A stretch of 64,000 nucleotides of DNA from Strobilurus pachycystidiatus (Eukaryota > Basidiomycota > Agaricomycetes > Agaricales > Physalacriaceae). The notes below the pieces were generated by a model. It did not search any database, was not told the DNA's origin, and was given only the letters and a program-made list of their open reading frames with translations. The position numbers and the translations under genes are program-made. Where the stretch lies: assembly GCA_019915135.1 (NCBI GenBank), contig JAHLMK010000005.1:1860001-1924000 (forward strand), given 5' to 3'. This document shows positions 1 to 64,000 of the stretch, piece by piece; the first letter of the stretch is position 1, and each line of letters begins with the position of its first letter.

Positions 1-3000
1 CCATAGGATCGTCCTGGCAGTAATCGTACGCATGCAGTAGATAGACTAGTCGATTGAATCAGCATCGAGGCCCAACGATAGGTACACGGGACTTACAGAT
101 AGCACTTTGGTAACTTTTCGCAGCGATACATATTTGCCCATAGATAGCAACCATGATCGGATTCTGCTTCGTCGGGAGCGGGAACGCAGCACTCTTCTCC
201 TTGTCCCCATTTTGATCGTCCGCGTCTTCGTCCATGTCGTCGTCCTCGGCCTTGGGCGCAGCGATCGTGGCATAGCGTCGACTGATTGGGTTGAACCGCA
301 AAGCCTCTGGGTTCTTTACCGCCGTGTCGCCAAGCTTCATTTCGCGGAAAAGATGCTTCTGGAGCGTCGAGGTGATGAAGGAGTCTGTCGGTAAGAGACC
401 ACTCGACAGAGACGCAATGAGCAGTCGCATAGGCTCGTTGTTGAACTGGTGCGAGTTGATTATCTTCCTACACTGCTCCACGACAATCCCGTATTTCTGT
501 GCGTGAATGGCACAACCTTCAAAGAGTGTGACTATGTGTATTTCGTCAGCTAGTGAAGAGACTCACTCGTGAGGGCCACTCTGACTATGACCTGCATCTC
601 GGGGGGCTGGTAAGGAGGAGACAGCATGATGTGTCGCAGAACTTCGTCGGCCAGTTCGTATTGATCCTGCTTCGTGAGGTTAAAGCAGTACTGATGGTCC
701 AATGGTTAGACAAGCAGCCAATACAGAATTAGAGGAAGTACCGTCAAGAAGATCCGCAGCCATTCAGAAAAGGTGACACCGCGGAAAATATCAACTCTAC
801 CCGAGCGATCGACTTTGGCGTTCTTCCTCGAGTTATTATCAGTCTCTGGTCAGCAGGGTTAGGACAGGACGCGGAAGAAGGGAAGGAATTCATGCACCCA
901 AATCGAGATGAAGTCGAGACACCATACGGTCTTCATCCGCTTCATGATCCTCATCCTGCTTTTTCTTTCTTCGACTCCTTGGGAACATACCCCGGAAAGG
1001 ATTATGCTGGGAAGATGAGCGTCTTGCCTCAAAAGAAAAGAGAAAAGAGATACACACCTTTCCAGTCATGAACAAGTTCCTCGTTTCCCTATAAGTCTCA
1101 ATCATCTTCTCAGCCTCCATCATCCACTCCCTTAACGCAATCTCGTCGCCTTGAGTCATCTTGCCCCAAACCTCCTTCAGCCGCTTGTAACCACGTACGA
1201 TCTCTGCTTCCTTCTCTGCCTCGAGCTGTCGCAGCTGGGCAGATGTCAACCGATTCTGAGGCTTGACGGGAGACGATTTGGTCCTTGTCGGTGCTTTCTC
1301 TTCCGCGAAGAGGGATCCTGCGGCTGTACCGTCATCACCTTGACCGGAATTCTTGTCTTTGGGTTTCTTCTTGCGTGAATCGATGACTGAGGCAAAGATG
1401 ATGAGCAGGACATAGCGAGGAAGAATCATGACTTACCTTCATATACTAGAGCGAGCGCCTTTCGAGGTTCGTTCAGGATCTCGTAAATCTCAGCGAGTTT
1501 CATCTTGGCTTCGTTGTTGGAAGGATCGACCAAACGAACTAGGACGTGTCATGTCGGGTTCAGTTGAAGTGAAAACGGTATCGAACACATACTATGCTCG
1601 TATACATCGACGGCCTCCCGAAGTTCGTCAAGCATGCGGAGACATGCCGCCGTTTGCATGAGAACGTAAAGGCTGCTTGTCTAGAGAGGGAGGGATATTG
1701 TAAATCTCATCGAGCTCGTTTGAAAGGAACCTACGCTAGCATCCGAGCCCAGTAGTTCGTAAATGGGCCGCGCATCCACGTACAATTCTCGTTCATAATA
1801 GGCATCAGCGATCTCAACGAAAAGTGCTGCGTAGTCCAGCACATCTTCATTGAGTATAATGTCGGCATGAAGCTGAGAATCTTGTGAGCCAAAAGCTGAT
1901 TATCAATTCGGAAATGTACTGACCTGACTCTCCTCAATATCGCCCATCTTGATGCGGGCAATAGCCAGTCGATGTCTAGCATTGACATCAAGCTGATACC
2001 TCCCAGGTTCGATAGCGCCACCTGCCCGACGCGAGATGTCCACGTCTGAAGGATCGTACTCTCTATCGTCGTCGCAAACATCCCAATAGCGCTGCTCCCC
2101 GCGTCCTTGCAACCACCTACATCCTTTCCGAATGACATCAATCGCACTCTCGTACTCGCCTAATGTGTTGTACAAGTCCGCGAGGACGAGAATCTCCATC
2201 AACGCGAAACCTCCTCCAGGAATCTCCTCTGTCGAAGATGGTGCAGGACCCCGCCCGGAGGGATAGACTTGGCGGTAGTGATCAAACGCTTGCTGGAACA
2301 GGGAGGCGCAGGTTGCAAAGTCGCTAAGTTCAATCAGGATAGCACGCAATTCGGATAGAATGGACAGCTCGTGCGGAAACTGTTTCAAGATGCCTCTGTA
2401 TGCAAGTTTGGCCTGCACCCATCGTCAGTGTCCGATACTTCCGCGAAGAAGAAGAAGGAACGGACGTTTCGCAGATCCCCAATCTCCTTTGCAAGGACCG
2501 CGCGCTCCCATAGCGCGTCGATGTTCGTTGGGTCCAGAGTGTGTGCTTTCCGGTAACAATACAGGGCTTGTTGGTTGTACCCGAGCTCTCTGTAGAGTAC
2601 AATTGAGACGCAGTCTCCTGGCTGGCTGCATTGTCGCACCTAGACTGTCTTGCAAGACGGTCCCATTCCTCTGCATCGTGGCGAAGATGGGCAGCCATTA
2701 TACGAAGCTGCAACGCTTTTCCCTCGTTCTTCATGTCGGAGAAACACTGCGCCAACACAGACCACGGCGCCGCCGCCCTCGGCTCAATCCTAATGACCTC
2801 GAACATAATCCTGATAGCCTCGGGGATGTCATTGTCGACATATGCCTGGTTGCCGTCCCCAATCAACGACTTGACTTGCTGAGACAAGACCGGACCCGCG
2901 GCGCGTCGTTTCTGCTTGGATGAGCGATCCACGCTTCAGAGGGAGATTTTGTGCGTACTCCTTTGTGCCTGCGGCCAACGCCAGACGCTGCGCGAAGGTC

Positions 3001-3317
3001 GTCGCGGAACTCGGCCTCCTGGTCCTCGATGTTGAAATCCCAGTCTTTCGCGAGGCCGGGATCGTCATTCCTCTCTCGGATGTTTTGAACTAGCCGGCTG
3101 TGGATGCATGAGAACCTAGGGCTCTGTTTGAATGTAAGTGAACGCACTCAAAATCCCCGTCAATTTCACGCTCTGCGAGAGTAGCGCCTGGGCTGCTGCT
3201 ACTGCCGGCCTCCTTCCCTGACTGGTAGTCCTCGTCCTCCTGCGAGTCCATGGAGCTCTCAGAGCCATCGGTGTATTCCTCTGAGCTGCTGTCTTCGTGC
3301 TCGTCGTCGTCAAACAT
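1..3317 (-). CDS. TFC4: Transcription factor IIIC TPR subunit (Tfc4/GTF3C3-like), C-terminus cut by window start
   Basis: Subunit of TFIIIC, which binds tRNA-gene promoters and recruits TFIIIB for RNA polymerase III. The start at 3317 opens an acidic Ser/Asp/Glu-rich leader (first ~55 residues), usual for this subunit. The protein then shows consecutive TPR-type helices: a block with QQVKSLIGDGNQAYVDNDIP (about 2890-2830), PWSVLAQCFSDMKNEGKAL, YCYRKAHTLDPTNIDALWER (about 2560-2500), and LAYRGILKQFPHELS followed by ALMEILVLADLYNTLGEYES (about 2410-2150). Further exons run to the window edge, and 59-481 still reads as coding (RFNPISRRYA, then an acidic stretch). Several short introns interrupt the gene; not every junction was resolved, notably the first near 3,080-3,150. 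It is partial because the C-terminus lies outside the window. Confidence 0.85.
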
Positions 3318-3486
3318 GGCGGTTCAAGATCAAGTCGGTGTCACGCCATGACCGCGCTTCGCTTCCTTTTCCATCTATGGCCTGTCAATGTCATGGTCGA
3401 CGCGACGCCCATCACCCGTGCCAATTGAATACTCCGTATATTAAACTCCTAATCCTACATATGCTACCGATAGATACACAAGCACC

Positions 3487-5908
3487 CTACGGTAACGGAG
3501 GTGCATCCCGCCCAGCTAAAAACATCACATCCAGAATCTCATCCTTCTCTGTGCGCTTCCATGTCTTGATAGTCTCGCCGTAATCCGACATCTCGTATAT
3601 CCGGAATCGACGATCAAACCTGTATTCCGATAAGCACGACAGCAGATACACAACAGCGAGATAGAGCCTACCCAATCTTTCCATAACCAGAATACGACCC
3701 TCCACCTCCGAAACATAACCAGATACCACTGACTCGTCGGCAATTCTCCGTTACTGTGTTGAGAGCATATAATGAGCAAGCATGCACGCCGGTAAGAGAC
3801 GACGTACTGTGACTGTGTCCGTTCGCGATGACTTTCACCTCTCTCTCGTTGCTGGAAGGATCGTGCTCGCTCGCCATAGCTTTCATGATCCCCTTCTCGA
3901 AGAATCCATCACTCTTCTTCGAGCTGCCTGGCCCTTCGAGACCATGAATACCCACATCCAAAGTTTCGCCGGTGCGTGGGTCGAGGTCAGCAGGAGAATA
4001 CGACTCTGGCCTGAAAGACAACAGTGAGACTCAATGATGTGAGTCAACTAAGTCGGCGACATACAGAGGAATGTGGAAGAACATCAACGCATTAGGCTTG
4101 GCCAGTTTAGTCGTCGAAGGGGTGACTTGGTCCCCTTCAGACTGCCGACGATCCCAGGAATCACCAAAATCTTTCGCAGTATCCGGTGTGAATGGACGGG
4201 CAATGGCATTGATGGAGCCTATCACAATCAAAATGTTAGTCGACGATTCTTGTACCTCTATGGTTAACGTACTGGATTGTTGCAGGAACCAATCTATCTG
4301 ACTCGAACGAATATAGTCGTAAGCGGTTGGTGTGAATGCTCCCCAGAAGTTGTAGAACCCGCTGGTGTAGTCTCCCGAGTCCAAGAAGTATAGCGAAAGA
4401 AGATGCGTTTTGGAACTGAAAACCCATTCGTGAACATGTTCCAGACGAACAAAAAGAAGCACTCACGGGTCTGCACTCATAACCTTCAACATGTAGTTAC
4501 CGACGCCATGAATATCTTTAGGTCCTCGATCTACCATGTTATATGGAAGACCCTTCATCAGCTCCATCTGCCCCGCTCTGCTCAAACCTACTTCACTATC
4601 GTGGTTCCCAAAGACAGCTGCCCACGGTATCTTCCTAGCCAAAGCAGCTTTCGCGAATTTGGCCAGCACGCTCTTCGGGTCCCACGATGTGCTCTGACCG
4701 TTCAACTGGTCCCCACTGAAGACGACCATGTCCGGCTTCTCCACATCCAGAACATGCCCCAGCAAGGTGTTAGTGAGGTTGTCCGCGCCGACGTTATCTG
4801 CACAGGGAGGGGCCACATCTTTGCAGTATCCCTTCGACACAGAATAATGCAGGTCGGCAATTTGGAGAATCTTGAAGGAGCCAGAGTGAGAGAAATGGAG
4901 CGGAGGGGCGCGGGGAGGCAACTTGACACCACGGCGTAGAGTAATCCACGTGTCTTCGGTATGTCCATTCGAAGCGAGGGTTGCAGGCTCTAGTCTGTCG
5001 AAGCCATACCACGGAATATCGTCCCCGTAAAGAACGTCTATTTCCGTGACGATCTGGGCCTTCTCGTCGGGAGTCATGGTGCCCGCCGTTTTGCCTAACT
5101 TGTACCACAGATAGAGAGAAGCGGCTTTGACGACACCAGAGCGAAGGGAAAGGTCGGCTTTGTGCCATCCGTCGAGGGATTCTTTCTCGGGCAAGAGGCG
5201 GATGTCGGTAATGAGGTTAACGTCTTGGCGACGCGTACGCCTGTAATATATGTTCTGAGTTCATATGCGTAAGATCGTGGGTGCTTTTTGGAGGTCGAGA
5301 AGGACTGACGAGATATCCAGTGAGGTATCCAGCTTCAAGATTAAGATTTCGGTCCACGCGGACCCAGTTTCCTCGGATGGCGTCCTTCTCTGGGGTCGTG
5401 TCTGGCGTCTCCGCTTGAGCGAATCCATACCCTCCAAACCGTCAGACTTACCAGGCGCACAGATATCGGGGGCGTAGTTTGGATCGAAAAGACACCTGGT
5501 TATAGCAATCTCGGATACTACGCCACGAACACGTTAGCCAAAGTCACATTGACGAGATGAAGCCATACGGCCAGTGTCATGGGGCAACAATGGCGCCCAA
5601 ACGTCCAACGGAAGACTCGCGTAGTCGACAGTGTCCTCCGAGGTAACGTTCCACCAATCGACGCCCTCTGGTGGACCGGTTGATGGAGTAGTAGTAGCGT
5701 CGGATGAAGCGTTAGCTACGGCTCCCTCTGACAGCGAGACGGTGTCCCAGGATTGCCAGCCGAGTCGCTGAACTCTACCGGGTCCCAGAGTTGGCTGGTA
5801 GAGAATGAAGACCCAAGTGAGTAATAGAGAGAAGGCGATAATGGTTGTTATCGGGGCACAGATCGACCTCAGCCCTCGGAAAAAGCGGAACAGGGTGACT
5901 GGAGCCAT
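3487..5908 (-). CDS. DCR2: Dcr2-type calcineurin-like metallophosphoesterase with N-terminal membrane anchor
   Basis: Predicted phosphatase of the yeast Dcr2 family (cell-cycle dosage regulator, unfolded-protein response). I chose the ATG at 5908 because it gives MAPVTLFRFFRGLRS followed by a hydrophobic helix (ITTIIAFSLLLTWVFIL), a signal anchor; the longer frame to 6046 would run into the divergent neighbour. Metallophosphoesterase motifs are in order: LQIADLHYS (DxH), VVFSGDQLNG (GDxxG type), AAVFGNHDSE (GNHD/E), FFHIPLY, and a late ANGHSHS (GHxH). The C-terminal exon (3487-3729) carries RRFRIYEMSDYGETIKTWKR, typical of Dcr2 tails. At least five short introns. It shares a 165-bp divergent promoter region with the uL23m gene at 6074, and its 3' end lies 170 bp from the TFIIIC gene start. 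Confidence 0.85.
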
Positions 5909-6073
5909 ATAGGCGGAGCCTGGAGAGGCTTCTGGGTAAGGAAATGGAAGCAAAGCAAGGCGTGGATCGTCGTTGTGAGAGCGAAGTGGTGGACCGTGCC
6001 TCACGTGCCGCATTTTTCTTTTGGTCCCGACCGTCACGAAGTACACATCGGCGAGCTCCAGCCTCTCGTCGCG

Positions 6074-7009
6074 ATGCTGGGCCCCATATTCCGCCGCCTC
6101 TACTCAACAACGCCGCCGGTCGTCCCTCACGCGGCCCAGGTAGCACGGACGGAGTCGACACCGCTGGCTGTCCGTATCCGCCGCTATGAGCAGACCAAGG
6201 AAGTCATCGAGCGCGGAGAGACCGATGCCACCCCAGAGGGTCTCAGTCCCAGCCAGCACGCCCGCTATCTTCGCCTCCAAAAACTAGGTCGTGTCCCAAA
6301 GACGCTGTCATCTTCACAATGGATAGTGCGCGAGACGGCAAAGCGGTCGCGGATTCGCGGCACTCGGACCACTTTCGTGAACGGGGAGCAAAAAGTTGAC
6401 TACGTCGGTCAGACTATATACCTCCCCAACATCGTTTTCACCCTTGTCCGCAACCACACCCTTCCCGACGAGCCGTACAACCCGTACGAGGCAACTTTCC
6501 GCGTCCCTTTAAATATCACCAAAACCGACGTCCGCTCCTACCTCAAAGCCGTATACGGCGTCGATACCACCTACATCCGCACTGACGTCTACCGTCCTCC
6601 CAATCCCAAACGTGGCCTTGAGCAGACGAAAAAGGCCTACAAGCGCGCGGTAGTGGGACTGGTCGAGCCCTTCTACTATCCTGACCGCTACGAGGACATG
6701 ACGGCAGAGGAGAAAGAGGCGCATGATACGAAGCTGGAGGATACGTGGAGAATCAAAGAGGCGAAGGCGGAGACCAAGGTGTTGGGCAGGCAGCTCAAGA
6801 AGGATGGGCACAGGAAGCCAGTCAGTTACCAGGAAACCTCGGGGCGTGGCAAGATCCTGGCTCTCATTGCGGAGCGGAGGAGCAAGAGGGAGAAGTTGGT
6901 GTCCGAAACTCTGGAGAGCTGGAAGACCAAGCGCGCGAACAAAGAGGTTATCACGCTGGAGCCAGCAGACAGCCGAGTACCAAGTGTCGACGCACCCACC
7001 AGCCATTAA
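6074..7009 (+). CDS. MRP20: Mitochondrial large-subunit ribosomal protein uL23m (Mrp20/MRPL23-like)
   Basis: Component of the mitochondrial 54S ribosomal subunit near the exit tunnel. The start at 6074 gives MLGPIFRRLYSTTPPVVPHA, a typical mitochondrial targeting peptide (basic, Ser/Thr/Arg-rich, no acidic residues). An upstream in-frame start at 5975 would add 33 residues and reach almost into the divergent gene. The L23 core is visible at about residues 115-180: QTIYLPNIVFTLVRN, YEATFRVPLNITKTDVRSYL and AVYGVDTTYIRTDVYRP. The long charged C-terminus (KEAKAETKVLGRQLKKDGHR and on) is usual for fungal Mrp20. Single exon of 311 aa, in contrast to its intron-rich neighbours. Confidence 0.9.
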   Translation: MLGPIFRRLYSTTPPVVPHAAQVARTESTPLAVRIRRYEQTKEVIERGETDATPEGLSPSQHARYLRLQKLGRVPKTLSSSQWIVRETAKRSRIRGTRTTFVNGEQKVDYVGQTIYLPNIVFTLVRNHTLPDEPYNPYEATFRVPLNITKTDVRSYLKAVYGVDTTYIRTDVYRPPNPKRGLEQTKKAYKRAVVGLVEPFYYPDRYEDMTAEEKEAHDTKLEDTWRIKEAKAETKVLGRQLKKDGHRKPVSYQETSGRGKILALIAERRSKREKLVSETLESWKTKRANKEVITLEPADSRVPSVDAPTSH

Positions 7010-7295
7010 TCTATTTCTTAATATTGCTCATCTCATCCGTGTTCGTTGTTCTTTCGGGGTCAAGCAACATCCAGGTAAGCGTTGTCTATATTTTTATGCG
7101 AGGTACTTTAGCAGAATGCATCATGCCTTGGAGTTTGGCATTGGTCAGGTCAGTCGACTTTTCTCTCTCCTGGACCATCTTGGCTTACTTGCAACCAGCT
7201 CGGTTCCTGCGCCACAAGTTTCGGATCGAGTTGAACTTGATCGCGACTGTTGCCTTTCTTACATTCACACCACCATCTATTAGAATTTAGCCGAA

Positions 7296-8231
7296 ATGCT
7301 AGCTGCCCTCTACCTCGCCTTTTCTCTCCAAGCTCTTTACGTCTACGCGAATTACGACTGTCAATCGTTTCATACGACCTTTGCTGATCTAGACGGATTC
7401 ACGCCCACTAGCCCGCACGATACTTACAGCATTGGCGGAAATGGACTCGAACTGTACTTGCAAAAACCCCAAGGCACCGTTAAGACGGCTAACGGAGTGA
7501 ACAATAAAGTCAGCGACGGCGCCACTCTCAATTCAACTTTTGGGTTTGGGTAATTTTTTCATTACGCCTTTTCCTTGTCTCGCCTTTGCTGAATCGCCCT
7601 GATAGCATGGGCAAAGCTTCGTTCGAGGTAACCGCACCGTGTGTTGAGGGCGTCGTAACGGCAGTCATCATGGTCAGCGATGGTGTGTTCTCTGTCTGTC
7701 CTCCCAACCTTTGCTTCACTCAATCATCAACACAGACGAAGGCTCTCGCGACGAAATTGATATTGAGCTGCTCGGTGGCGATTCAGAGCACTGGCAGACC
7801 AACATATACGCCCCACGTAATGCCCACGCGGCGCCAGAGTATGACACCTTTTCTTCCGTCGAACGTGTCGACAATATCGGCGAGCGGCATACCTACTTCA
7901 TCGACTGGAACGACGAAAGGATACAATGGGGAGTTGATGGCCGAATTACCAGGACTTTGACGAAAGGTTGCTCTGTTTCTACTGATTGTAATGCTCATGC
8001 GCTGAGTCTTATATGGCAGAACAAACTCTTCGGGATGGAAAGTACACATATCCAACCCATCATATGCGGATACAGCTTGGTATTTGGGATGGAAGTGGGG
8101 CACAGGGAACAGCAGCTTGGGCGAAAGGTCCGATTGATTGGGAGAGCGCACCGAAGATGATCAAGGCTGTTGTTCACAGCGTCGGATTGGACTGTGGTAC
8201 GAAAGTTGGGAGGTGGGCTCGGGAGATTTGA
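7296..8231 (+). CDS. Secreted glycoside hydrolase family 16 protein (Crh-like transglycosylase)
   Basis: Probable cell-wall glucan/chitin transglycosylase or beta-glucanase. The N-terminus MLAALYLAFSLQALYVYANY is a signal peptide. The GH16 active site is intact: DEIDIELLGGD, with the ExDxE nucleophile and acid/base pattern, in exon 3. Other family features are MGKASFEVTAP (the usual YGK/ASF strand), YFIDWNDERIQWGVDG, and MRIQLGIWDGSG followed by WAKGPIDW. Exons: 7296-7549, 7606-7682, 7736-7966, 8020-8231, giving 257 aa with the frame kept through three introns. The end is short (VGLDCGTKVGRWAREI) and lacks the Ser/Thr-rich or GPI-anchor tail that many Crh proteins carry, so it is probably a secreted catalytic-domain-only form. 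Confidence 0.82.
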
Positions 8232-9545
8232 TGTGTTGTTTCAACTTCCAAGGGGCTTGGTCGTCAACATAGAGAAGACTGGATAATATCCACATACTAC
8301 CATAATACGTACTTACATGCATTCATACTATACTACCGCTCAAACAACCATTTTAAGCATAGAGAGCCTCGGTCCGCGTATTCCGACGATCTTCTTTCTA
8401 TTCCAGACGATGATCATGACAGTATTATCCATTCGCCCGTGCCGCTGCTCGATGTGTTAGGTTCTTCATGTTGCATCAGGGGGACGACATGAAAACTCTC
8501 AGACGCCACGTAGCCAAGAGCTGATATTGACAGACACAGTCTGAGTTAGCACTATAGTATACGACTGACTTCAAAGTCACGGCAAATGAGCGCCACCGTT
8601 GGCCTTAGCCTAAAACATAGCGGTGTTTATACAACGCAAGTAAGTATCCCCCGAAGAGTCACGACTGTTTGCGGCCGATTATTGGCTTCAACTCGGAATG
8701 GCCTCGATGAGAAATTGGCATTAAAAACATTACATTGACGCTGAAGACTCCAGTAAAGATCACCATTTGATACCCCGAAAACTTGATTGTGCTATATATC
8801 ATTGTCCAGGACTTCTTGCCTCTAACGTGGGGTGTAAAAAATGTTTCAATGTACTCTGAGAACACCTTCGAATATTTTCGTGATTTTTGGAGAGTCGCTT
8901 GTAATGCCAATGGTATGTCTCAAAAACCGTCGTATCAGTGAGTGATCTGAACCATGTGGCCCTCCCGCCGGCTTCGGCATCTTGTTTGACAGCGCTTCAT
9001 CATTCATGGGGCGGCGACAGTGCGCGGCATGTTCAGAAAGTGTTTCTACCATCTTCCACCTAAAGGACTATGGCCTGTGCTTCAGCTGTGTTACATAGTG
9101 TCTATATACCCTCATATCACTGACTGATCCCGTATCCGATCTTTAACTGTAAACGAGGTCTGCACGAGCTTCGATTACTTCAGTACCCGCGGCCGGCGCA
9201 AGGTCTTGGACCCTCTGCTCAAACCTCGCTCAAACCTATCCCCAAACAAGGCTATGCGGAAGAGTCTGTGGAGAAATGAGAAGCTGCGCATAAGCTGTGC
9301 GAACCAAACAACTGCATAAATACTTGATTCAGGCGAGGGTGATTGCTTGTGCAGTAATGCGTATATTGGGTCGGTGATACCCAGCACTTACCCAGCTGAT
9401 GGGCTTAAGCAGGTCAATAGCCTCTCAACAAGTTATGTACACAATAGAGCTCGAAGTCGTGGGATTCAGTAATTAATCACGATCGGAACAAGGTACCCTG
9501 AGGTCCCCTCATTGCCTTCGTGCCTGGCCCACTTTTGTTCCCGCC
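8232..9545. other. Intergenic stretch without a recognisable gene
   Basis: About 1.3 kb between the GH16 gene and the F-box gene. Only short overlapping frames occur here, on the minus strand, and none shows a conserved motif, credible splice pattern or coding-like composition. No tRNA, repeat or element terminus was seen. Confidence 0.6.
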
Positions 9546-11355
9546 ATGTTCTCGTTGACCTCCCTGCCCACAGAAATCCAGTCCGGTTGTCTCTCTGAAC
9601 TGGACCCAGTCTCCTTGACTCGATGTCGTCTGGTTCGTCTCCCTTCCTAACCGAAAGTACCATCCATAGCACATCTTGAGCTGATCATGAACCGACCCAG
9701 ATCTGCAAGGCGTTGCGGGCCATCGTGGATAGCTCACTTCACCTCAAATATCGCCTGGAACTTCATTTCGACAACTCGATAGACTTCAGCCTGGGATGCG
9801 AGTCCACTTCGGATCGCTACAGACGACTTCTAGCCTCACGCGAGTCTTGGGGGAATCTTAATTGGAGCAAAGCCATCAGTGTAGCCTCGCGCGGTGACTG
9901 CAGCGCATATGAAGTAGTCGGTGGCAAGTTTGTCAAAATGCTCTGGGGGACTCAATTTACTATCTTGACCCTTCCGACAACCACCGCCGAGCCACTATTC
10001 GAAATACGCCCGGATCTCACTGGTGTAATCAAGGACTTCGCTATGGATCCAAGTCAGGATGTTATTGCATATTTGGAGGACGATGCTTCGTGAGTCTTAT
10101 ACGAGGTTCTTTGGCGTTGTGTTCATCCCTTTAGGCCTCCGTCACTAACAGAGGAACGATTGCTCAAAATGCACTTGCAATCGTTGACCACCCTTAAAAG
10201 TCATCCTAAGGCAGCACAACCCATCATTCCCTTCATCATACCGGTCGATGCGCTATGGTCCAATGTGTTGGGTATCGTAACTATCCAAATCGTCGACGAC
10301 ATTTTGGCCTTGTTCATCCGAAATCTCCACCAAAAGCCATCACGCCTCATAGTGTGGAATTGGCATAGCGGAGTGCTACTCACTGTACGCAACAAACCCT
10401 CTATTTAGATTTCCGAAAAGTGACTCTTGTCTGTAGGACGACTCGTATCATAAGGTCGTTGGCTCTGCGATCCACTTTGGCTTCCTTGACAAGGAAACAT
10501 TCATCCTTGCCTCTCCTCAAGGACCTGGCTATCTTTGCCTTGCGCAAATATGTGATTGGAGAGTCAAGACGCGGGCTATCTTGGAGTTACCAGTCGTTCA
10601 AGACGGAATCAAAGTCGACACCATATCTAATCATTCCAGCGCACTTCCGCTTAGACCGAAGGGTGTTTGTCCCGACCAGGACAAACGAATTCAAACCTTC
10701 GCTATCATCTATGATACCGAGCTCGAAGCGCAAACAACGCATTGCTTGTTCGTTCATAACGACTACCTGTTGCGGCAATTACCTGCAGATCCTTGGCAAC
10801 CCGGTGACGAGCCTAGAGTTCTCCGCTGGCTAGAATGGGGACCTCAATACACTAGGTTTCTTCATTTCCCAGGCATATTTCACTGGATGAGGTGCGTTCG
10901 TCGCCTCACTAAGTGGTCTACGAACCGATCAAATCGTCGCACAGATACGTCTCCGGTCAGAAGGTTGTATGCCCTGCATCGACTATCGAACCCCAGGAGC
11001 TACAAGTTCTCGACTTCAACCTTCATCCCTCTCGCCTCCTTCCTGATACTGATATTCGACGCGTGGTACTGAACGAATCAGTCGTGGACAATGATACCAT
11101 CTTCGAGGCCCCGGTTCATTCTAGTCTGCCATACTACGCTTTGAAACGAAACATGCCACAGAGCTACTCAGGATTCATGATAGATGAACACAGCATCGTC
11201 GGCATGAAGGTCAGTCTCATGTCAAGCCTGTTCTATATTGAATCTGAATGTTCGTCTTCTCTGGTGCCTCACAGACCATGGATGGCCCTGATGGTCTCGA
11301 GCTCGACACTATCGACACCTATTGCTTCCCAATATCATATGAGGAGCACATGTGA
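9546..11355 (+). CDS. F-box protein (Agaricomycete expanded family)
   Basis: Likely substrate receptor for an SCF ubiquitin ligase. Exon 1 begins MFSLTSLPTEIQSGCLSELD, followed by a short SLTRCRL stretch, a compact F-box (LPxEI...L..L....L..CRL), then an intron (donor near 9632). Exon 2 reads ICKALRAIVDSSLHLKYRLE, the usual post-F-box segment in mushroom proteins. The rest (about 9780-11355) is a beta-strand-rich region with no catalytic motif: ESWGNLNWSKAI, FTILTLPTTTAEPLFEIRPD, and a last exon ending at the TGA of 11353-11355 (YCFPISYEEHM). Several short introns interrupt the ORF and not all junctions were fixed. Such proteins are highly duplicated in these fungi, so the target cannot be inferred. 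Confidence 0.7.
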
Positions 11356-11442
11356 ATTACTTGTACAGTATTGTATTATAGACACAGGATTACTATGGAT
11401 TTCAATACCCTCGTATACAAGAGAAGCAAGCCTAGGCAACTT

Positions 11443-13385
11443 TCACCCGTAGCACTTGTCGACCCACCACATAGGAACTTGTTCAGAACCGAAGTGGATA
11501 CGAACCTTCCAAACGTTGTTCTGCCATCCTATTTCAAGTCCCCCAAACCGTCTCGCTTGCCCAAGCAAGTCACTTCGCAAAAAGTCTCCACCGCCCGAGG
11601 GCTGGTAAGAGCGCGCATCCCGATTTCTCGTCCACCTGGCGGCTTCCAGATATGATCGATAGCCGACGTGCGTTAGGTAGGCCATCTCGTTTGAGGTGAT
11701 GGGCTTGCTGAAATAATCATATATCTTCTGCAGAACCGTGTCGAGCATGATGATTTCCGTCTCCTCCAACCTCGGCGGCTCCCATTTCTTCGTATCCACC
11801 ATGAACTCCACCGGCGGACAATCGGTCATGAAATGAATGTTGCGTGCATGAACAGAGTCAAAGGCGTTCGTGGACGCAAACGTGGACAGCGGGAGTTGAC
11901 GATTGGATGGATCGACCAGCCGTGCAGTACCAGGTTCGTAGACAACGTCCCAGAAGAAACAAGGATTGTTGAATATGGGATTGACCATTTTTACAATGTC
12001 CCAAGGCAGTTGACCGGAAGGCTGTGGTGGTGGTGAGGAAGACTCTGGAATCGGTGGATGTGGCGATGGAAAAGTATATGCAGTAGGCGATGGTATAACA
12101 GGTGCTGGATCGGGGATCACAGGCATCACAGGTATCACGAGCCGGGCAGGTGCAGATGGTGTCGATGGTATGACGGGCTGTGTAGGAAGTAATGCTGGGC
12201 CGGCCCCGGTCTCGGATGGAGGATGGCTTGGAAGAGCTGGCAGAGGGAGATTCTCCTGTCTCGAGGAGGAGTGGCGAGTCCGAGGAGATGCCTGTGAAGG
12301 TGATGGGGCGCGAGGTGTCCTTCTGGGAGATGCATGGGTGCTTCTAGGTGGGGATGGCACGATGGGAATTGGCTCGACTCGTATAACCCCCTTCAACAAG
12401 CTTAAAAGCTCGCGAAGGATGTATTGAGCCCGTTGTGGGCGATCTGGGCGATCGGATATTCTAGTGATTATGTCCTGACACAATCCCGAGATATCTAGCT
12501 GATCATGCCGCCGGACTGAATGAAGGTCAACACGTAGTTCCAAAGAATGTGCGGATTGCAACGCTCACAGGTGGGATAAAGATCATTAAGCGCTGAGCTG
12601 AGAATCAAGATGGCGCTTCCTATAGTCAACGTCGAGGGACCAGGCATCAGGCCACAGACGATGTCCCGAGCCATTATCAATTTTTTCGGGCATGAACGGT
12701 CATAGACAGTACGGAAATTGTCGTCCTTAAGAGAGACGAGTTTGCCGATAGCGCTGCCATGGCTGGCACCGCCAGAGAAGAGACACTCTAGCCCTTGAAG
12801 GAGATCGAAGAAGAGGCGTTCGTCGCGTTCGCCAGGTAGCGCTAGATCCCTGCCCCGAAGAGAAGGTACGCCAACCTGTTTAGTCTGGTAGAAGTGCTCA
12901 ATTCTATCCGTATGGCGAGAGAGGCGAGCCTCACTCAGTCGCTGAGGGGTCAGGTCGTGCCGGATGTCCTGAAGAACGAAGATGAAAGGTTCCGCTGGGA
13001 CAACGGTTCCGTGCCAGTACCAAGGCCGCGTCGCTCTTGTTTGAGGGCCAACACAATTGAGATGTATTAAGAGCCCCTCGCACAATGTCCCGACCGTGTT
13101 TGAAGTGCTATCGGGTTTGAACAAGTCATCCCGGAACGCGAGAAGTTCGAGGAGTGGAGTGCACCCTTCCTCTGTACGGTGGGTGGCTAGATCTTGGTGC
13201 CTGATTGAGAATGAAAGGAGCGACCCTCGATACAGAAATGGATCTGGGGACTGGTTGGTCGCCTTGATGTGCGCAGCAGCTAGAAGACAGTCATGCACCA
13301 CGGCCGCGACGATATCGACGTAATGGTCTTGGAAGTCGCAGGCAGGGAAGACAGGGCGGACAGTGCCATAGCCGTAAGTGTTCAT
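11443..13385 (-). CDS. DUF6699-like C-terminal domain protein with proline-rich linker
   Basis: Two ORFs join cleanly through a 53-nt intron at 12516-12568 (donor GTGAGC, acceptor TTCAG), giving exons 12569-13385 and 11443-12515 and a 629-aa protein in one frame. The N-terminal ~270 residues are unrecognised (MNTYGYGTVRPVFPACDF at the start; an ERCNPHILWNY frame end is removed by splicing). Then follows a Pro/Ser-rich linker of about 120 residues (SPPRSTHASPRRTPRAPS). The last ~200 residues resemble the basidiomycete DUF6699 domain: CFFWDVVYEPGTARLVDP, an IMLDTVLQKIYDYFSKPIT segment, and a terminal RRFGGLEIGWQNNVWKVRI. Function unknown. The 3' end faces the F-box gene, 87 bp away. Confidence 0.65.
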
Positions 13386-14625
13386 TCGGGTGACGGGATG
13401 TAAAAGGCAAAACCGGGAAAGGCTGTAGGATGATGTGGCACTTAACAGCTCTCTACTTATATGCCCTTATACTCCGGTTAACTGCTTCCGAGAGTGGCAC
13501 AATCCAGAGCCACTATTTGGGCTTCATTGTATCTGCGTTGCCTTCACAGCATTGACAACAAGGTTTTTGTATGGGAAACAAGGAGAAGGGGACACACATC
13601 AATAAGACCTTGATCCCAATCGCGTTCCGAGGTGCTGTCAGCTATTGTGTACAGAACAAGGATTGACGTTCTGGTCGCTCTGTATCGAGGGCAGATCCTC
13701 CGCAAGTATAGGCAGCGAGCATGAGTCGTCAAGTTGCTGAATCGGATCCGTGGGAGAATCCGTTATCCCGCCTCCGTCGGTCCAGGTCGGTCCGTGATCC
13801 CGCCTCACTTTTGTGTCGGCGTCTGCTTCTGGTCTGCTTAGTGCTCACAGTCATGCAAGGTACTCCCGATTTTCTTTAAGTCTGAAGCGCTTTTCACTCT
13901 CTCCCTCTGTTCCCCTTCCTAATACTTGCGCCCAACCGCCGCCATCCCCCTTACCGTCGTTCCGGCTGCCGACCGGGTCCGACCCACTGACTCTCCCCTT
14001 CACCGGCCCGACGCTCTACATAGTACTTAGTATGATTGCTTGCTAGGGCGCATTGAACCGTCCCGAGGAGACATCAGTTTTGCTCGCGGTCACGTCCATA
14101 CCAGCTGGGATCAGAGCATTGATGAAATTTTTTGTCGCATATCACCGTCAGGCTCTCGTAGTCTCGAGCTACTCCTTATACAATCTGACCCCAACAGTAA
14201 GTAGACAACAAGTGTGGCGCGTTATGTGGCCTCTTGACTGGGGACCCTAACCCCGCATTCTTCCTAACTTTCCTCTCACCAACACTGACACCACCATGGA
14301 AATCCTCACTCCTCGTACCCCCACGGCATGCCATCCTCTGTGGGTTTTATATCATCTAGTACTCATGGTCTGATCGGCTTGTGCTGGGCCAGTGCTTACA
14401 AGTGAGGTCAATTTGAGGAGGAAGACACTTAGACAGGTGTCGAAGTGTGATCCTTCACGATGACCTTGTGGGCCTGATGTTTCAGAGCTCTTGTTCTCTT
14501 GTGCCAGTTATTAACAAACAATAAAGGTTTCACATCACAAGAAGTCGCTCAGGATATCGTTTAATTCACTGATAGTATAAAGGGTTCCGTATGTCTCTAT
14601 AGTCCCTCATTGCCTTTTTGTGAAG
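13386..14625. other. Intergenic region between divergent genes
   Basis: About 1.24 kb separating the divergently transcribed DUF6699-like and MYND genes, so it holds both promoters. Short frames at 13,544-13,732, 13,813-14,046 and 14,053-14,250 have no recognisable motif and look random. A pyrimidine-rich stretch at about 13,890-13,960 could be a promoter CT tract. Nothing else is supported. Confidence 0.5.
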
Positions 14626-16062
14626 ATGGTATCTAAATCGTGCTACGCTTGCAGCCAAGCAATACGCGGCCAGGTTCTTCCAGTTCTCCTCTTCATTCAA
14701 GACATTGACTTGACTTATCTGAACTATTGAGGTCGTGACCTGCCCGAAGTGCGAGGTTGTGTACTACTGCAGCGCCGCCTGCCAGAGGATTCACGTCCCC
14801 AGACACGCGCCAGAGTGCGATGAAGTCAAGGTCGGTATAATATCAAATAAGAGCGCCATTCACCCTGGCTGACGTCCCACTCCGACAACAGGGCGAAGTA
14901 ACGAGACAGCCTGCACTCGAAGCCGTGACCCGACAGTTCCCCTGGGGCAAACGAATTCCCTCACACGCAGTAGTCAATAACGCTGCCTTCGAAGCCGTCG
15001 TGCAATCACGCAGCCTCGACGGCGTCGGTCGAGCATTCGGATTCTGGAAGCTTCACGCCCAGCACGCCGTCGGCGCTCCCTGCAGGTCATGCAGCATCGA
15101 CCCATGGCTTCCTCAGCTGAGCGATAAAGAGAACTGGAGACTTCCAGATGCAGAGATCCCGTGGCTGAACTTTACGGGACACGAGGGCAAGATGCCCGAG
15201 TATCCGCCACAGTTCGGGGATAGCTGGGCCAGCTACTACGGATGGCGGAAGCTGTCGATGAAGAGTCCCGCGGCGATGGTGTTGCATTGGCCTTTGACAG
15301 TATTCAGGTGTCTGGAAGAGCTAGGGCTTGTGAACAGGGTGAATATGACGCTGGATCGACCAAGAAAACGTATGGTTGTACACCTTGCTGGCGTTGAGGT
15401 ACGTCTGTTGGTTCGGTACTCTCGCATCGTCACTGACGAGAGCTTCCTCATCAGAGCGAGCTAATATTCGCTCCTTTGTGAGTAACCATCTTGACTAGAT
15501 TGACTCCGCGATACCAATTACGTTCAGATTCGGAGAACTAGCTCTCCTGCTACCATGCGTTGACCTGGATCTAGTCATGTACGGCGCACCCGTCACCTAT
15601 GCCGTCAAATTCCACAAGACCAAGGAAACATCTACCGCCTTCGAGTACACTGCACCGAAGGAATGCGGCGCTGGGTCCATCCGCGTCATCTTCAACGGCG
15701 AGATGGGCACGTACATCCCGTACGCGCCATACCCCGACGCGATAATCGCGCTCAATGCCGGTCTTTCCTCATACCCACAGTGGAGATCCGTTGTGCTGGG
15801 CTCTGCTGAACATCATATTCCATTTGCGACAACGGATTACTACGAAATGTGCCACCGGTTCGATAGAGTGGTCATCCCGTTGTGGTTGTCGCAAGATGCA
15901 GCCAGAGGAGAGTCTTGGGCGCGTGAATCGCAGAATCTGAAGAGAGCGTGTAAGATGAATACCTTCATGCGACCGGGAAAGAAGCCCACTGGGATGGCTT
16001 CTCTCTTTGGGGGATACAATGGGTTTATTCAGGTGGTTACACCGTCGATCGCTGGCCAGTAG
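14626..16062 (+). CDS. MYND-type zinc finger protein with MSS51-like C-terminal domain
   Basis: Exons 14626-14673, 14732-14830, 14892-15398, 15455-15477 and 15528-16062 give 403 aa, in frame throughout. The MYND finger is split over the first two exons: KSCYACSQAI, then VVTCPKCEVVYYCSAACQRI and the HVPRHAPEC end, supplying the C-x2-C, C-x2-C, C-x3-C, H-x3/4-C ligands. The C-terminal half matches the domain shared with yeast Mss51: a strand ELALLLPCVDLDLVMYGAPV, the PDAIIALNAGLSSYPQWRS motif, and IPFATTDYYEM. Mss51 in yeast links COX1 translation to assembly. These mushroom paralogues are numerous and often not mitochondrial, so a precise role is not inferred. Exon 4 is only 23 nt. Confidence 0.8.
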
Positions 16063-16440
16063 ACAGACTACGAGCTTAGTCGTGCTTTGTGCGTAACAAA
16101 TTGTTCGTAACCGCACCCAACCCATTGCTGGATTCCAAGGTCGAGCAAGTCCGGTTTTCAATAAGCAGTATGTAGACAGCAGAGAGGACAAGAGAGATAG
16201 ATCCAGAGGAGGTGGCATTGGACAGTATAAAGACATGCAAGAGAAGAATAATTTCGGACGTTGAGCAGATCCGTTGTTTGCATTGAAGACGAGACAAGTG
16301 GCTGGCTAAGATGAAGGCGAGGGGAAGGTCGAGAAAGCCAGATGCGGCGATGCCCCGAACCCTATATTACCGAATCGGGAACGACACCTACTTGCCGATT
16401 GACTTCACTGTTCCGTGCTGTATGCCCTCATCTTTCGACC

Positions 16441-19400
16441 ATGTCCATATCGTCGAGCCGGTCAAACTCTGGACAAAGCCATTTATCCCGGCGTGACAAC
16501 CAGTCCTCCTCATCCACCTTATCCGGTTCTGGCTCTGGACGAGGAGGTTCACGTTTAGCGGCTGCAACTAGTGTGAGTGGCCTCTGGCTCCGGTATGGAC
16601 GTCGGTTTTATAACAGAAGCTCTCAGCCCGCAGTGGAATCGGCAGTTACACGTCTCCTCATGGCCATCAAACAGCTGCTTGAGGCGCTGACACAATGGAG
16701 TCAGCTCAAAGTCGACGAAGTTCACGTTAGCGATGTCTATGTTCGGTTGGGAAATGATTTCAACGCTGCAGTGGCTGCATTTGCAGCATTCAACATCGAG
16801 ATGAAGTGTGTGCTAGAATAAAGCTCCTTCGCGCCTCCGTTATTCATCTGAATCGTATGTCACAGTGAGCTGATGTCCGTGCCCGACGACCTGCGGACCG
16901 TCCTAGAACAGTGTCTGGCCGAGGAACCCACCAAGGACAACCTGGAGCTTTACCTTCCCACTGTCCGGCAAATCATCACCAATTTACTGCAAGGACTTCG
17001 GGGAAAGCAGTCTATATATCGTCGCATCGTGTCTGATCATAAGCGAGGGTCAGAGGCATCCGGGCATGAAAGAACAGAAAGCCGCTCGTCGCGCTCCTCT
17101 CGACGGGAACGAGAACACTCACATCGGAGCCAGCTTTCACGGACGATATCCGAGGATGAGGAGATGCGGCGCAACATGCCTTCCTCTAGTCGGAGAAGAG
17201 AGGTCTCAGGGAGTGAACAAGCAAACGGGAATGGCTTCATCGGTGGTTTCTCTCCCCAGATAACTTCACCCTCTCTGACCCCCGAAGGAACAACACCTAC
17301 CACATCGTCGAACGAGCTACCCAACCCTTTCGATCGCACCACGGGCAGCCACCGCCGACATGTATCGGTTCCCCAAGCGAACCCGGAGCCCTCTCTCGAA
17401 GTAGCGGAATCCTCCAACAGTCAGCGCGCAAGTTCTCCTGCGTTGAACCCGTCCTCACAGCCTGCCGTACCAGCAAGCGTCAAGCGATACTCCCTAGTTG
17501 ACAAACCGGTCATATCACCTCCCACTACGCCAAGTGTCATCGTTGAGCCCTCCAGCCCAGATACCGCTACTGCGCCTCAATCGACTGATTCTTCCACATC
17601 CACACCTATACCCACACCTCCCCCGCCAGACTCTCCTCCCATGGATGCTCCTGCGATAGCGAATTCGCTTGCGGCACTCAAAAAAAGCGATACCCTCGAG
17701 CGGCGGGCGTCTAAGCGCTTCTCTACGTATAACATATCGAAGATGACCGGTGCCTCGTCGACTCGAGAGCGCTCTGTACGTGGTGGACAGGCGAATCGAC
17801 GTTCGATGGCTGTGTCCTCGGCCCTCACGCCAGGGGAGCTGGCGGTGTTGACGGAGGTAGACGATGAGGAGTCTCCCGTGCCGTCTCCTGATCCGGGCTT
17901 CATGTCTGTGAAGCGCTCAATATCAAGGAGTGTAACGCCAGAGCGACCGCCAGTCCCTCCCTTACCCAAGACCCCGACACCTGAACCACCAGAAAGGAGA
18001 TCGGTTGCTGCTATACCTACTTCGCCTGAGGCAGAAGCGGAACCGACGAGTATCACGGTATTCTTGCAGCTGGGTCGAGAGGTGAAGAAGGCAAACATTG
18101 AGCCAGGGCTGTCCTTTTCGTCGTTAAGGGTGCTTTTCGTCGATCGATTCTCGTACAATCCTGGGCTTGAGAACTTTCCGGCGATATATATCCGAGACCC
18201 GTCGAGCGGGGTGCAGTACGAGCTGGAGGATATGGATGAGGTCAAGGAGAAGTGTCTGTTGTCGTTGAACATTGAGCGTAAGTCTCAATTGATCTTGTGC
18301 TTGTGGGAATATACTAATGAAGAGGATGATCAGCACTGGACCAGATCAAGCAGCACATCGACACGCAGATATCAACCCTATCGCAGGACATCAAAGAGCT
18401 GAGGTCTGCAGTCGCTGCAAACAATGACAAGAATCATAGGCTTTCATTGGTGTCCCCGATTCTTGTCCCACCGTTTGCGGAGAGCACACCGGCGCCTAAC
18501 AGACCAACGGATAGGCAATTTGCCACGGTCGCTCGGCGTCTGTCGCGATTCGTTGGTCACGCTAATGGCCCGTCCTCGCCAACCGGTTCCATGCCCATGA
18601 TGCCTATGATGCCCCAAATGACTGGGCAGTCGCTACAGCCTCAGATGACGGGCAGCTCAGTCTTCTCGGAATACTCCTCGCGTGTGGTGACAGATCTCAA
18701 GACACAGTTCGACGAGGTGCAGAACTTGAGGCGCGATCTGGGGATTATGCGGCAGATGTATACCGAGTTCATGAAGTCGACGAAGGAATCGCTAGGGACG
18801 CTCCGGACACAGACACAGTCCGTTAAGCAGCTGGCGAACGTGAACGTCAGCGGAGCGCGGGTGTTCATCGAGGAGGGGAAGAAGAACTTGGACTTGCGGA
18901 GCCAGAATGTCCTTACGGATGTGGAGAGGCTGCAGGATACGGTTGAGACTGTCAAGGCGGACGTTCTCAAGAGACATATCACCCCCAAGGCGCAGTACAT
19001 GGGAACGATACGGAAAGGCATCGACGGGGCCGCTGCTGAGCTGGAGAGTCTGAGGGAGCACATTGGGACGGTCAAGCCCATGTGGAAGAAGACCTGGCAG
19101 GAGGAGTTGCAGAACATCGTTGAAGAGCAGCAGTTCCTGAATCATCAGGAGGAGTTCCTTAATGATCTATTGGAGGATCACAAGGCGCTCGAGGACGTGT
19201 TTGGCCATCTGGAGAAGGTTATTGACTTGCGCGGTGCCTCAGGGGGCCAAGCGAGGCTGAGGAGCTTCAAGCCCCCACCACCGGACGAGGGGCACACGGG
19301 ATTGAGCACAGTGATGCTGGAGATTCGTGGCGCTCAGGTGGACCCAGAGAAGCGCATGAAGGCGATCGAGGAGAGTCAGCGGAATCGGCAGAAGGAGCTT

Positions 19401-19562
19401 GAGAGTCGGAGTGATGATTTGCAGGCGGAGCTGACAGAGTTTGTAGGGGGTAAGAAGTTGAAGATGACGGGCGGGGCCGAGGAGGCGGAGAGGGTGAGGC
19501 AGAAGAGGAACGATATGACGTTGAAGGCGATGTTTACGGGCGGGAGTGTTCAGGACGTTTGA
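16441..19562 (+). CDS. BUD6: Bud6/Aip3 actin-interacting polarity factor
   Basis: Formin-associated actin nucleation-promoting factor of polarised growth, cortical at hyphal tips. Exons 16441-16572, 16627-16805, 16866-18277 and 18334-19562 give 983 aa with phase kept. The N-terminal helical module includes AVTRLLMAIKQLLEALTQWS and DDLRTVLEQCLAEEP. A long Ser/Pro-rich disordered linker follows (residues ~160-480). The AIP3 domain starts near residue 500 with ITVFLQLGREVKKANIEPGL, then FVDRFSYNPGLENFPAIYIR. It continues as coiled coil (LDQIKQHIDTQISTLSQDIK; FDEVQNLRRDLGIMRQMYTE) to the end. The start at 16441 (MSISSSRSNSGQSHLSRRDN) is preferred over the out-of-context upstream ATG at 16342. Confidence 0.88.
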
Positions 19563-19908
19563 GTGGTCATTTTATGTTCCGTGTCACATTTTTCTTCTAT
19601 TCATTCTGCGATCATCTTGTTGGGTTAGGATGGGATTCTTCGACAATGATGCTGGTTTCTTACGACCTGACAGAGGAAATGAGTTTGTGACATTCAGTCA
19701 AATTGATGGATCCATCAATGTGTATAGCAAGCTAGAACATCGTCGATCGTCCGAACCCAACGCCCAACGACTAGGATGACGACGAGGTTAGCGCGCGCTT
19801 GACAGGAAGCCGCACGAGAGGAAACATCGCAGGGAAATCCTTCCAATCTTACCGTCACAGACTAATTCTCGTCTGACTTCAGACCTGTCTTGCAGAGGTG
19901 GGCTTGCA

Positions 19909-19968
19909 TACATCGAACCAAATCTGGGAAGGACTGATTACATCGAACCAAATCTGGGAAGGACTGAT
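19909..19968. repeat. Two exact tandem copies of a 30-bp unit
   Basis: The unit beginning TACATCGAACC and ending GGACTGAT occurs at 19909-19938 and again at 19939-19968 with no difference. It lies in the intergenic space after BUD6, in no convincing gene. A minimal recent slippage or unequal-crossover duplication is the simplest reading. Confidence 0.9.
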
Positions 19969-20134
19969 TCGGATGGATAGCGAAACTATGCGGAACAATT
20001 TTTGATAAGGTACCGCGAAGCTCACGTACGTTAAGCTCACGGACGGTATCTGATGCCAATTGCAAGTCCGTTCGACCTATATATACCTCGAATCTCCACT
20101 GGGTTGGCATCCCACTGTGCACGACGACCATACT

Positions 20135-20743
20135 ATGCCGCTACCATCGCCTGGAGTCCTAGAGGACATCACTACAATATCAATAGAGGCCATCGTCGAG
20201 AATTTTCTTCTAGGTGGCGGTCAAAATCAAAAACACAACTTCCTCATCAACAGCTTGAAAGGGAGGCTTTCTTGCAGCGACGCCAACGATCTGCCACGGT
20301 TACTCGTGGACGCGATCCCAGAGGAACTTGTCCTCCTCCGCGACACCATCATCGCCTCATTGAACTCGGAGGCGAGTCGATGGCACACTGGTTTCTTTCT
20401 CCTTACGGTTGTCTTGATGGTTATCGAGAAGCTGGAGGATGATGCTTTGGGCACCACAGTTCGTGAGTTTGACTGCACATCTCTTCTCTATCTGTGTCTC
20501 CAACGGTGTCCAGAAACACATGTTCTTCTGTGGCGTAACATCGCGTCCCAAGAGTCGACGCCGTTCGGCAACGTTCTCAAGACAATGATGATTGATCTTG
20601 GAGTTCTCGAATCGGCCTCCGCGGTCAATAGCAAAATCATATTCCCTGCGCTGCCCAGTCCCCATGATGCCTGCAACGCGAAAGAGACAAATGATGGAGA
20701 AGCTGCAGGACTGTTGTATGCCGCGATGACTGCTCCCCTGTAG
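20135..20743 (+). CDS. Hypothetical protein, single-exon orphan ORF
   Basis: A 202-aa ORF from the ATG at 20135 (MPLPSPGVLEDITTISIEAI). It is open for more than 600 nt and its residue composition looks protein-like: GRLSCSDANDLPRLLVDAIP, IIASLNSEASRWHTGFFLLT and MVIEKLEDD suggest an all-helical fold. I recognise no domain. A frame open upstream to 20060 lacks an ATG. Antisense frames overlap the same stretch, so the coding status is uncertain. A degraded or lineage-specific gene is also possible. Confidence 0.4.
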   Translation: MPLPSPGVLEDITTISIEAIVENFLLGGGQNQKHNFLINSLKGRLSCSDANDLPRLLVDAIPEELVLLRDTIIASLNSEASRWHTGFFLLTVVLMVIEKLEDDALGTTVREFDCTSLLYLCLQRCPETHVLLWRNIASQESTPFGNVLKTMMIDLGVLESASAVNSKIIFPALPSPHDACNAKETNDGEAAGLLYAAMTAPL

Positions 20744-20879
20744 GCTGGGGTGTACAAAGTTTGAAAGCGGTGTACTGACATTGAACTCCAAAATGCGCGG
20801 GTCTTAGCAGTCCATAGCGCATACCATCAATATGAATCTTGTACTTGAAAGTTGACTTGTGCCCGACTGCCAATCATCT

Positions 20880-21245
20880 CGTCGAGACTTAAAAGTCGAC
20901 TGAGATAGTTGAATCTTGATCATTCCTGAAGTCTCGCAGCTCGCAGCTCACTGAGCTCAGTGGGGTAGTAAGTAGTAGGTACCGGTTACAACTCACCGTA
21001 CGTGCGAGTCGACGACTCTTACGAGTAACCGTGAATTAGAGTCTAACGACTCTAGCGAGTTCCTACTCTGAATCACGAGTGACGAGTCTCAAGAGGCAAG
21101 AATCAAGAGCTTAGAGTCAAGAGTCAAGACTCCTGAGACTAGTCACTAGAGACTAAGAGAGACTACTCAAGACTCAAGAGACTGAGTCAAGACTCAAGCT
21201 GACTCAAGAGAGTCGAGAGTCGAGACTAGTCACTAGAGTTCACAG
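20880..21245. repeat. Degenerate GACTC/GAGTC-rich low-complexity tract
   Basis: About 350 bp dominated by permutations of GACTC, GAGTC, AAGAGTC and AGACTAGTCACTAGAG, which read on both strands because GACTC and GAGTC are complementary. It contains no gene and separates the housekeeping cluster from the transposon-rich half. A decayed minisatellite or part of an element terminus would fit. Confidence 0.75.
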
Positions 21246-21265
21246 TTCTGAGTAGGGTGGCGCAG

Positions 21266-21297
21266 TAAACCCTAGGTTTTGATACACCTAGGGTTTA
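21266..21297. repeat. Perfect 12-bp stem-loop built on CCTAGG
   Basis: Left arm TAAACCCTAGGT (21266-21277) and right arm ACCTAGGGTTTA (21286-21297) are exact reverse complements around the 8-nt loop TTTGATAC. It lies at the end of the GACTC tract and outside any gene. It could be a terminator-like or transposon-terminal hairpin; there is no evidence to decide. Confidence 0.8.
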
Positions 21298-22196
21298 TGA
21301 CGGTTTTTAACGGTATTGATTCCTGCTACTTAGATAGTAGGTCTTATCGAAGGAAAAATCAGGGAAAACGACCCAATTCGGAACATCACGTGTTTGTAGA
21401 GTGCTAGTGGTGACGGGGGGCGAGAAAAACTTTCCCACGTTCAGGTTTCTTTGGTTTGAACAAATAAAGAGAGTGGTGGCTGTGCCGAACCCAGGGTAAG
21501 TCACGAGGTTCAATTATGTTCGCCCTTTTTCTTTTCAAACAAAAAACTCTGACCCATTCTGGTGGCAAATGTGGTCCAGTGGTTATACCGGGTCGTGAGG
21601 CAACGAAGGAGAACGGCATCGTCTTAACATTCCAGACCACTCGCATGCCCGTCGATTCATCTTATGCCGTCTTCTTTGGGACCCAATGTAAAACGTCTTC
21701 TGTTTCAGCGAAAGCGTATCCCGAAACCTTCGTCATTTTGCGTCACCATGGCACTCGGGCAATCGTATAGAAAAAAAAAGAGAAGAATATTGGACCATAT
21801 TCTATGACGCCTCAGATGGTTGGGTATTTTTCTGGGCTTCGTTACATCTTTTCGTTCTGTCGTAGTCGCTATTTTACCATCGTGACATCTCATGCTTGAA
21901 TCACACCCCGCCCCGGTGCCGCCTGTGCCTATTGAGATCGAACATCGCAGTCGAAATGTTGTGTTTGACTTTGGCAGGATATCAATTGGGTAAGTTATTG
22001 CATCCAAGACCTGGTGTCGCGAATGGCGCTCTTTTGTCTTCGAGAACGGTTTGAGAAACATCGTATTTGCTTCATTTTCAATAAACGAGACGACGAGATA
22101 TGGTTATGTACCCACGAAAGTGCTTTCATTGTGTGTTTTTATAGTCGTGATGAATGTTACTGCAGCACGTCGCCACTAAAAACGTAGTTGTCAAAT
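21298..22196. other. Stretch without a recognisable gene
   Basis: About 900 bp between the stem-loop and the F-box gene. Frames here are short and without motif (for example 21,705-22,061 minus). No clear Helitron 5' terminus could be pinned down. The base composition is more AT-rich than the housekeeping region. Confidence 0.5.
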
Positions 22197-23411
22197 TTAA
22201 GGGGTCTCCATTTTGCATTTTATGGCCCACTCACTGGGTAAACGGAAGGGTTTTTCGTGGACATTGACGGTCATTCGTCCATCTGTGGCCAACCCAGGCA
22301 TGTTCATGCGGATTTGGCATTTAAATCCTATTGCTTCAGGAACCGACAGCGACCATAATGTCGGCATACCGTCTGCGACTCGAACCCGGCAAAATCGAAC
22401 GGACACATGGGTTAGACTTGGAAATTTGCTTCGATTGCCGAGGACTTGGTCGTATATCGGCCACGGTATTTCTGGGTCTCCGTCCTTCGTCGTAAACGTC
22501 AATGAGATGGTCTGTAAAGTTTTGTTGTGGCATCTGGGCAACCATCCAGCGAGGTAGTGGGAAGCTTGGGTATACATCGCGATGTGCAGAGAGCTGAGAT
22601 GGTTCAAACTCGCGAGTGTCATCTCTTGCCAATCACATGGATGTTCTTTTTGATATTAGAACTTTTGTCGTTTGAGAGGATAATTGAACGGCGTACCTTT
22701 CGGTAGTTCAAGGTAGATGTTTTCCACTACCGGGCACATTCTCAAAACATCGCCGATGTCAATCATTTCTCCCAAATAAACTGTCAAGCATTTGACAATG
22801 TGAAGCAGAGATAAGCATCCTCTGTCGCGCATCTCGTGAAGGAAGACACCCTCGATTGTCAAATGGCGTGTATGATGGAAAAGATTGAGGGTGTGCGGTG
22901 GGGCACTGGTCCCTGCCCATGTAGCGCCGAAGATTGAGACAGAGACCCATTCCTTGTTTTTGAAAAGGTTTGCGACCGTGTCTAGGTGTAGACCGACATT
23001 TCGGAGTTGCAGATGCCTGAACCTGCTGGACAAATTGCCCAAATGCCGCAATTCGGATGTCAAACAGCCGTACCCTTCGCAAACAAGTGTGTCGAAATCG
23101 GATGATCCCGTTTGTAACCAAGATTCTACCATGCGAACCTGGTCGTTCGTCATCTGCAGACGGCCCCGTCGGAGTGTAGTGAAGGTGTAGGAGCGCACCA
23201 AAGGCAATAGGTCAGCGTTGAGATGGAACACTTCCTTCAAGCCTTCTACGTCCTTGCCGTCCGTAATCTCGACCGTATGGTAAAGATGAGGCAGTACGGA
23301 CAGTCGTAGTCTTTTATCTGCCAAAGACAACGCGAAGAGGCTGCTTTTGTCGTCTTGGAGATGACTTGAAATTTCACTGAGCATTTCCGCAGGCATTGCT
23401 TGCGAATCCAT
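22197..23411 (-). CDS. F-box protein, divergent from the Helitron gene
   Basis: Exons 22697-23411 and 22197-22624 (72-nt intron, donor GTACGC, acceptor GGCAAG) give 380 aa. The start at 23411 gives MDSQAMPAEMLSEISSHLQD and then a SLFALSLADKRL stretch, the basidiomycete F-box pattern (LP.E.L.EI..HL.....L..LSL..K). The rest is leucine-rich repeat-like: LVRSYTFTTLRRGRLQMTND, LGNLSSRFRHLQLRNVG and LTIEGVFLHEM. Its start lies 426 bp from the Helitron start on the other strand, so the two share a promoter region. It may be Helitron cargo or a resident gene; the element end was not found. Confidence 0.75.
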
Positions 23412-23837
23412 GGTGGTGCGATGAGTATAATGTCGGATGAATGGCATCACTTTCAACCGACATCGGCTGATTCGCAGTCCCAAGATTTCGTTCCCAGTCT
23501 TTATTTTATTTTTATTTTTTCTAGAAGAAAAAGAAAAAAAGCTAGATTGCTCAACATTTCATTCGATTGCTAGTCATAGAGATCCAACAGTCGTTGTTTT
23601 GTTTTTGATTTTAGAGTGAGGAACGGCGAGGTAGACACTGACGGATCCTGACGGACATCGATGAAAACTCGCACATTTGGGCCATTAGCAATCATCCAAC
23701 TTCGATCAAAAAAAATTGCCGGACTTTGCGATTTGATCCGAGGAATTTAGTCGCCTCTTTTGAGCGTACACGGCTCATTTCCTGCCTCCATTGCCAGTCA
23801 CTCTCCGCCAAATATTCGAACAGTTGGTCCATTCGCC

Positions 23838-26800
23838 ATGGACGCAAGCACGGATCTTCGGATAGAGGTTGATTCCATTTCGATCTCTGATGTTCTCTTT
23901 GCTACCACGGACGAATGCTATATCTCGTCTGTTTTTGCTGGACAGCAATCCGGCGTCATCCGTAAAAACGTCTTCCTCAGAGACACACATCGGTGCTATG
24001 GTTCAACAATCATCGACTTCGTCGTACACGAACAGGCATCACCAGCAATAGTCTTAGGACGTCATTGGTTTTCTTATATGGATAATGCCATACCTTCGCG
24101 TAGGCGTCCTTTGAGTGTGTATGCTCCATGTTTATCTCCTTTGGTTACTCAATCAACTCACAGAAATTATTTCTCTGTTCGCAAAAACTCGCTCCCCTTG
24201 GATACCCACTTTGAATACGGCTTCCCCTTCCACTCCGATTCGTACGTATAATATACAAGGGACTGCTTTACCGGATTCGGGTACTCGCCATCCCGGTTTC
24301 AATGCCAACCAGTTCGAGACATCTGACACCAATTCTTACAGTTCCTTCTTTAGTTCACATTCGTGGATCTCAACACCCTCTTCGACGACTAGCGCCAGCG
24401 GTTCTTCGCTTACAACTGTATCTCCCTCTCCCTTAGGTTTTCCCAGAATTCTTGCCGCCTCTGGCTTTAATCTAGCCTCTGGCTCCGATTCTGCTTCTGG
24501 CGCTGGCTGTGATCCCGCCCCTGGCTTTGATTCCGCCTCTGGCGCAGCCCCTGGCTTTGATCCCGCCCCTGGCGCAGCCTCTGGCTTTGATTCCGCCCCT
24601 GGCGCAGCCTCTGGCTTTGATTCCGCCCCTGGCGCAGCCTCTGGCTTTGATTCCGCCCCTGGCGCAGCCTCTGCCTCTGACTCCGCCGCTGGCTCTGACT
24701 CCGCCGCTGGCTCAGGTCCCGCCTCTGGCTCAGATCCTGCTATTGTTCCTGACGGTGCCTCTGGTATTGGTTCCAATTCTGATCCTGCCGGTGCTTGTTC
24801 CATTGAGTTGGATTCACATCGAGAGAATCTCCAGTATATACGATCGTTCCCGGCGCAGATATTTGTAGATCCGTTTTCTTATCAGTCCCTCAGAGATTTT
24901 GCAGCCAAGGTTGTTGTTTCCTCCCCACTCAATGGATCTTTGAACATTGCCGTTAAAGCCCTTTTATCATCAGAAGATGTGGCAGGATCTGCAGTTACGA
25001 CGTCGGCGGCATCCCTGCATGAATCTTTACTGGCGCATGGCCTAGAGTACGAGAGTTTGACTTTTGATCAATGTCGCCAGAGTTATGTTCGACACATAAT
25101 GACAGGTGCATGTCGTCACGGCGAAGCCAGTGCGGCGCCATTAGCTTGTCGTCCTTCGTTCGAGTGCTATAGTCACGCAAATGATATGGCGATTGACCTT
25201 GTGGATTGTATTTTCCAAGCATGGCATGAAAATGTGTTAGCTGTTCCATTATTGCAATACTGGTTATCTATTATCGGCTACCCGACGGGTACAACTTGTT
25301 CGCCTGTGGAAATTTTTCGGACTCTCATGTTGTATCGCCAGACTTTGCATGGGCAATCTGTATTGGAACTTCTTGAAATGGCAGAAAATTGGGACCGACG
25401 CACCATGTATGCTCATGCTCGTTCTCATCATCTACCAGTCACCATGTTTACCACTTTCAACGACCTTTGCGAAATATTTTTAGCTCATGTTATGTCCGAA
25501 TGCCATCACATCAGACTCACTTCTCAACCGGATAGTCGCCCAGATACAACAGTCCCTCCAATTCAGTATCAAAACGAACTGCTGGGGCTTCTAGAAACCC
25601 ATGCTTCTGCCGCTGTAATGCGGCGCTGTTTGACCATCTTGGACGTAACGATCACAAGAGATATGACTACAAACGATCTGCGCAGAGCCGTTAGGAAGTA
25701 TAAGCGCAATTTGGCAACACAGAAAAATAGTCTTAATCAGGCTGTGTATCGTAACAATTCAAGGAAGCATGCATCTGTGGCAGAGATAGAAGCTCGCAAG
25801 ATTGAGCGCGCTACAGAATTAAAAAATAACTGGCCCGTGCCACCCTCCAGAGAGAGAAAAGAAGCATTAATCCGAGATTTTCATGCTAAAACAAATTCCA
25901 TTGCACTCACTAAATTTACGTGTGCGTCGTGTGCAGAAGCGGTTCCTTTGACCAAGAAAAAAGTTATGCGGGCTTGTGATCTTGATCTTGACTTACTGAA
26001 ACCTCAACCCGACACTTTGGGCGCAGCTCCGCTCCCTGTTGTCCCTGACAGTGTTGACGGTTGCCTCCTGCATCCAGACGGTCTCGTACAGAATAATCAA
26101 AATGAATTATGTTTGGCTTTGTGTCCTGTCTGTATTTCAAGCCTCCGACGTGGCAAAGTGCCTCCGCTCGCCCAATGTAATCGTCATTATTATGGACCAA
26201 CTCCACCTGAATTGGCCGACTTGACAATCGTAGAAGAGTCAATGATAGCTCTATGTCGTAGTAAATGCTGGGTAATTCAGCTGCGGGATGAAGGACGGGA
26301 AGGTGGTTATCATCAGAGGGGAATGGCGGGTCATGTGATCGTATATCCGCAACGACCTGGAGAGATAGCTAAGACGTTGCCGCCCAACATCGATGAGATA
26401 ACATCTCCTTTATGTGTCATTTTCGTTGGTTCCACGCCTCCGGATGAAAAATGGCTACACGAAAAGGCAAAACCGCTATATGTACGTGGGGATAAAGTGA
26501 AAACTGCTTTGAAATGGCTAATGGATAACAATCCTTTGTATAAGGATATTATTCCTAACGACAGCACTTTTGATGCCTTAGAGAAAAATCCAATCCTCAA
26601 ATTCCACATATCACATGTTCTTCCTAGCGGTGCCGTTGAGACATCCACTTCGCGTTACGATGAAACTGACAGTGGTCCAGGACAAATGGACGTAGATTCC
26701 GATGATAGTCATCCAGCAAGTTCCGCATCCCGTGCACCTGATCGACAACCCACTTTTGAGACGGTCGTTATTGATGGTGTGGAATCCAGTGCGTCGTCTG

Positions 26801-29800
26801 CCGACCTCCGCCATGCGGCGTGGAATCACGTCAAAAATTTAGAGGGCGGCTACCTGAGCATACCGCATGGTCCGACTTTCACGAAAGAATTCGATAATCC
26901 TGATTTGTTCCCATCGATGTACCCCACACTTTTTCCTTACGGAATTGGTGGACCAGAAGATATTCTCAGAACGGTCCCGGTTGGGTTTAAACGTAATGTA
27001 CAGCATTTCTTTCGCTTGGCGGATAAGCGTTTCCAGGAGCACAATTCTTTTTTGTTTTCTGCATTCAATATGTTACAACGTCGTACCTTACTCCTTCATG
27101 CCGGGCTGAAGGCCAAAAAACAGTCATTCCCGTCTGTGGCTCGCCGATTTGCCTCTGTTACACCCGCTTGTATACACGCCGTTTCGGAAAGAATGTCTCG
27201 CGGCGATTACACCACGGCATACAACGACGAAGAGAAAATGGCCCTGAAACTTATGCTCGAGGTAAAGGCTGTGACTAGCCATGTCGATGCTTCGGCGTCC
27301 TCTAAAACTGTAATGAGGAACGAAATTCGCGGTCTGATGATTGATCAAGGATTGCCCAGTTTTTATTTGACTATCAACCCAGCAGATGTATTTAACCCAG
27401 TCGTGAATTTTCTGGCAGGTGACACTATAGACGTAGACGAATTCGTGGCGGGAAAGTTTGACTACCGTGCTCAACAAGCTAGAGTTGCTAAAAATCCGTT
27501 TTTGGGCGCTGAATTTTTCGATACTTACATGAACACGTTCATCAAAACGACACTAGGTTACGATCCACAAGGAAGTGGTGTCGTGGATGGTGCACTCGGT
27601 ACTGTCAAAGCTGTATACGGTTGTGTTGAAGCTCAGGGGCGAGGAACTTTGCATTGTCATATGTTAGTGTGGCTGGAAGGAGGTCTTAATCCTAATGAGA
27701 TCCGCAATCGCCTGGTCGCCAATCCTGATAGTGATTTTGCTCGGCGTTTGCTCGCATTTCTGGACGATAGTATTTCTAATGAGATTCCGCCTGGTCCTTC
27801 CAAACCAGTAGGTGACGTGCCATCATCCCGGGTACATCCTTGCGCTGTGAGAGGCATCGGTAAAGAAGTTCCCGTTAGCGAACTCTCAGCCTACAACCAA
27901 CAAGATTTTCGCAATTTAGTTAACAAGAGTCAGGTGCACGAGCATTCCAAAACCTGCTTCAAGTACTGTGATCCCAAGAAACCATTGGAGTGTAGATTTA
28001 ATTTGGATCCCAGTAATTTCAATGCCAATTCTGTCATTGATCCTGACTCCGGGGAAATATGCTTACGGTGTTTGGATGGAATGGTCAACAATTTCAATGA
28101 GACTATCATTCGTTCTGTCCGATGTAACATGGATATTAAATTCATAGGATCTGGGCAATCTGCAAAGGCTGTCCTGTACTACATCACAGATTATATTACC
28201 AAATCGCGTCTCAAGGCCAATGTTGCCTACGCATTATTAGAGATGACTGTTCGCAAGCTGTCCGATTTTAATGAAGATGAAGATGAGCTCACGTCTCGCG
28301 CTAAACAACTATTGACAAAGTGTTCTTATGCGATGATGACCAAACAAGAGCTCTCAGGACAGGAGGTTGCGATGTACCTATTAGGCAATAAAGATCACTT
28401 CACAAACCATCAATTTCGAGTCTTATTTTGGACCGGTTTTGAGCAGGCAGTAGATGCTCAAAAACACTCCCCGGAATGCTACCCCGTATCTGACGTCCCA
28501 ATTCAACAAACTGAGGAACTAGCGAATGTCACATTCAATGATGTCTTAGACATAGCTCAACAAGAAAATCTCAGCATAGATATTGATCCGGATTGTGCAG
28601 CAGACAACGTCGATGTCGATCCAAATCCTGTGCCAGTTCTCGCCGAAGATCCAGCTCGAGCGCCTTCAGACGAGGTATATTTTACTGCGGGTAAAAAGGG
28701 CGAACTCAAAGTCCGAGGATCTCTCGTGGACGATTATTTGCATCGTGGGGATTCTTTGCGTGATTTATCGGTCTGGGAATACGTCAGTGGTGTCGTTAAG
28801 ATGCACAAGAACTCAATCAAAACAAAGAAATCAGATATTGACGCAGAAGAAGATGAGCTGCCTGGACAAGAAGACGATGAAGAGGTCGTAGAATATCGGT
28901 TCACCGATAGGTCGGTTCCATTTACGGAGGGGCATGCGGAAGAAAAAGATCATTTCCAACGCCTTCTTCAGAATGATCGTCGCTTGGTGCCTGTTCCATT
29001 GGGACCCTCCATACCTCGCAGAGATCGTCCGGCCTTGCATGAGAAATATTGCCGCCTGATGCTCATCTTATTCAAACCCTGGCAAACTATCGCAGACCTC
29101 AAAAAATCAACCGAAACATGGTCATTTGCCTTCAAAACCTACTTCGAGGAACATTTAGAATGGACCGATCACTTAGATAATATGCAAATGTTGCACGAAT
29201 GTCGCGACAGTCGGGATGATTTCTTTGCTCAGCGCCGACATCGCAAATCAGTCGTGTTAGGTCCGTTGGGAGGAACTGATCGGGTGATAGACGATGATTT
29301 TACCGGTGGCGAAGACCCGTCGTCGGTTCTAGAACATTTAAATTTGATTCAACAAGGCAAGTCCAAATTACAGGTTGCCAATCTACTCGCTCGAAATGAG
29401 TGTCTCCAGTATTTATTTCAGGGTGGTTACTTTGCCGATCCAAAGCCGGCGACTTACTCTATACCAACCCACATCCAAACCAATGCACAGTACGATGATG
29501 TCGACACAGTAGACGTGCAAGCTGACGATTCTGATATCCAAGAACAAATATGGAAGCAAACTTACGCTACTCGCAGAACAGATTTTCGAAAGGTATCTCA
29601 GTTACAGAAGGACAAAAACGACGCTGGAGACACCAGTGAGCAACGGCCTTCGGAGTGGATGGAGATAGACATCGAAGACGGAAACGATTTCCGTGATTCA
29701 CAGTTCAATCCACCAACAACTGAGATTTCGCCTTCTATTGGTAACCCAATGCCCTCGCGGAATGGCTCGAGCACGGTCAACATCGAATCTCTTGTCGCCA

Positions 29801-31614
29801 AATGGAATTTGAATTCAGAACAAAGTCGCGCTTTTCGAATTATTGCCAATCATAGCAGAACACGAGGTGCCGCCCAATTGAAAATGTTCCTCGGTGGACC
29901 TGGAGGCACCGGCAAATCTCGTGTTATTGATGCACTGACAGATTTCTTCAATGAAAGTAACCAGAAACGCCGCTTCCGGCTATCATCTTTTACGGGCGTC
30001 GCTGCAAAAATGATTAAAGGCACGACCTTGCATGCTTGCCTTATGCTCCCGCATGGTAAAAAGGCTCACAGCAAGAATAGTGCTGTGTCTCAAGACTTGA
30101 TTGGGATGTGGCAAGGTGTTGATTATCTATTCGTCGACGAAGTTTCTATGATTGGGTGTGAATTGATGTATAAGATATCGGCTGCATTACAGGATGCAAA
30201 AGAAAATGATTTGCCTTTCGGGGGTGTCAATGTTATATTTGCGGGCGACCTCGCCCAGTTACCACCAGTCTCCCAGACGCGACTATACAGTCAAATCAAT
30301 AATCTGAACAAAGTTACAAATAATAAACAGCAGATACTTATGATTGGGAAGCTGTTGTGGTATTCCCTCGATACCGTAGTAATGTTGCATCAAAACTTCA
30401 GGCAAGCCAATGGTCACGATAGCGCGCGCTTCTTAGAACTTTTAGGTCGGCTTCGGATTGGTCGTTGTACCGATGAAGACTTTGCATTACTCAACTCGAG
30501 GCTTGTCAATAAAGTAAAACCCGATTGGACCCAGCCGGGCTGGAAGGACGCTTCTGTCATTGTCTACAAAAATCTGGTAAAGGATGCTATCAACGAAAAG
30601 GCAACTGTGGAATATGCTAGGCGCACTGGACGAGACATGCACTGGTATTATTCAAAAGATATTCACGCCGGAAAACCAATAACTGAATCCAATCTTCGTG
30701 ATCACTTGTGGAATTTGGAATCGGGACAAACCTCACAGCGGCTTGGTCGCTTACCGTTGGTCATTGGGATGCCAGTTGTTTTCTCTCATAATTACGATGT
30801 CGGAGGGGGAATAGTCAACGGCTGTAAGGGTACATTGGTGAAGATTCGATATCGTACGGATGAAGACGGACGTCGATATGCGACATCTTGCATTGTTAGA
30901 GCTGACAGTATGACAGGATTAGCTATGCCAGATCTTGAGGTCGGTCTGGCTCCTGCTATCAGCGATAAAGTAAGCCTTACATATGTGAACGAGTTCACTG
31001 GCAAAAAATGTAGTATTTCCCGTTGGCAGGTGCCAATTCAACCTGGCTTTTGCCTTACTGCACACAAATCTCAGGGACAAACACTTACCAATGTGATCAT
31101 CGACTTGGCCTCTTGTCGCGGCATCGAAGCTGCATACGTGATGGTTTCGCGCGTCACGTCTCTTGATGGATTATTGATAGCCAGGAAGTTTCCAAAAGAA
31201 CGCATAACGACTAGACCTTCGGAGGACAGTCGGATAGAAATGAGGCGACTACAGATCAAGCATATGGTTACTGTCGCAAAGCACGGCATTGGAGAAGAAC
31301 AAAAACAAGCGCGGGAATTTATAAAATCGTTGAGTCCACCCGATGTTGACGATGTCGATATTGCCGTAAGCAACGAACCTTTGATTGAAAGTCAATTGGA
31401 TTTTACACCTCGAAAGTTGGCTGCTTTACAGAAAGAAGCAAAGAATTGGGCGGTCATCAATTTACCAGAGACTCCGTTAGTGCTATTAACTCAAATGTCA
31501 TCAGTTGATAAAGATGTGAATATGAGTCCGGCGGCGCCAATGCTGGCCAATAGAGTTAAAAAACGATCAGAGCCCGGGCCATCTTCTGCGACGAGGAAGA
31601 AACGTAAGATGTAA
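23838..31614 (+). CDS. Helitron Rep/PIF1-type helicase (rolling-circle transposase)
   Basis: Exons 23838-24114 and 24164-31614 (49-nt intron) give 2,575 aa in one open frame. The first exon contains VVHEQASPAIVLGRHWFSYM, an N-terminal segment seen in mushroom Helitron proteins. Ala/Gly/Pro/Asp repeats follow at about residues 198-278. A Cys-rich region (TCASCAEAV, LCLALCPVCISS, about residues 680-760) resembles DUF6570. The Helitron_like_N and Rep core has the HUH motif GTLHCHMLVWL (about residue 1255) and the tyrosine motif YYITDYITKS (about 1431). The SF1B helicase has Walker A GGPGGTGKS (about 2002), DYLFVDEVSMIG, GDLAQLPPVS, LHQNFRQ, and TAHKSQGQTL (about 2390). It ends with a basic nuclear-localisation-like tail. 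All catalytic motifs are intact, so the element may be autonomous. Confidence 0.93.
24541..24660 (+). repeat. Coding minisatellite: 30-bp units in the Helitron N-terminus
   Basis: Four consecutive 30-bp units starting GGCGCAGCC at 24541, 24571, 24601 and 24631. The last two are identical and the others differ by a few bases. They encode the decapeptide GAASGFDSAP. Shorter degenerate relatives (SGSDSASGAG, AAGSDSAAGS) flank the array on both sides, about 24,480-24,730. The unit is a multiple of three, so copy-number change keeps the Helitron frame. The tract is probably disordered. Confidence 0.85.
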
Positions 31615-32002
31615 CCTATCCGGTACAACGGACACCAGCCAGCTGGACCTGATGACAGATTTACAATAAACGGCATGGACGTTGAATTTCGTCCAGCATC
31701 TTCATAATCTAGCTTGTGGGTCGCAAATATCTTCAATCCAGAATGTTGCCTTCTTCCACTCGACATTGTTTGTTTTTTTTGGGCACTGTTTGTTCAGCGC
31801 CGTTATTTCTGTTCTTCTTGGCAAGCGTCAATTGGTTGGACACCAACAGCTGGGGTTGGAATATTCTAATTGTGCTCGCTTATTACCATAAAAAAAAAGG
31901 ATTTCATGCTTTCAGCATTTCTATGGCGACGCTCATATGTATATATCCCATCATCGTGGTTTTGTATAGTTTGAACATATTTACTGTTAGTACCTGTACG
32001 GT
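31615..32002. other. Helitron 3' flank with a candidate terminal hairpin
   Basis: No gene seen. A 6-bp hairpin, TGGACG (31676-31681) and CGTCCA (31690-31695) with an 8-nt loop, is followed 13 nt later by CTAG (31709-31712). Helitrons usually end in a hairpin followed about 10-12 nt later by CTRR. The next base is C, not the T expected at a canonical A/T insertion site, and the stem is short. This is therefore a weak candidate for the 3' end. Confidence 0.25.
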
Positions 32003-32971
32003 CTACCTTGTCCCCCGAATCACTCCCCGAACTACTTCTTGATTGAAATCTTTGTCCCATGCCCTTTTTTTGGGGGATTCCGCGTTATCACTGAGTAAGA
32101 CAATCCCATGTAACTCAAAGCTAAACCTGCTCGATTGCATGGAAATTCCCTTCACTTTTTCTTCCCAAGGATAGCCTTTGGTTGTGAACATGGTCGCGAC
32201 CACGGAACCGGGCTTGATGTCTGGGTAGCGACCAGGCGACGTATTCCAGCACTCTTCCGGCTCATCCGTAGTGGAATTTAAAATAGGAACTACCCGTGAA
32301 ATGAGCGCGATACCTTGTCAAATAAACGCTCACTTACTCATCTCTTCGTATATCAGAGCGAAAGCTTTTCTGGATTGTCTCAGACGATCGTTGGCGATGT
32401 TTTCAACAAAGTTATCACCGAAGTCTGAATTTTACTGAGCGCTTTTTCTGTTTTCAAGAGGTGTAAACTCACGATACCAAAGCGGTGTGTGCGATTCAAA
32501 TTCGAGTCCGTTTTGTTCGGCAGCGGGAAGAGCAATATTGGATGTTTGCAACATTGCTGCTAAAAAGGCAGCCGTGCGATACCAAGTCCGGACCAAAGGT
32601 TTGATGACAATCCGACCGCGATTGTTTTCATTGACCAAGTCTGAGACGATGACTTCTCCAATCAAGTAGAAATATGATGGTTGTTTGGGGTTGTCGATAG
32701 GACCAAGTACACCGGCTCTCGTTTGAAACATGGCGGGATTGCAAGAATGAATGTTGATTACGCCACCGATGCTACGACTTTGCACCCATTTCAATATTTG
32801 TCTGTTCATACAGTGATTCAGTTTAGAAGCAATACAGGCCATAGGAACACACCAAGCTTTATTCCCGTCTCCTTGACAATGCTCTTTGAGCGTGAACAAG
32901 GCCAACGGACCCGTTTGATCCGTGTGTCCAAGACGAAACAAGTTCACTATCGGTTCCGACAAGGGGATCAT
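32003..32971 (-). CDS. Uncharacterised protein, Helitron-adjacent family, copy 1
   Basis: Exons 32473-32971, 32338-32424 and 32003-32289 give 290 aa in frame through two 48-nt introns. The start at 32971 gives MIPLSEPIVNLFRLGHTDQT. The signature block is RIVIKPLVRTWYRTAAFLAA, then IALPAAEQNGLEFES. The C-terminus is PDIKPGSVVATMFTTKGYPW followed by a hydrophobic SFELHGIVLLSD strand. The same order of blocks occurs in the gene at 55,990-57,891 (SIVIRPLGRTIDRMAAVLGP; FTISKFTYNGSARLSFNAQS), so I read them as diverged paralogues. I recall similar hypothetical proteins in mushroom genomes but assign no function. A nucleic-acid-binding fold serving the nearby Helitron is speculation. Confidence 0.65.
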
Positions 32972-33193
32972 GTTCAACGAGTCGAGGCGGGGCGACAACT
33001 TTTTTGAGGTTTTCGATGTGTGCAGAAATGGAAAACAGCCAGTGTTTGTATCTGATTTATAAACAAGGTAAAATTGCATCTATTTTTACGCGTGCATAGA
33101 GACATCAATTGTATTTGACTTTCGTGCGCGCTTTGCCGGTGGAGCGATGACCCCCCTCTGTGGGGTATGCGTAACCTTAATTTTTGCTAGCAT

Positions 33194-34263
33194 CTATGGT
33201 CGATTGAGACGGGTGTGAGAATAAATTAGACGCAGACAAACATTTGCGGCGGAACGGTCAATAACGGCGACTTCCTCCAATTTGACGATGAAACGACTGA
33301 ACTTCCCGAAGGTTGTTACGCGAAAGGAGACGACTGCATTCACCAAATGACCAGGTTCAATGAATCGACCAGAAGCTCTGGGTTCCAGGCTATATGAAAG
33401 GCCTTTAGTAGGGATAGAGCAAGTGAACTGATAGACGCACCTCAAATTGTCATCCTCTGCGACCCATTCTTTAAATGTCACCTCGTTGTCCGACGTATAC
33501 CTGTGATTGTTCAACCGACATAGCCTTTGTAATTCTCCATCAGGATCGATATCAGCGGTCACAGCAGCATCGGGCAGGTTGTCAGCATGCTTTTCGCTCG
33601 TAAACAGCCGGCTCTCCGCGATGAAAAGGATGAGGTTGTCCATTCTTGATGCTCGGTATTCCAACCCATCCTCGTGTCCGCAAAATGTTAACATGTACTT
33701 GAAGATCGCTTCCACTGCAGCGTTGGCGTTGGTAAAGTGAGCGTCGTCCTCCATAGAGGTCAGCCGAAGGGATTGTCGGATGAGAGACATTTTATGGCTG
33801 TATATTGAAATGAGCACGCCATGGAATCGAATTGAAGAGAGCGAACCTGGTGCGACCTCCCAAAACAAGGAATGGAACAAAGGCACATGAGGCCAACCAA
33901 CCTTGGACATTCAAGGTAACCTGTTCCCCGCTGTCTCTCCAGACAAGATACTTGTTGCCGTCGCGAGTATCAGATACATTGAAGGACGTCTCGATGTCGG
34001 TCTCCCTTGAGTATTGATGAAGCTGAAACTCTCCTGAGTGCTCTTCGCTGGAGCGAACAAATTGGAGAAGCTGAACAGATGGTATTACTGCAAAATTCAG
34101 TTTGAAGAAACGATCACGGTCCAATATGCAACTGACTGGCTTTATCTTTCCAGACTTGCTTCAACGCCTCTATCTCAACCTGTTGATAGCGCATAGTCAT
34201 GATTGGGGTACGAGTGGGAAGAACGGTTCCCTCTAAGGAACAAGTTTCTCTAAGTAAGTCCAT
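33194..34263 (-). CDS. Uncharacterised protein, Helitron-adjacent family, copy 2
   Basis: Exons 34137-34263, 33847-34087 and 33194-33797, joined over two 49-nt introns, give 323 aa. The start at 34263 reads MDLLRETCSLEGTVLPTRTP. The middle exon has VWRDSGEQVTLNVQGWLASC. The C-terminal strand LVNAVVSFRVTTFGKFSRFI followed by VKLEEVAVIDRS is the same type of ending as in the neighbouring copies (a valine-rich F-x-V strand, then L-x-x-V and an acidic/Ser end). It is tandem with the gene at 32003-32971, 222 bp apart and in the same orientation. Function unknown; no catalytic motif seen. Confidence 0.6.
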
Positions 34264-35019
34264 TTTGGAAAAGACGACCGATGTGTCTGAATCGTCTATT
34301 CGTAATGAGGCCGATGACTCGTTGCGAAGTCCCGGCCTCCCGATGCGAAGCAAATCAAAAAAAAAAAAAAAAAAAAGGATGGGCAATATTTGCGAAGTAA
34401 GCGTCGGCATCGGGCTCTGGGGTACTTTCCTGAAGACACCCGATCATAATTCTTAAAGCAATCGAAGAATGTTGGCGGAATCGGCAATTTGATAGTAGTT
34501 TCGGTTCCTCAAACATGAAACCGGAATATTGCTGCGGATCCTTGGCCTCCTGGTCTTAAAGCATCCACAAAAACCACTGTTGATCAAAATTTGCAACGAG
34601 CCCAGTTAAATCTTTGCGAAGTGCCGGTATCCGAAATCGACAGTTCGGTAAGAGTATCGGTTCCATACCATACAAAGAGTGAGCATCGCAATCCGTTGGG
34701 GATCTTGAGGACTTCCGATCATGATGTGTACTTCATTTGGAAATTTAGGGTGTTTGGCAATCCTGTAGGAGCCTCGGCTCCGTAAATCAGGAAGGCGGAA
34801 AATCGCTGCGGATCCTTGCCCCTCGAACCCAAAGTATCCCCAAAGAAAATGGCTGATCGAAATTTGCGAGGAGCAATAGATTTTGGCGAGGTGTCGAAAG
34901 CGCGATCTCGAGAGCTCCACTGAAAACACTCAATCAAAACTCGTGAAAGGCACAAAAAGGTCGTTTTTTAAAAGAAATTGGGTCAATCGGCCGAATTCAC
35001 GATTTCGTGTTATACGCGC
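34264..35019. repeat. Diverged repeat units into which the LTR element inserted (left part)
   Basis: Contains a poly-A tract near 34,358-34,376 and at least two related units. One, at about 34,500-34,740, includes TTGCTGCGGATCCTTGG. A second begins AAATTTAGGGTG at 34741 and runs to the retrotransposon at 35019. The second unit continues on the far side of the retrotransposon (55,519-55,622) and is repeated at 55,638-56,028. No intact gene lies here. The repeat carries the promoter and first-exon region of the gene at 55,990. Confidence 0.7.
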
Positions 35020-36850
35020 TGACACGCTTTATGCGCGCCTGAGCCTAGAAACCGAGAATTTTGCGATTTCTAGATAAGACTCGAAGCCGAAATGCACGAT
35101 ACATCTAACGAGAGACCATAAGATTGCCAGTGATAATACGGAGACCTCATTAGGGCAAGAATGAGCCTCCAGGAGAAATTCATCTTCGAATATCACCATC
35201 CAAAGTGCCCACTTGATTTATCAAGTCAACATCACGTACACATTCTTAAAGAGGACTCGTCTAAGAAACGAACTCGAGTTCCAAGTAATTCGGACTCGAC
35301 TTTGTCAGTGTTGTTCATAGACGATTAGAGTTCGATTAGCTCACTTCCTGCTGATGAGTAGAATGGGGTTAAGCTACAGAATGGTCTAGGTCAGCATAAA
35401 TGGGGATGAAAGCCCAGTAATGTTATCACAAGATACAACTATCCCCTTGGAATTCTAAGTCTAGAACCCACGATAGCACAAAATCGAGTAACAGTCGAGC
35501 TATTCGAAGAAGCCAATAAAGATAAAGATGATCAAGTGTTCTTCATGAATAATCCGCAGTATGCCAAGAGTGTTAAGAATCAAGAAGCCAAGCTTCTTCA
35601 GATCTCAGGTGATTAAATCTGACCTGAAATCAGTAGAGATTGGAACAAGCAGACAGATTGCGAACAACAAGTCAACGATCTACCATGGATCTTAGAGTGG
35701 ATTCTTAAGCGAAATGAAGCTCTAGACTCAATCAGATAATCGAGACTGAATTGGTGACGCAATCTGAAGAATCCGAGTCGCAAAGAAGCATTCAGAACAA
35801 TTAAGAGCCAAGAGAAGATGAACCACATGTGATAGATTCGACCGATAGCACGCAAGGATGTTGCAATCCGAGCTTGAAATTAGTCAACGTGGATCAACTC
35901 TAGAGGGTTCGTCATGAATAAACTGGCATAATAAGGAAATGGAAGCGCCTAGACTGGTGTCTACAGCGCGGAAATTAACTCCAAGTGGCTATTAGTTAGT
36001 AAGTTAAGATTAGTGTACAGTAGGGACCAGTTTGTATAAAAGAAGCGTCGATACAGTATAGTAGTTTAGTTTAGTGACCCGCAGCCACGAGCCCACAAAG
36101 CTCTACTGTAGTAATCTATCTCTGTACAAAATCGAATTCGATTTGCACGCACCCAAAGAAACTCGAATTCGAGTCAAACCTAAGAACCAAAGAACAAACC
36201 TAACGCACTAAGAGCAAGGGTTTAGAACAAAAGTGAACTTAATCGAAGAGCAAAGTTCCTTGAATTCAACGTACTAGAGGCGGTGTTTCTGAGCATAGTA
36301 TCTCCCTAGAGACACTACAGAGACTTTGCAGTCTGAGCCAGCCTTTCCCTAGAGAGGACCGTTCAGTCGCGAAAAGCGTTAACCAGCATAACCTCTTGCG
36401 AGTTCAAGTGCAATTCGAGCACGATTTGGTCTAAAACCCACGCAAAACACTCAAACTCAAAGAATAAGCTCCTACCGAGGTTATAAGAAACATACCAAGT
36501 GTGGCAGTAGACTATCGTGTTCTTGATACAACCCCTCCAGCGCGAGGATTGTGAAAGTCGCATAGTTTAAGTTCAGTCAGAGGCTTGTGTATTGTTCCCT
36601 GAAAACCAGACGATTTGTCAATCGGTCAAAATCCCTACCACCCCCTTCAAACTCGCACTTTGTGCACACCTACGTTTCTGTTACGCAAGAACCTTGTTTT
36701 TCAAGTGTAGTGTTGTAGTAAATCAAGCTCGATTTTCTATTGCAAAACCCAATATTCCAAAACCGCAGAAACTTTACTCTCATTCGGAGTATTAAGAGTT
36801 GTGTTGTTTGTTAGGTGTGATTCTACGCCTCTAAAATAACGTGCACATCA
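35020..36850 (+). repeat. 5' long terminal repeat
   Basis: 1,831 bp, with the same length as the 3' LTR at an offset of 18,664 and identical wherever I compared the two. A TATA box (TATAAAAG, 36035-36042) puts the U3/R boundary near 36,065, so U3 is about 1 kb and the R-U5 leader about 0.8 kb. The leader holds two perfect palindromes: AAATCGAATTCGATTT (36129-36144) and ACTCGAATTCGAGT (36161-36174). Apparently identical LTRs point to recent insertion. Confidence 0.93.
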
Positions 36851-36856
36851 ACTTTT

Positions 36857-36874
36857 TGGAGCCCACCGCGAGGG
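36857..36874 (+). other. Putative primer binding site
   Basis: Six bases after the 5' LTR the sequence TGGAGCCCACCGCGAGGG starts with TGG, the complement of a tRNA 3' CCA, at the position where Ty3/gypsy elements hold their minus-strand primer site. I could not match it to a particular tRNA. It does not match the tRNA-like sequences carried inside this element. Confidence 0.45.
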
Positions 36875-36901
36875 GGTCCTATATTTTGATCAACCAAATC
36901 G

Positions 36902-38653
36902 GTGGTCTTTATATCCAAAAACGTTGCTAAATACACCCGAAGTCAACTAGACGCAAACCCGGAAACACCACCGGTTGCTAGTGGATCTCGAATTGCTCCT
37001 GAAGAATCTGAACTACAAAGTGTCCAAGTAGGAACTAGAAGTTTAAGAAAGAACAGACCACGAGTAGGAGCCCTATTCAACGATCAACCAGAAAAAGTAC
37101 GGGAAAAAGTTCGCAGATTAGCTGAACATCCCCCGCCAATTCGAAGAAGATTAGCTCCTAGAAAGAGTTATTCTGATCTTGAACAATCCGAACTCGAATT
37201 CCTACTTTTAAGCCGAGCCTTAGAAAACTACCAAGATCTTTTAAACATTCCTACGTTTATACCTCCAAGAATGACTACTGTTCGAGCGCTAGTCATCGAT
37301 GAATTTCCTTCTCTGAAGTGGAGAGAAGACATAAAAGACAAAAAGATACCCAAGTATGGCACCAGCAATGCGCCAAACTTCAATGGAAAATCGGAAAACA
37401 TAGCCGATTTTCTAAGGGTGATTGAACAAATCATTGGCGAGTCTGGTATTACGGATGAAGGCACGATGATTGAAATCGCGTGTAACTTTGTGCCAGAAAC
37501 CATTCGAGACCAATGGTTAAATATGCCTACTTTCATTAGAGGAGAGTGGAAAGAATTCAAGTCGGCTTTGTTGTCTAGCTATAACAGAGGCAAAGATGAC
37601 ACCAAGTATTCTCTAGACGATCTAGAGGATGCCATTGTCAAATTCGAAAAACGGCCTGTTGACCACAAAGACAGGTGGAATGTTTTTCAAAGAGAAGTAC
37701 TGCACATATTGCGGTACTTAGTTAAGAAGGGTGAAATCACGGACAAGAAAGCCGTGGAAAGAATCCAAGACTGTGTAACAAATGCAGTTTGGGCCAGTAC
37801 TACTGGTCATTTAAGAACCAACAAACCGGCAGCAACAACGGTGTCGGATTGGTACAACAACATCACCAATGTTGTAGGCGCTATTACCAGCGTGTTGGAA
37901 GAAACGGCAGTCTATAGGACCAAAGGGTCCCACAAGACAGAAACCGGTACTTCAAGAGTCAAGACTGAAGATTTGACGGATACCAATAGTGCACTCAATG
38001 CACTAAGGGATATCCTGATACAATCAGAAAAAGCTAGAGAAAAAGATCGAGTAGAGATGGCGCGCGAGAAGGAAGAAAATCAAAAGAATCATCAACGATT
38101 CCTTGATACAATCAACGCTTCCTTGTTGAATGCGAGAACAATGAATTACCAAGATACCAATTCGATCTCGAATTTTGTTCAATCGGCACCTATCACTGTT
38201 CAACCGCCTATGGGTACGAACAGATCCAACCAGATACCCTATACGGGAGGGAACACTGCAAATCCGACTCGAATTTTGCAGAACCCTAACCGTCTGGTAC
38301 CAGCTGGTCAAACTACGTCGTATTCACAACCCGGGCGCTGCTTTTTCTGTGAAGAACCTGGTCATATGCGTGATCAGTGTAAGAAAAGATTTGACTTGCA
38401 AACGGAAGGTTGGCTAGTGATTACGGAAGCCAACTGGGACTTTTTCAACAATGGCCTTCCGATTTTAAGAAAGGAAAGGGCTGGTGGAAAGTCACCTTTG
38501 CAACAGGTTCTTAAGTACAAAGAAGATAGTCTTCGAGAAGTTAAAGCGCAAACCACTATTGGGCAAACGGATGACTTCGCACCAGAAGACATGCGTTTGG
38601 ATACCTCGTATGCAAATACTATGGTACCTCACAATCAAGGGGGTTTCAACTGA
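36902..38653 (+). CDS. gag: Gag polyprotein with CCHC zinc knuckle
   Basis: Capsid/nucleocapsid precursor. The frame is open from 36890, just after a TGA, to the TGA at 38651-38653 (about 583 codons). The first ATG is not until 37271, yet the upstream ~120 codons read as protein (VREKVRRLAEHPPPIRRRLA). Translation therefore starts at a non-AUG codon, on a spliced leader, or at 37271. The central region (about residues 165-330; FNGKSENIADFLRVIEQIIG, then WKEFKSALLSSYNRGKD) is Retrotrans_gag-like. The nucleocapsid knuckle CFFCEEPGHMRDQC near residue 480 has the full C-x2-C-x4-H-x4-C spacing. The last codons overlap the protease frame and contain the slippery heptamer GGGTTTC (38641-38647). Confidence 0.85.
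   Translation: MVFISKNVAKYTRSQLDANPETPPVASGSRIAPEESELQSVQVGTRSLRKNRPRVGALFNDQPEKVREKVRRLAEHPPPIRRRLAPRKSYSDLEQSELEFLLLSRALENYQDLLNIPTFIPPRMTTVRALVIDEFPSLKWREDIKDKKIPKYGTSNAPNFNGKSENIADFLRVIEQIIGESGITDEGTMIEIACNFVPETIRDQWLNMPTFIRGEWKEFKSALLSSYNRGKDDTKYSLDDLEDAIVKFEKRPVDHKDRWNVFQREVLHILRYLVKKGEITDKKAVERIQDCVTNAVWASTTGHLRTNKPAATTVSDWYNNITNVVGAITSVLEETAVYRTKGSHKTETGTSRVKTEDLTDTNSALNALRDILIQSEKAREKDRVEMAREKEENQKNHQRFLDTINASLLNARTMNYQDTNSISNFVQSAPITVQPPMGTNRSNQIPYTGGNTANPTRILQNPNRLVPAGQTTSYSQPGRCFFCEEPGHMRDQCKKRFDLQTEGWLVITEANWDFFNNGLPILRKERAGGKSPLQQVLKYKEDSLREVKAQTTIGQTDDFAPEDMRLDTSYANTMVPHNQGGFN
38641..38647 (+). promoter_or_regulatory. Gag/Pro -1 frameshift slippery heptamer GGGTTTC
   Basis: In the gag frame it reads G-GGT-TTC, the exact X-XXY-YYZ phase, four bases before the gag TGA. 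The protease frame is open from 38575, so a -1 slip here continues into protease. A 7-bp stem can form downstream between TGAGCTT (38651-38657) and AAGCTCA (38691-38697), with an inner AGATAC/GTATCT mini-palindrome. The 3-nt spacer is short for a stimulatory structure. Confidence 0.7.
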
Positions 38654-39798
38654 GCTTGATGAAGGAAGAAGATACAGTATCTTTACCGGAAAGCTCATAC
38701 GCTGTTAATACTCGAAGTCAGAATAAGAATCAGAACGGTTTACAATTCGAAACCAAAATGCCTAAGACTACAGTACCGACTAAGACGGTATGGCCAAGAC
38801 AGAGGGTCACGGTAGAAATACCAAAGCGACCTACTACAACAGTTCAACCTAAGCAAGTTAGCTTTGAAGATAAAGGTGAAGAAGACAGTTCATCTGACGA
38901 AGAGTCAGAAGGTGGGGAAGTTGAAAAGCAAGTAAAAGACGCTGCTAATCAACCAGAACCGAAAATCGAACTCGATTTACCTAAATCTTCCACGGTAGAT
39001 TCAACTCTACCTAAAATAGAAAAGTTCAAGTCGTACAAAAGAAAATCGGAAATCGATTTGCTTCTTGAAGAAAATCCTCAATGGAAAGAAGCTTGGAAGG
39101 AACTTTTACCAGAGAAGTTACTTGCAACTAACATTGAGTGGCGAAAGAACCTAGAGAAATTGTTAAAGACAAGGAATGTTAAGACTACCTCTAAGCATGT
39201 CTATTCGATTTCACAAATCGAGTCTGAAGAGGTCCCTAAAGGGTCAATAGTCGTACAAGATCCTATAGAACAATTTTTCAACACGACGCAATTTCAAGGA
39301 CCATACCATGTCTCTAAGTTGTACATGGCACCAGAAAGTGTAGACCTCAGAACCCTATGGTTAAGAATCAACCATGGAAATCGAAAAGAGTGTCTCCTAG
39401 ACGGGGGATCACAGATTGCCTCGATGTCTCTCAAGACAGCATTTGAGCTCGGTTTAGCGTACGACCCAAGTTTTAAGATCACTATGGAAAGTGCAGATAA
39501 AGGAAGAACGGTAACATTAGGCTTAGCGCGAAATGTACCGGTAAACTGTGAAGGAATCGTGTATTACCTTCAGTTTCACATTCTACAAGATCCTGCCTAT
39601 GACATTCTACTGGGTAGACCGTTTGAGACTGTGTCTCAAGCAAGCCTACAAACGTCGGCGGCCGGTCTAACCACAGTAACTGTTGTAGACCCAGGGAATG
39701 GCCAAAGAATGACTTTACCCACTTATGCAAGGGGTCAGATACCAAGTCATCAAACTAAGGCTGAACCCGTGGGTTTTCACCCAAACTCGAGGACTTGA
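38641..39798 (+). CDS. pro: Retroviral-type aspartic protease (Pro frame)
   Basis: Processes the Gag-Pro-Pol polyproteins. The frame is shifted -1 from gag, overlaps it for about 79 nt, and ends at TGA 39796-39798. The first ATG is at 38659, so independent initiation is a possible alternative to frameshifting. The N-terminal ~220 residues are a charged, disordered linker. The protease core lies at about residues 245-335: ECLLDGGSQIASMSLKTAFE holds the active-site turn and ends with YDILLGRP, the usual flap-side ILG motif. The active-site triplet is D-G-G rather than the common D-S/T-G. The C-terminus reads EPVGFHPNSRT before the stop. Confidence 0.8.
   Translation, partial: GFQLSLMKEEDTVSLPESSYAVNTRSQNKNQNGLQFETKMPKTTVPTKTVWPRQRVTVEIPKRPTTTVQPKQVSFEDKGEEDSSSDEESEGGEVEKQVKDAANQPEPKIELDLPKSSTVDSTLPKIEKFKSYKRKSEIDLLLEENPQWKEAWKELLPEKLLATNIEWRKNLEKLLKTRNVKTTSKHVYSISQIESEEVPKGSIVVQDPIEQFFNTTQFQGPYHVSKLYMAPESVDLRTLWLRINHGNRKECLLDGGSQIASMSLKTAFELGLAYDPSFKITMESADKGRTVTLGLARNVPVNCEGIVYYLQFHILQDPAYDILLGRPFETVSQASLQTSAAGLTTVTVVDPGNGQRMTLPTYARGQIPSHQTKAEPVGFHPNSRT
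39771..39777 (+). promoter_or_regulatory. Pro/Pol -1 frameshift slippery heptamer GGGTTTT
   Basis: In the protease frame it reads G-GGT-TTT, again the exact X-XXY-YYZ phase, 18 bases before the protease stop. The pol frame is open from this point (GFSPKLEDLNEYQG). A bulged stem CCAAACTC (39781-39788) with GAGTTGG (39813-39819) starts 3 nt downstream, the same spacing as at the first site. Confidence 0.7.
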
Positions 39799-42700
39799 AC
39801 GAATATCAAGGAGAGTTGGCATTGGTGATTGAGAAGGGTCTGAATGGTGAAATCAAGATTAAGCAAACGTATGTTCCAAATGGTGGGCAGGACACGTTTG
39901 ACCCAGAAGCAATAACTAGTCTGTACCTTCGAAAATCCTCGGATAGAGTGAATCAACTAGTAAAACCAATTCGAAATCAGTATCGATTTATGAAACAAGG
40001 AGTGGAACCGTTCATGGTAACACCACCTAGTAAATCGAATTCGATTTTCCCTACTAAAGAAGTATTTGGTTTTAAGAAGTTGTTCGATATTCGAAAAGAG
40101 AAATTCGACTTGGATTTGCCAGAAATCAAAGCCATGTCTACCATGGACATGTTTTATGGCGTACCTAATGGACTAGAAGAAGTGTTCAGTAATTTCAAGG
40201 TATCAATGCCTATAGATTATGTTGGACAAGCAAGAAAGGAATTCCTTTCGAATATCAAGGAAGAAAGAAGTAGTCGGGGAGTATTTGCTACGAAGAAATA
40301 TAAACCCGTACACTTGAAGACCAAGGCTCACTTAGGAACCTTACCAGAAGAATTTCGGATTCAACGACATATTGTAGGAGATCCCTTAAAAGATATGCCT
40401 CAGTTATCGGAAAATCCGCCCGAATTTGTACCAACTGGACGCTATACAGCGGAACGTAGGGAACAGATTCAAGATGACCATACTGGAGATTTCCTATGGC
40501 CGGAAGAACGGAAACTGTTGGACCATTTTATGTGTCTACAGAATGAAGGATTTGCTTGGGATGAAACAGAAAAGGGGAAATTCAGAGAGGATTTCTTCCC
40601 GCCTGTTGATATGCCAGTAATACCTCATACTCCTTGGGTGTTAAAGAACATACCTATACCGCCAGGAATCTATGAAGAAGTATGCAAGATCATAAAACAC
40701 AAAATCGATTCGGGAGTATACGAGCCTTCGAACTCGTCGTATAGAAGTCGATGGTTTTGTGTTGTCAAGAAAGATGGAAAGAAACTGAGATTAGTCCATA
40801 GTCTGGAACCGTTGAACGCGGTTACCATTGCTCACTCAGGTCTACCTCCAGCCACTGAAGAATTAGCAGAGGCTTTTGCGGGTTTGTCTTGCGGAGGGAC
40901 ATTAGATTTGTATGTAGGATACGATGAAAGAATGTTGGCCACTAGCAGTCGCGATATGACTACATTTTCTACACCGTATGGAGCATTAAGACTAAGAACC
41001 TTGCCTATGGGATGGACCAATTCGGTTCCGATTTTCCATGACGATGTAACTTACATCTTAAGAGACGAGATACCAGCTTTTACACGACCTTATATTGACA
41101 ATGTGCCAGTAAAAGGACCAAGTAGCAGGTATCAACAAGCAGATGGTACTTACGAAACCCTCAAATCGAACCCGAAAATCCGCCGGTTCATTTGGGAACA
41201 CTTTTGTAACATGAATCGTATTGTCCAGCGTATGAAATATGCTGGAGGTACTTTTTCAGGTTTGAAAGCGGTTATCTGTGCTGAAGAAATCACTGTAGTT
41301 GGACATGTATGTACATACTATGGAAGAAAACCAGCGGAAGAAAGAGTAAAGGTCATTTCAGACTGGCCCGCTTGTCAATCGCTTACTGAAGTACGATCGT
41401 TCTTAGGAACGGCTGGAATCTTTAGGGCGTTTGTTAAGGATTACTCTAAGAAAGCTCGACCGTTGACTTATTTGACTAAGAAGATCATACCCTTTAAGTG
41501 GGGAGATGAAGAACAAGCAAGTATGGACGAGTTAAAAAGAGCAATAGAGACTTGCCCCATGTTAAAACCTTTAAGATATGACTGGGATACTCCAATCATT
41601 CTATCTGTGGATACTTCATATCAAGCAGTAGGGTTTTATCTGTCGCAATTCGATCCCGAAGAACCTAAGAAGCAGTACTTTGCGAAATTCATGTCGATTA
41701 CCTTGAATGAGCGAGAAGCTAGATATTCGCAAGCGAAAAGAGAATTGTTTGGCTTGTATCGGGCTTTGATGCACTGCAAATATTACTTGCTAGGATGTCG
41801 AAAGCTGAAAATCGAAGTGGATGCCAAATACATTAAAGGAATGTTGTCGAACGTTGACTCATTGGCGAATGCTAATTTACAACGTTGGGCAGAAGAAATT
41901 TTGATGTATCACTTTACCTTAGTACATGTGCCAGGTAAAGTACATGGTCCAGACGGTTTAAGCAGAAGACCCAGTTCAGAACTAGATATACAAGTTCCTA
42001 GACCAGATATTGATGAAGAAGAAGATGTTCTTCATATGTTTGAGTACGAAGAACCTGAAGACATAGAACTGAAAGATAAACCGGAACCGTTCGATTCATT
42101 CAAAGATTTGATTGATAATCGAAAAGGTTTTGCTCAGACAATTGTAAATTCGAGCTCGGTTTTCTGGCCTGGCAAGTATAAAGAACAAAGAGACTTAGCT
42201 CTTAGCGGAGCAGTTTCGATTGAAGAACTAGAAGGATGGCTAGCAATGGATGAATTCCCAGCGTTACCTCGCAGTAAACGAGAAACTAACTGGGAGCTTC
42301 TTTTGCCTTATATGCAAGATTATATACTTGATCCTGAGAAGGAATTTGTGTCGCTAACGGAATCAGAAGTAACCCAATTACAAGAGTGGAGCAAAGATTT
42401 CTTTATCCGACATGAAAAGCTATATAAGAAAGATAAGGATGGAGCACATAAGAGAGTAATACAAAAATCGAGTCGATTTGCTATTGTAAAACGACTGCAT
42501 GACTCGAATGGACATAAAGGCCAATACTCAGTGCTTCAGCTAGTCAAGAAGAGATTTTGGTGGCCTGGATTGGACACTGATATCAAATGGTATACGAAGA
42601 CTTGCATACTATGCCAGAAGAGACAAAAGACCCTTATAAGGACCGAACCTGTGATTACTTCAACACCTGGTATATTCGAGCGAGCCTATATTGACACGTT

Positions 42701-43679
42701 TCGAATGCCAAAATCGGGTTTGAGTTCCTCAAAGGTTGATAAATACAAAGACTATAACGCAGTAACCGTAGCAAGGTGTGGACTCACTGGATGGCCAGAA
42801 GCTCGAGCGTTGAAGGTAGAAAACTCAGAAACGCTAGGTGAATGGATATTCGAAGACATACTATGCAGATGGGGTTGTCTTAAGGAAATCGTAACCGATA
42901 ATGGTCCAGCGATCCTAAAAGCTATACGTTATATTGAAGATAAGTATGGTATAAAGGGTATTGCAATCACGCCGTACAACAAGACGGCTAACGGAAAAGT
43001 AGAAAGAGGACATTGGGATATCAGACAGTCACTATTCAAAGTTTGCAAAGGCAATCCTGAACAATGGCCGCAATTCCTCCATGAAATTCTTTGGGCTGAA
43101 AGAATCACAGTCAAAAGATCCATAGGAACGTCCCCCTTTTACGCTGTAACAGGTTGCGATCCCATTCTACCATTAGATTTGGAAGAAGTAACTTGGTTAG
43201 TGGATACACCAGATAAAATCGTATCGACATCCGATTTACTAGCTTATCGAGCAAAACAGCTCATCAAGCACAAGGAAGATGTAAAAGAAATGAAGAAGCG
43301 AGTTACCCTCAACAAGAAGAAAGCAGCTTCGAAATTCATGGATGATTTTGTCAATAGCATTCCTCGTTATCAATTCGATACTGGAGATTTGGTATTGGTA
43401 AGAAACACTAGAATTGAGAAGGAAATGAACGCAAAGTTCAAAGAAAGGTTCATGGGACCATATGCTGTAGTGGCAAGAACTACTGCAAATAATTACATCT
43501 TGTGCGAACTAGATGGCACTGTATTGAAAGACAAAATCGCTCAATTTAGGGTCATACCGTTCTACTCAAGAAAAGAACCTATTTTCTTGGGGCATAAATT
43601 CTTTGAAGCACTTAAGAGAATCAAGGAAGGCGCTAAGAAAATAGTAGATGACTTGTCAAAGATGGGTAGAAAAGATTAA
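39771..43679 (+). CDS. pol: Pol: reverse transcriptase, RNase H and integrase
   Basis: Read by -1 frameshift from protease; no ATG is needed. The RT domain (about 40,700-41,480) shows WFCVVKKDGKKLRLVHSLEP, LDLYVGYDERMLATSS, and the active-site loop RPYIDNVPVKGP (YIDN at 41091-41102), where YxDD is expected. RNase H follows (ILSVDTSYQAVGFYLSQ; AKRELFGLYRAL; LKIEVDAKY). Integrase: zinc-binding HDSNGH and CILCQ (about 42,500-42,620); catalytic YIDTF, TDNGP and KVERGHW supply D, D and E. A GPY/F-type motif FMGPYAVVARTT lies near the end. RT-RNH-IN order defines Ty3/gypsy. No chromodomain. About 1,300 aa, intact. Confidence 0.93.
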   Translation, partial: GFSPKLEDLNEYQGELALVIEKGLNGEIKIKQTYVPNGGQDTFDPEAITSLYLRKSSDRVNQLVKPIRNQYRFMKQGVEPFMVTPPSKSNSIFPTKEVFGFKKLFDIRKEKFDLDLPEIKAMSTMDMFYGVPNGLEEVFSNFKVSMPIDYVGQARKEFLSNIKEERSSRGVFATKKYKPVHLKTKAHLGTLPEEFRIQRHIVGDPLKDMPQLSENPPEFVPTGRYTAERREQIQDDHTGDFLWPEERKLLDHFMCLQNEGFAWDETEKGKFREDFFPPVDMPVIPHTPWVLKNIPIPPGIYEEVCKIIKHKIDSGVYEPSNSSYRSRWFCVVKKDGKKLRLVHSLEPLNAVTIAHSGLPPATEELAEAFAGLSCGGTLDLYVGYDERMLATSSRDMTTFSTPYGALRLRTLPMGWTNSVPIFHDDVTYILRDEIPAFTRPYIDNVPVKGPSSRYQQADGTYETLKSNPKIRRFIWEHFCNMNRIVQRMKYAGGTFSGLKAVICAEEITVVGHVCTYYGRKPAEERVKVISDWPACQSLTEVRSFLGTAGIFRAFVKDYSKKARPLTYLTKKIIPFKWGDEEQASMDELKRAIETCPMLKPLRYDWDTPIILSVDTSYQAVGFYLSQFDPEEPKKQYFAKFMSITLNEREARYSQAKRELFGLYRALMHCKYYLLGCRKLKIEVDAKYIKGMLSNVDSLANANLQRWAEEILMYHFTLVHVPGKVHGPDGLSRRPSSELDIQVPRPDIDEEEDVLHMFEYEEPEDIELKDKPEPFDSFKDLIDNRKGFAQTIVNSSSVFWPGKYKEQRDLALSGAVSIEELEGWLAMDEFPALPRSKRETNWELLLPYMQDYILDPEKEFVSLTESEVTQLQEWSKDFFIRHEKLYKKDKDGAHKRVIQKSSRFAIVKRLHDSNGHKGQYSVLQLVKKRFWWPGLDTDIKWYTKTCILCQKRQKTLIRTEPVITSTPGIFERAYIDTFRMPKSGLSSSKVDKYKDYNAVTVARCGLTGWPEARALKVENSETLGEWIFEDILCRWGCLKEIVTDNGPAILKAIRYIEDKYGIKGIAITPYNKTANGKVERGHWDIRQSLFKVCKGNPEQWPQFLHEILWAERITVKRSIGTSPFYAVTGCDPILPLDLEEVTWLVDTPDKIVSTSDLLAYRAKQLIKHKEDVKEMKKRVTLNKKKAASKFMDDFVNSIPRYQFDTGDLVLVRNTRIEKEMNAKFKERFMGPYAVVARTTANNYILCELDGTVLKDKIAQFRVIPFYSRKEPIFLGHKFFEALKRIKEGAKKIVDDLSKMGRKD

Positions 43680-43848
43680 GAAAGCAATTTGAATTCAATA
43701 TTGCTAAGAAGTCAAGAGTAGTGTAATCGGTCAGTGCTTGAGAAATTCGAGCTCGAATATGAAAATCAATTCGAGATCGAATAACTCTACAAACAGTGGT
43801 ACCGTATGCTACTAAGATAAAAAGACGACTTTAAGTCGGGGGCCCAAT

Positions 43849-43927
43849 GGTCATATTGGGAATCGAACCCAAGTCCCCCCTAGAATTCTAAGAGAATAGG
43901 GGGATGCGACCATTACACCATATGACC
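43849..43927 (-). tRNA. tRNA-Gln-like sequence 1 (possible intron or pseudogene)
   Basis: Read on the minus strand: perfect 7-bp acceptor stem GGTCATA/TATGACC, A box TGGTGTAATGG, perfect T arm TTGGG-TTCGATT-CCCAA with B box GGTTCGATTCC. The 5' half resembles eukaryotic tRNA-Gln (TATGGTGTAATGGT). The anticodon arm has a CCCCC/GGGGG stem but an enlarged loop of about 18 nt, so it would need an intron or is non-functional as a decoder. The pol III promoter boxes are intact. Amino-acid identity is inferred from the A-box region only. Confidence 0.6.
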
Positions 43928-44015
43928 TTAAAGTACAAGAAGGATTGGTGAATCCCCTGAGCCAAAATTCCATCGAAAAAGAAAAAGATCAGATGCCGAA
44001 GCCGCAAACTAAAGT

Positions 44016-44104
44016 GGCGTCACTTGGATTTGAACCAAGATCCCTCCTGGCAACACTGAAGCCTGGAATAATCGAGGAGGATGTTACCATTACACCATGA
44101 TGCC
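44016..44104 (-). tRNA. tRNA-Gln-like sequence 2 (possible intron or pseudogene)
   Basis: Minus strand: acceptor GGCATCA/TGACGCC with one mismatch, A box TGGTGTAATGG identical to copy 1, T arm CTTGG-TTCAAAT-CCAAG with full pairing and B box GGTTCAAATCC. The anticodon arm is CTCCT/AGGAG around a loop of about 26 nt. It starts about 90 bp from copy 1 in the same orientation. Confidence 0.55.
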
Positions 44105-44238
44105 TTAAGAATTTATGAAATGTCCGAGACCACAATGCTCCAGATATTACATGAAATCATAAGGTCCTGAGGATATTCGAACTCGAATAGGTGGTGCTGA
44201 ATTTCGATTAAAAAGGCGAAGACACAGTCAACTTATAG

Positions 44239-44310
44239 GGACATAAGTGGATTCGAACCAACTGAAATCTATCACAATAGATAGATGTGTTACCACTACA
44301 CAATATGGCC
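44239..44310 (-). tRNA. tRNA-Gln-like sequence 3 (72 nt)
   Basis: Minus strand: acceptor GGCCATA/TATGTCC with one mismatch, D arm GTG/CAC, A box TTGTGTAGTGG (one deviation), and B box GGTTCGAATCC perfect. It is tRNA-sized with no large insertion; the anticodon loop CTATTGTG (8 nt) contains TTG, the Gln anticodon, but is one base too long. It is the best tRNA-shaped copy by size, though its T-stem pairing is weaker. Confidence 0.55.
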
Positions 44311-44775
44311 GGTGGAAGATCATAAAACCACAGAGTCCCATGGAATTGTGAAGAAAAACAAAAAGTGGTATATGGACGTTTGTGGGTCCCAGATAAGAAA
44401 GAAAATCAACATAGATTAAATTCATGTTGAATTCGAGAGGTAATCAGACGACCAAATCGAAGTTGATTTGGTGAAAGTTGATTAAAGAGTAAGACTAGAT
44501 GGTGCGGACACCATCAAAAGAAAATAGAGGGGATATATATGGTGTATTAAACAGGAAAATTACAATAAATTTTTCGGATCTACTAGATCTGATGCGCCAA
44601 AAACCCCAAAATGAATAAATCTGGACCTCAGATCGGCTTAGGAACCGATACTGGTACCAGAGTAAGTAAGAAGCGCGAAGACAAACGTGCGTGGCGGACC
44701 TGATTACCAAATTGGGAAAGATTCAGGAACGTTGGCGCAGGGCGCACAGCAAAGATCAGCGTTTTCCAGAGTAAA

Positions 44776-44842
44776 AGAAATTCGAGTCAGAAGAAGTTGT
44801 GCTCGTCGGGTGCTCGGATTTATCGTTCAGAGGGGTATATAG
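44776..44842 (+). promoter_or_regulatory. Promoter of accessory gene 1, duplicated block plus TATA box
   Basis: A 43-bp block (44776-44818) starting AGAAATTCGAGTC and ending GTGCTCGGA is followed by TATATA at 44836, about 93 bp before the ATG. The same 43-bp block with about four changes stands upstream of accessory gene 2 (48390-48432) at the same distance from its TATA box, so the two genes have a common promoter origin. Confidence 0.6.
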
Positions 44843-44934
44843 GAAAGGACACCGAACTCGATTTGCTTCCTTTCCGTCCCCATATTTACGATTACCCGGG
44901 CTAGCTTGCACCACTTCGAACTCGAGTTTCATCA

Positions 44935-47135
44935 ATGCCTCAACCTATTGCATCCACGTCGACCTATGATTCGCAGCGAACTATCCCTACACAGTCAAGT
45001 GGGCAAGGTAGAGCTGAAAGAATAAAGGATCTGGGCAAACGAATGGGAAGATTGAGCGTTGAAGAAGTAAGTCAAATCGAGAAGATACGAATAAGACTTG
45101 ACTCGATTTTAGTCGCAACCAGCTGGTCAGCACAAAGAGTCGAGAAAAGGAAAAGAAAAGGCTCGAGTAAGAAATTCGAGCATGACTTTTCATCAGGCTA
45201 ATCACTGTGACAATAGACAGTTGACGCAGCGATGGAACCAGAGACAAGGGACAGTTCGCATGAAAACGAGGTAGGTAGAAAATCGAAGTTCGATTTTCTA
45301 CTTAGTTAACATTTCGAACTAAGACCCCGCTTATGGCTCTAATGCCAATCGAAAAGTTCTGGACCAACCCAAAGAACAATGGAGAGCTTCATGCCTATGC
45401 GTTCTCGAGCCAAGTCGACTATTGGTGGAAACTCAACCTAAGTCTACTAGAACGACAGGAATTCATACGAGGCAACATGGACAAGATCAAGGAAATCCTT
45501 ATTCGAAAAGGTATCGATAACCGCGATCTACATGTGGCTAAGTCTTGGTGTTACCTGGTAACGGCAGTGATAGTCGACCCAGTGTTCCAGAAAGCAGACC
45601 CGAATAGCCGTTGGTGGCGCCTAGCCGGTCTAGATTCGTTGATGGCCAAAGCTGTCAATGGTGCCTTGGAGAAAGGGAAGGGTTCCAATCGACCTATCCC
45701 CGCCGTCGAAACACCGCCAACAAAGTTCCTGTACTTCGGCAATACAAATCTTCCCAGCAAGTACCGCATTCGACCTTCACATGACGTGTGTGGGGACATT
45801 GTGCTTGGAAAGCGGCGGATTTACGAAGTAGCCATGGAGCACTTCAACCAGCAGATCCCCCCGCATAACCACTTCGACGTATTCTTTTGGACATCGCTAC
45901 AGCAGGCAGTAACATTCGAGAAAATCGAAATCGAAAATTCGTTTTACTACGTGCTGGACAAGGCGATATCCGAAGGTCTGAAGAAGATGTTCAACAGAGA
46001 ACCGACAACCTCGGGACTTAGAGAGTTCTTCGACTTCGACGCAAGACAGGATCTTAACATAGAACCTTTCACACGTCGACCCGAAGACCAGGATTGGCAC
46101 CTGGTAATTGAATCAATCTCGTACCGGAGAGAAATGTATAAAGTCCCGAAGATGCGAAAAAGAGAAGAACCTGCGCCCGTGCCCAAAACCTTGCAAAAGG
46201 ACCAGGCGAAGGCAATGGTAGAAGCTCCAACAAGGGAGATGAAAGAGGTAAGAAAATCGAATTCGAAGTTCTATTCGAGCTAGATTTAATTGGTTGATTT
46301 AGAAGACCACAAAGAAAGCCAACGCTAGAAAGAGCGAGTTGGAAAAGACCAAGAAGAGAGTAAGTAGAAATTCGATTTCGAATTTCTATAAACTAACTTA
46401 CACTCGAAGAAATATAACGAACTGTCGTTCATTACTGAACCCAGAACGTTAGAAGAAGAGGAAGAAGACCGTGGGCCGCCACCACCAAAGAAGGTCAAGC
46501 GACAGTACAAGAGCAAATCGAGCTCGAAAACTGTTCCGCCCGCGCGTCCTCCAACCCCTCCACCAGTAGCCTCATCATCCAGAGTCCAACTCCCTGCGAA
46601 GCTCGACTTGGGACCAGTATTGGGTATGGAGACTGACGACGACTCTCCTCGAACTCAGGATCCACCTAAGCAGAAGAGTCCAAAGAAGTCGAAGGTGAAC
46701 GAACCCAAGGCCACGAAAATCGACAGTACTGGGGCAGTGTACACTAACAAGGAGGTTCAAGAACGAATTGACACCCTCAATTCGTGCTCGAATTGCTTGA
46801 AGGGTCACAGGGAATGTACTTGGGTTGCGGTTAACGAGCAACTTTGGGAACCCCAGGCGGCCAAAGTCAAGATTCGAATTTCTTGCGACACTTGCCATGA
46901 CCGTCGAGTAATGTGCCAACCACCCGATGTCGATGGTGGTTTCTTCTATCACCAAGCCAAGAAGATACCCGCCTTCGAAAAGATGAAGGATACGTTGGAA
47001 AGCAAGGGTACCGAGCTGAGGGATGCTGAAAGACGCATCAAGGATTTGGAAGAAGAGCTGCAGAAGGAGAAAGAGGCCAAGAAGAAGTTAGAAAAGAAGT
47101 TGGCTAAGGATAAGAAGAAGAGAGCAAGAGAGTAA
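44935..47135 (+). CDS. Accessory gene 1 of the giant retrotransposon: Cys-cluster/coiled-coil protein
   Basis: Six exons (44935-45066, 45113-45166, 45217-45270, 45324-46247, 46303-46359, 46410-47135), all introns phase 0 and 46-55 nt, give 648 aa. The central part (IEKFWTNPKNNGELHAYAFS; LHVAKSWCYLVTAVIVDPVF) is unrecognised. A Lys/Pro-rich linker follows. The C-terminal cluster CSNCLKGHRECTW ... ISCDTCHDRRVMCQPP has the Cys spacing of a small zinc site. A Glu/Lys coiled coil (LEEELQKEKEAKKKLEKKLA) ends the protein. The cluster and coil are shared with accessory gene 2. Four of the five introns carry TCGA inverted repeats. There is no signal peptide or membrane helix, so it is not envelope-like. 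A nuclear or DNA-binding role is inference. Confidence 0.75.
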
Positions 47136-48389
47136 ATCGAATTCGATTTGACATTACCAGTCGGATTACTTTGACTTACTATTGGGACTTGAACTTTTTC
47201 TTACCCCTAGTTGAAATTCATATACGATTTTCTTGAACTAGACAGACTTAGGGTGCAGTAAGCCTCGAATAAGCCAAAAACAAAACGTTCTCGGTTTGCT
47301 TAGCACTATAAGAAAGAAGGGTTCGAATAGCTATGAAAAGATAGAAAATCGAAGAAATTTCGAAAAACGAGTACAAACGAAGTCAAAAATCAAGAAATAC
47401 TGTAACGCTTTATTGTGTGGTCGGTTTGACTTGAGCTTAGTTGGAAAGTTGTTCGAAATCAAAAATAAGCCCCTCAGTTTTTTCGCACGAAGCCTGGGGA
47501 GCGCCGTACGCAGAGATATTAAAGAAGTGACCTTAAAAGGCCCATAGAAGGTTTCCTGCCAAGATACGGACTGTTTCGAAGCTCACAACACTCTACGGAC
47601 TGTTTCATTTGAAGCTCCCAATACGGACTGTTTCGAAGCTCACAACACTCCTTCGGAGTGTTGGGAGCTTCAAATGAAACAGTCCGTAGAGTGTTGTGAG
47701 CTTCGAAACAGTCCGTATTCGAAGCTCACAACACTCCTTCGGAGTGTTGGGAGCTTCAAATGAAACAGTCCGTAGAGTGTTGTGAGCTTCGAAACAGTCC
47801 GTATCCTCCTATAATGATCTAGGAAGTGAGATGGAGCCAATCGGTCAATTTGGGGCCAAACGGAGTATTTTGCCTTTTCTGGCGCGGAAAATGATCCAAT
47901 CGACGATCGGACTTCAGATTTGGAATCCTGGCATCGATATCTACCAGAATCACTTTTCAAAGTGAAAAACGGTCTATTCCTTACTGTCGGTCTAATGGGG
48001 TAAAGAAAGTTTAAAATCGATGGGGGCCAATTCGAGTTTGATTTGACCTGGGTACATTTGGACAAGTAAGAAACATAAGGGTCATAGAAAAGAAAAGCTT
48101 CAGAGCCTAGTAAAGCACTAAGGAATTGGCAAAATACGCTGTAAGATTAGAGAATTGAAGAAAATCATACTCGATTTTCTTAGCTATCACCAAAGAAAGT
48201 TACCAAGAAAAAGAAGAGATATTCAAGCTCGAATATCAAGATAATCAGCCTAGAAATAAAGGGGCAAAATCAAGTGCTTAAGAAGGGTCAGGAAGCGCTG
48301 GAGATGAGATCTATGACCTAAATAGGCAAGAATCTAGATCGTTCGAAGGCGCTGATCCATAAACGTGTGCAACTGCGCATGTCGGACTT
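47136..48389. other. Spacer between accessory genes 1 and 2
   Basis: About 1.25 kb without a supported gene. It contains the foldback array at 47,564-47,804 and scattered TCGA palindromes (ATCGAATTCGATTTG at about 47,136). A short frame at 47,296-47,547 has no motif. Confidence 0.6.
47564..47804. repeat. Large perfect inverted repeat with 86-bp tandem duplication
   Basis: Left arm 47564-47620 (57 nt, starting ATACGGACTGTTTCG) is the exact reverse complement of 47662-47718 and again of 47748-47804. An 86-bp unit is tandemly duplicated without change (47633-47718 and 47719-47804). The centre is a small hairpin AACACTCC-TTC-GGAGTGTT. Each arm is itself built from two related ~30-nt units sharing TACGGACTGTTTC. 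A transcript through it would form a long hairpin. Confidence 0.95.
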
Positions 48390-48458
48390 AGAAATTCGAG
48401 TCAGAAGAAGTTGTCACCGTCGGGTACTCGGAAAGCGATAATCGGTGTCGTATAAAAG
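48390..48458 (+). promoter_or_regulatory. Promoter of accessory gene 2
   Basis: 43-bp block 48390-48432, homologous to 44776-44818, followed 18 bp later by TATAAAAG (48451-48458). A C-run follows near 48,490 and the ATG is at 48572. The conserved spacing between block and TATA supports a functional core promoter separate from the LTR. Confidence 0.6.
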
Positions 48459-48571
48459 CTGGGTCTTCGAGTCTGAAAAACTCTTTTCCCCCCCCCACGA
48501 CGCTTACCACTCGCACTACGACCCTCGATTTCGATTTCCACCTTTTCGACCTCGAATTTCTTCCCACCACC

Positions 48572-50030
48572 ATGCCCATGAAAGACATCGTAGCCGCTAT
48601 GGACCAGACTCAAAACAAGGGACAGCTTAGGGTTGGCGGAGTCAACATCACGAAGGGCCATAACTTCTTGTTCTTGGGCCGGAAACATGTGGACCCCCTC
48701 ATTTATGTCCCCGTCTTCTCCACACAAGCCACTGCAGCTCAGTTGTGGTACTTCCCGGATTCGTTGCGCAAGCTAGCGCCCAAACACCATTTCTACGAAT
48801 TCGCGGCTCGATATGCTAGCACCATCAATCCGCTCGACTTCCAACTGGAATTCGAGATCGAAAAGGTCGATGCCCTGCTTTTCGAAGCCTACGTGCTATG
48901 GTTCGTTTGGACGCTTGCACAAGGAGAACCGGAGCGGGAAGATGAAATCGACATTGAGTGGATGGTTCAAGAATACGAGGTTTTGCTGAGCTCGGTAAAG
49001 ATTCAAGTATAGACAAGATTCGGACTGAAGCTAATAAAACCTTCTAGCCGCAACTTGTCTTGAAACAGATGCGAGAAATCGCAGAAGAAAAAGAGTGGCC
49101 TCTGGAACGGCCTACAGTGTTCAATGAAGAGGTAAGTAAAGAAATTCGAACGCGAATTCCTTACTTAACAAAGATAAGATTTTCTTTGACGATGAAGAAG
49201 ACGAGTCCGCCTCAGAAACGGACAGTGAAGATCAAGAATCGGAGTTGACAACCAGAAACTCGACCCCGAAATCCTCCACACCCCTTTCCACGCCCAAGCC
49301 TAGACCTCGACCCACTCCGTTGAAGTCTGCCGAAGCGAAGGCAAGGATGGAGAAAGAAAAAGGGAAGCCAGCTAGAGCTGAGACACCGGTAAGAAAATCG
49401 ACTTTGAATATCTTCAATTTGAATGAGATTTTCTTATGCCCTATCCAGCGCACCCCCATAGCTTCTACTTCCAAGCAAGCGTTGGAACCCGAACCAGGAA
49501 ATTCGCCTTCGAATTCCCTGCCAACGCCCAAGGCCCTTTCTCATTCTCCTCAGCCAGCGCCTGAACGAATTCGAAAGCGAAAACGTGCCGCGACCCCAGT
49601 GGAGGAGGAAGAGGAAGCGCCAGAGCCCAAGAAACCGAAGACCAATTCAAAGCCGAAATCCTCCACTAGCCGCCCGTCCAAAGCGGACAAGCACGGCAAA
49701 GTGTTGGACAACAAGGCGATGCAGAAGAAGATCAACGTGGATCGCAAGTGTCTCACCTGCGAGCAGCGAGGGCAAGAGTGCACTTGGGAGTATATGCTGA
49801 ATCAGCGGGACCACCCAGACACTGTCAAGACGAAGACTTGTGTATCTTGCGACCGTTGCCGGGTCAAAAGGTACACTTGTTCACCGCCCAAGCGCCGCTA
49901 CGATTACTTCAAGCACAAATCCAAGAAGGATGTCGAATTGGACAAGGCGGCTGAAGAGTTGACGAAGGCAAAGGAAGAGATCGACAAGCTGAAGAAGAAG
50001 TTGAAGAAGGCGAAGAAAGCGAAGGAGTGA
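48572..50030 (+). CDS. Accessory gene 2 of the giant retrotransposon: Cys-cluster/coiled-coil protein
   Basis: Exons 48572-48994, 49048-49131, 49179-49388 and 49449-50030 give 432 aa; introns are phase 0 and 47-60 nt. The N-terminal domain (KGHNFLFLGRKHVDPLIYVP; HHFYEFAARYASTINPLDFQ) is unrecognised. An acidic patch and a long Pro/Lys-rich linker (STPKSSTPLSTPKPRPRP) follow. The Cys cluster CLTCEQRGQECTW ... TCVSCDRCRVKRYTCSPP parallels that of gene 1, with the RVKRYTC part reminiscent of Zn2Cys6 fingers. A Lys/Glu coiled coil ends the protein. Genes 1 and 2 therefore look like duplicates whose N-termini diverged. The third intron has a perfect 10-bp TAAGAAAATC/GATTTTCTTA inverted repeat. Confidence 0.75.
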
Positions 50031-50293
50031 TTCGAGCTCGATTTTCTAAAATAGACAATCGGACTAGTTTTACTTACTGGACTTTAACTTTTTCTTTTAC
50101 AAACACGCATTTCTTGTAGACTTTAAAAATTTTACTTGACGCTTCTAACGCTTTGAAGAACGAAAAAGATTAAGATGCAAATAAGAAATTCAAGATCGAA
50201 TTGTAGAAACTTGATGTGGATAAAAGACATGTTGAATTTCAACGATTCGGTACGAACAATTCAAAGTTAAAGGGAGACATATAAGAAATGTAA

Positions 50294-51463
50294 CTACTCC
50301 CTCCAATGTGGCTCTATACAAAAGTGTCGAAACAAAGGACTGTTACCTCTATTATACAGCCTAGTATAAAAAGTATAAAGTTGTTCAGGCAACAAGGAAG
50401 CTACAACGTGTTGTAAGAGGCGAATGTCCGCAGCAGAGGCAGTTGACCAAGTAATTTCCCAAAAACGTTTAGGTATATTGGGAAAATCCTGGTCGATAAG
50501 CCTGTTAAGAAAGAAGTCAGAAATTCGAATTCGAGTTTCTAACAAATGCTTACGTGGGATATATAGGGCCTGCAGCATTAAGACCTTGGCGAAGAGTAGA
50601 GAAACTGAACTCGCGATCCCGAAATAGTCCTTGACTACCAGGCATAGGGTCAAGAACCCGGTCTTCATAGAACCGTGGAATCCAAGTAATCAGCTCGCGA
50701 ATGTACACTGGAATGCCTCGCGTGGAGGGAGGGATGCTGCGCATCCATTCGACGTCCTCGGGTGACATTATGGTGTTCAAGTACCGAGGCAATGATTGTT
50801 CGGTAGAAAAGAACGCGGTTTCCTATGAAGTGATAAGAAAATCGATCTCGAATTTCTAAGCCAAGAAAAATAACATACTAAAGATCGCATGGTAACCGCT
50901 AGGAACTTCTCTCGAAATTCACCAAATGACAAGTGAATAATCGACTCGGGTAAGATATGGGGAAGAGTAACCCCGTCCAATCCTCGAAGCGGTTCCTCGT
51001 GAAAGAAGGACATCACAAGATGCCAACAGAGAATGTACATAGACAAAAAGCTATTTTCCACACCACGAGCAGTAACGGGGGCAACATGTCGCCATAAGTT
51101 ACTGTAGCGTCGCTAGGAGGATAGTCAGAGAAATTCGAACAAGGAATGCTAGCTCGATTTTCTCACCAGCACATACACCATATACCGCAAGGTAGGAACG
51201 TCCAAGTTACCGTGGTGTCCACCAAAGAAAAGATGACGATCCGTATGGAAAGCCGTCTCTCGATGATCCACGTCGCCCAAGCTACCGTCGGGCTCTCGTT
51301 CCACCATCACAAAGTCGCGGTGTACGCTATAAAGATCCAGAGCGGACGCAACCGCTAATTCAGCCTCGAGAAACACGGCAACATCGTCGGGAATAATGGC
51401 GAAGCTGGAGTGAAGATTGCGGAACCTAAGTTCGCAGAGAAAAGGGAAATTCATCTGAGTCAT
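50294..51463 (-). CDS. Accessory gene 3 of the giant retrotransposon (antisense to pol), unknown protein
   Basis: Exons 51167-51463, 50879-51112, 50554-50822 and 50294-50501 (introns 54, 56 and 52 nt) give 335 aa in frame. The start reads MTQMNFPFLCELRFRNLHSS. Later parts include FLSMYILCWHLVMSFFHEEP, VEWMRSIPPSTRGIPVYIRE and FWEITWSTASAADIRLLQHV. I recognise no domain; the hydrophobic stretch is too short and too polar at its ends for a confident membrane helix. All three introns contain the AGAAA(A/T)TCGA-type hairpin. It converges on accessory gene 2, with 263 bp between their stops. Confidence 0.68.
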
Positions 51464-51823
51464 GGTGATGAATGTCCACCACTCGAAAAGATCAAATTTA
51501 TAAGAATCGAGAAGAAAGGTACCAAACCGATTAAGAAAAGAACCAAGACCTAAGTAAAGAAACCAATAGGAGATAATCGAACCCGAATTTCTCGGGTCCG
51601 ATTATCGAATCCAAGATCAAGAGTAAGAATGTCTATATGCAGACCGACAGATAATAATACATGCGCGAGTAGACTAAAAAGATAAAGGTCCGTCGCGTAA
51701 GCCCCAAGCCTCCGGTACACTAGTCACAGTTCAAGCCAAGATTTCCGACTAGTTACTTTGTAAAGAACAAGTCATCAATTACTTATGCTAAGAAGTATCA
51801 ATGATGACTTGGCTCCCGATGAT

Positions 51824-53424
51824 CTAAGGGACCAAAGAATCAGTCGCGGCCAGGTACAGGTCCCTCGTGCGCAGGAAGGTTTGAACCTCCCCGTGAGCCC
51901 TGTTCATGGTCAAGGACAACTCGTGGCGATAGCCGTGTTCCGCGGCTACCATCGACGCGGAAAGAGCCAAGTCCGCGGGAAGCGCAGCCAAGATCTGCAT
52001 TCTGCGAACAATGGCAGAACTGGCACCTTGGTAAGCGTTGACCAACTGAGCGGCTGTCAAGAAAACAAATTCGAGTTAGATACACCCAAAATCGAAATCG
52101 AATTTGTTACTCACTAGAAGACAACTGATCAATGAGGACGGGTTCGATGTTAAACCCAGCGGGTTTAAGAGCCTTGGCCATCCTCTTGGATTCAGGAAGA
52201 GCAACAGTGGCCTTGCGCTTGGGAGCCGTCTCCAACTGAGCAGTAGGAATGGATCCCGACGTCGCCACAGCCTTGTGATACAAGGAAGAATTAGTATCCA
52301 GGCCGGGTACTTCACAATAGTAAAGATATTTTACCGAGCGAGCAGACTATATAGAAGTCAAAAATCGAGCTCGAAAAGCTAAAGAGCCAATAACTCACGG
52401 CTTCAGAGGCTGTAGAAGCGGGAGGTGTAGCAACCTCGACCACTTCTTCATCGCTATCCTCTTCGTCGGAAGACTCCACGGAGAGCTGTTTAAGAAAAGC
52501 AGCCAGATCAGCCTCGTAATCTAGACCGAAAAGGCATCAGAAGCTTACTTCGGAGTCGGAAGAGTTTACTTCACCCATTTCTGAATGATCATCAGCCCAT
52601 TGGAAGCCATTAGTAAAAGAAGATTTACTAATGTCGCCAGAGGCAAATCGAATAGGATCGTCCAGAACGGTGGAAGAAGAAGAAGCCTTCTATAACATAA
52701 GACATAAGAAATTCGAACTCGAAACACAGAAAATCGAAATACGAACCAGAACCTTGAGCTTGTTCTTACCCTTGGGTTCGGGAGATTTAGCCTTCTCCTT
52801 ACCCTTGGAAGAGGAAGCCTCGATGAGTTTCTTCCATTTGGGATGGAGGGGATGGATCGAAGGAAGGCTGGCAGCTTCCGCCGCGATAGTACCCTTCTTG
52901 GTGCAAGTCATGACGAACGCGTTAAGCACGTTGGCCAGGTTAACGGTATGCAAATGAGGGCTGACACCCAACTCGGAAACCGCCAAACCTAAGAACGAGC
53001 GAAGATTGCAGGAAAACGTGGCGAGCTTCTCGGGATAGATGCAACCGGAGACGTTGTCCTTGGGAAGGTTCGCTCCCTTATAAAGATTTTAGAAAATCGA
53101 GCACGAATTCATAAGAAGAGAAAATCGACTCACAAGAACCTTGATGATGACCATGTCCAAAGACGCGGCCTTATCCTTGGCGGAAGCCTTGGAGCGGTCC
53201 ATGTACTCGACCGATTTAAGGACCAAGGGACAGAGGCTGTTGTAAAGCGTCAAGACGGCGGGAACCAAACCCGTAGCAGGCGGATCCCAATATTTAATAT
53301 GGATGAAGAGCGCTTTGCCATCAGCGAGGCGACGTTCAACTAGCTCGGGAACGGTGTCGGGAGCCTCATCAGGGATAAGGTTGACGATTCCGGTCCACGA
53401 TTTCTTGGAAACAAGAGAAGGCAT
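51824..53424 (-). CDS. Accessory gene 4 of the giant retrotransposon (antisense to pol), unknown protein
   Basis: Seven exons (53134-53424, 52747-53076, 52575-52689, 52399-52520, 52335-52346, 52115-52271, 51824-52053) sum to 418 aa with phase kept. Exon 5 is a 12-nt microexon; retaining the following 63-nt intron also stays in frame, so that intron is less certain. Start MPSLVSKKSWTGIVNLIPDE; then a helical domain (LHTVNLANVLNAFVMTCTKK), a Lys-rich linker, an acidic region (ESSDEEDSDEEVVEVATPP), and a C-terminal helical part (AQLVNAYQGASSAIVRRMQI; HELSLTMNRAHGEVQTFLRT). No known domain. Its start lies about 260 bp from the 3' LTR, so the promoter is probably in that gap. Confidence 0.65.
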
Positions 53425-53670
53425 TGTGAGAAGTGTAGAAGAATTTCGAGGGTGAAATGGTTAGCAGGTGCTGGGGCAAATCGACCAGAAACCGCCGACT
53501 ATTTAACCAAGTTGCAAAGATCACACGAAGACCCAGCGAGCGCTTTGTTCGCGCCAACTGGAGTTGGGATTGCATCCGTGCAGACAAAACCCGAAGAGAG
53601 AACCAGAAAAATAAGCGAAATGAATTATGGTTCAGGGTGAAGATCTTGATGTTGCGGACAACATATCGAA

Positions 53671-53683
53671 AGTTAAAGGGAGA
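53671..53683 (+). other. Polypurine tract
   Basis: AGTTAAAGGGAGA directly abuts the 3' LTR start (TG at 53684-53685), the position and composition expected for plus-strand priming. Confidence 0.7.
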
Positions 53684-55514
53684 TGACACGCTTTATGCGC
53701 GCCTGAGCCTAGAAACCGAGAATTTTGCGATTTCTAGATAAGACTCGAAGCCGAAATGCACGATACATCTAACGAGAGACCATAAGATTGCCAGTGATAA
53801 TACGGAGACCTCATTAGGGCAAGAATGAGCCTCCAGGAGAAATTCATCTTCGAATATCACCATCCAAAGTGCCCACTTGATTTATCAAGTCAACATCACG
53901 TACACATTCTTAAAGAGGACTCGTCTAAGAAACGAACTCGAGTTCCAAGTAATTCGGACTCGACTTTGTCAGTGTTGTTCATAGACGATTAGAGTTCGAT
54001 TAGCTCACTTCCTGCTGATGAGTAGAATGGGGTTAAGCTACAGAATGGTCTAGGTCAGCATAAATGGGGATGAAAGCCCAGTAATGTTATCACAAGATAC
54101 AACTATCCCCTTGGAATTCTAAGTCTAGAACCCACGATAGCACAAAATCGAGTAACAGTCGAGCTATTCGAAGAAGCCAATAAAGATAAAGATGATCAAG
54201 TGTTCTTCATGAATAATCCGCAGTATGCCAAGAGTGTTAAGAATCAAGAAGCCAAGCTTCTTCAGATCTCAGGTGATTAAATCTGACCTGAAATCAGTAG
54301 AGATTGGAACAAGCAGACAGATTGCGAACAACAAGTCAACGATCTACCATGGATCTTAGAGTGGATTCTTAAGCGAAATGAAGCTCTAGACTCAATCAGA
54401 TAATCGAGACTGAATTGGTGACGCAATCTGAAGAATCCGAGTCGCAAAGAAGCATTCAGAACAATTAAGAGCCAAGAGAAGATGAACCACATGTGATAGA
54501 TTCGACCGATAGCACGCAAGGATGTTGCAATCCGAGCTTGAAATTAGTCAACGTGGATCAACTCTAGAGGGTTCGTCATGAATAAACTGGCATAATAAGG
54601 AAATGGAAGCGCCTAGACTGGTGTCTACAGCGCGGAAATTAACTCCAAGTGGCTATTAGTTAGTAAGTTAAGATTAGTGTACAGTAGGGACCAGTTTGTA
54701 TAAAAGAAGCGTCGATACAGTATAGTAGTTTAGTTTAGTGACCCGCAGCCACGAGCCCACAAAGCTCTACTGTAGTAATCTATCTCTGTACAAAATCGAA
54801 TTCGATTTGCACGCACCCAAAGAAACTCGAATTCGAGTCAAACCTAAGAACCAAAGAACAAACCTAACGCACTAAGAGCAAGGGTTTAGAACAAAAGTGA
54901 ACTTAATCGAAGAGCAAAGTTCCTTGAATTCAACGTACTAGAGGCGGTGTTTCTGAGCATAGTATCTCCCTAGAGACACTACAGAGACTTTGCAGTCTGA
55001 GCCAGCCTTTCCCTAGAGAGGACCGTTCAGTCGCGAAAAGCGTTAACCAGCATAACCTCTTGCGAGTTCAAGTGCAATTCGAGCACGATTTGGTCTAAAA
55101 CCCACGCAAAACACTCAAACTCAAAGAATAAGCTCCTACCGAGGTTATAAGAAACATACCAAGTGTGGCAGTAGACTATCGTGTTCTTGATACAACCCCT
55201 CCAGCGCGAGGATTGTGAAAGTCGCATAGTTTAAGTTCAGTCAGAGGCTTGTGTATTGTTCCCTGAAAACCAGACGATTTGTCAATCGGTCAAAATCCCT
55301 ACCACCCCCTTCAAACTCGCACTTTGTGCACACCTACGTTTCTGTTACGCAAGAACCTTGTTTTTCAAGTGTAGTGTTGTAGTAAATCAAGCTCGATTTT
55401 CTATTGCAAAACCCAATATTCCAAAACCGCAGAAACTTTACTCTCATTCGGAGTATTAAGAGTTGTGTTGTTTGTTAGGTGTGATTCTACGCCTCTAAAA
55501 TAACGTGCACATCA
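53684..55514 (+). repeat. 3' long terminal repeat
   Basis: 1,831 bp, matching the 5' LTR; TATA box at 54699-54706. It is followed by the target duplicate GCGC (55515-55518). Short frames inside are shared with the 5' LTR and are not genes. Confidence 0.93.
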
Positions 55515-55518
55515 GCGC

Positions 55519-56028
55519 TTGATTGCAATGGAAAAGTTTAAACATCGAGCATCGACGCGGTCCCCTCATCCTTGTCGCAATGTTCGCCATCATGCAAACT
55601 CGTGCTAACAAGCATGGCTCCACCCAACATCATTTAGAAATTTAGGGTGTTGGCAATCCTGTAGGGGCCTCGGCTCCGTAGATCAGGAAGCCGGAAAATT
55701 GCTGCTGATCCTTGCCTTTCGAACCCAGAGTATCCCCAAAGAAAATGCCTAATCGAAATTCGCGAGGAGCAATAAATCTTGGCGAGGTGTCGAAAGCGCG
55801 ATCTCGGGAGCTCCACTGAAAACACTCAATCAAAATCCGTGGAAGACAAAAAAAGGTCAATGTTTTTTTTTTTTTTTTTTTGTAAATTGGGCGAATCGGC
55901 CGACTTCCCGGTCCCGTGTTACGCGCGCCTGATTGCAATGGACAAGTTTAAAGACCGAGCATCGACGTGGTTCCCTTATCCTTGTCGCAATGTCAGCCAC
56001 CATGCAAACTCGTGCTAACAAGCATGGC
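55519..56028. repeat. Split and intact copies of a gene-5'-end repeat
   Basis: 55519-55622 is the right half of the unit interrupted by the retrotransposon. It ends with a relic first exon (an MQTRANKHG frame that stops after a few codons). A second unit, 55638-56028, repeats 34741-35019 plus 55519-55622 with scattered differences and a poly-T run (about 55,862-55,882). It leads into the intact first exon of the next gene. This is a tandem duplication older than the retrotransposon insertion. Confidence 0.8.
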
Positions 56029-57891
56029 GCTCCATCCGAAATCGAAGAATCCGAGGCGAAAAAACAAAAGTGGGCGCTTACTGTGAATCGTAATTGATGG
56101 CTAATCGAAATTTCTAGGCTCAGCAACGGGTTCGCCATCACATTCCACTCACTCAATCGCCGCTCACAAGTTTCTTTTCCAGCCCTAAGCTTCCAAACTC
56201 CGATAATCAGCAGAATTCCAGGTCAGATTTTCTTTTTTCTTATCATTCTTCACAATTTGTGACCTTGATAACGTTCAGTGGCGCGGGGACAGTTCATAGA
56301 CAGGGACCGCAAACCGACAAAGACCACTCTAGTATGCACGCAAACGCTGGGACGAATGTTTCCCCTGGGTGTGTGGTCATACTTTGTTGATTCTATCGCT
56401 GTTGACCCGTTCTACTCTAGTTCCAAACCAACAAAACTCGGGGATCAGCAAAATGGCAGGTTAGACTTATATTATTTTTGTCGCTCGCGTCTTGTTAATT
56501 TTCATTATTTTCAGTGGCGCTAAGCCAGCTCCAGAAGATGATCTGCGCACCGACACAAACAATTCCAAAAAGCCCTTGCCTCAGGGCGCAGGCGCCGCAG
56601 ACGCGGGCATTGGGCCACAAAAAGGACCAACGTCTGTTCAATATACATCAAAAGATGCTGGTACACCTCGTCGCGGTACTCCGCCGAACCCCGCTCCATC
56701 CCCTGGTCACGCTCTGACCCCGTACACGCCAGTCGGTGCTAATCGTAGGCAATCGTCTCGGTCGCCGAGTGCGGACGTTGAACAGTCTTTTGTTTTTGCT
56801 CCGCTTGAATTCCCGCCTGGCGTACAGACCTTGAAAGGTGTCGCATATTCTGGAATGTGTGTTGGCAAAAGCGGTGGTTCGGTGGAGATCCCGGCGTTCG
56901 AGATTTTTGACGATATCCATGCAAACGAGGCCAACGCGGAGTAAGTGTTCTATTTGTGGCCAGTTCTAATAACTCATTTGGCGCAGAAAAATTCTTCGCT
57001 CTGTCATGCGACGCGGCCATTCCAATCTCTTCAACTTGGCGACAATGAATGCCAAGGACTTCACCATTCGCAGTACCAAAAAAGATGACAAAGCGACTGA
57101 TCCAACTCGCATCATACAAGGTCGGCTATTGAAGAAAGGCGCTAAGAGGGCAGCATCGTGCTTCATCACTGGGATTGCCACTGATTCTCGGTTGGGCGGC
57201 GGTGAAAAGTTTCAATCCATCGTCATTCGTCCCCTTGGTCGTACAATTGACCGGATGGCAGCTGTCCTAGGGCCTGCTATGGGCCTCAGCGATGTAATTT
57301 TCCCTGTAGACCAGGACGAAACTGGATTGCTTTTCTCTACTTATCGCATGTCTTCTAATGGTATGACTTTTTCTTCTCTCTGTCGTACGTACACTAAGAT
57401 CACGTCCAGCCGAAAACAATTCCGAGATGGACGCCAAGCCGCCTAGCGCTACTACACACGGCCACGATATCTTGCCCTACAATCATAGAAGTAAAATGTC
57501 TCGCTTTTATAAGCATTTTCTGTTGTCTCACAATTTGGTAGTCCCTGCTTTTGACGGTCGTCAGGCCTTCGGTCTCAAAAAGTACTGGGATCTGCCACCC
57601 GTCAACGGCGGCGAAATCAAGGACAATCACGCAGTTCTAGTGATTTTCACGATCTCTAAATTCACTTACAACGGATCAGCTCGTTTGAGTTTCAATGCTC
57701 AAAGTGTTACTCAGTTGACGGATGATGTCGGTCACAAGAGGAAAGGCAAAGGGACTGGTTCGCCTTCGTGGCACAAGTCGATTCTATCTCCCGATCCGAT
57801 TGGGATCTCGAAACGAGTTGGCTTTCGTACCACGGAATCAGCGTCTGTGGACTTTCAATTATCAGATGACAGCGATGACGAGGTTTATTAA
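55990..57891 (+). CDS. Uncharacterised protein, Helitron-adjacent family, copy 3
   Basis: Seven exons (55990-56082, 56118-56221, 56279-56368, 56421-56459, 56515-56940, 56987-57360, 57410-57891) sum to 535 aa. The first intron, 35 nt, is unusually short and less certain. The N-terminal third is disordered: LPNSDNQQNS then SGAG, and later LGDQQNG then SGAKPAPEDD, an apparent exon-level repeat. The C-terminal part has VEIPAFEIFDDIHANE, ATDPTRIIQGRLLKKGAKRA, SIVIRPLGRTIDRMAAVLGP, and VLVIFTISKFTYNGS followed by ARLSFNAQS. Blocks match in order those of the gene at 32003-32971. Function unknown; no catalytic residues evident. Confidence 0.7.
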
Positions 57892-58987
57892 ATGGTTGTC
57901 CTTGACACATAGTCACAAGTGAAATATCACACTTTCCATGTTGAATTGTGAATTGCTCTGAAACCAGTCAAATCCCCATGATCGTATTGTCGTCGGGTAC
58001 GTCGCAATTTGAGTACCTCAATTCTCTCGAGGGCAAGGTGATGAAGCTTATGGATTAGAAGGAGCTCGTAGGAAATGCTTCAAGCTTCGACACCCTCTTA
58101 TTCGTCAGTGCTTTCGAGGGACGCCTGACCGTGTCATCGCGTTCCAATAGGCTTCATGATTCGAGTTGCATGCCATAAGCCCAGTTGATCCCAACATCTA
58201 TATTTGCATATTTGGACATCTTTTTTTCGCCATTGCGACTACCTACAATAAGAAAATGGACTCCATTAATTTTGTTGGTCATCGACTACACCGCGACATG
58301 GATATCATCTACTTCCACTCTCTTGTTAGCAAGCCACTCAGTGATATGACCGCTACGTACCTTAATCAGTTTATCTTCACTCGTACTCTTTTGGCCTTTC
58401 TCATCAACAACGCGTGTCTCGCTGCTATCGTCACCCTCTGTGCCTTGATCTGTGTCGGCATCCCCGTCAATCCGACTACGTTCGAGCGTGTACTGTACAT
58501 TGTCATATTGAAGGTTCATGTTGGAGGCAGAAACTAGCAGGAGCTGTTACGTTACTCGACGGACTCCCTGCACTTCTTCGTGGAATTTCACCAATTATCT
58601 CATTGTCGACGGCGGTGCGACGTTATCGACTCAAGCATTTTAAACGGTCGCGCGACAGTTCGTACCATGGACCTATATATGTTTCGCCGACTTTCTACTT
58701 AATCCTGATATTTTCCGCGAAATTATTCGCGATTTATCAACTCAGAAACTAGCAGGAGCTGTTACGTTACTCGACGGACTCCCTGCACTTCTTCGTGGAA
58801 CTTCACCAATTATCTCATTGTCGACGGCGGTGCGACGTTATCGACTCAAGCATTTTAAACGGTCGCACGACAGTTCGTACCATGGACCTATATATGTTTC
58901 GCCGACTTTCTACTTAATCCTGATATTTTCCGCGAAATTATTCGCGATTTATCAACTCGTGCCCTCATCGAGCGGAATATTCGACAA
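57892..58987. other. Region without a convincing gene, containing a tandem duplication
   Basis: Short frames on both strands (58,166-58,537 plus; 58,286-58,519 minus, the latter acidic with VRSGHITEWLANKRVEVDD) could be an exon of an unrecognised gene, but no splice model was found. The 215-bp duplication is listed separately. Confidence 0.4.
58528..58957. repeat. 215-bp tandem duplication
   Basis: 58528-58742 and 58743-58957, both starting CAGAAACTAGCAGG and ending GATTTATCAACT. They differ at only a couple of positions noticed by eye (TTTCACC against CTTCACC; CGCGCGAC against CGCACGAC), so the duplication is recent. It lies just beyond the 3' end of the JmjC gene. Confidence 0.92.
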
Positions 58988-61346
58988 TTAAGACAATCTA
59001 ATTCTAAGAAGATCTTGCATTGCATCTCTCATCCCTTCCTCTCCGAGATTGACCAATCGCCCACCCGCATCCATTTGAGCGAACAAGAAACTTCCCATAT
59101 TTTGCTCGAAATCATAGAGGTCACCAGCTCCGGGGGTTTGTGTGCGAAGGGCCATCTTGTCCTGAATAGACCATCCAAGACCATTGCAAAGGACACAGGC
59201 CAGCTTGACGGCAATTTTTCTCAAGACAAGACCGGTCAGTTTGCGACGAAGTGAGTCTGGGCTTTGAGTGAAATTTGAGTGTAATTCGTGGCGAATGATA
59301 TATCCAAATGGAAAGAGCACCATGTGGGCCAAAGCCAACAGCGCGTTCACTGGAATAGCTACATTCCCTCAGTACAGCTCGAATGACGAAAGATTGTAGA
59401 AAGGGCAGACCTCGCGTTATGGTAGGTAAGAGGATCATCATACGCAGTAATCCATCGTAGGTCACAGAATCGTCATGGTTCACGTTGGTCAAGCGATCGC
59501 CATCCTCCACGTCTAAGAGTCTCGAGGTTCGAGTCAAATGCATGGTGTCGTAAGACCAAAACGAAGAGCCAGTGACGAACGAGGGTATAGGCGTATACAC
59601 GGCATGCATCAATCCGGGAGGTTGCAATCTGACAAGTATTAATATTTGACCGCGACTGATATCTAAGACTCACAGAATAGCACCCGGCGTGATTAAGAAA
59701 GCATACACTTTGATTCCATCAGGGTAGGTATACTCCTCTTCTTTATCCATGAACGATGACTGAAAGTCGCGAATGCTTTCGAGAGACGTCATATCTTGTT
59801 TTTCCGGATACATGACGAACCATAGCTTCAATCCTGCCTGCCCTTCAATCTGTGCAATTTTCCCCAATGTGTCGTGATGAGCTCGCGTATTTGTCATTGC
59901 CATGTGAAGCAAGGCCCAGCGTTGATCGTTGAGGTGTTCGGATGAGATGTTCTTAAGCGCTTTTTGATTTTTCTCGGGGAGTAGATCTTGAACGATTGCC
60001 GGTACTTCTTGGTTGGCGATTAGGTCCTCGTTCAGCACCCTGTGTAATTGCATCGATAAATCCGCATATGATGGATAATTCCGATGCTGACCGTGTTTCT
60101 TTCGGCATACCATAACTCATTATGTTACAATCGAGGATGAAGAGATGATCCCCGTCTGGAAGTGAAGGGTTCGAGAGCAGTTTACGGATGGAAGTGGGCT
60201 CCTCGTGTGCGTTGGCAGGGTTGGTAGATTTGCGTCGCATGCCTAAACCTGTCAAACATGAACACATGTTTAACTAAACACTCACTATGCGGTTGTCTCG
60301 TGTTCACGTCTAGACACAAGCTCCATCGCTCGGCGAGCCATTCAGAACTCAATGTGGTGTTCTCCTGGTCTACTTTGGGCTTGATGAATATGCATTTGTT
60401 CTCGGCGAGTGCTTTCCTCATTTCGTCGTGATCGTAATCAGCCCGGTGATCTAGTACCAGGACGTGGTCGTTGCTGGAATCCGTTAACCTTTTGGCGCGC
60501 GTTGCTAAATTGACAACCAATGTGGATTCCTGCAGCGAGTCAGATGTTGTGCGTGAGGAGAATGGAAGAATGACCAGTTTCAATATATTCTGGTCGGTGT
60601 CAGGCCCATCCAACCAAGGACAGTAGGCGTGAACCTTTGCCGTCTCCCCCTCCAGAAAAATTTCGTCGAAATCACGCTTCCAATCCACTTCTCGTCGGCA
60701 ATCATATAGGCGTTTGGTTAGAACATGCGGATTATCCTCTTGAATGCCAATAGGGGAAAGCTGTCCGCTTGATGGGCCGTTGTCCTCCGGGTTCGTGTCT
60801 TTGTAGTGAAGTGGGATAGGAGGCGACAAGTCGTCTGGATTATGTTGAGATAACTGCGGAGAGTCTAGTCGACCAACAGGTCCCGCAGGGAGCAGTACTG
60901 ACTCAATGAAAGAAGGGACGGGCAAACCAATCTCGTTCAAACGGCGTTTCTTCCGATTTTCTCTGTGGACTGTTAGACTGGGCTCAGTAAATTCATTGAA
61001 CCTTGCCTATGCTTTATTGTTTCGCGTTCTTTTCTTTCCGAATCCCTGAATGCTACAGTGAGCAATGTGCGTAACACCGACGCAGATACAAACTATGTAA
61101 AAGAACGACTACTCACCATCTGTTGCGTGATTCCTGTTGATGTATTGCGTCCCGTTGACGCTTATACCAGCGTTGGGCATTTTCGCTAGGCTTAATTGCC
61201 CAAGTCAACCAATTCCTCCTCGTAAAAAGACCGTTCGGATCGATTCGCATGCGATACCGCTCGCCGTCTTCGTTGTCCCCCGGGAGCAACTCTTGTGGAT
61301 TGATGGCAGAATCTAAGAGTTGGCGTTTACGTGTGTGATAATCCAT
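58988..61346 (-). CDS. JmjC-domain (Fe(II)/2-oxoglutarate dioxygenase-like) protein
   Basis: The start at 61346 gives MDYHTRKRQLLDSAINPQEL; a second large exon lies at 60,2xx-60,9xx (KLVILPFSSRTTSDSLQEST, VLVLDHRADYDHDEM). The JmjC core is at 59,600-60,110: TRAHHDTLGKI supplies the HxD iron ligands, GLKLWFVMYPEKQD the lysine expected to bind 2-oxoglutarate, and LQPPGLMHAVYTPIPSFVTG the distal histidine. The following SFWSYDTMHLTRTSR is typical of mushroom JmjC proteins. Exon 2 to 3 seems to use a GC-AG intron (donor GCAAGG near 61,006). One junction near 60,110 could not be resolved in frame, so either an exon is missed or the gene is damaged. Substrate (histone or other) unknown. Confidence 0.65.
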
Positions 61347-61369
61347 GGATGCGGCGATGACGGTGACCG

Positions 61370-61465
61370 TATAATACTGATGTCCTCTGATGTCGATTGA
61401 CGTTTACTGATGTTGACTGACGGACACTGATGTCGGGCAACGGACGCTGACGTATGTCGCGATCA
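61370..61465. repeat. Short degenerate TGATGTC/TGACGGAC repeats upstream of the JmjC gene
   Basis: At least six variants of CTGATGTC or CTGACG(GAC/T) at 8-15 bp spacing, including TGACGGACACTGATG. A close match, TGACGGACATCGATG, lies in the promoter region between the F-box and Helitron genes (about 23,650). They could be transcription factor sites or subterminal repeats of an element. Confidence 0.55.
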
Positions 61466-61860
61466 TTTGTCACGCATGACGTCTTTCTGATGACGGGCTA
61501 GACAAGAGGTGGCCGACAAACCAACACTCCGATATTTGTGATCGTTGAACCTGGGCATCACACTTTGGAAATTGTTTTTGGAGGGTGATCGAATCCAGTC
61601 GTATGCACAGGCTCAACATTGATTGCGTCAGGTGAACGATTCAATGCATACCGGAAAAATCTTCCGGATCTGAGAAGCCGATTTTCCCCTCGCCCTTCTT
61701 TCGATTGACAATTTTGATCGCGACTAGTTTATCACAGCCATCTTTGTCGTTTGTGAATTGCTCTCGGCCGAAAGCACGATATCTCAGACTTCAAAATTCC
61801 TCCTTTTGCACAACGCACAACACACGCGTACTGGCAACCATCCAATCTTGTTTACACAAA

Positions 61861-62693
61861 ATGGGTAAGTGATGATTCTTATGCGTGGTGTTGGCTGAAA
61901 GCCTCATGTTACAATTAGAAGACGATACCCCTCAACGCGTGGCTCTATCAATCCTGCTCGATTTGCTTGTCCGCGATGCGCGACCAGATCAAGTCCCAAT
62001 CCTTGACTCTATATTCAAGCTGATACCCAGTCTCCGTTTGGTGGAATCCTTGAGCGACGACGATGGCAGCAATGCCGATGAGCATAGCGATTGCTCGATG
62101 AATTCATTTATTGTACCCGACGACCAGGTGGAATACGAAAGTGATTCGCGTTCGTTCACTAGTGACTGTGAAGGTGTGTGTAGTGCTTTTTCTTTAATTC
62201 TGTACTGATGAACATACAGAACCTGCCGTAGCCCGTATGAAAGCGGTTGTCTACCGCACTCTCTTTGCTAACAATGAGTTTTTAGGCGTTAAATCTGGTC
62301 GCATCTTGGAGCGTCTGCGTAACTTTCGACATGTTCAAAAACCTGACTCCAGCGAAGATGATGACGACGGTGTGTGATTTGGCGATCTTTACTAGCCTAG
62401 CTGTATTCATGAAAATACAGAAACGCATGGACATGTCTTGCTTGACGATCAGGCCGCCGAAGATTCATGTGGTACGTAGCTCTCAAGTTATCGCGACTCA
62501 CCCTAAATAATAAAAAGCAGATGACAAAGTAGTTGCGAGCAGGTCAACATTCATGAAGAAGAGACCATTCCGCGTTGAATCGGATGAAGATGAAGACAGG
62601 CTGGCAGCGCGGAATTTGTTCTGTGAAGATTCAGACTTCGAGCAAACTGATGATCCTTTAATCAATTCACCCGCAAAGCGTGCCAGAACATAA
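61861..62693 (+). CDS. Small acidic protein with five exons, function unknown
   Basis: Exon 1 is just ATGG (61861-61864), followed by a 54-nt intron (61865-61918). Four further exons follow, and all introns split the codon after its first base. The product starts MEDDTPQRVALSILLDLLVR and continues with IFKLIPSLRLVESLSDDDGS, CSMNSFIVPDDQVEYESDS, AVARMKAVVYRTLFANNEFL, then acidic runs. It ends INSPAKRART, a basic tail at the TAA of 62691-62693. Acidic SFI-D/E-type segments plus a basic terminus suggest a nuclear protein, by composition only. No domain recognised. Confidence 0.62.
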
Positions 62694-62958
62694 TTCGAAG
62701 ATCTTTACTCTCAGTGAATATAAACTTTAATTTCCCTCGCTCTTGATTTTCTCGCCTTGGAGTGTAAGACTGGAAGACTTGAACTCGGAGCACATCCCAA
62801 CGCTCATATTACATTCCGATGCCCAGGACCAATTGCGACAACAACACTGTCCTGCCGCGTGGGGTCCTTGGAGACCTCATTCCCCCGCAATATATAAAGA
62901 AATTTTGATACTGAGGTACAAGTTTAACATATCGCGTACAGAATGTTCGATTCTGGTA

Positions 62959-63804
62959 CTAAATAACAATGTGTATAGACGTAATCTTAGCAATCAAAGC
63001 CTGAGTTCTCATTAGTTTTGCTTCGGACAACAAAAACAGACTGTAGGCAAAGCTGCTCACCGGATGTTTGGCGACAAAATTTGTCAATTGGAACAGTTTG
63101 AATTCCACCAGAACCGGATGTCCTTGTGTTTGTAACAATAGTTTTTCTTGCGACTGAATACTGGCACGGGGCAAAAGACCTTGATTCGATTCGCACCACG
63201 GTGCAAACACTTCCTGGATGGTGAATTGAATACACTGACATAAAACAAGATGAAAGAAGCCCACTATGGTTTCGTAATCAGCCCATAGAAGAATCTCTGA
63301 CTGCTTGTGTCCGGTCAGACATTGGATGCCGTTGGGCTCACATTGAGCAATGATTTCCTTCAAAGTCAACACCTGCTGATCGCAGACCAGATTTTCGATG
63401 GCATCATTGTCCGTGAATTTTAGACGAATCCATCCCGATGACGGATAATCCGGACGCTGTTGTCGTATATCAATCATGATCATTGATTCGTATTTTGGAC
63501 TCACGAGTAGATGGAGCAGTACACTGTTTCCTGCCTGTAATTCCCCAAAGCAAAGGACAGTCGATGGATCAGGATATGAATCCCGAAAGGTTAGACATCC
63601 GTCTCCGGCATTGCGATCGATTAGGCTGGGTTGAACGCGACATAGCATCCGCTCGTTCTTAGAACTGTACTGTTTCGTAAGGCTGAAAGCGGTCATGCTG
63701 GGAATCAATAGACCGCGGAGGTTTGTAAAGAGCAGACTTTTGCTATATGTTATTTTAACCTCGTCGTGTTTCCGATGCAAATCGAAGGAGGAAAGAGTGA
63801 GCAA
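62959..63804 (-). CDS. Hypothetical protein, 5' end unresolved
   Basis: A continuous minus-strand frame; the first ATG is at 63696 (MTAFSLTKQYSSKNERMLCR), but the frame stays open upstream to 63804 without an ATG and may join an exon beyond the window. Content is protein-like: DPSTVLCFGELQAGNSVLLH, YPSSGWIRLKFTDNDAIENL and ILLWADYETIVGFFHLVLCQ. No domain recognised. It converges on the acidic-protein gene at 61861-62693. Confidence 0.45.
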   Translation of the reverse strand: MLTLSSFDLHRKHDEVKITYSKSLLFTNLRGLLIPSMTAFSLTKQYSSKNERMLCRVQPSLIDRNAGDGCLTFRDSYPDPSTVLCFGELQAGNSVLLHLLVSPKYESMIMIDIRQQRPDYPSSGWIRLKFTDNDAIENLVCDQQVLTLKEIIAQCEPNGIQCLTGHKQSEILLWADYETIVGFFHLVLCQCIQFTIQEVFAPWCESNQGLLPRASIQSQEKLLLQTQGHPVLVEFKLFQLTNFVAKHPVSSFAYSLFLLSEAKLMRTQALIAKITSIHIVI

Positions 63805-64000
63805 ACACGGACCCCAGAAAAAAGGAAATTCAAAAGATTGATCCTTTCAACGTGCTGGAGTCATGATCATGTTGTCATGCGCTTATACTTGTGCTCGTAG
63901 GGAAAACTTGTTGGCATAATTGAAAAGATCAAATCCGAAGACCGTAAATAATGCACTGGAAGTATTATAATCAGAGGCAATGTCAAAAGCAGCCGCGTCA

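Follow-up and report, generated by a model that had tools for sequence, protein, structure and literature searches.

A Ty3/gypsy retrotransposon family of Strobilurus pachycystidiatus with two sense and two antisense accessory genes and predicted introns

Counterparts of the element described here are found among LTR retrotransposons and also among the VANDALs, plant elements that fall outside the LTR retrotransposons. LTR elements with additional ORFs, with antisense genes or with introns are documented in the accessible parts of several reports (PMC11963269, PMC7264820, PMC12786077 and PMC5408684). The plant Ty3/gypsy elements Retand and Grande resemble the element studied here in that a long stretch with antisense genes separates pol from the 3' LTR. 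According to the available portions of the two papers, the proteins of their additional ORFs are suspected DNA binders (PMC11963269, PMC7264820), and the antisense gene of maize Grande is reported to have its own promoter (PMC7264820). The word 'intron' is absent from the main text of both papers. The Retand type is defined by an antisense gene with a TRP28 domain and by an RT of the plant Retand lineage, and the element described here is not assigned to it. In the VANDAL systems, VANC proteins that are related to one another target families whose motifs differ, as stated in the accessible part of PMC5735166. Unlike Retand and Grande as described in those portions, the element analysed here adds sense genes, predicted introns in all four accessory genes, tRNA-like units and a fungal host.

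The window is a stretch of 64,000 nt of contig JAHLMK010000005.1 of Strobilurus pachycystidiatus (positions 1,860,001 to 1,924,000, forward strand), and all coordinates are positions in this window. It was confirmed that positions 35,020 to 55,514 constitute a complete Ty3/gypsy-type element of 20.5 kb (Table 1). Sequence comparison of the LTR pair showed no mismatches and TG...CA termini, and a GCGC target duplication is present on either side of the element. The boundaries that the earlier note had drawn from the paired 1,831-bp LTRs, their termini, the duplication, the primer binding site and the polypurine tract were thus borne out. Near position 55,916, the flanking sequence has a tandem paralogue that provides an unoccupied version of the insertion site. 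The 16-mer complementary to the primer binding site has 146 occurrences in the genome (with at most one mismatch); ARAGORN detected no tRNA at the 6 of these 146 places to which it was applied, and hence no primer tRNA gene was found there.

Table 1. Features of the element and their positions in the window
Feature	Positions	Strand	Remarks
5' LTR	35020..36850	+	1,831 bp, identical to 3' LTR; GCGC at 35016-35019
Primer binding site (TGG...)	36857..36875	+	6 bases past 5' LTR; read from sequence
gag reading frame (stop to stop)	36890..38653	+	CCHC match below Pfam cut-off
Protease reading frame	38575..39798	+	Protease match below Pfam cut-off
pol reading frame (RT, RNase H, integrase)	39765..43679	+	Pfam RNase H, integrase zinc domain
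tRNA-like unit 1	43848..43927	-	Rfam tRNA 44.7 bits (gathering 29); ARAGORN
tRNA-like unit 2	44015..44104	-	Rfam tRNA 43.2 bits; ARAGORN
tRNA-like unit 3	44238..44310	-	Rfam tRNA 41.0 bits; ARAGORN
43-nt box upstream of A	44776..44818	+	91% identical to box before B; TATATAG at 44836-44842
Gene A (predicted)	44935..47135	+	Exons 44935-45066, 45113-45166, 45217-45270, 45324-46247, 46303-46359, 46410-47135; 648 aa
Inverted-repeat stretch	47560..47805		Varies between copies
43-nt box upstream of B	48390..48432	+	TATAAAAG at 48451-48458
Gene B (predicted)	48572..50030	+	Exons 48572-48994, 49048-49131, 49179-49388, 49449-50030; 432 aa
Gene C (predicted)	50550..51463	-	Exons 51463-51167, 51112-50879, 50822-50550; 267 aa
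Gene D (predicted)	51824..53424	-	Exons 53424-53134, 53076-52747, 52689-52549, 52485-52399, 52346-52115, 52053-51824; 436 aa
Polypurine tract	53669..53683	+	Read from sequence
3' LTR	53684..55514	+	1,831 bp; then GCGC at 55515-55518
24 dispersed TCGANNTCGA dyads	35020..53683		Shuffle mean 0.46, max 3

The gag, protease and pol genes lie in three overlapping frames. An in-phase -1 heptamer, GGGTTTC, is found at 38,641-38,647 in the gag/protease overlap, and the protease/pol overlap contains the heptamers GGGTTTT (39,771) and CCCAAAC (39,780), the phase of which fits a -1 shift. We infer that these heptamers may act in -1 frameshifting. Above the Pfam cut-off, two RNase H models (at 579-715 of the pol frame) and the integrase zinc domain (at 900-955) were detected, and the position of RNase H ahead of the integrase supports a Ty3 domain order; the Pfam scan of the window pol protein listed no RT model. 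The RT-RNase H part of pol has 1,545 relatives in the protein database at E 1e-10, with names that include Lentinula, Armillaria, Agrocybe and Mycena, which points to an agaricomycete host. A comparison of pol with viral contigs matched no pattern.

The approximately 10 kb downstream of pol are predicted to contain the sense genes A and B, the antisense genes C and D and a total of 15 introns, the gene models of A to D comprising 6, 4, 3 and 6 exons, respectively. Similar 43-nt boxes begin ~160 and 180 bases ahead of the start codons of A and B, and TATA-like sequences, read by eye, are present ~100-120 bases ahead of these codons. This common box and the TATA-like sequences make it likely that A and B have separate messages from internal promoters. 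The predicted A and B proteins have a C-terminal domain in common (E 1.7e-15), and both have a Cys-rich domain and a lysine-rich coiled-coil-like tail. A C-x2-C-x6-C-T signature and one more Cys residue are invariant in A, B and the A/B-type proteins of three other loci.

The earlier note had been unable to relate the accessory genes to any known family, and our searches agree with it, as none of the four proteins scored above the Pfam cut-off. At E 0.01, the protein database yielded no relative for A or D, in a weak search that needs most words to be shared and lengths to be similar and that misses split exons. In the PDB, the Cys-domain profile had no match, and a piece of A outside the Cys part matched only designed 'Pizza' proteins. 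Exon 4 of A gave 16 pattern matches in viral contigs, none of which was confirmed, and the AlphaFold model of this exon alone was set aside, with a mean pLDDT of 37.

The window element belongs to a family, called family I, with many copies in the genome. The LTR search yielded at least 40 matches (40 of 62 candidates scored), and a piece of the RT, for which 123 of 307 candidates were scored, was found at 96% identity or more at no fewer than 21 places. Gene A is represented by its main exon at 20 places, one of them starting only at residue 132. We aligned 11 further copies piecewise to the window (C30, C2, C1a, C6, C1c, C21, C10, C22, C12, C1b and C26). The accessory region after pol is present in all 11, and the copies align across its entire length save for the variable inverted repeat and a few short gaps. 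The earlier note had proposed a search for several full-length copies with the same cargo at different sites, and this is what was found. The two findings that it had named as fatal to the idea of a cargo were not encountered: the accessory genes are not confined to the window copy, and nothing in the alignments suggests that the LTR pair encloses a nested element with ends of its own.

The LTR pairs of the 11 other copies have 0-4 differences per 1,831 bases, and perfect 4-bp target duplications flank 9 of the 12 copies, window included, which together argue for separate recent insertions. The copies that have no perfect duplication are C21, C12 and C30; C30 stops at a contig edge, and C21 has the same left flank as C22. 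CG is central in all 24 flank tetramers of the 12 copies. The most diverged of the compared copies is C1c, with three differences in its own LTR pair (99.84% identity). The interpretation of C1c as an old, decaying copy was dropped because its LTRs differ by so few bases; the copy inserted recently and belongs to a diverged subfamily. C1c is also a mosaic, with one difference in the 360 bases of the C-D spacer, compared with more than 4% in introns and two other spacers.

Divergence from C1c was used to evaluate the reading frames. The numbers of nonsynonymous/synonymous differences are 19/11 for A, 13/33 for B, 4/11 for C, 3/27 for D and 14/52 for pol, and the corresponding dN/dS values are 0.47, 0.11, 0.11, 0.04 and 0.07. 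These values show purifying selection on the predicted frames of B, C and D. The codon-level divergence supports the models of these three genes well and that of A less well, and with this nuance the earlier description of four multi-exon genes, two sense and two antisense, still holds. Relative to the window, at least one of the genes A to D has a stop or a frameshift in 6 of the 11 copies (C30, C2, C1a, C6, C1c and C21); in C1c, gene A has both and gene D a frameshift. In C10, C22, C12, C1b and C26, all four genes are free of such lesions.

The scoring of 123 of the 307 RT candidates also revealed more than 60 additional places with an RT ~82-86% identical to that of family I. We read one representative each of two sister families, L045 for family II and L043 for family III, with RTs ~85% identical to that of family I. 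In both, a single A/B-type gene lies in sense orientation and the C and D genes in antisense orientation, as in family I. Their C proteins are 33-39% identical to that of family I in the matched stretches, and their D proteins 28-46%, with 53-54% for D at three loci of contig C3. Thus, the accessory genes either evolve much faster than the RT or undergo exchange. The presence of related but diverged genes in families II and III indicates that the module is old and fast-evolving rather than a fresh cargo. The earlier claim of a recent movement of the cargo therefore stands for the insertion in the window but not for the acquisition of the genes, as the sister families carry the same kinds. Family I very probably belongs to a lineage with a selected accessory module.

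Between pol and gene A lie three antisense tRNA-like units, all of which exceed the Rfam gathering threshold. ARAGORN assigns a type to the first one only (Lys) and reports the other two as tRNA-???, so that a normal anticodon loop is not a common property of the three. A- and B-box-like sequences and downstream T runs were read by eye. The 511-base stretch with all three units occurs at full length at 17 genome places and along 507 of its bases at an 18th; all of the 23 matches listed have family I sequence in the same stretch. No tRNA-like units were found in L043 and L045. The comparison with C1c gave no sign of constraint on the units, with 4.5% divergence versus 4.2% in the surrounding spacer.

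Family I also harbours a dispersed motif, the TCGANNTCGA dyad, with an exact 6-base spacing. The 24 occurrences in the 18.7 kb of the element contrast with two in the 43.5 kb of window flanks (shuffle mean 1.5). The other copies have 25-27 dyads, except C1c with 18. An 18-base form of the dyad, with at most one mismatch, was found at 111 genome places, mostly inside family I copies among the matches listed, and its reversed control at none. Family II has no TCGANNTCGA and 34 occurrences of AAGGTC (shuffle mean 4.8, max 11), a sequence without excess in family I (11 versus a shuffle mean of 11.5). Families I and II thus each show the enrichment in a family-specific motif that is seen in VANC systems. 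In family III, there are no dyads and a weak excess of AAGGTC (16, versus a shuffle mean of 6.3 and a maximum of 12), and locus L042 has three dyads (shuffle max 2), so that a rule of one motif per family would be based on families I and II only. The dyad flanks do not covary (76/192 versus 78.3 in permutations, p 0.69). The possibility that the dyads form RNA hairpins was discarded for this reason, and we favour a DNA sequence motif over a stem.

On balance, and with moderate confidence, we regard the element as the recent insertion of a Ty3/gypsy lineage that owns a regulatory module, with A and B in sense and C and D in antisense orientation. The weak constraint on A, the broken accessory genes in 6 of 11 copies and the unexceptional conservation of the dyad cores speak against this view. 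Internal promoters would drive A and B, transcription of C and D would proceed on the opposite strand, and the host would splice their mRNAs, while the full-length LTR transcript would largely escape splicing and the introns would be copied along. The A and B proteins most likely would regulate the element through recognition of its DNA or RNA. Rather than RNA export, we favour a VANC-like action in which the binding of TCGANNTCGA opposes silencing or activates transcription. That A/B-type proteins bind the dispersed family-specific motif is itself a tentative and rather doubtful proposal, and the number of broken copies and the weak result for family III slightly reduce its chances. More doubtful still is the complete scenario of a fungal Ty3 lineage with VANC-like counter-silencing, in which fast-evolving zinc-type proteins would co-evolve with their motif (TCGANNTCGA in family I, AAGGTC in family II) and would be encoded by internal genes with introns, the genomic RNA being protected against the loss of these introns. 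If the motifs are binding sites, they would offer a retrotransposon parallel to the sequence-specific anti-silencing arms race of plant transposons.

An element that moves through RNA is expected to lose spliced sense introns. This puzzle, which the earlier note had raised, persists for the predicted introns: each of the 11 copies aligns over 812-814 of the 814 intron bases, none of the 15 introns is absent from any of the 12 copies, and families II and III each have two predicted sense introns, read by eye. A locus that seemed to be shortened, judging from the lengths of its matches (C2:2663300-2665900), was considered as an intron-less copy and rejected, as its alignment has all five A introns. 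Given that C1c is more than 4% diverged in its introns and has nearly identical LTRs, the introns probably outlasted many rounds of copying. We think it probable, judging from the sequences, that A to D are spliced and that the genomic RNA keeps the introns. The puzzle would vanish if the predicted introns were unspliced and the region consisted of separate or decaying ORFs. The fact that no intron is ever missing agrees with this idea, as do the broken accessory genes in 6 of 11 copies and the last B intron, which has 60 nt and no stop and may be exonic; splicing is, moreover, a sequence-based prediction. We nevertheless consider it very unlikely, because B, C and D, once their exons are joined, have a strong synonymous excess, GT...AG is found at all boundaries, and the introns diverge from C1c faster than the exons (4.7% versus 1.5-3.5%). 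In addition, families I, II and III and locus L042 agree in where the last D intron lies and in its phase, with proteins just 28-54% identical. Retention of all introns would also be explained if A and B were CERV- or Rev-like factors that control the splicing or the export of unspliced genomic RNA, with hairpins at the 5' splice sites helping retention. The 5' splice site is predicted to be paired at 0.69-0.99 in 6 of the 12 sense introns, including the first one of families II and III, the folding stability relative to shuffles is higher for sense than for antisense introns (mean z -2.07 versus -0.62, p 0.022), and the Cys loop of CERV is required for export according to the available part of PMC10309623. 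However, the mean pairing of the 5' splice site does not differ between the 12 sense introns (0.57) and the 17 antisense ones (0.58; p 0.39), and the dyads are also present in the LTR, in coding sequence and in spacers and show no stem covariation, which makes a role of A and B in export or splicing control rather improbable.

The dyads and other motifs might also bind nothing and be mere by-products of replication, generated by template switching or mutational bias. We hold this to be not much less probable than its opposite. Between the window and C1c, the dyad cores have changed as often as the bases around them (10/176 versus 48/1,055 bases changed), and the variable inverted-repeat stretch indicates that repeat turnover does occur. 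By-products would, however, hardly account for the exact 6-base spacing, found 24 times versus 0.46 expected, or for the density, of which the minimum is in coding DNA (0.58 per kb, compared with 1.9 in other non-coding DNA and 7.4 in introns), and the sister family has a different motif. As for the preferred reading, i.e. a lineage with its own regulatory module, the eight predicted sense introns kept in 12 copies make escape of a genomic RNA from splicing testable in a fungal LTR element.

Overall, the element is of a known type, an LTR element with additional ORFs, and represents an unusual variant of it. In a literature search, with most subscription papers outside its reach, the A-D module was not found described for any fungal Ty3 lineage. 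In the portions available of the reports cited below, each of the related systems shares some of its features. The likeness to VANC and VANDALs lies in short family-specific motifs dispersed in each element and in a fast-evolving accessory gene with a proposed anti-silencing role (PMC5735166). In contrast, motif binding and loss of methylation have been demonstrated for VANC, whereas the window element is known from sequence alone, and VANC motifs are often tandem repeats, whereas those described here are dispersed (PMC5735166). Cer1 resembles it by CERV, an accessory protein with a Cys loop that is made from a spliced mRNA, the genomic RNA being unspliced; Cer1 has a single accessory gene, and neither a family-specific motif nor antisense genes are mentioned in the part of the source at hand (PMC10309623). 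Ogre and EVADE are likewise LTR elements with functional introns, but their splicing yields subgenomic RNAs of the element (PMC12786077), while the predicted introns of the window element belong to accessory genes that are separate units, some on one strand and some on the other. A tRNA-like sequence is also part of the LTR element Helenus, which occurs in fungi among other hosts; Helenus is short and non-autonomous and has the tRNA-like part in its LTRs (PMC10886601), in contrast with the three antisense internal units found here. Finally, Sireviruses similarly have a high-copy, symmetric, CpG-containing motif, but these are Ty1/copia elements, and their motif has a CGG-CCG core and is located in the LTRs and upstream of the env-like gene (PMC2829016).

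The gag, protease and pol reading frames of the element, a Ty3/gypsy retrotransposon of family I, overlap at window positions 38575-38656 and 39765-39801, and both overlaps contain slippery heptamers in phase for -1 slippage, as if the three products were joined through two frameshifts. All 11 of the other copies compared with the window copy have a further 19 bp early in the gag frame, missing from the window copy at position 36924. Between the LTRs (36851-53683), CpG positions differ from those of C1c, the most diverged of these copies, at 4.6%, versus 2.0% at other positions, an excess compatible with CpG methylation. The tetramers flanking 12 family I copies have a central CG in 24 of 24 cases, which suggests a target-site preference, though they are not all independent because two copies, C21 and C22, have one left flank in common.

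The trio of tRNA-like units (Rfam scores above threshold) recurs in other copies of the element; its members may act as Pol III units or as chromatin barriers. The structure of the inverted-repeat stretch varies from copy to copy, and copy C26 is almost devoid of it.

Features in the window and at locus L042
Feature	Position	Strand or arrangement
Reading frame, 2,499 aa	window 24115-31614	+
Three tRNA-like units	window 43848-44310	- (antisense to the element)
Inverted-repeat stretch	window 47560-47805	between accessory genes A and B
L042	contig C3, 5629-9495	C- and D-like genes share a strand, with an A/B-type frame on the opposite one

Around L042, a separate locus carrying relatives of the accessory genes, no related RT was found among the matches listed in a genome search with a piece of the family I RT. 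The 2,499-aa reading frame in the window encodes what we take to resemble a Helitron helicase protein.
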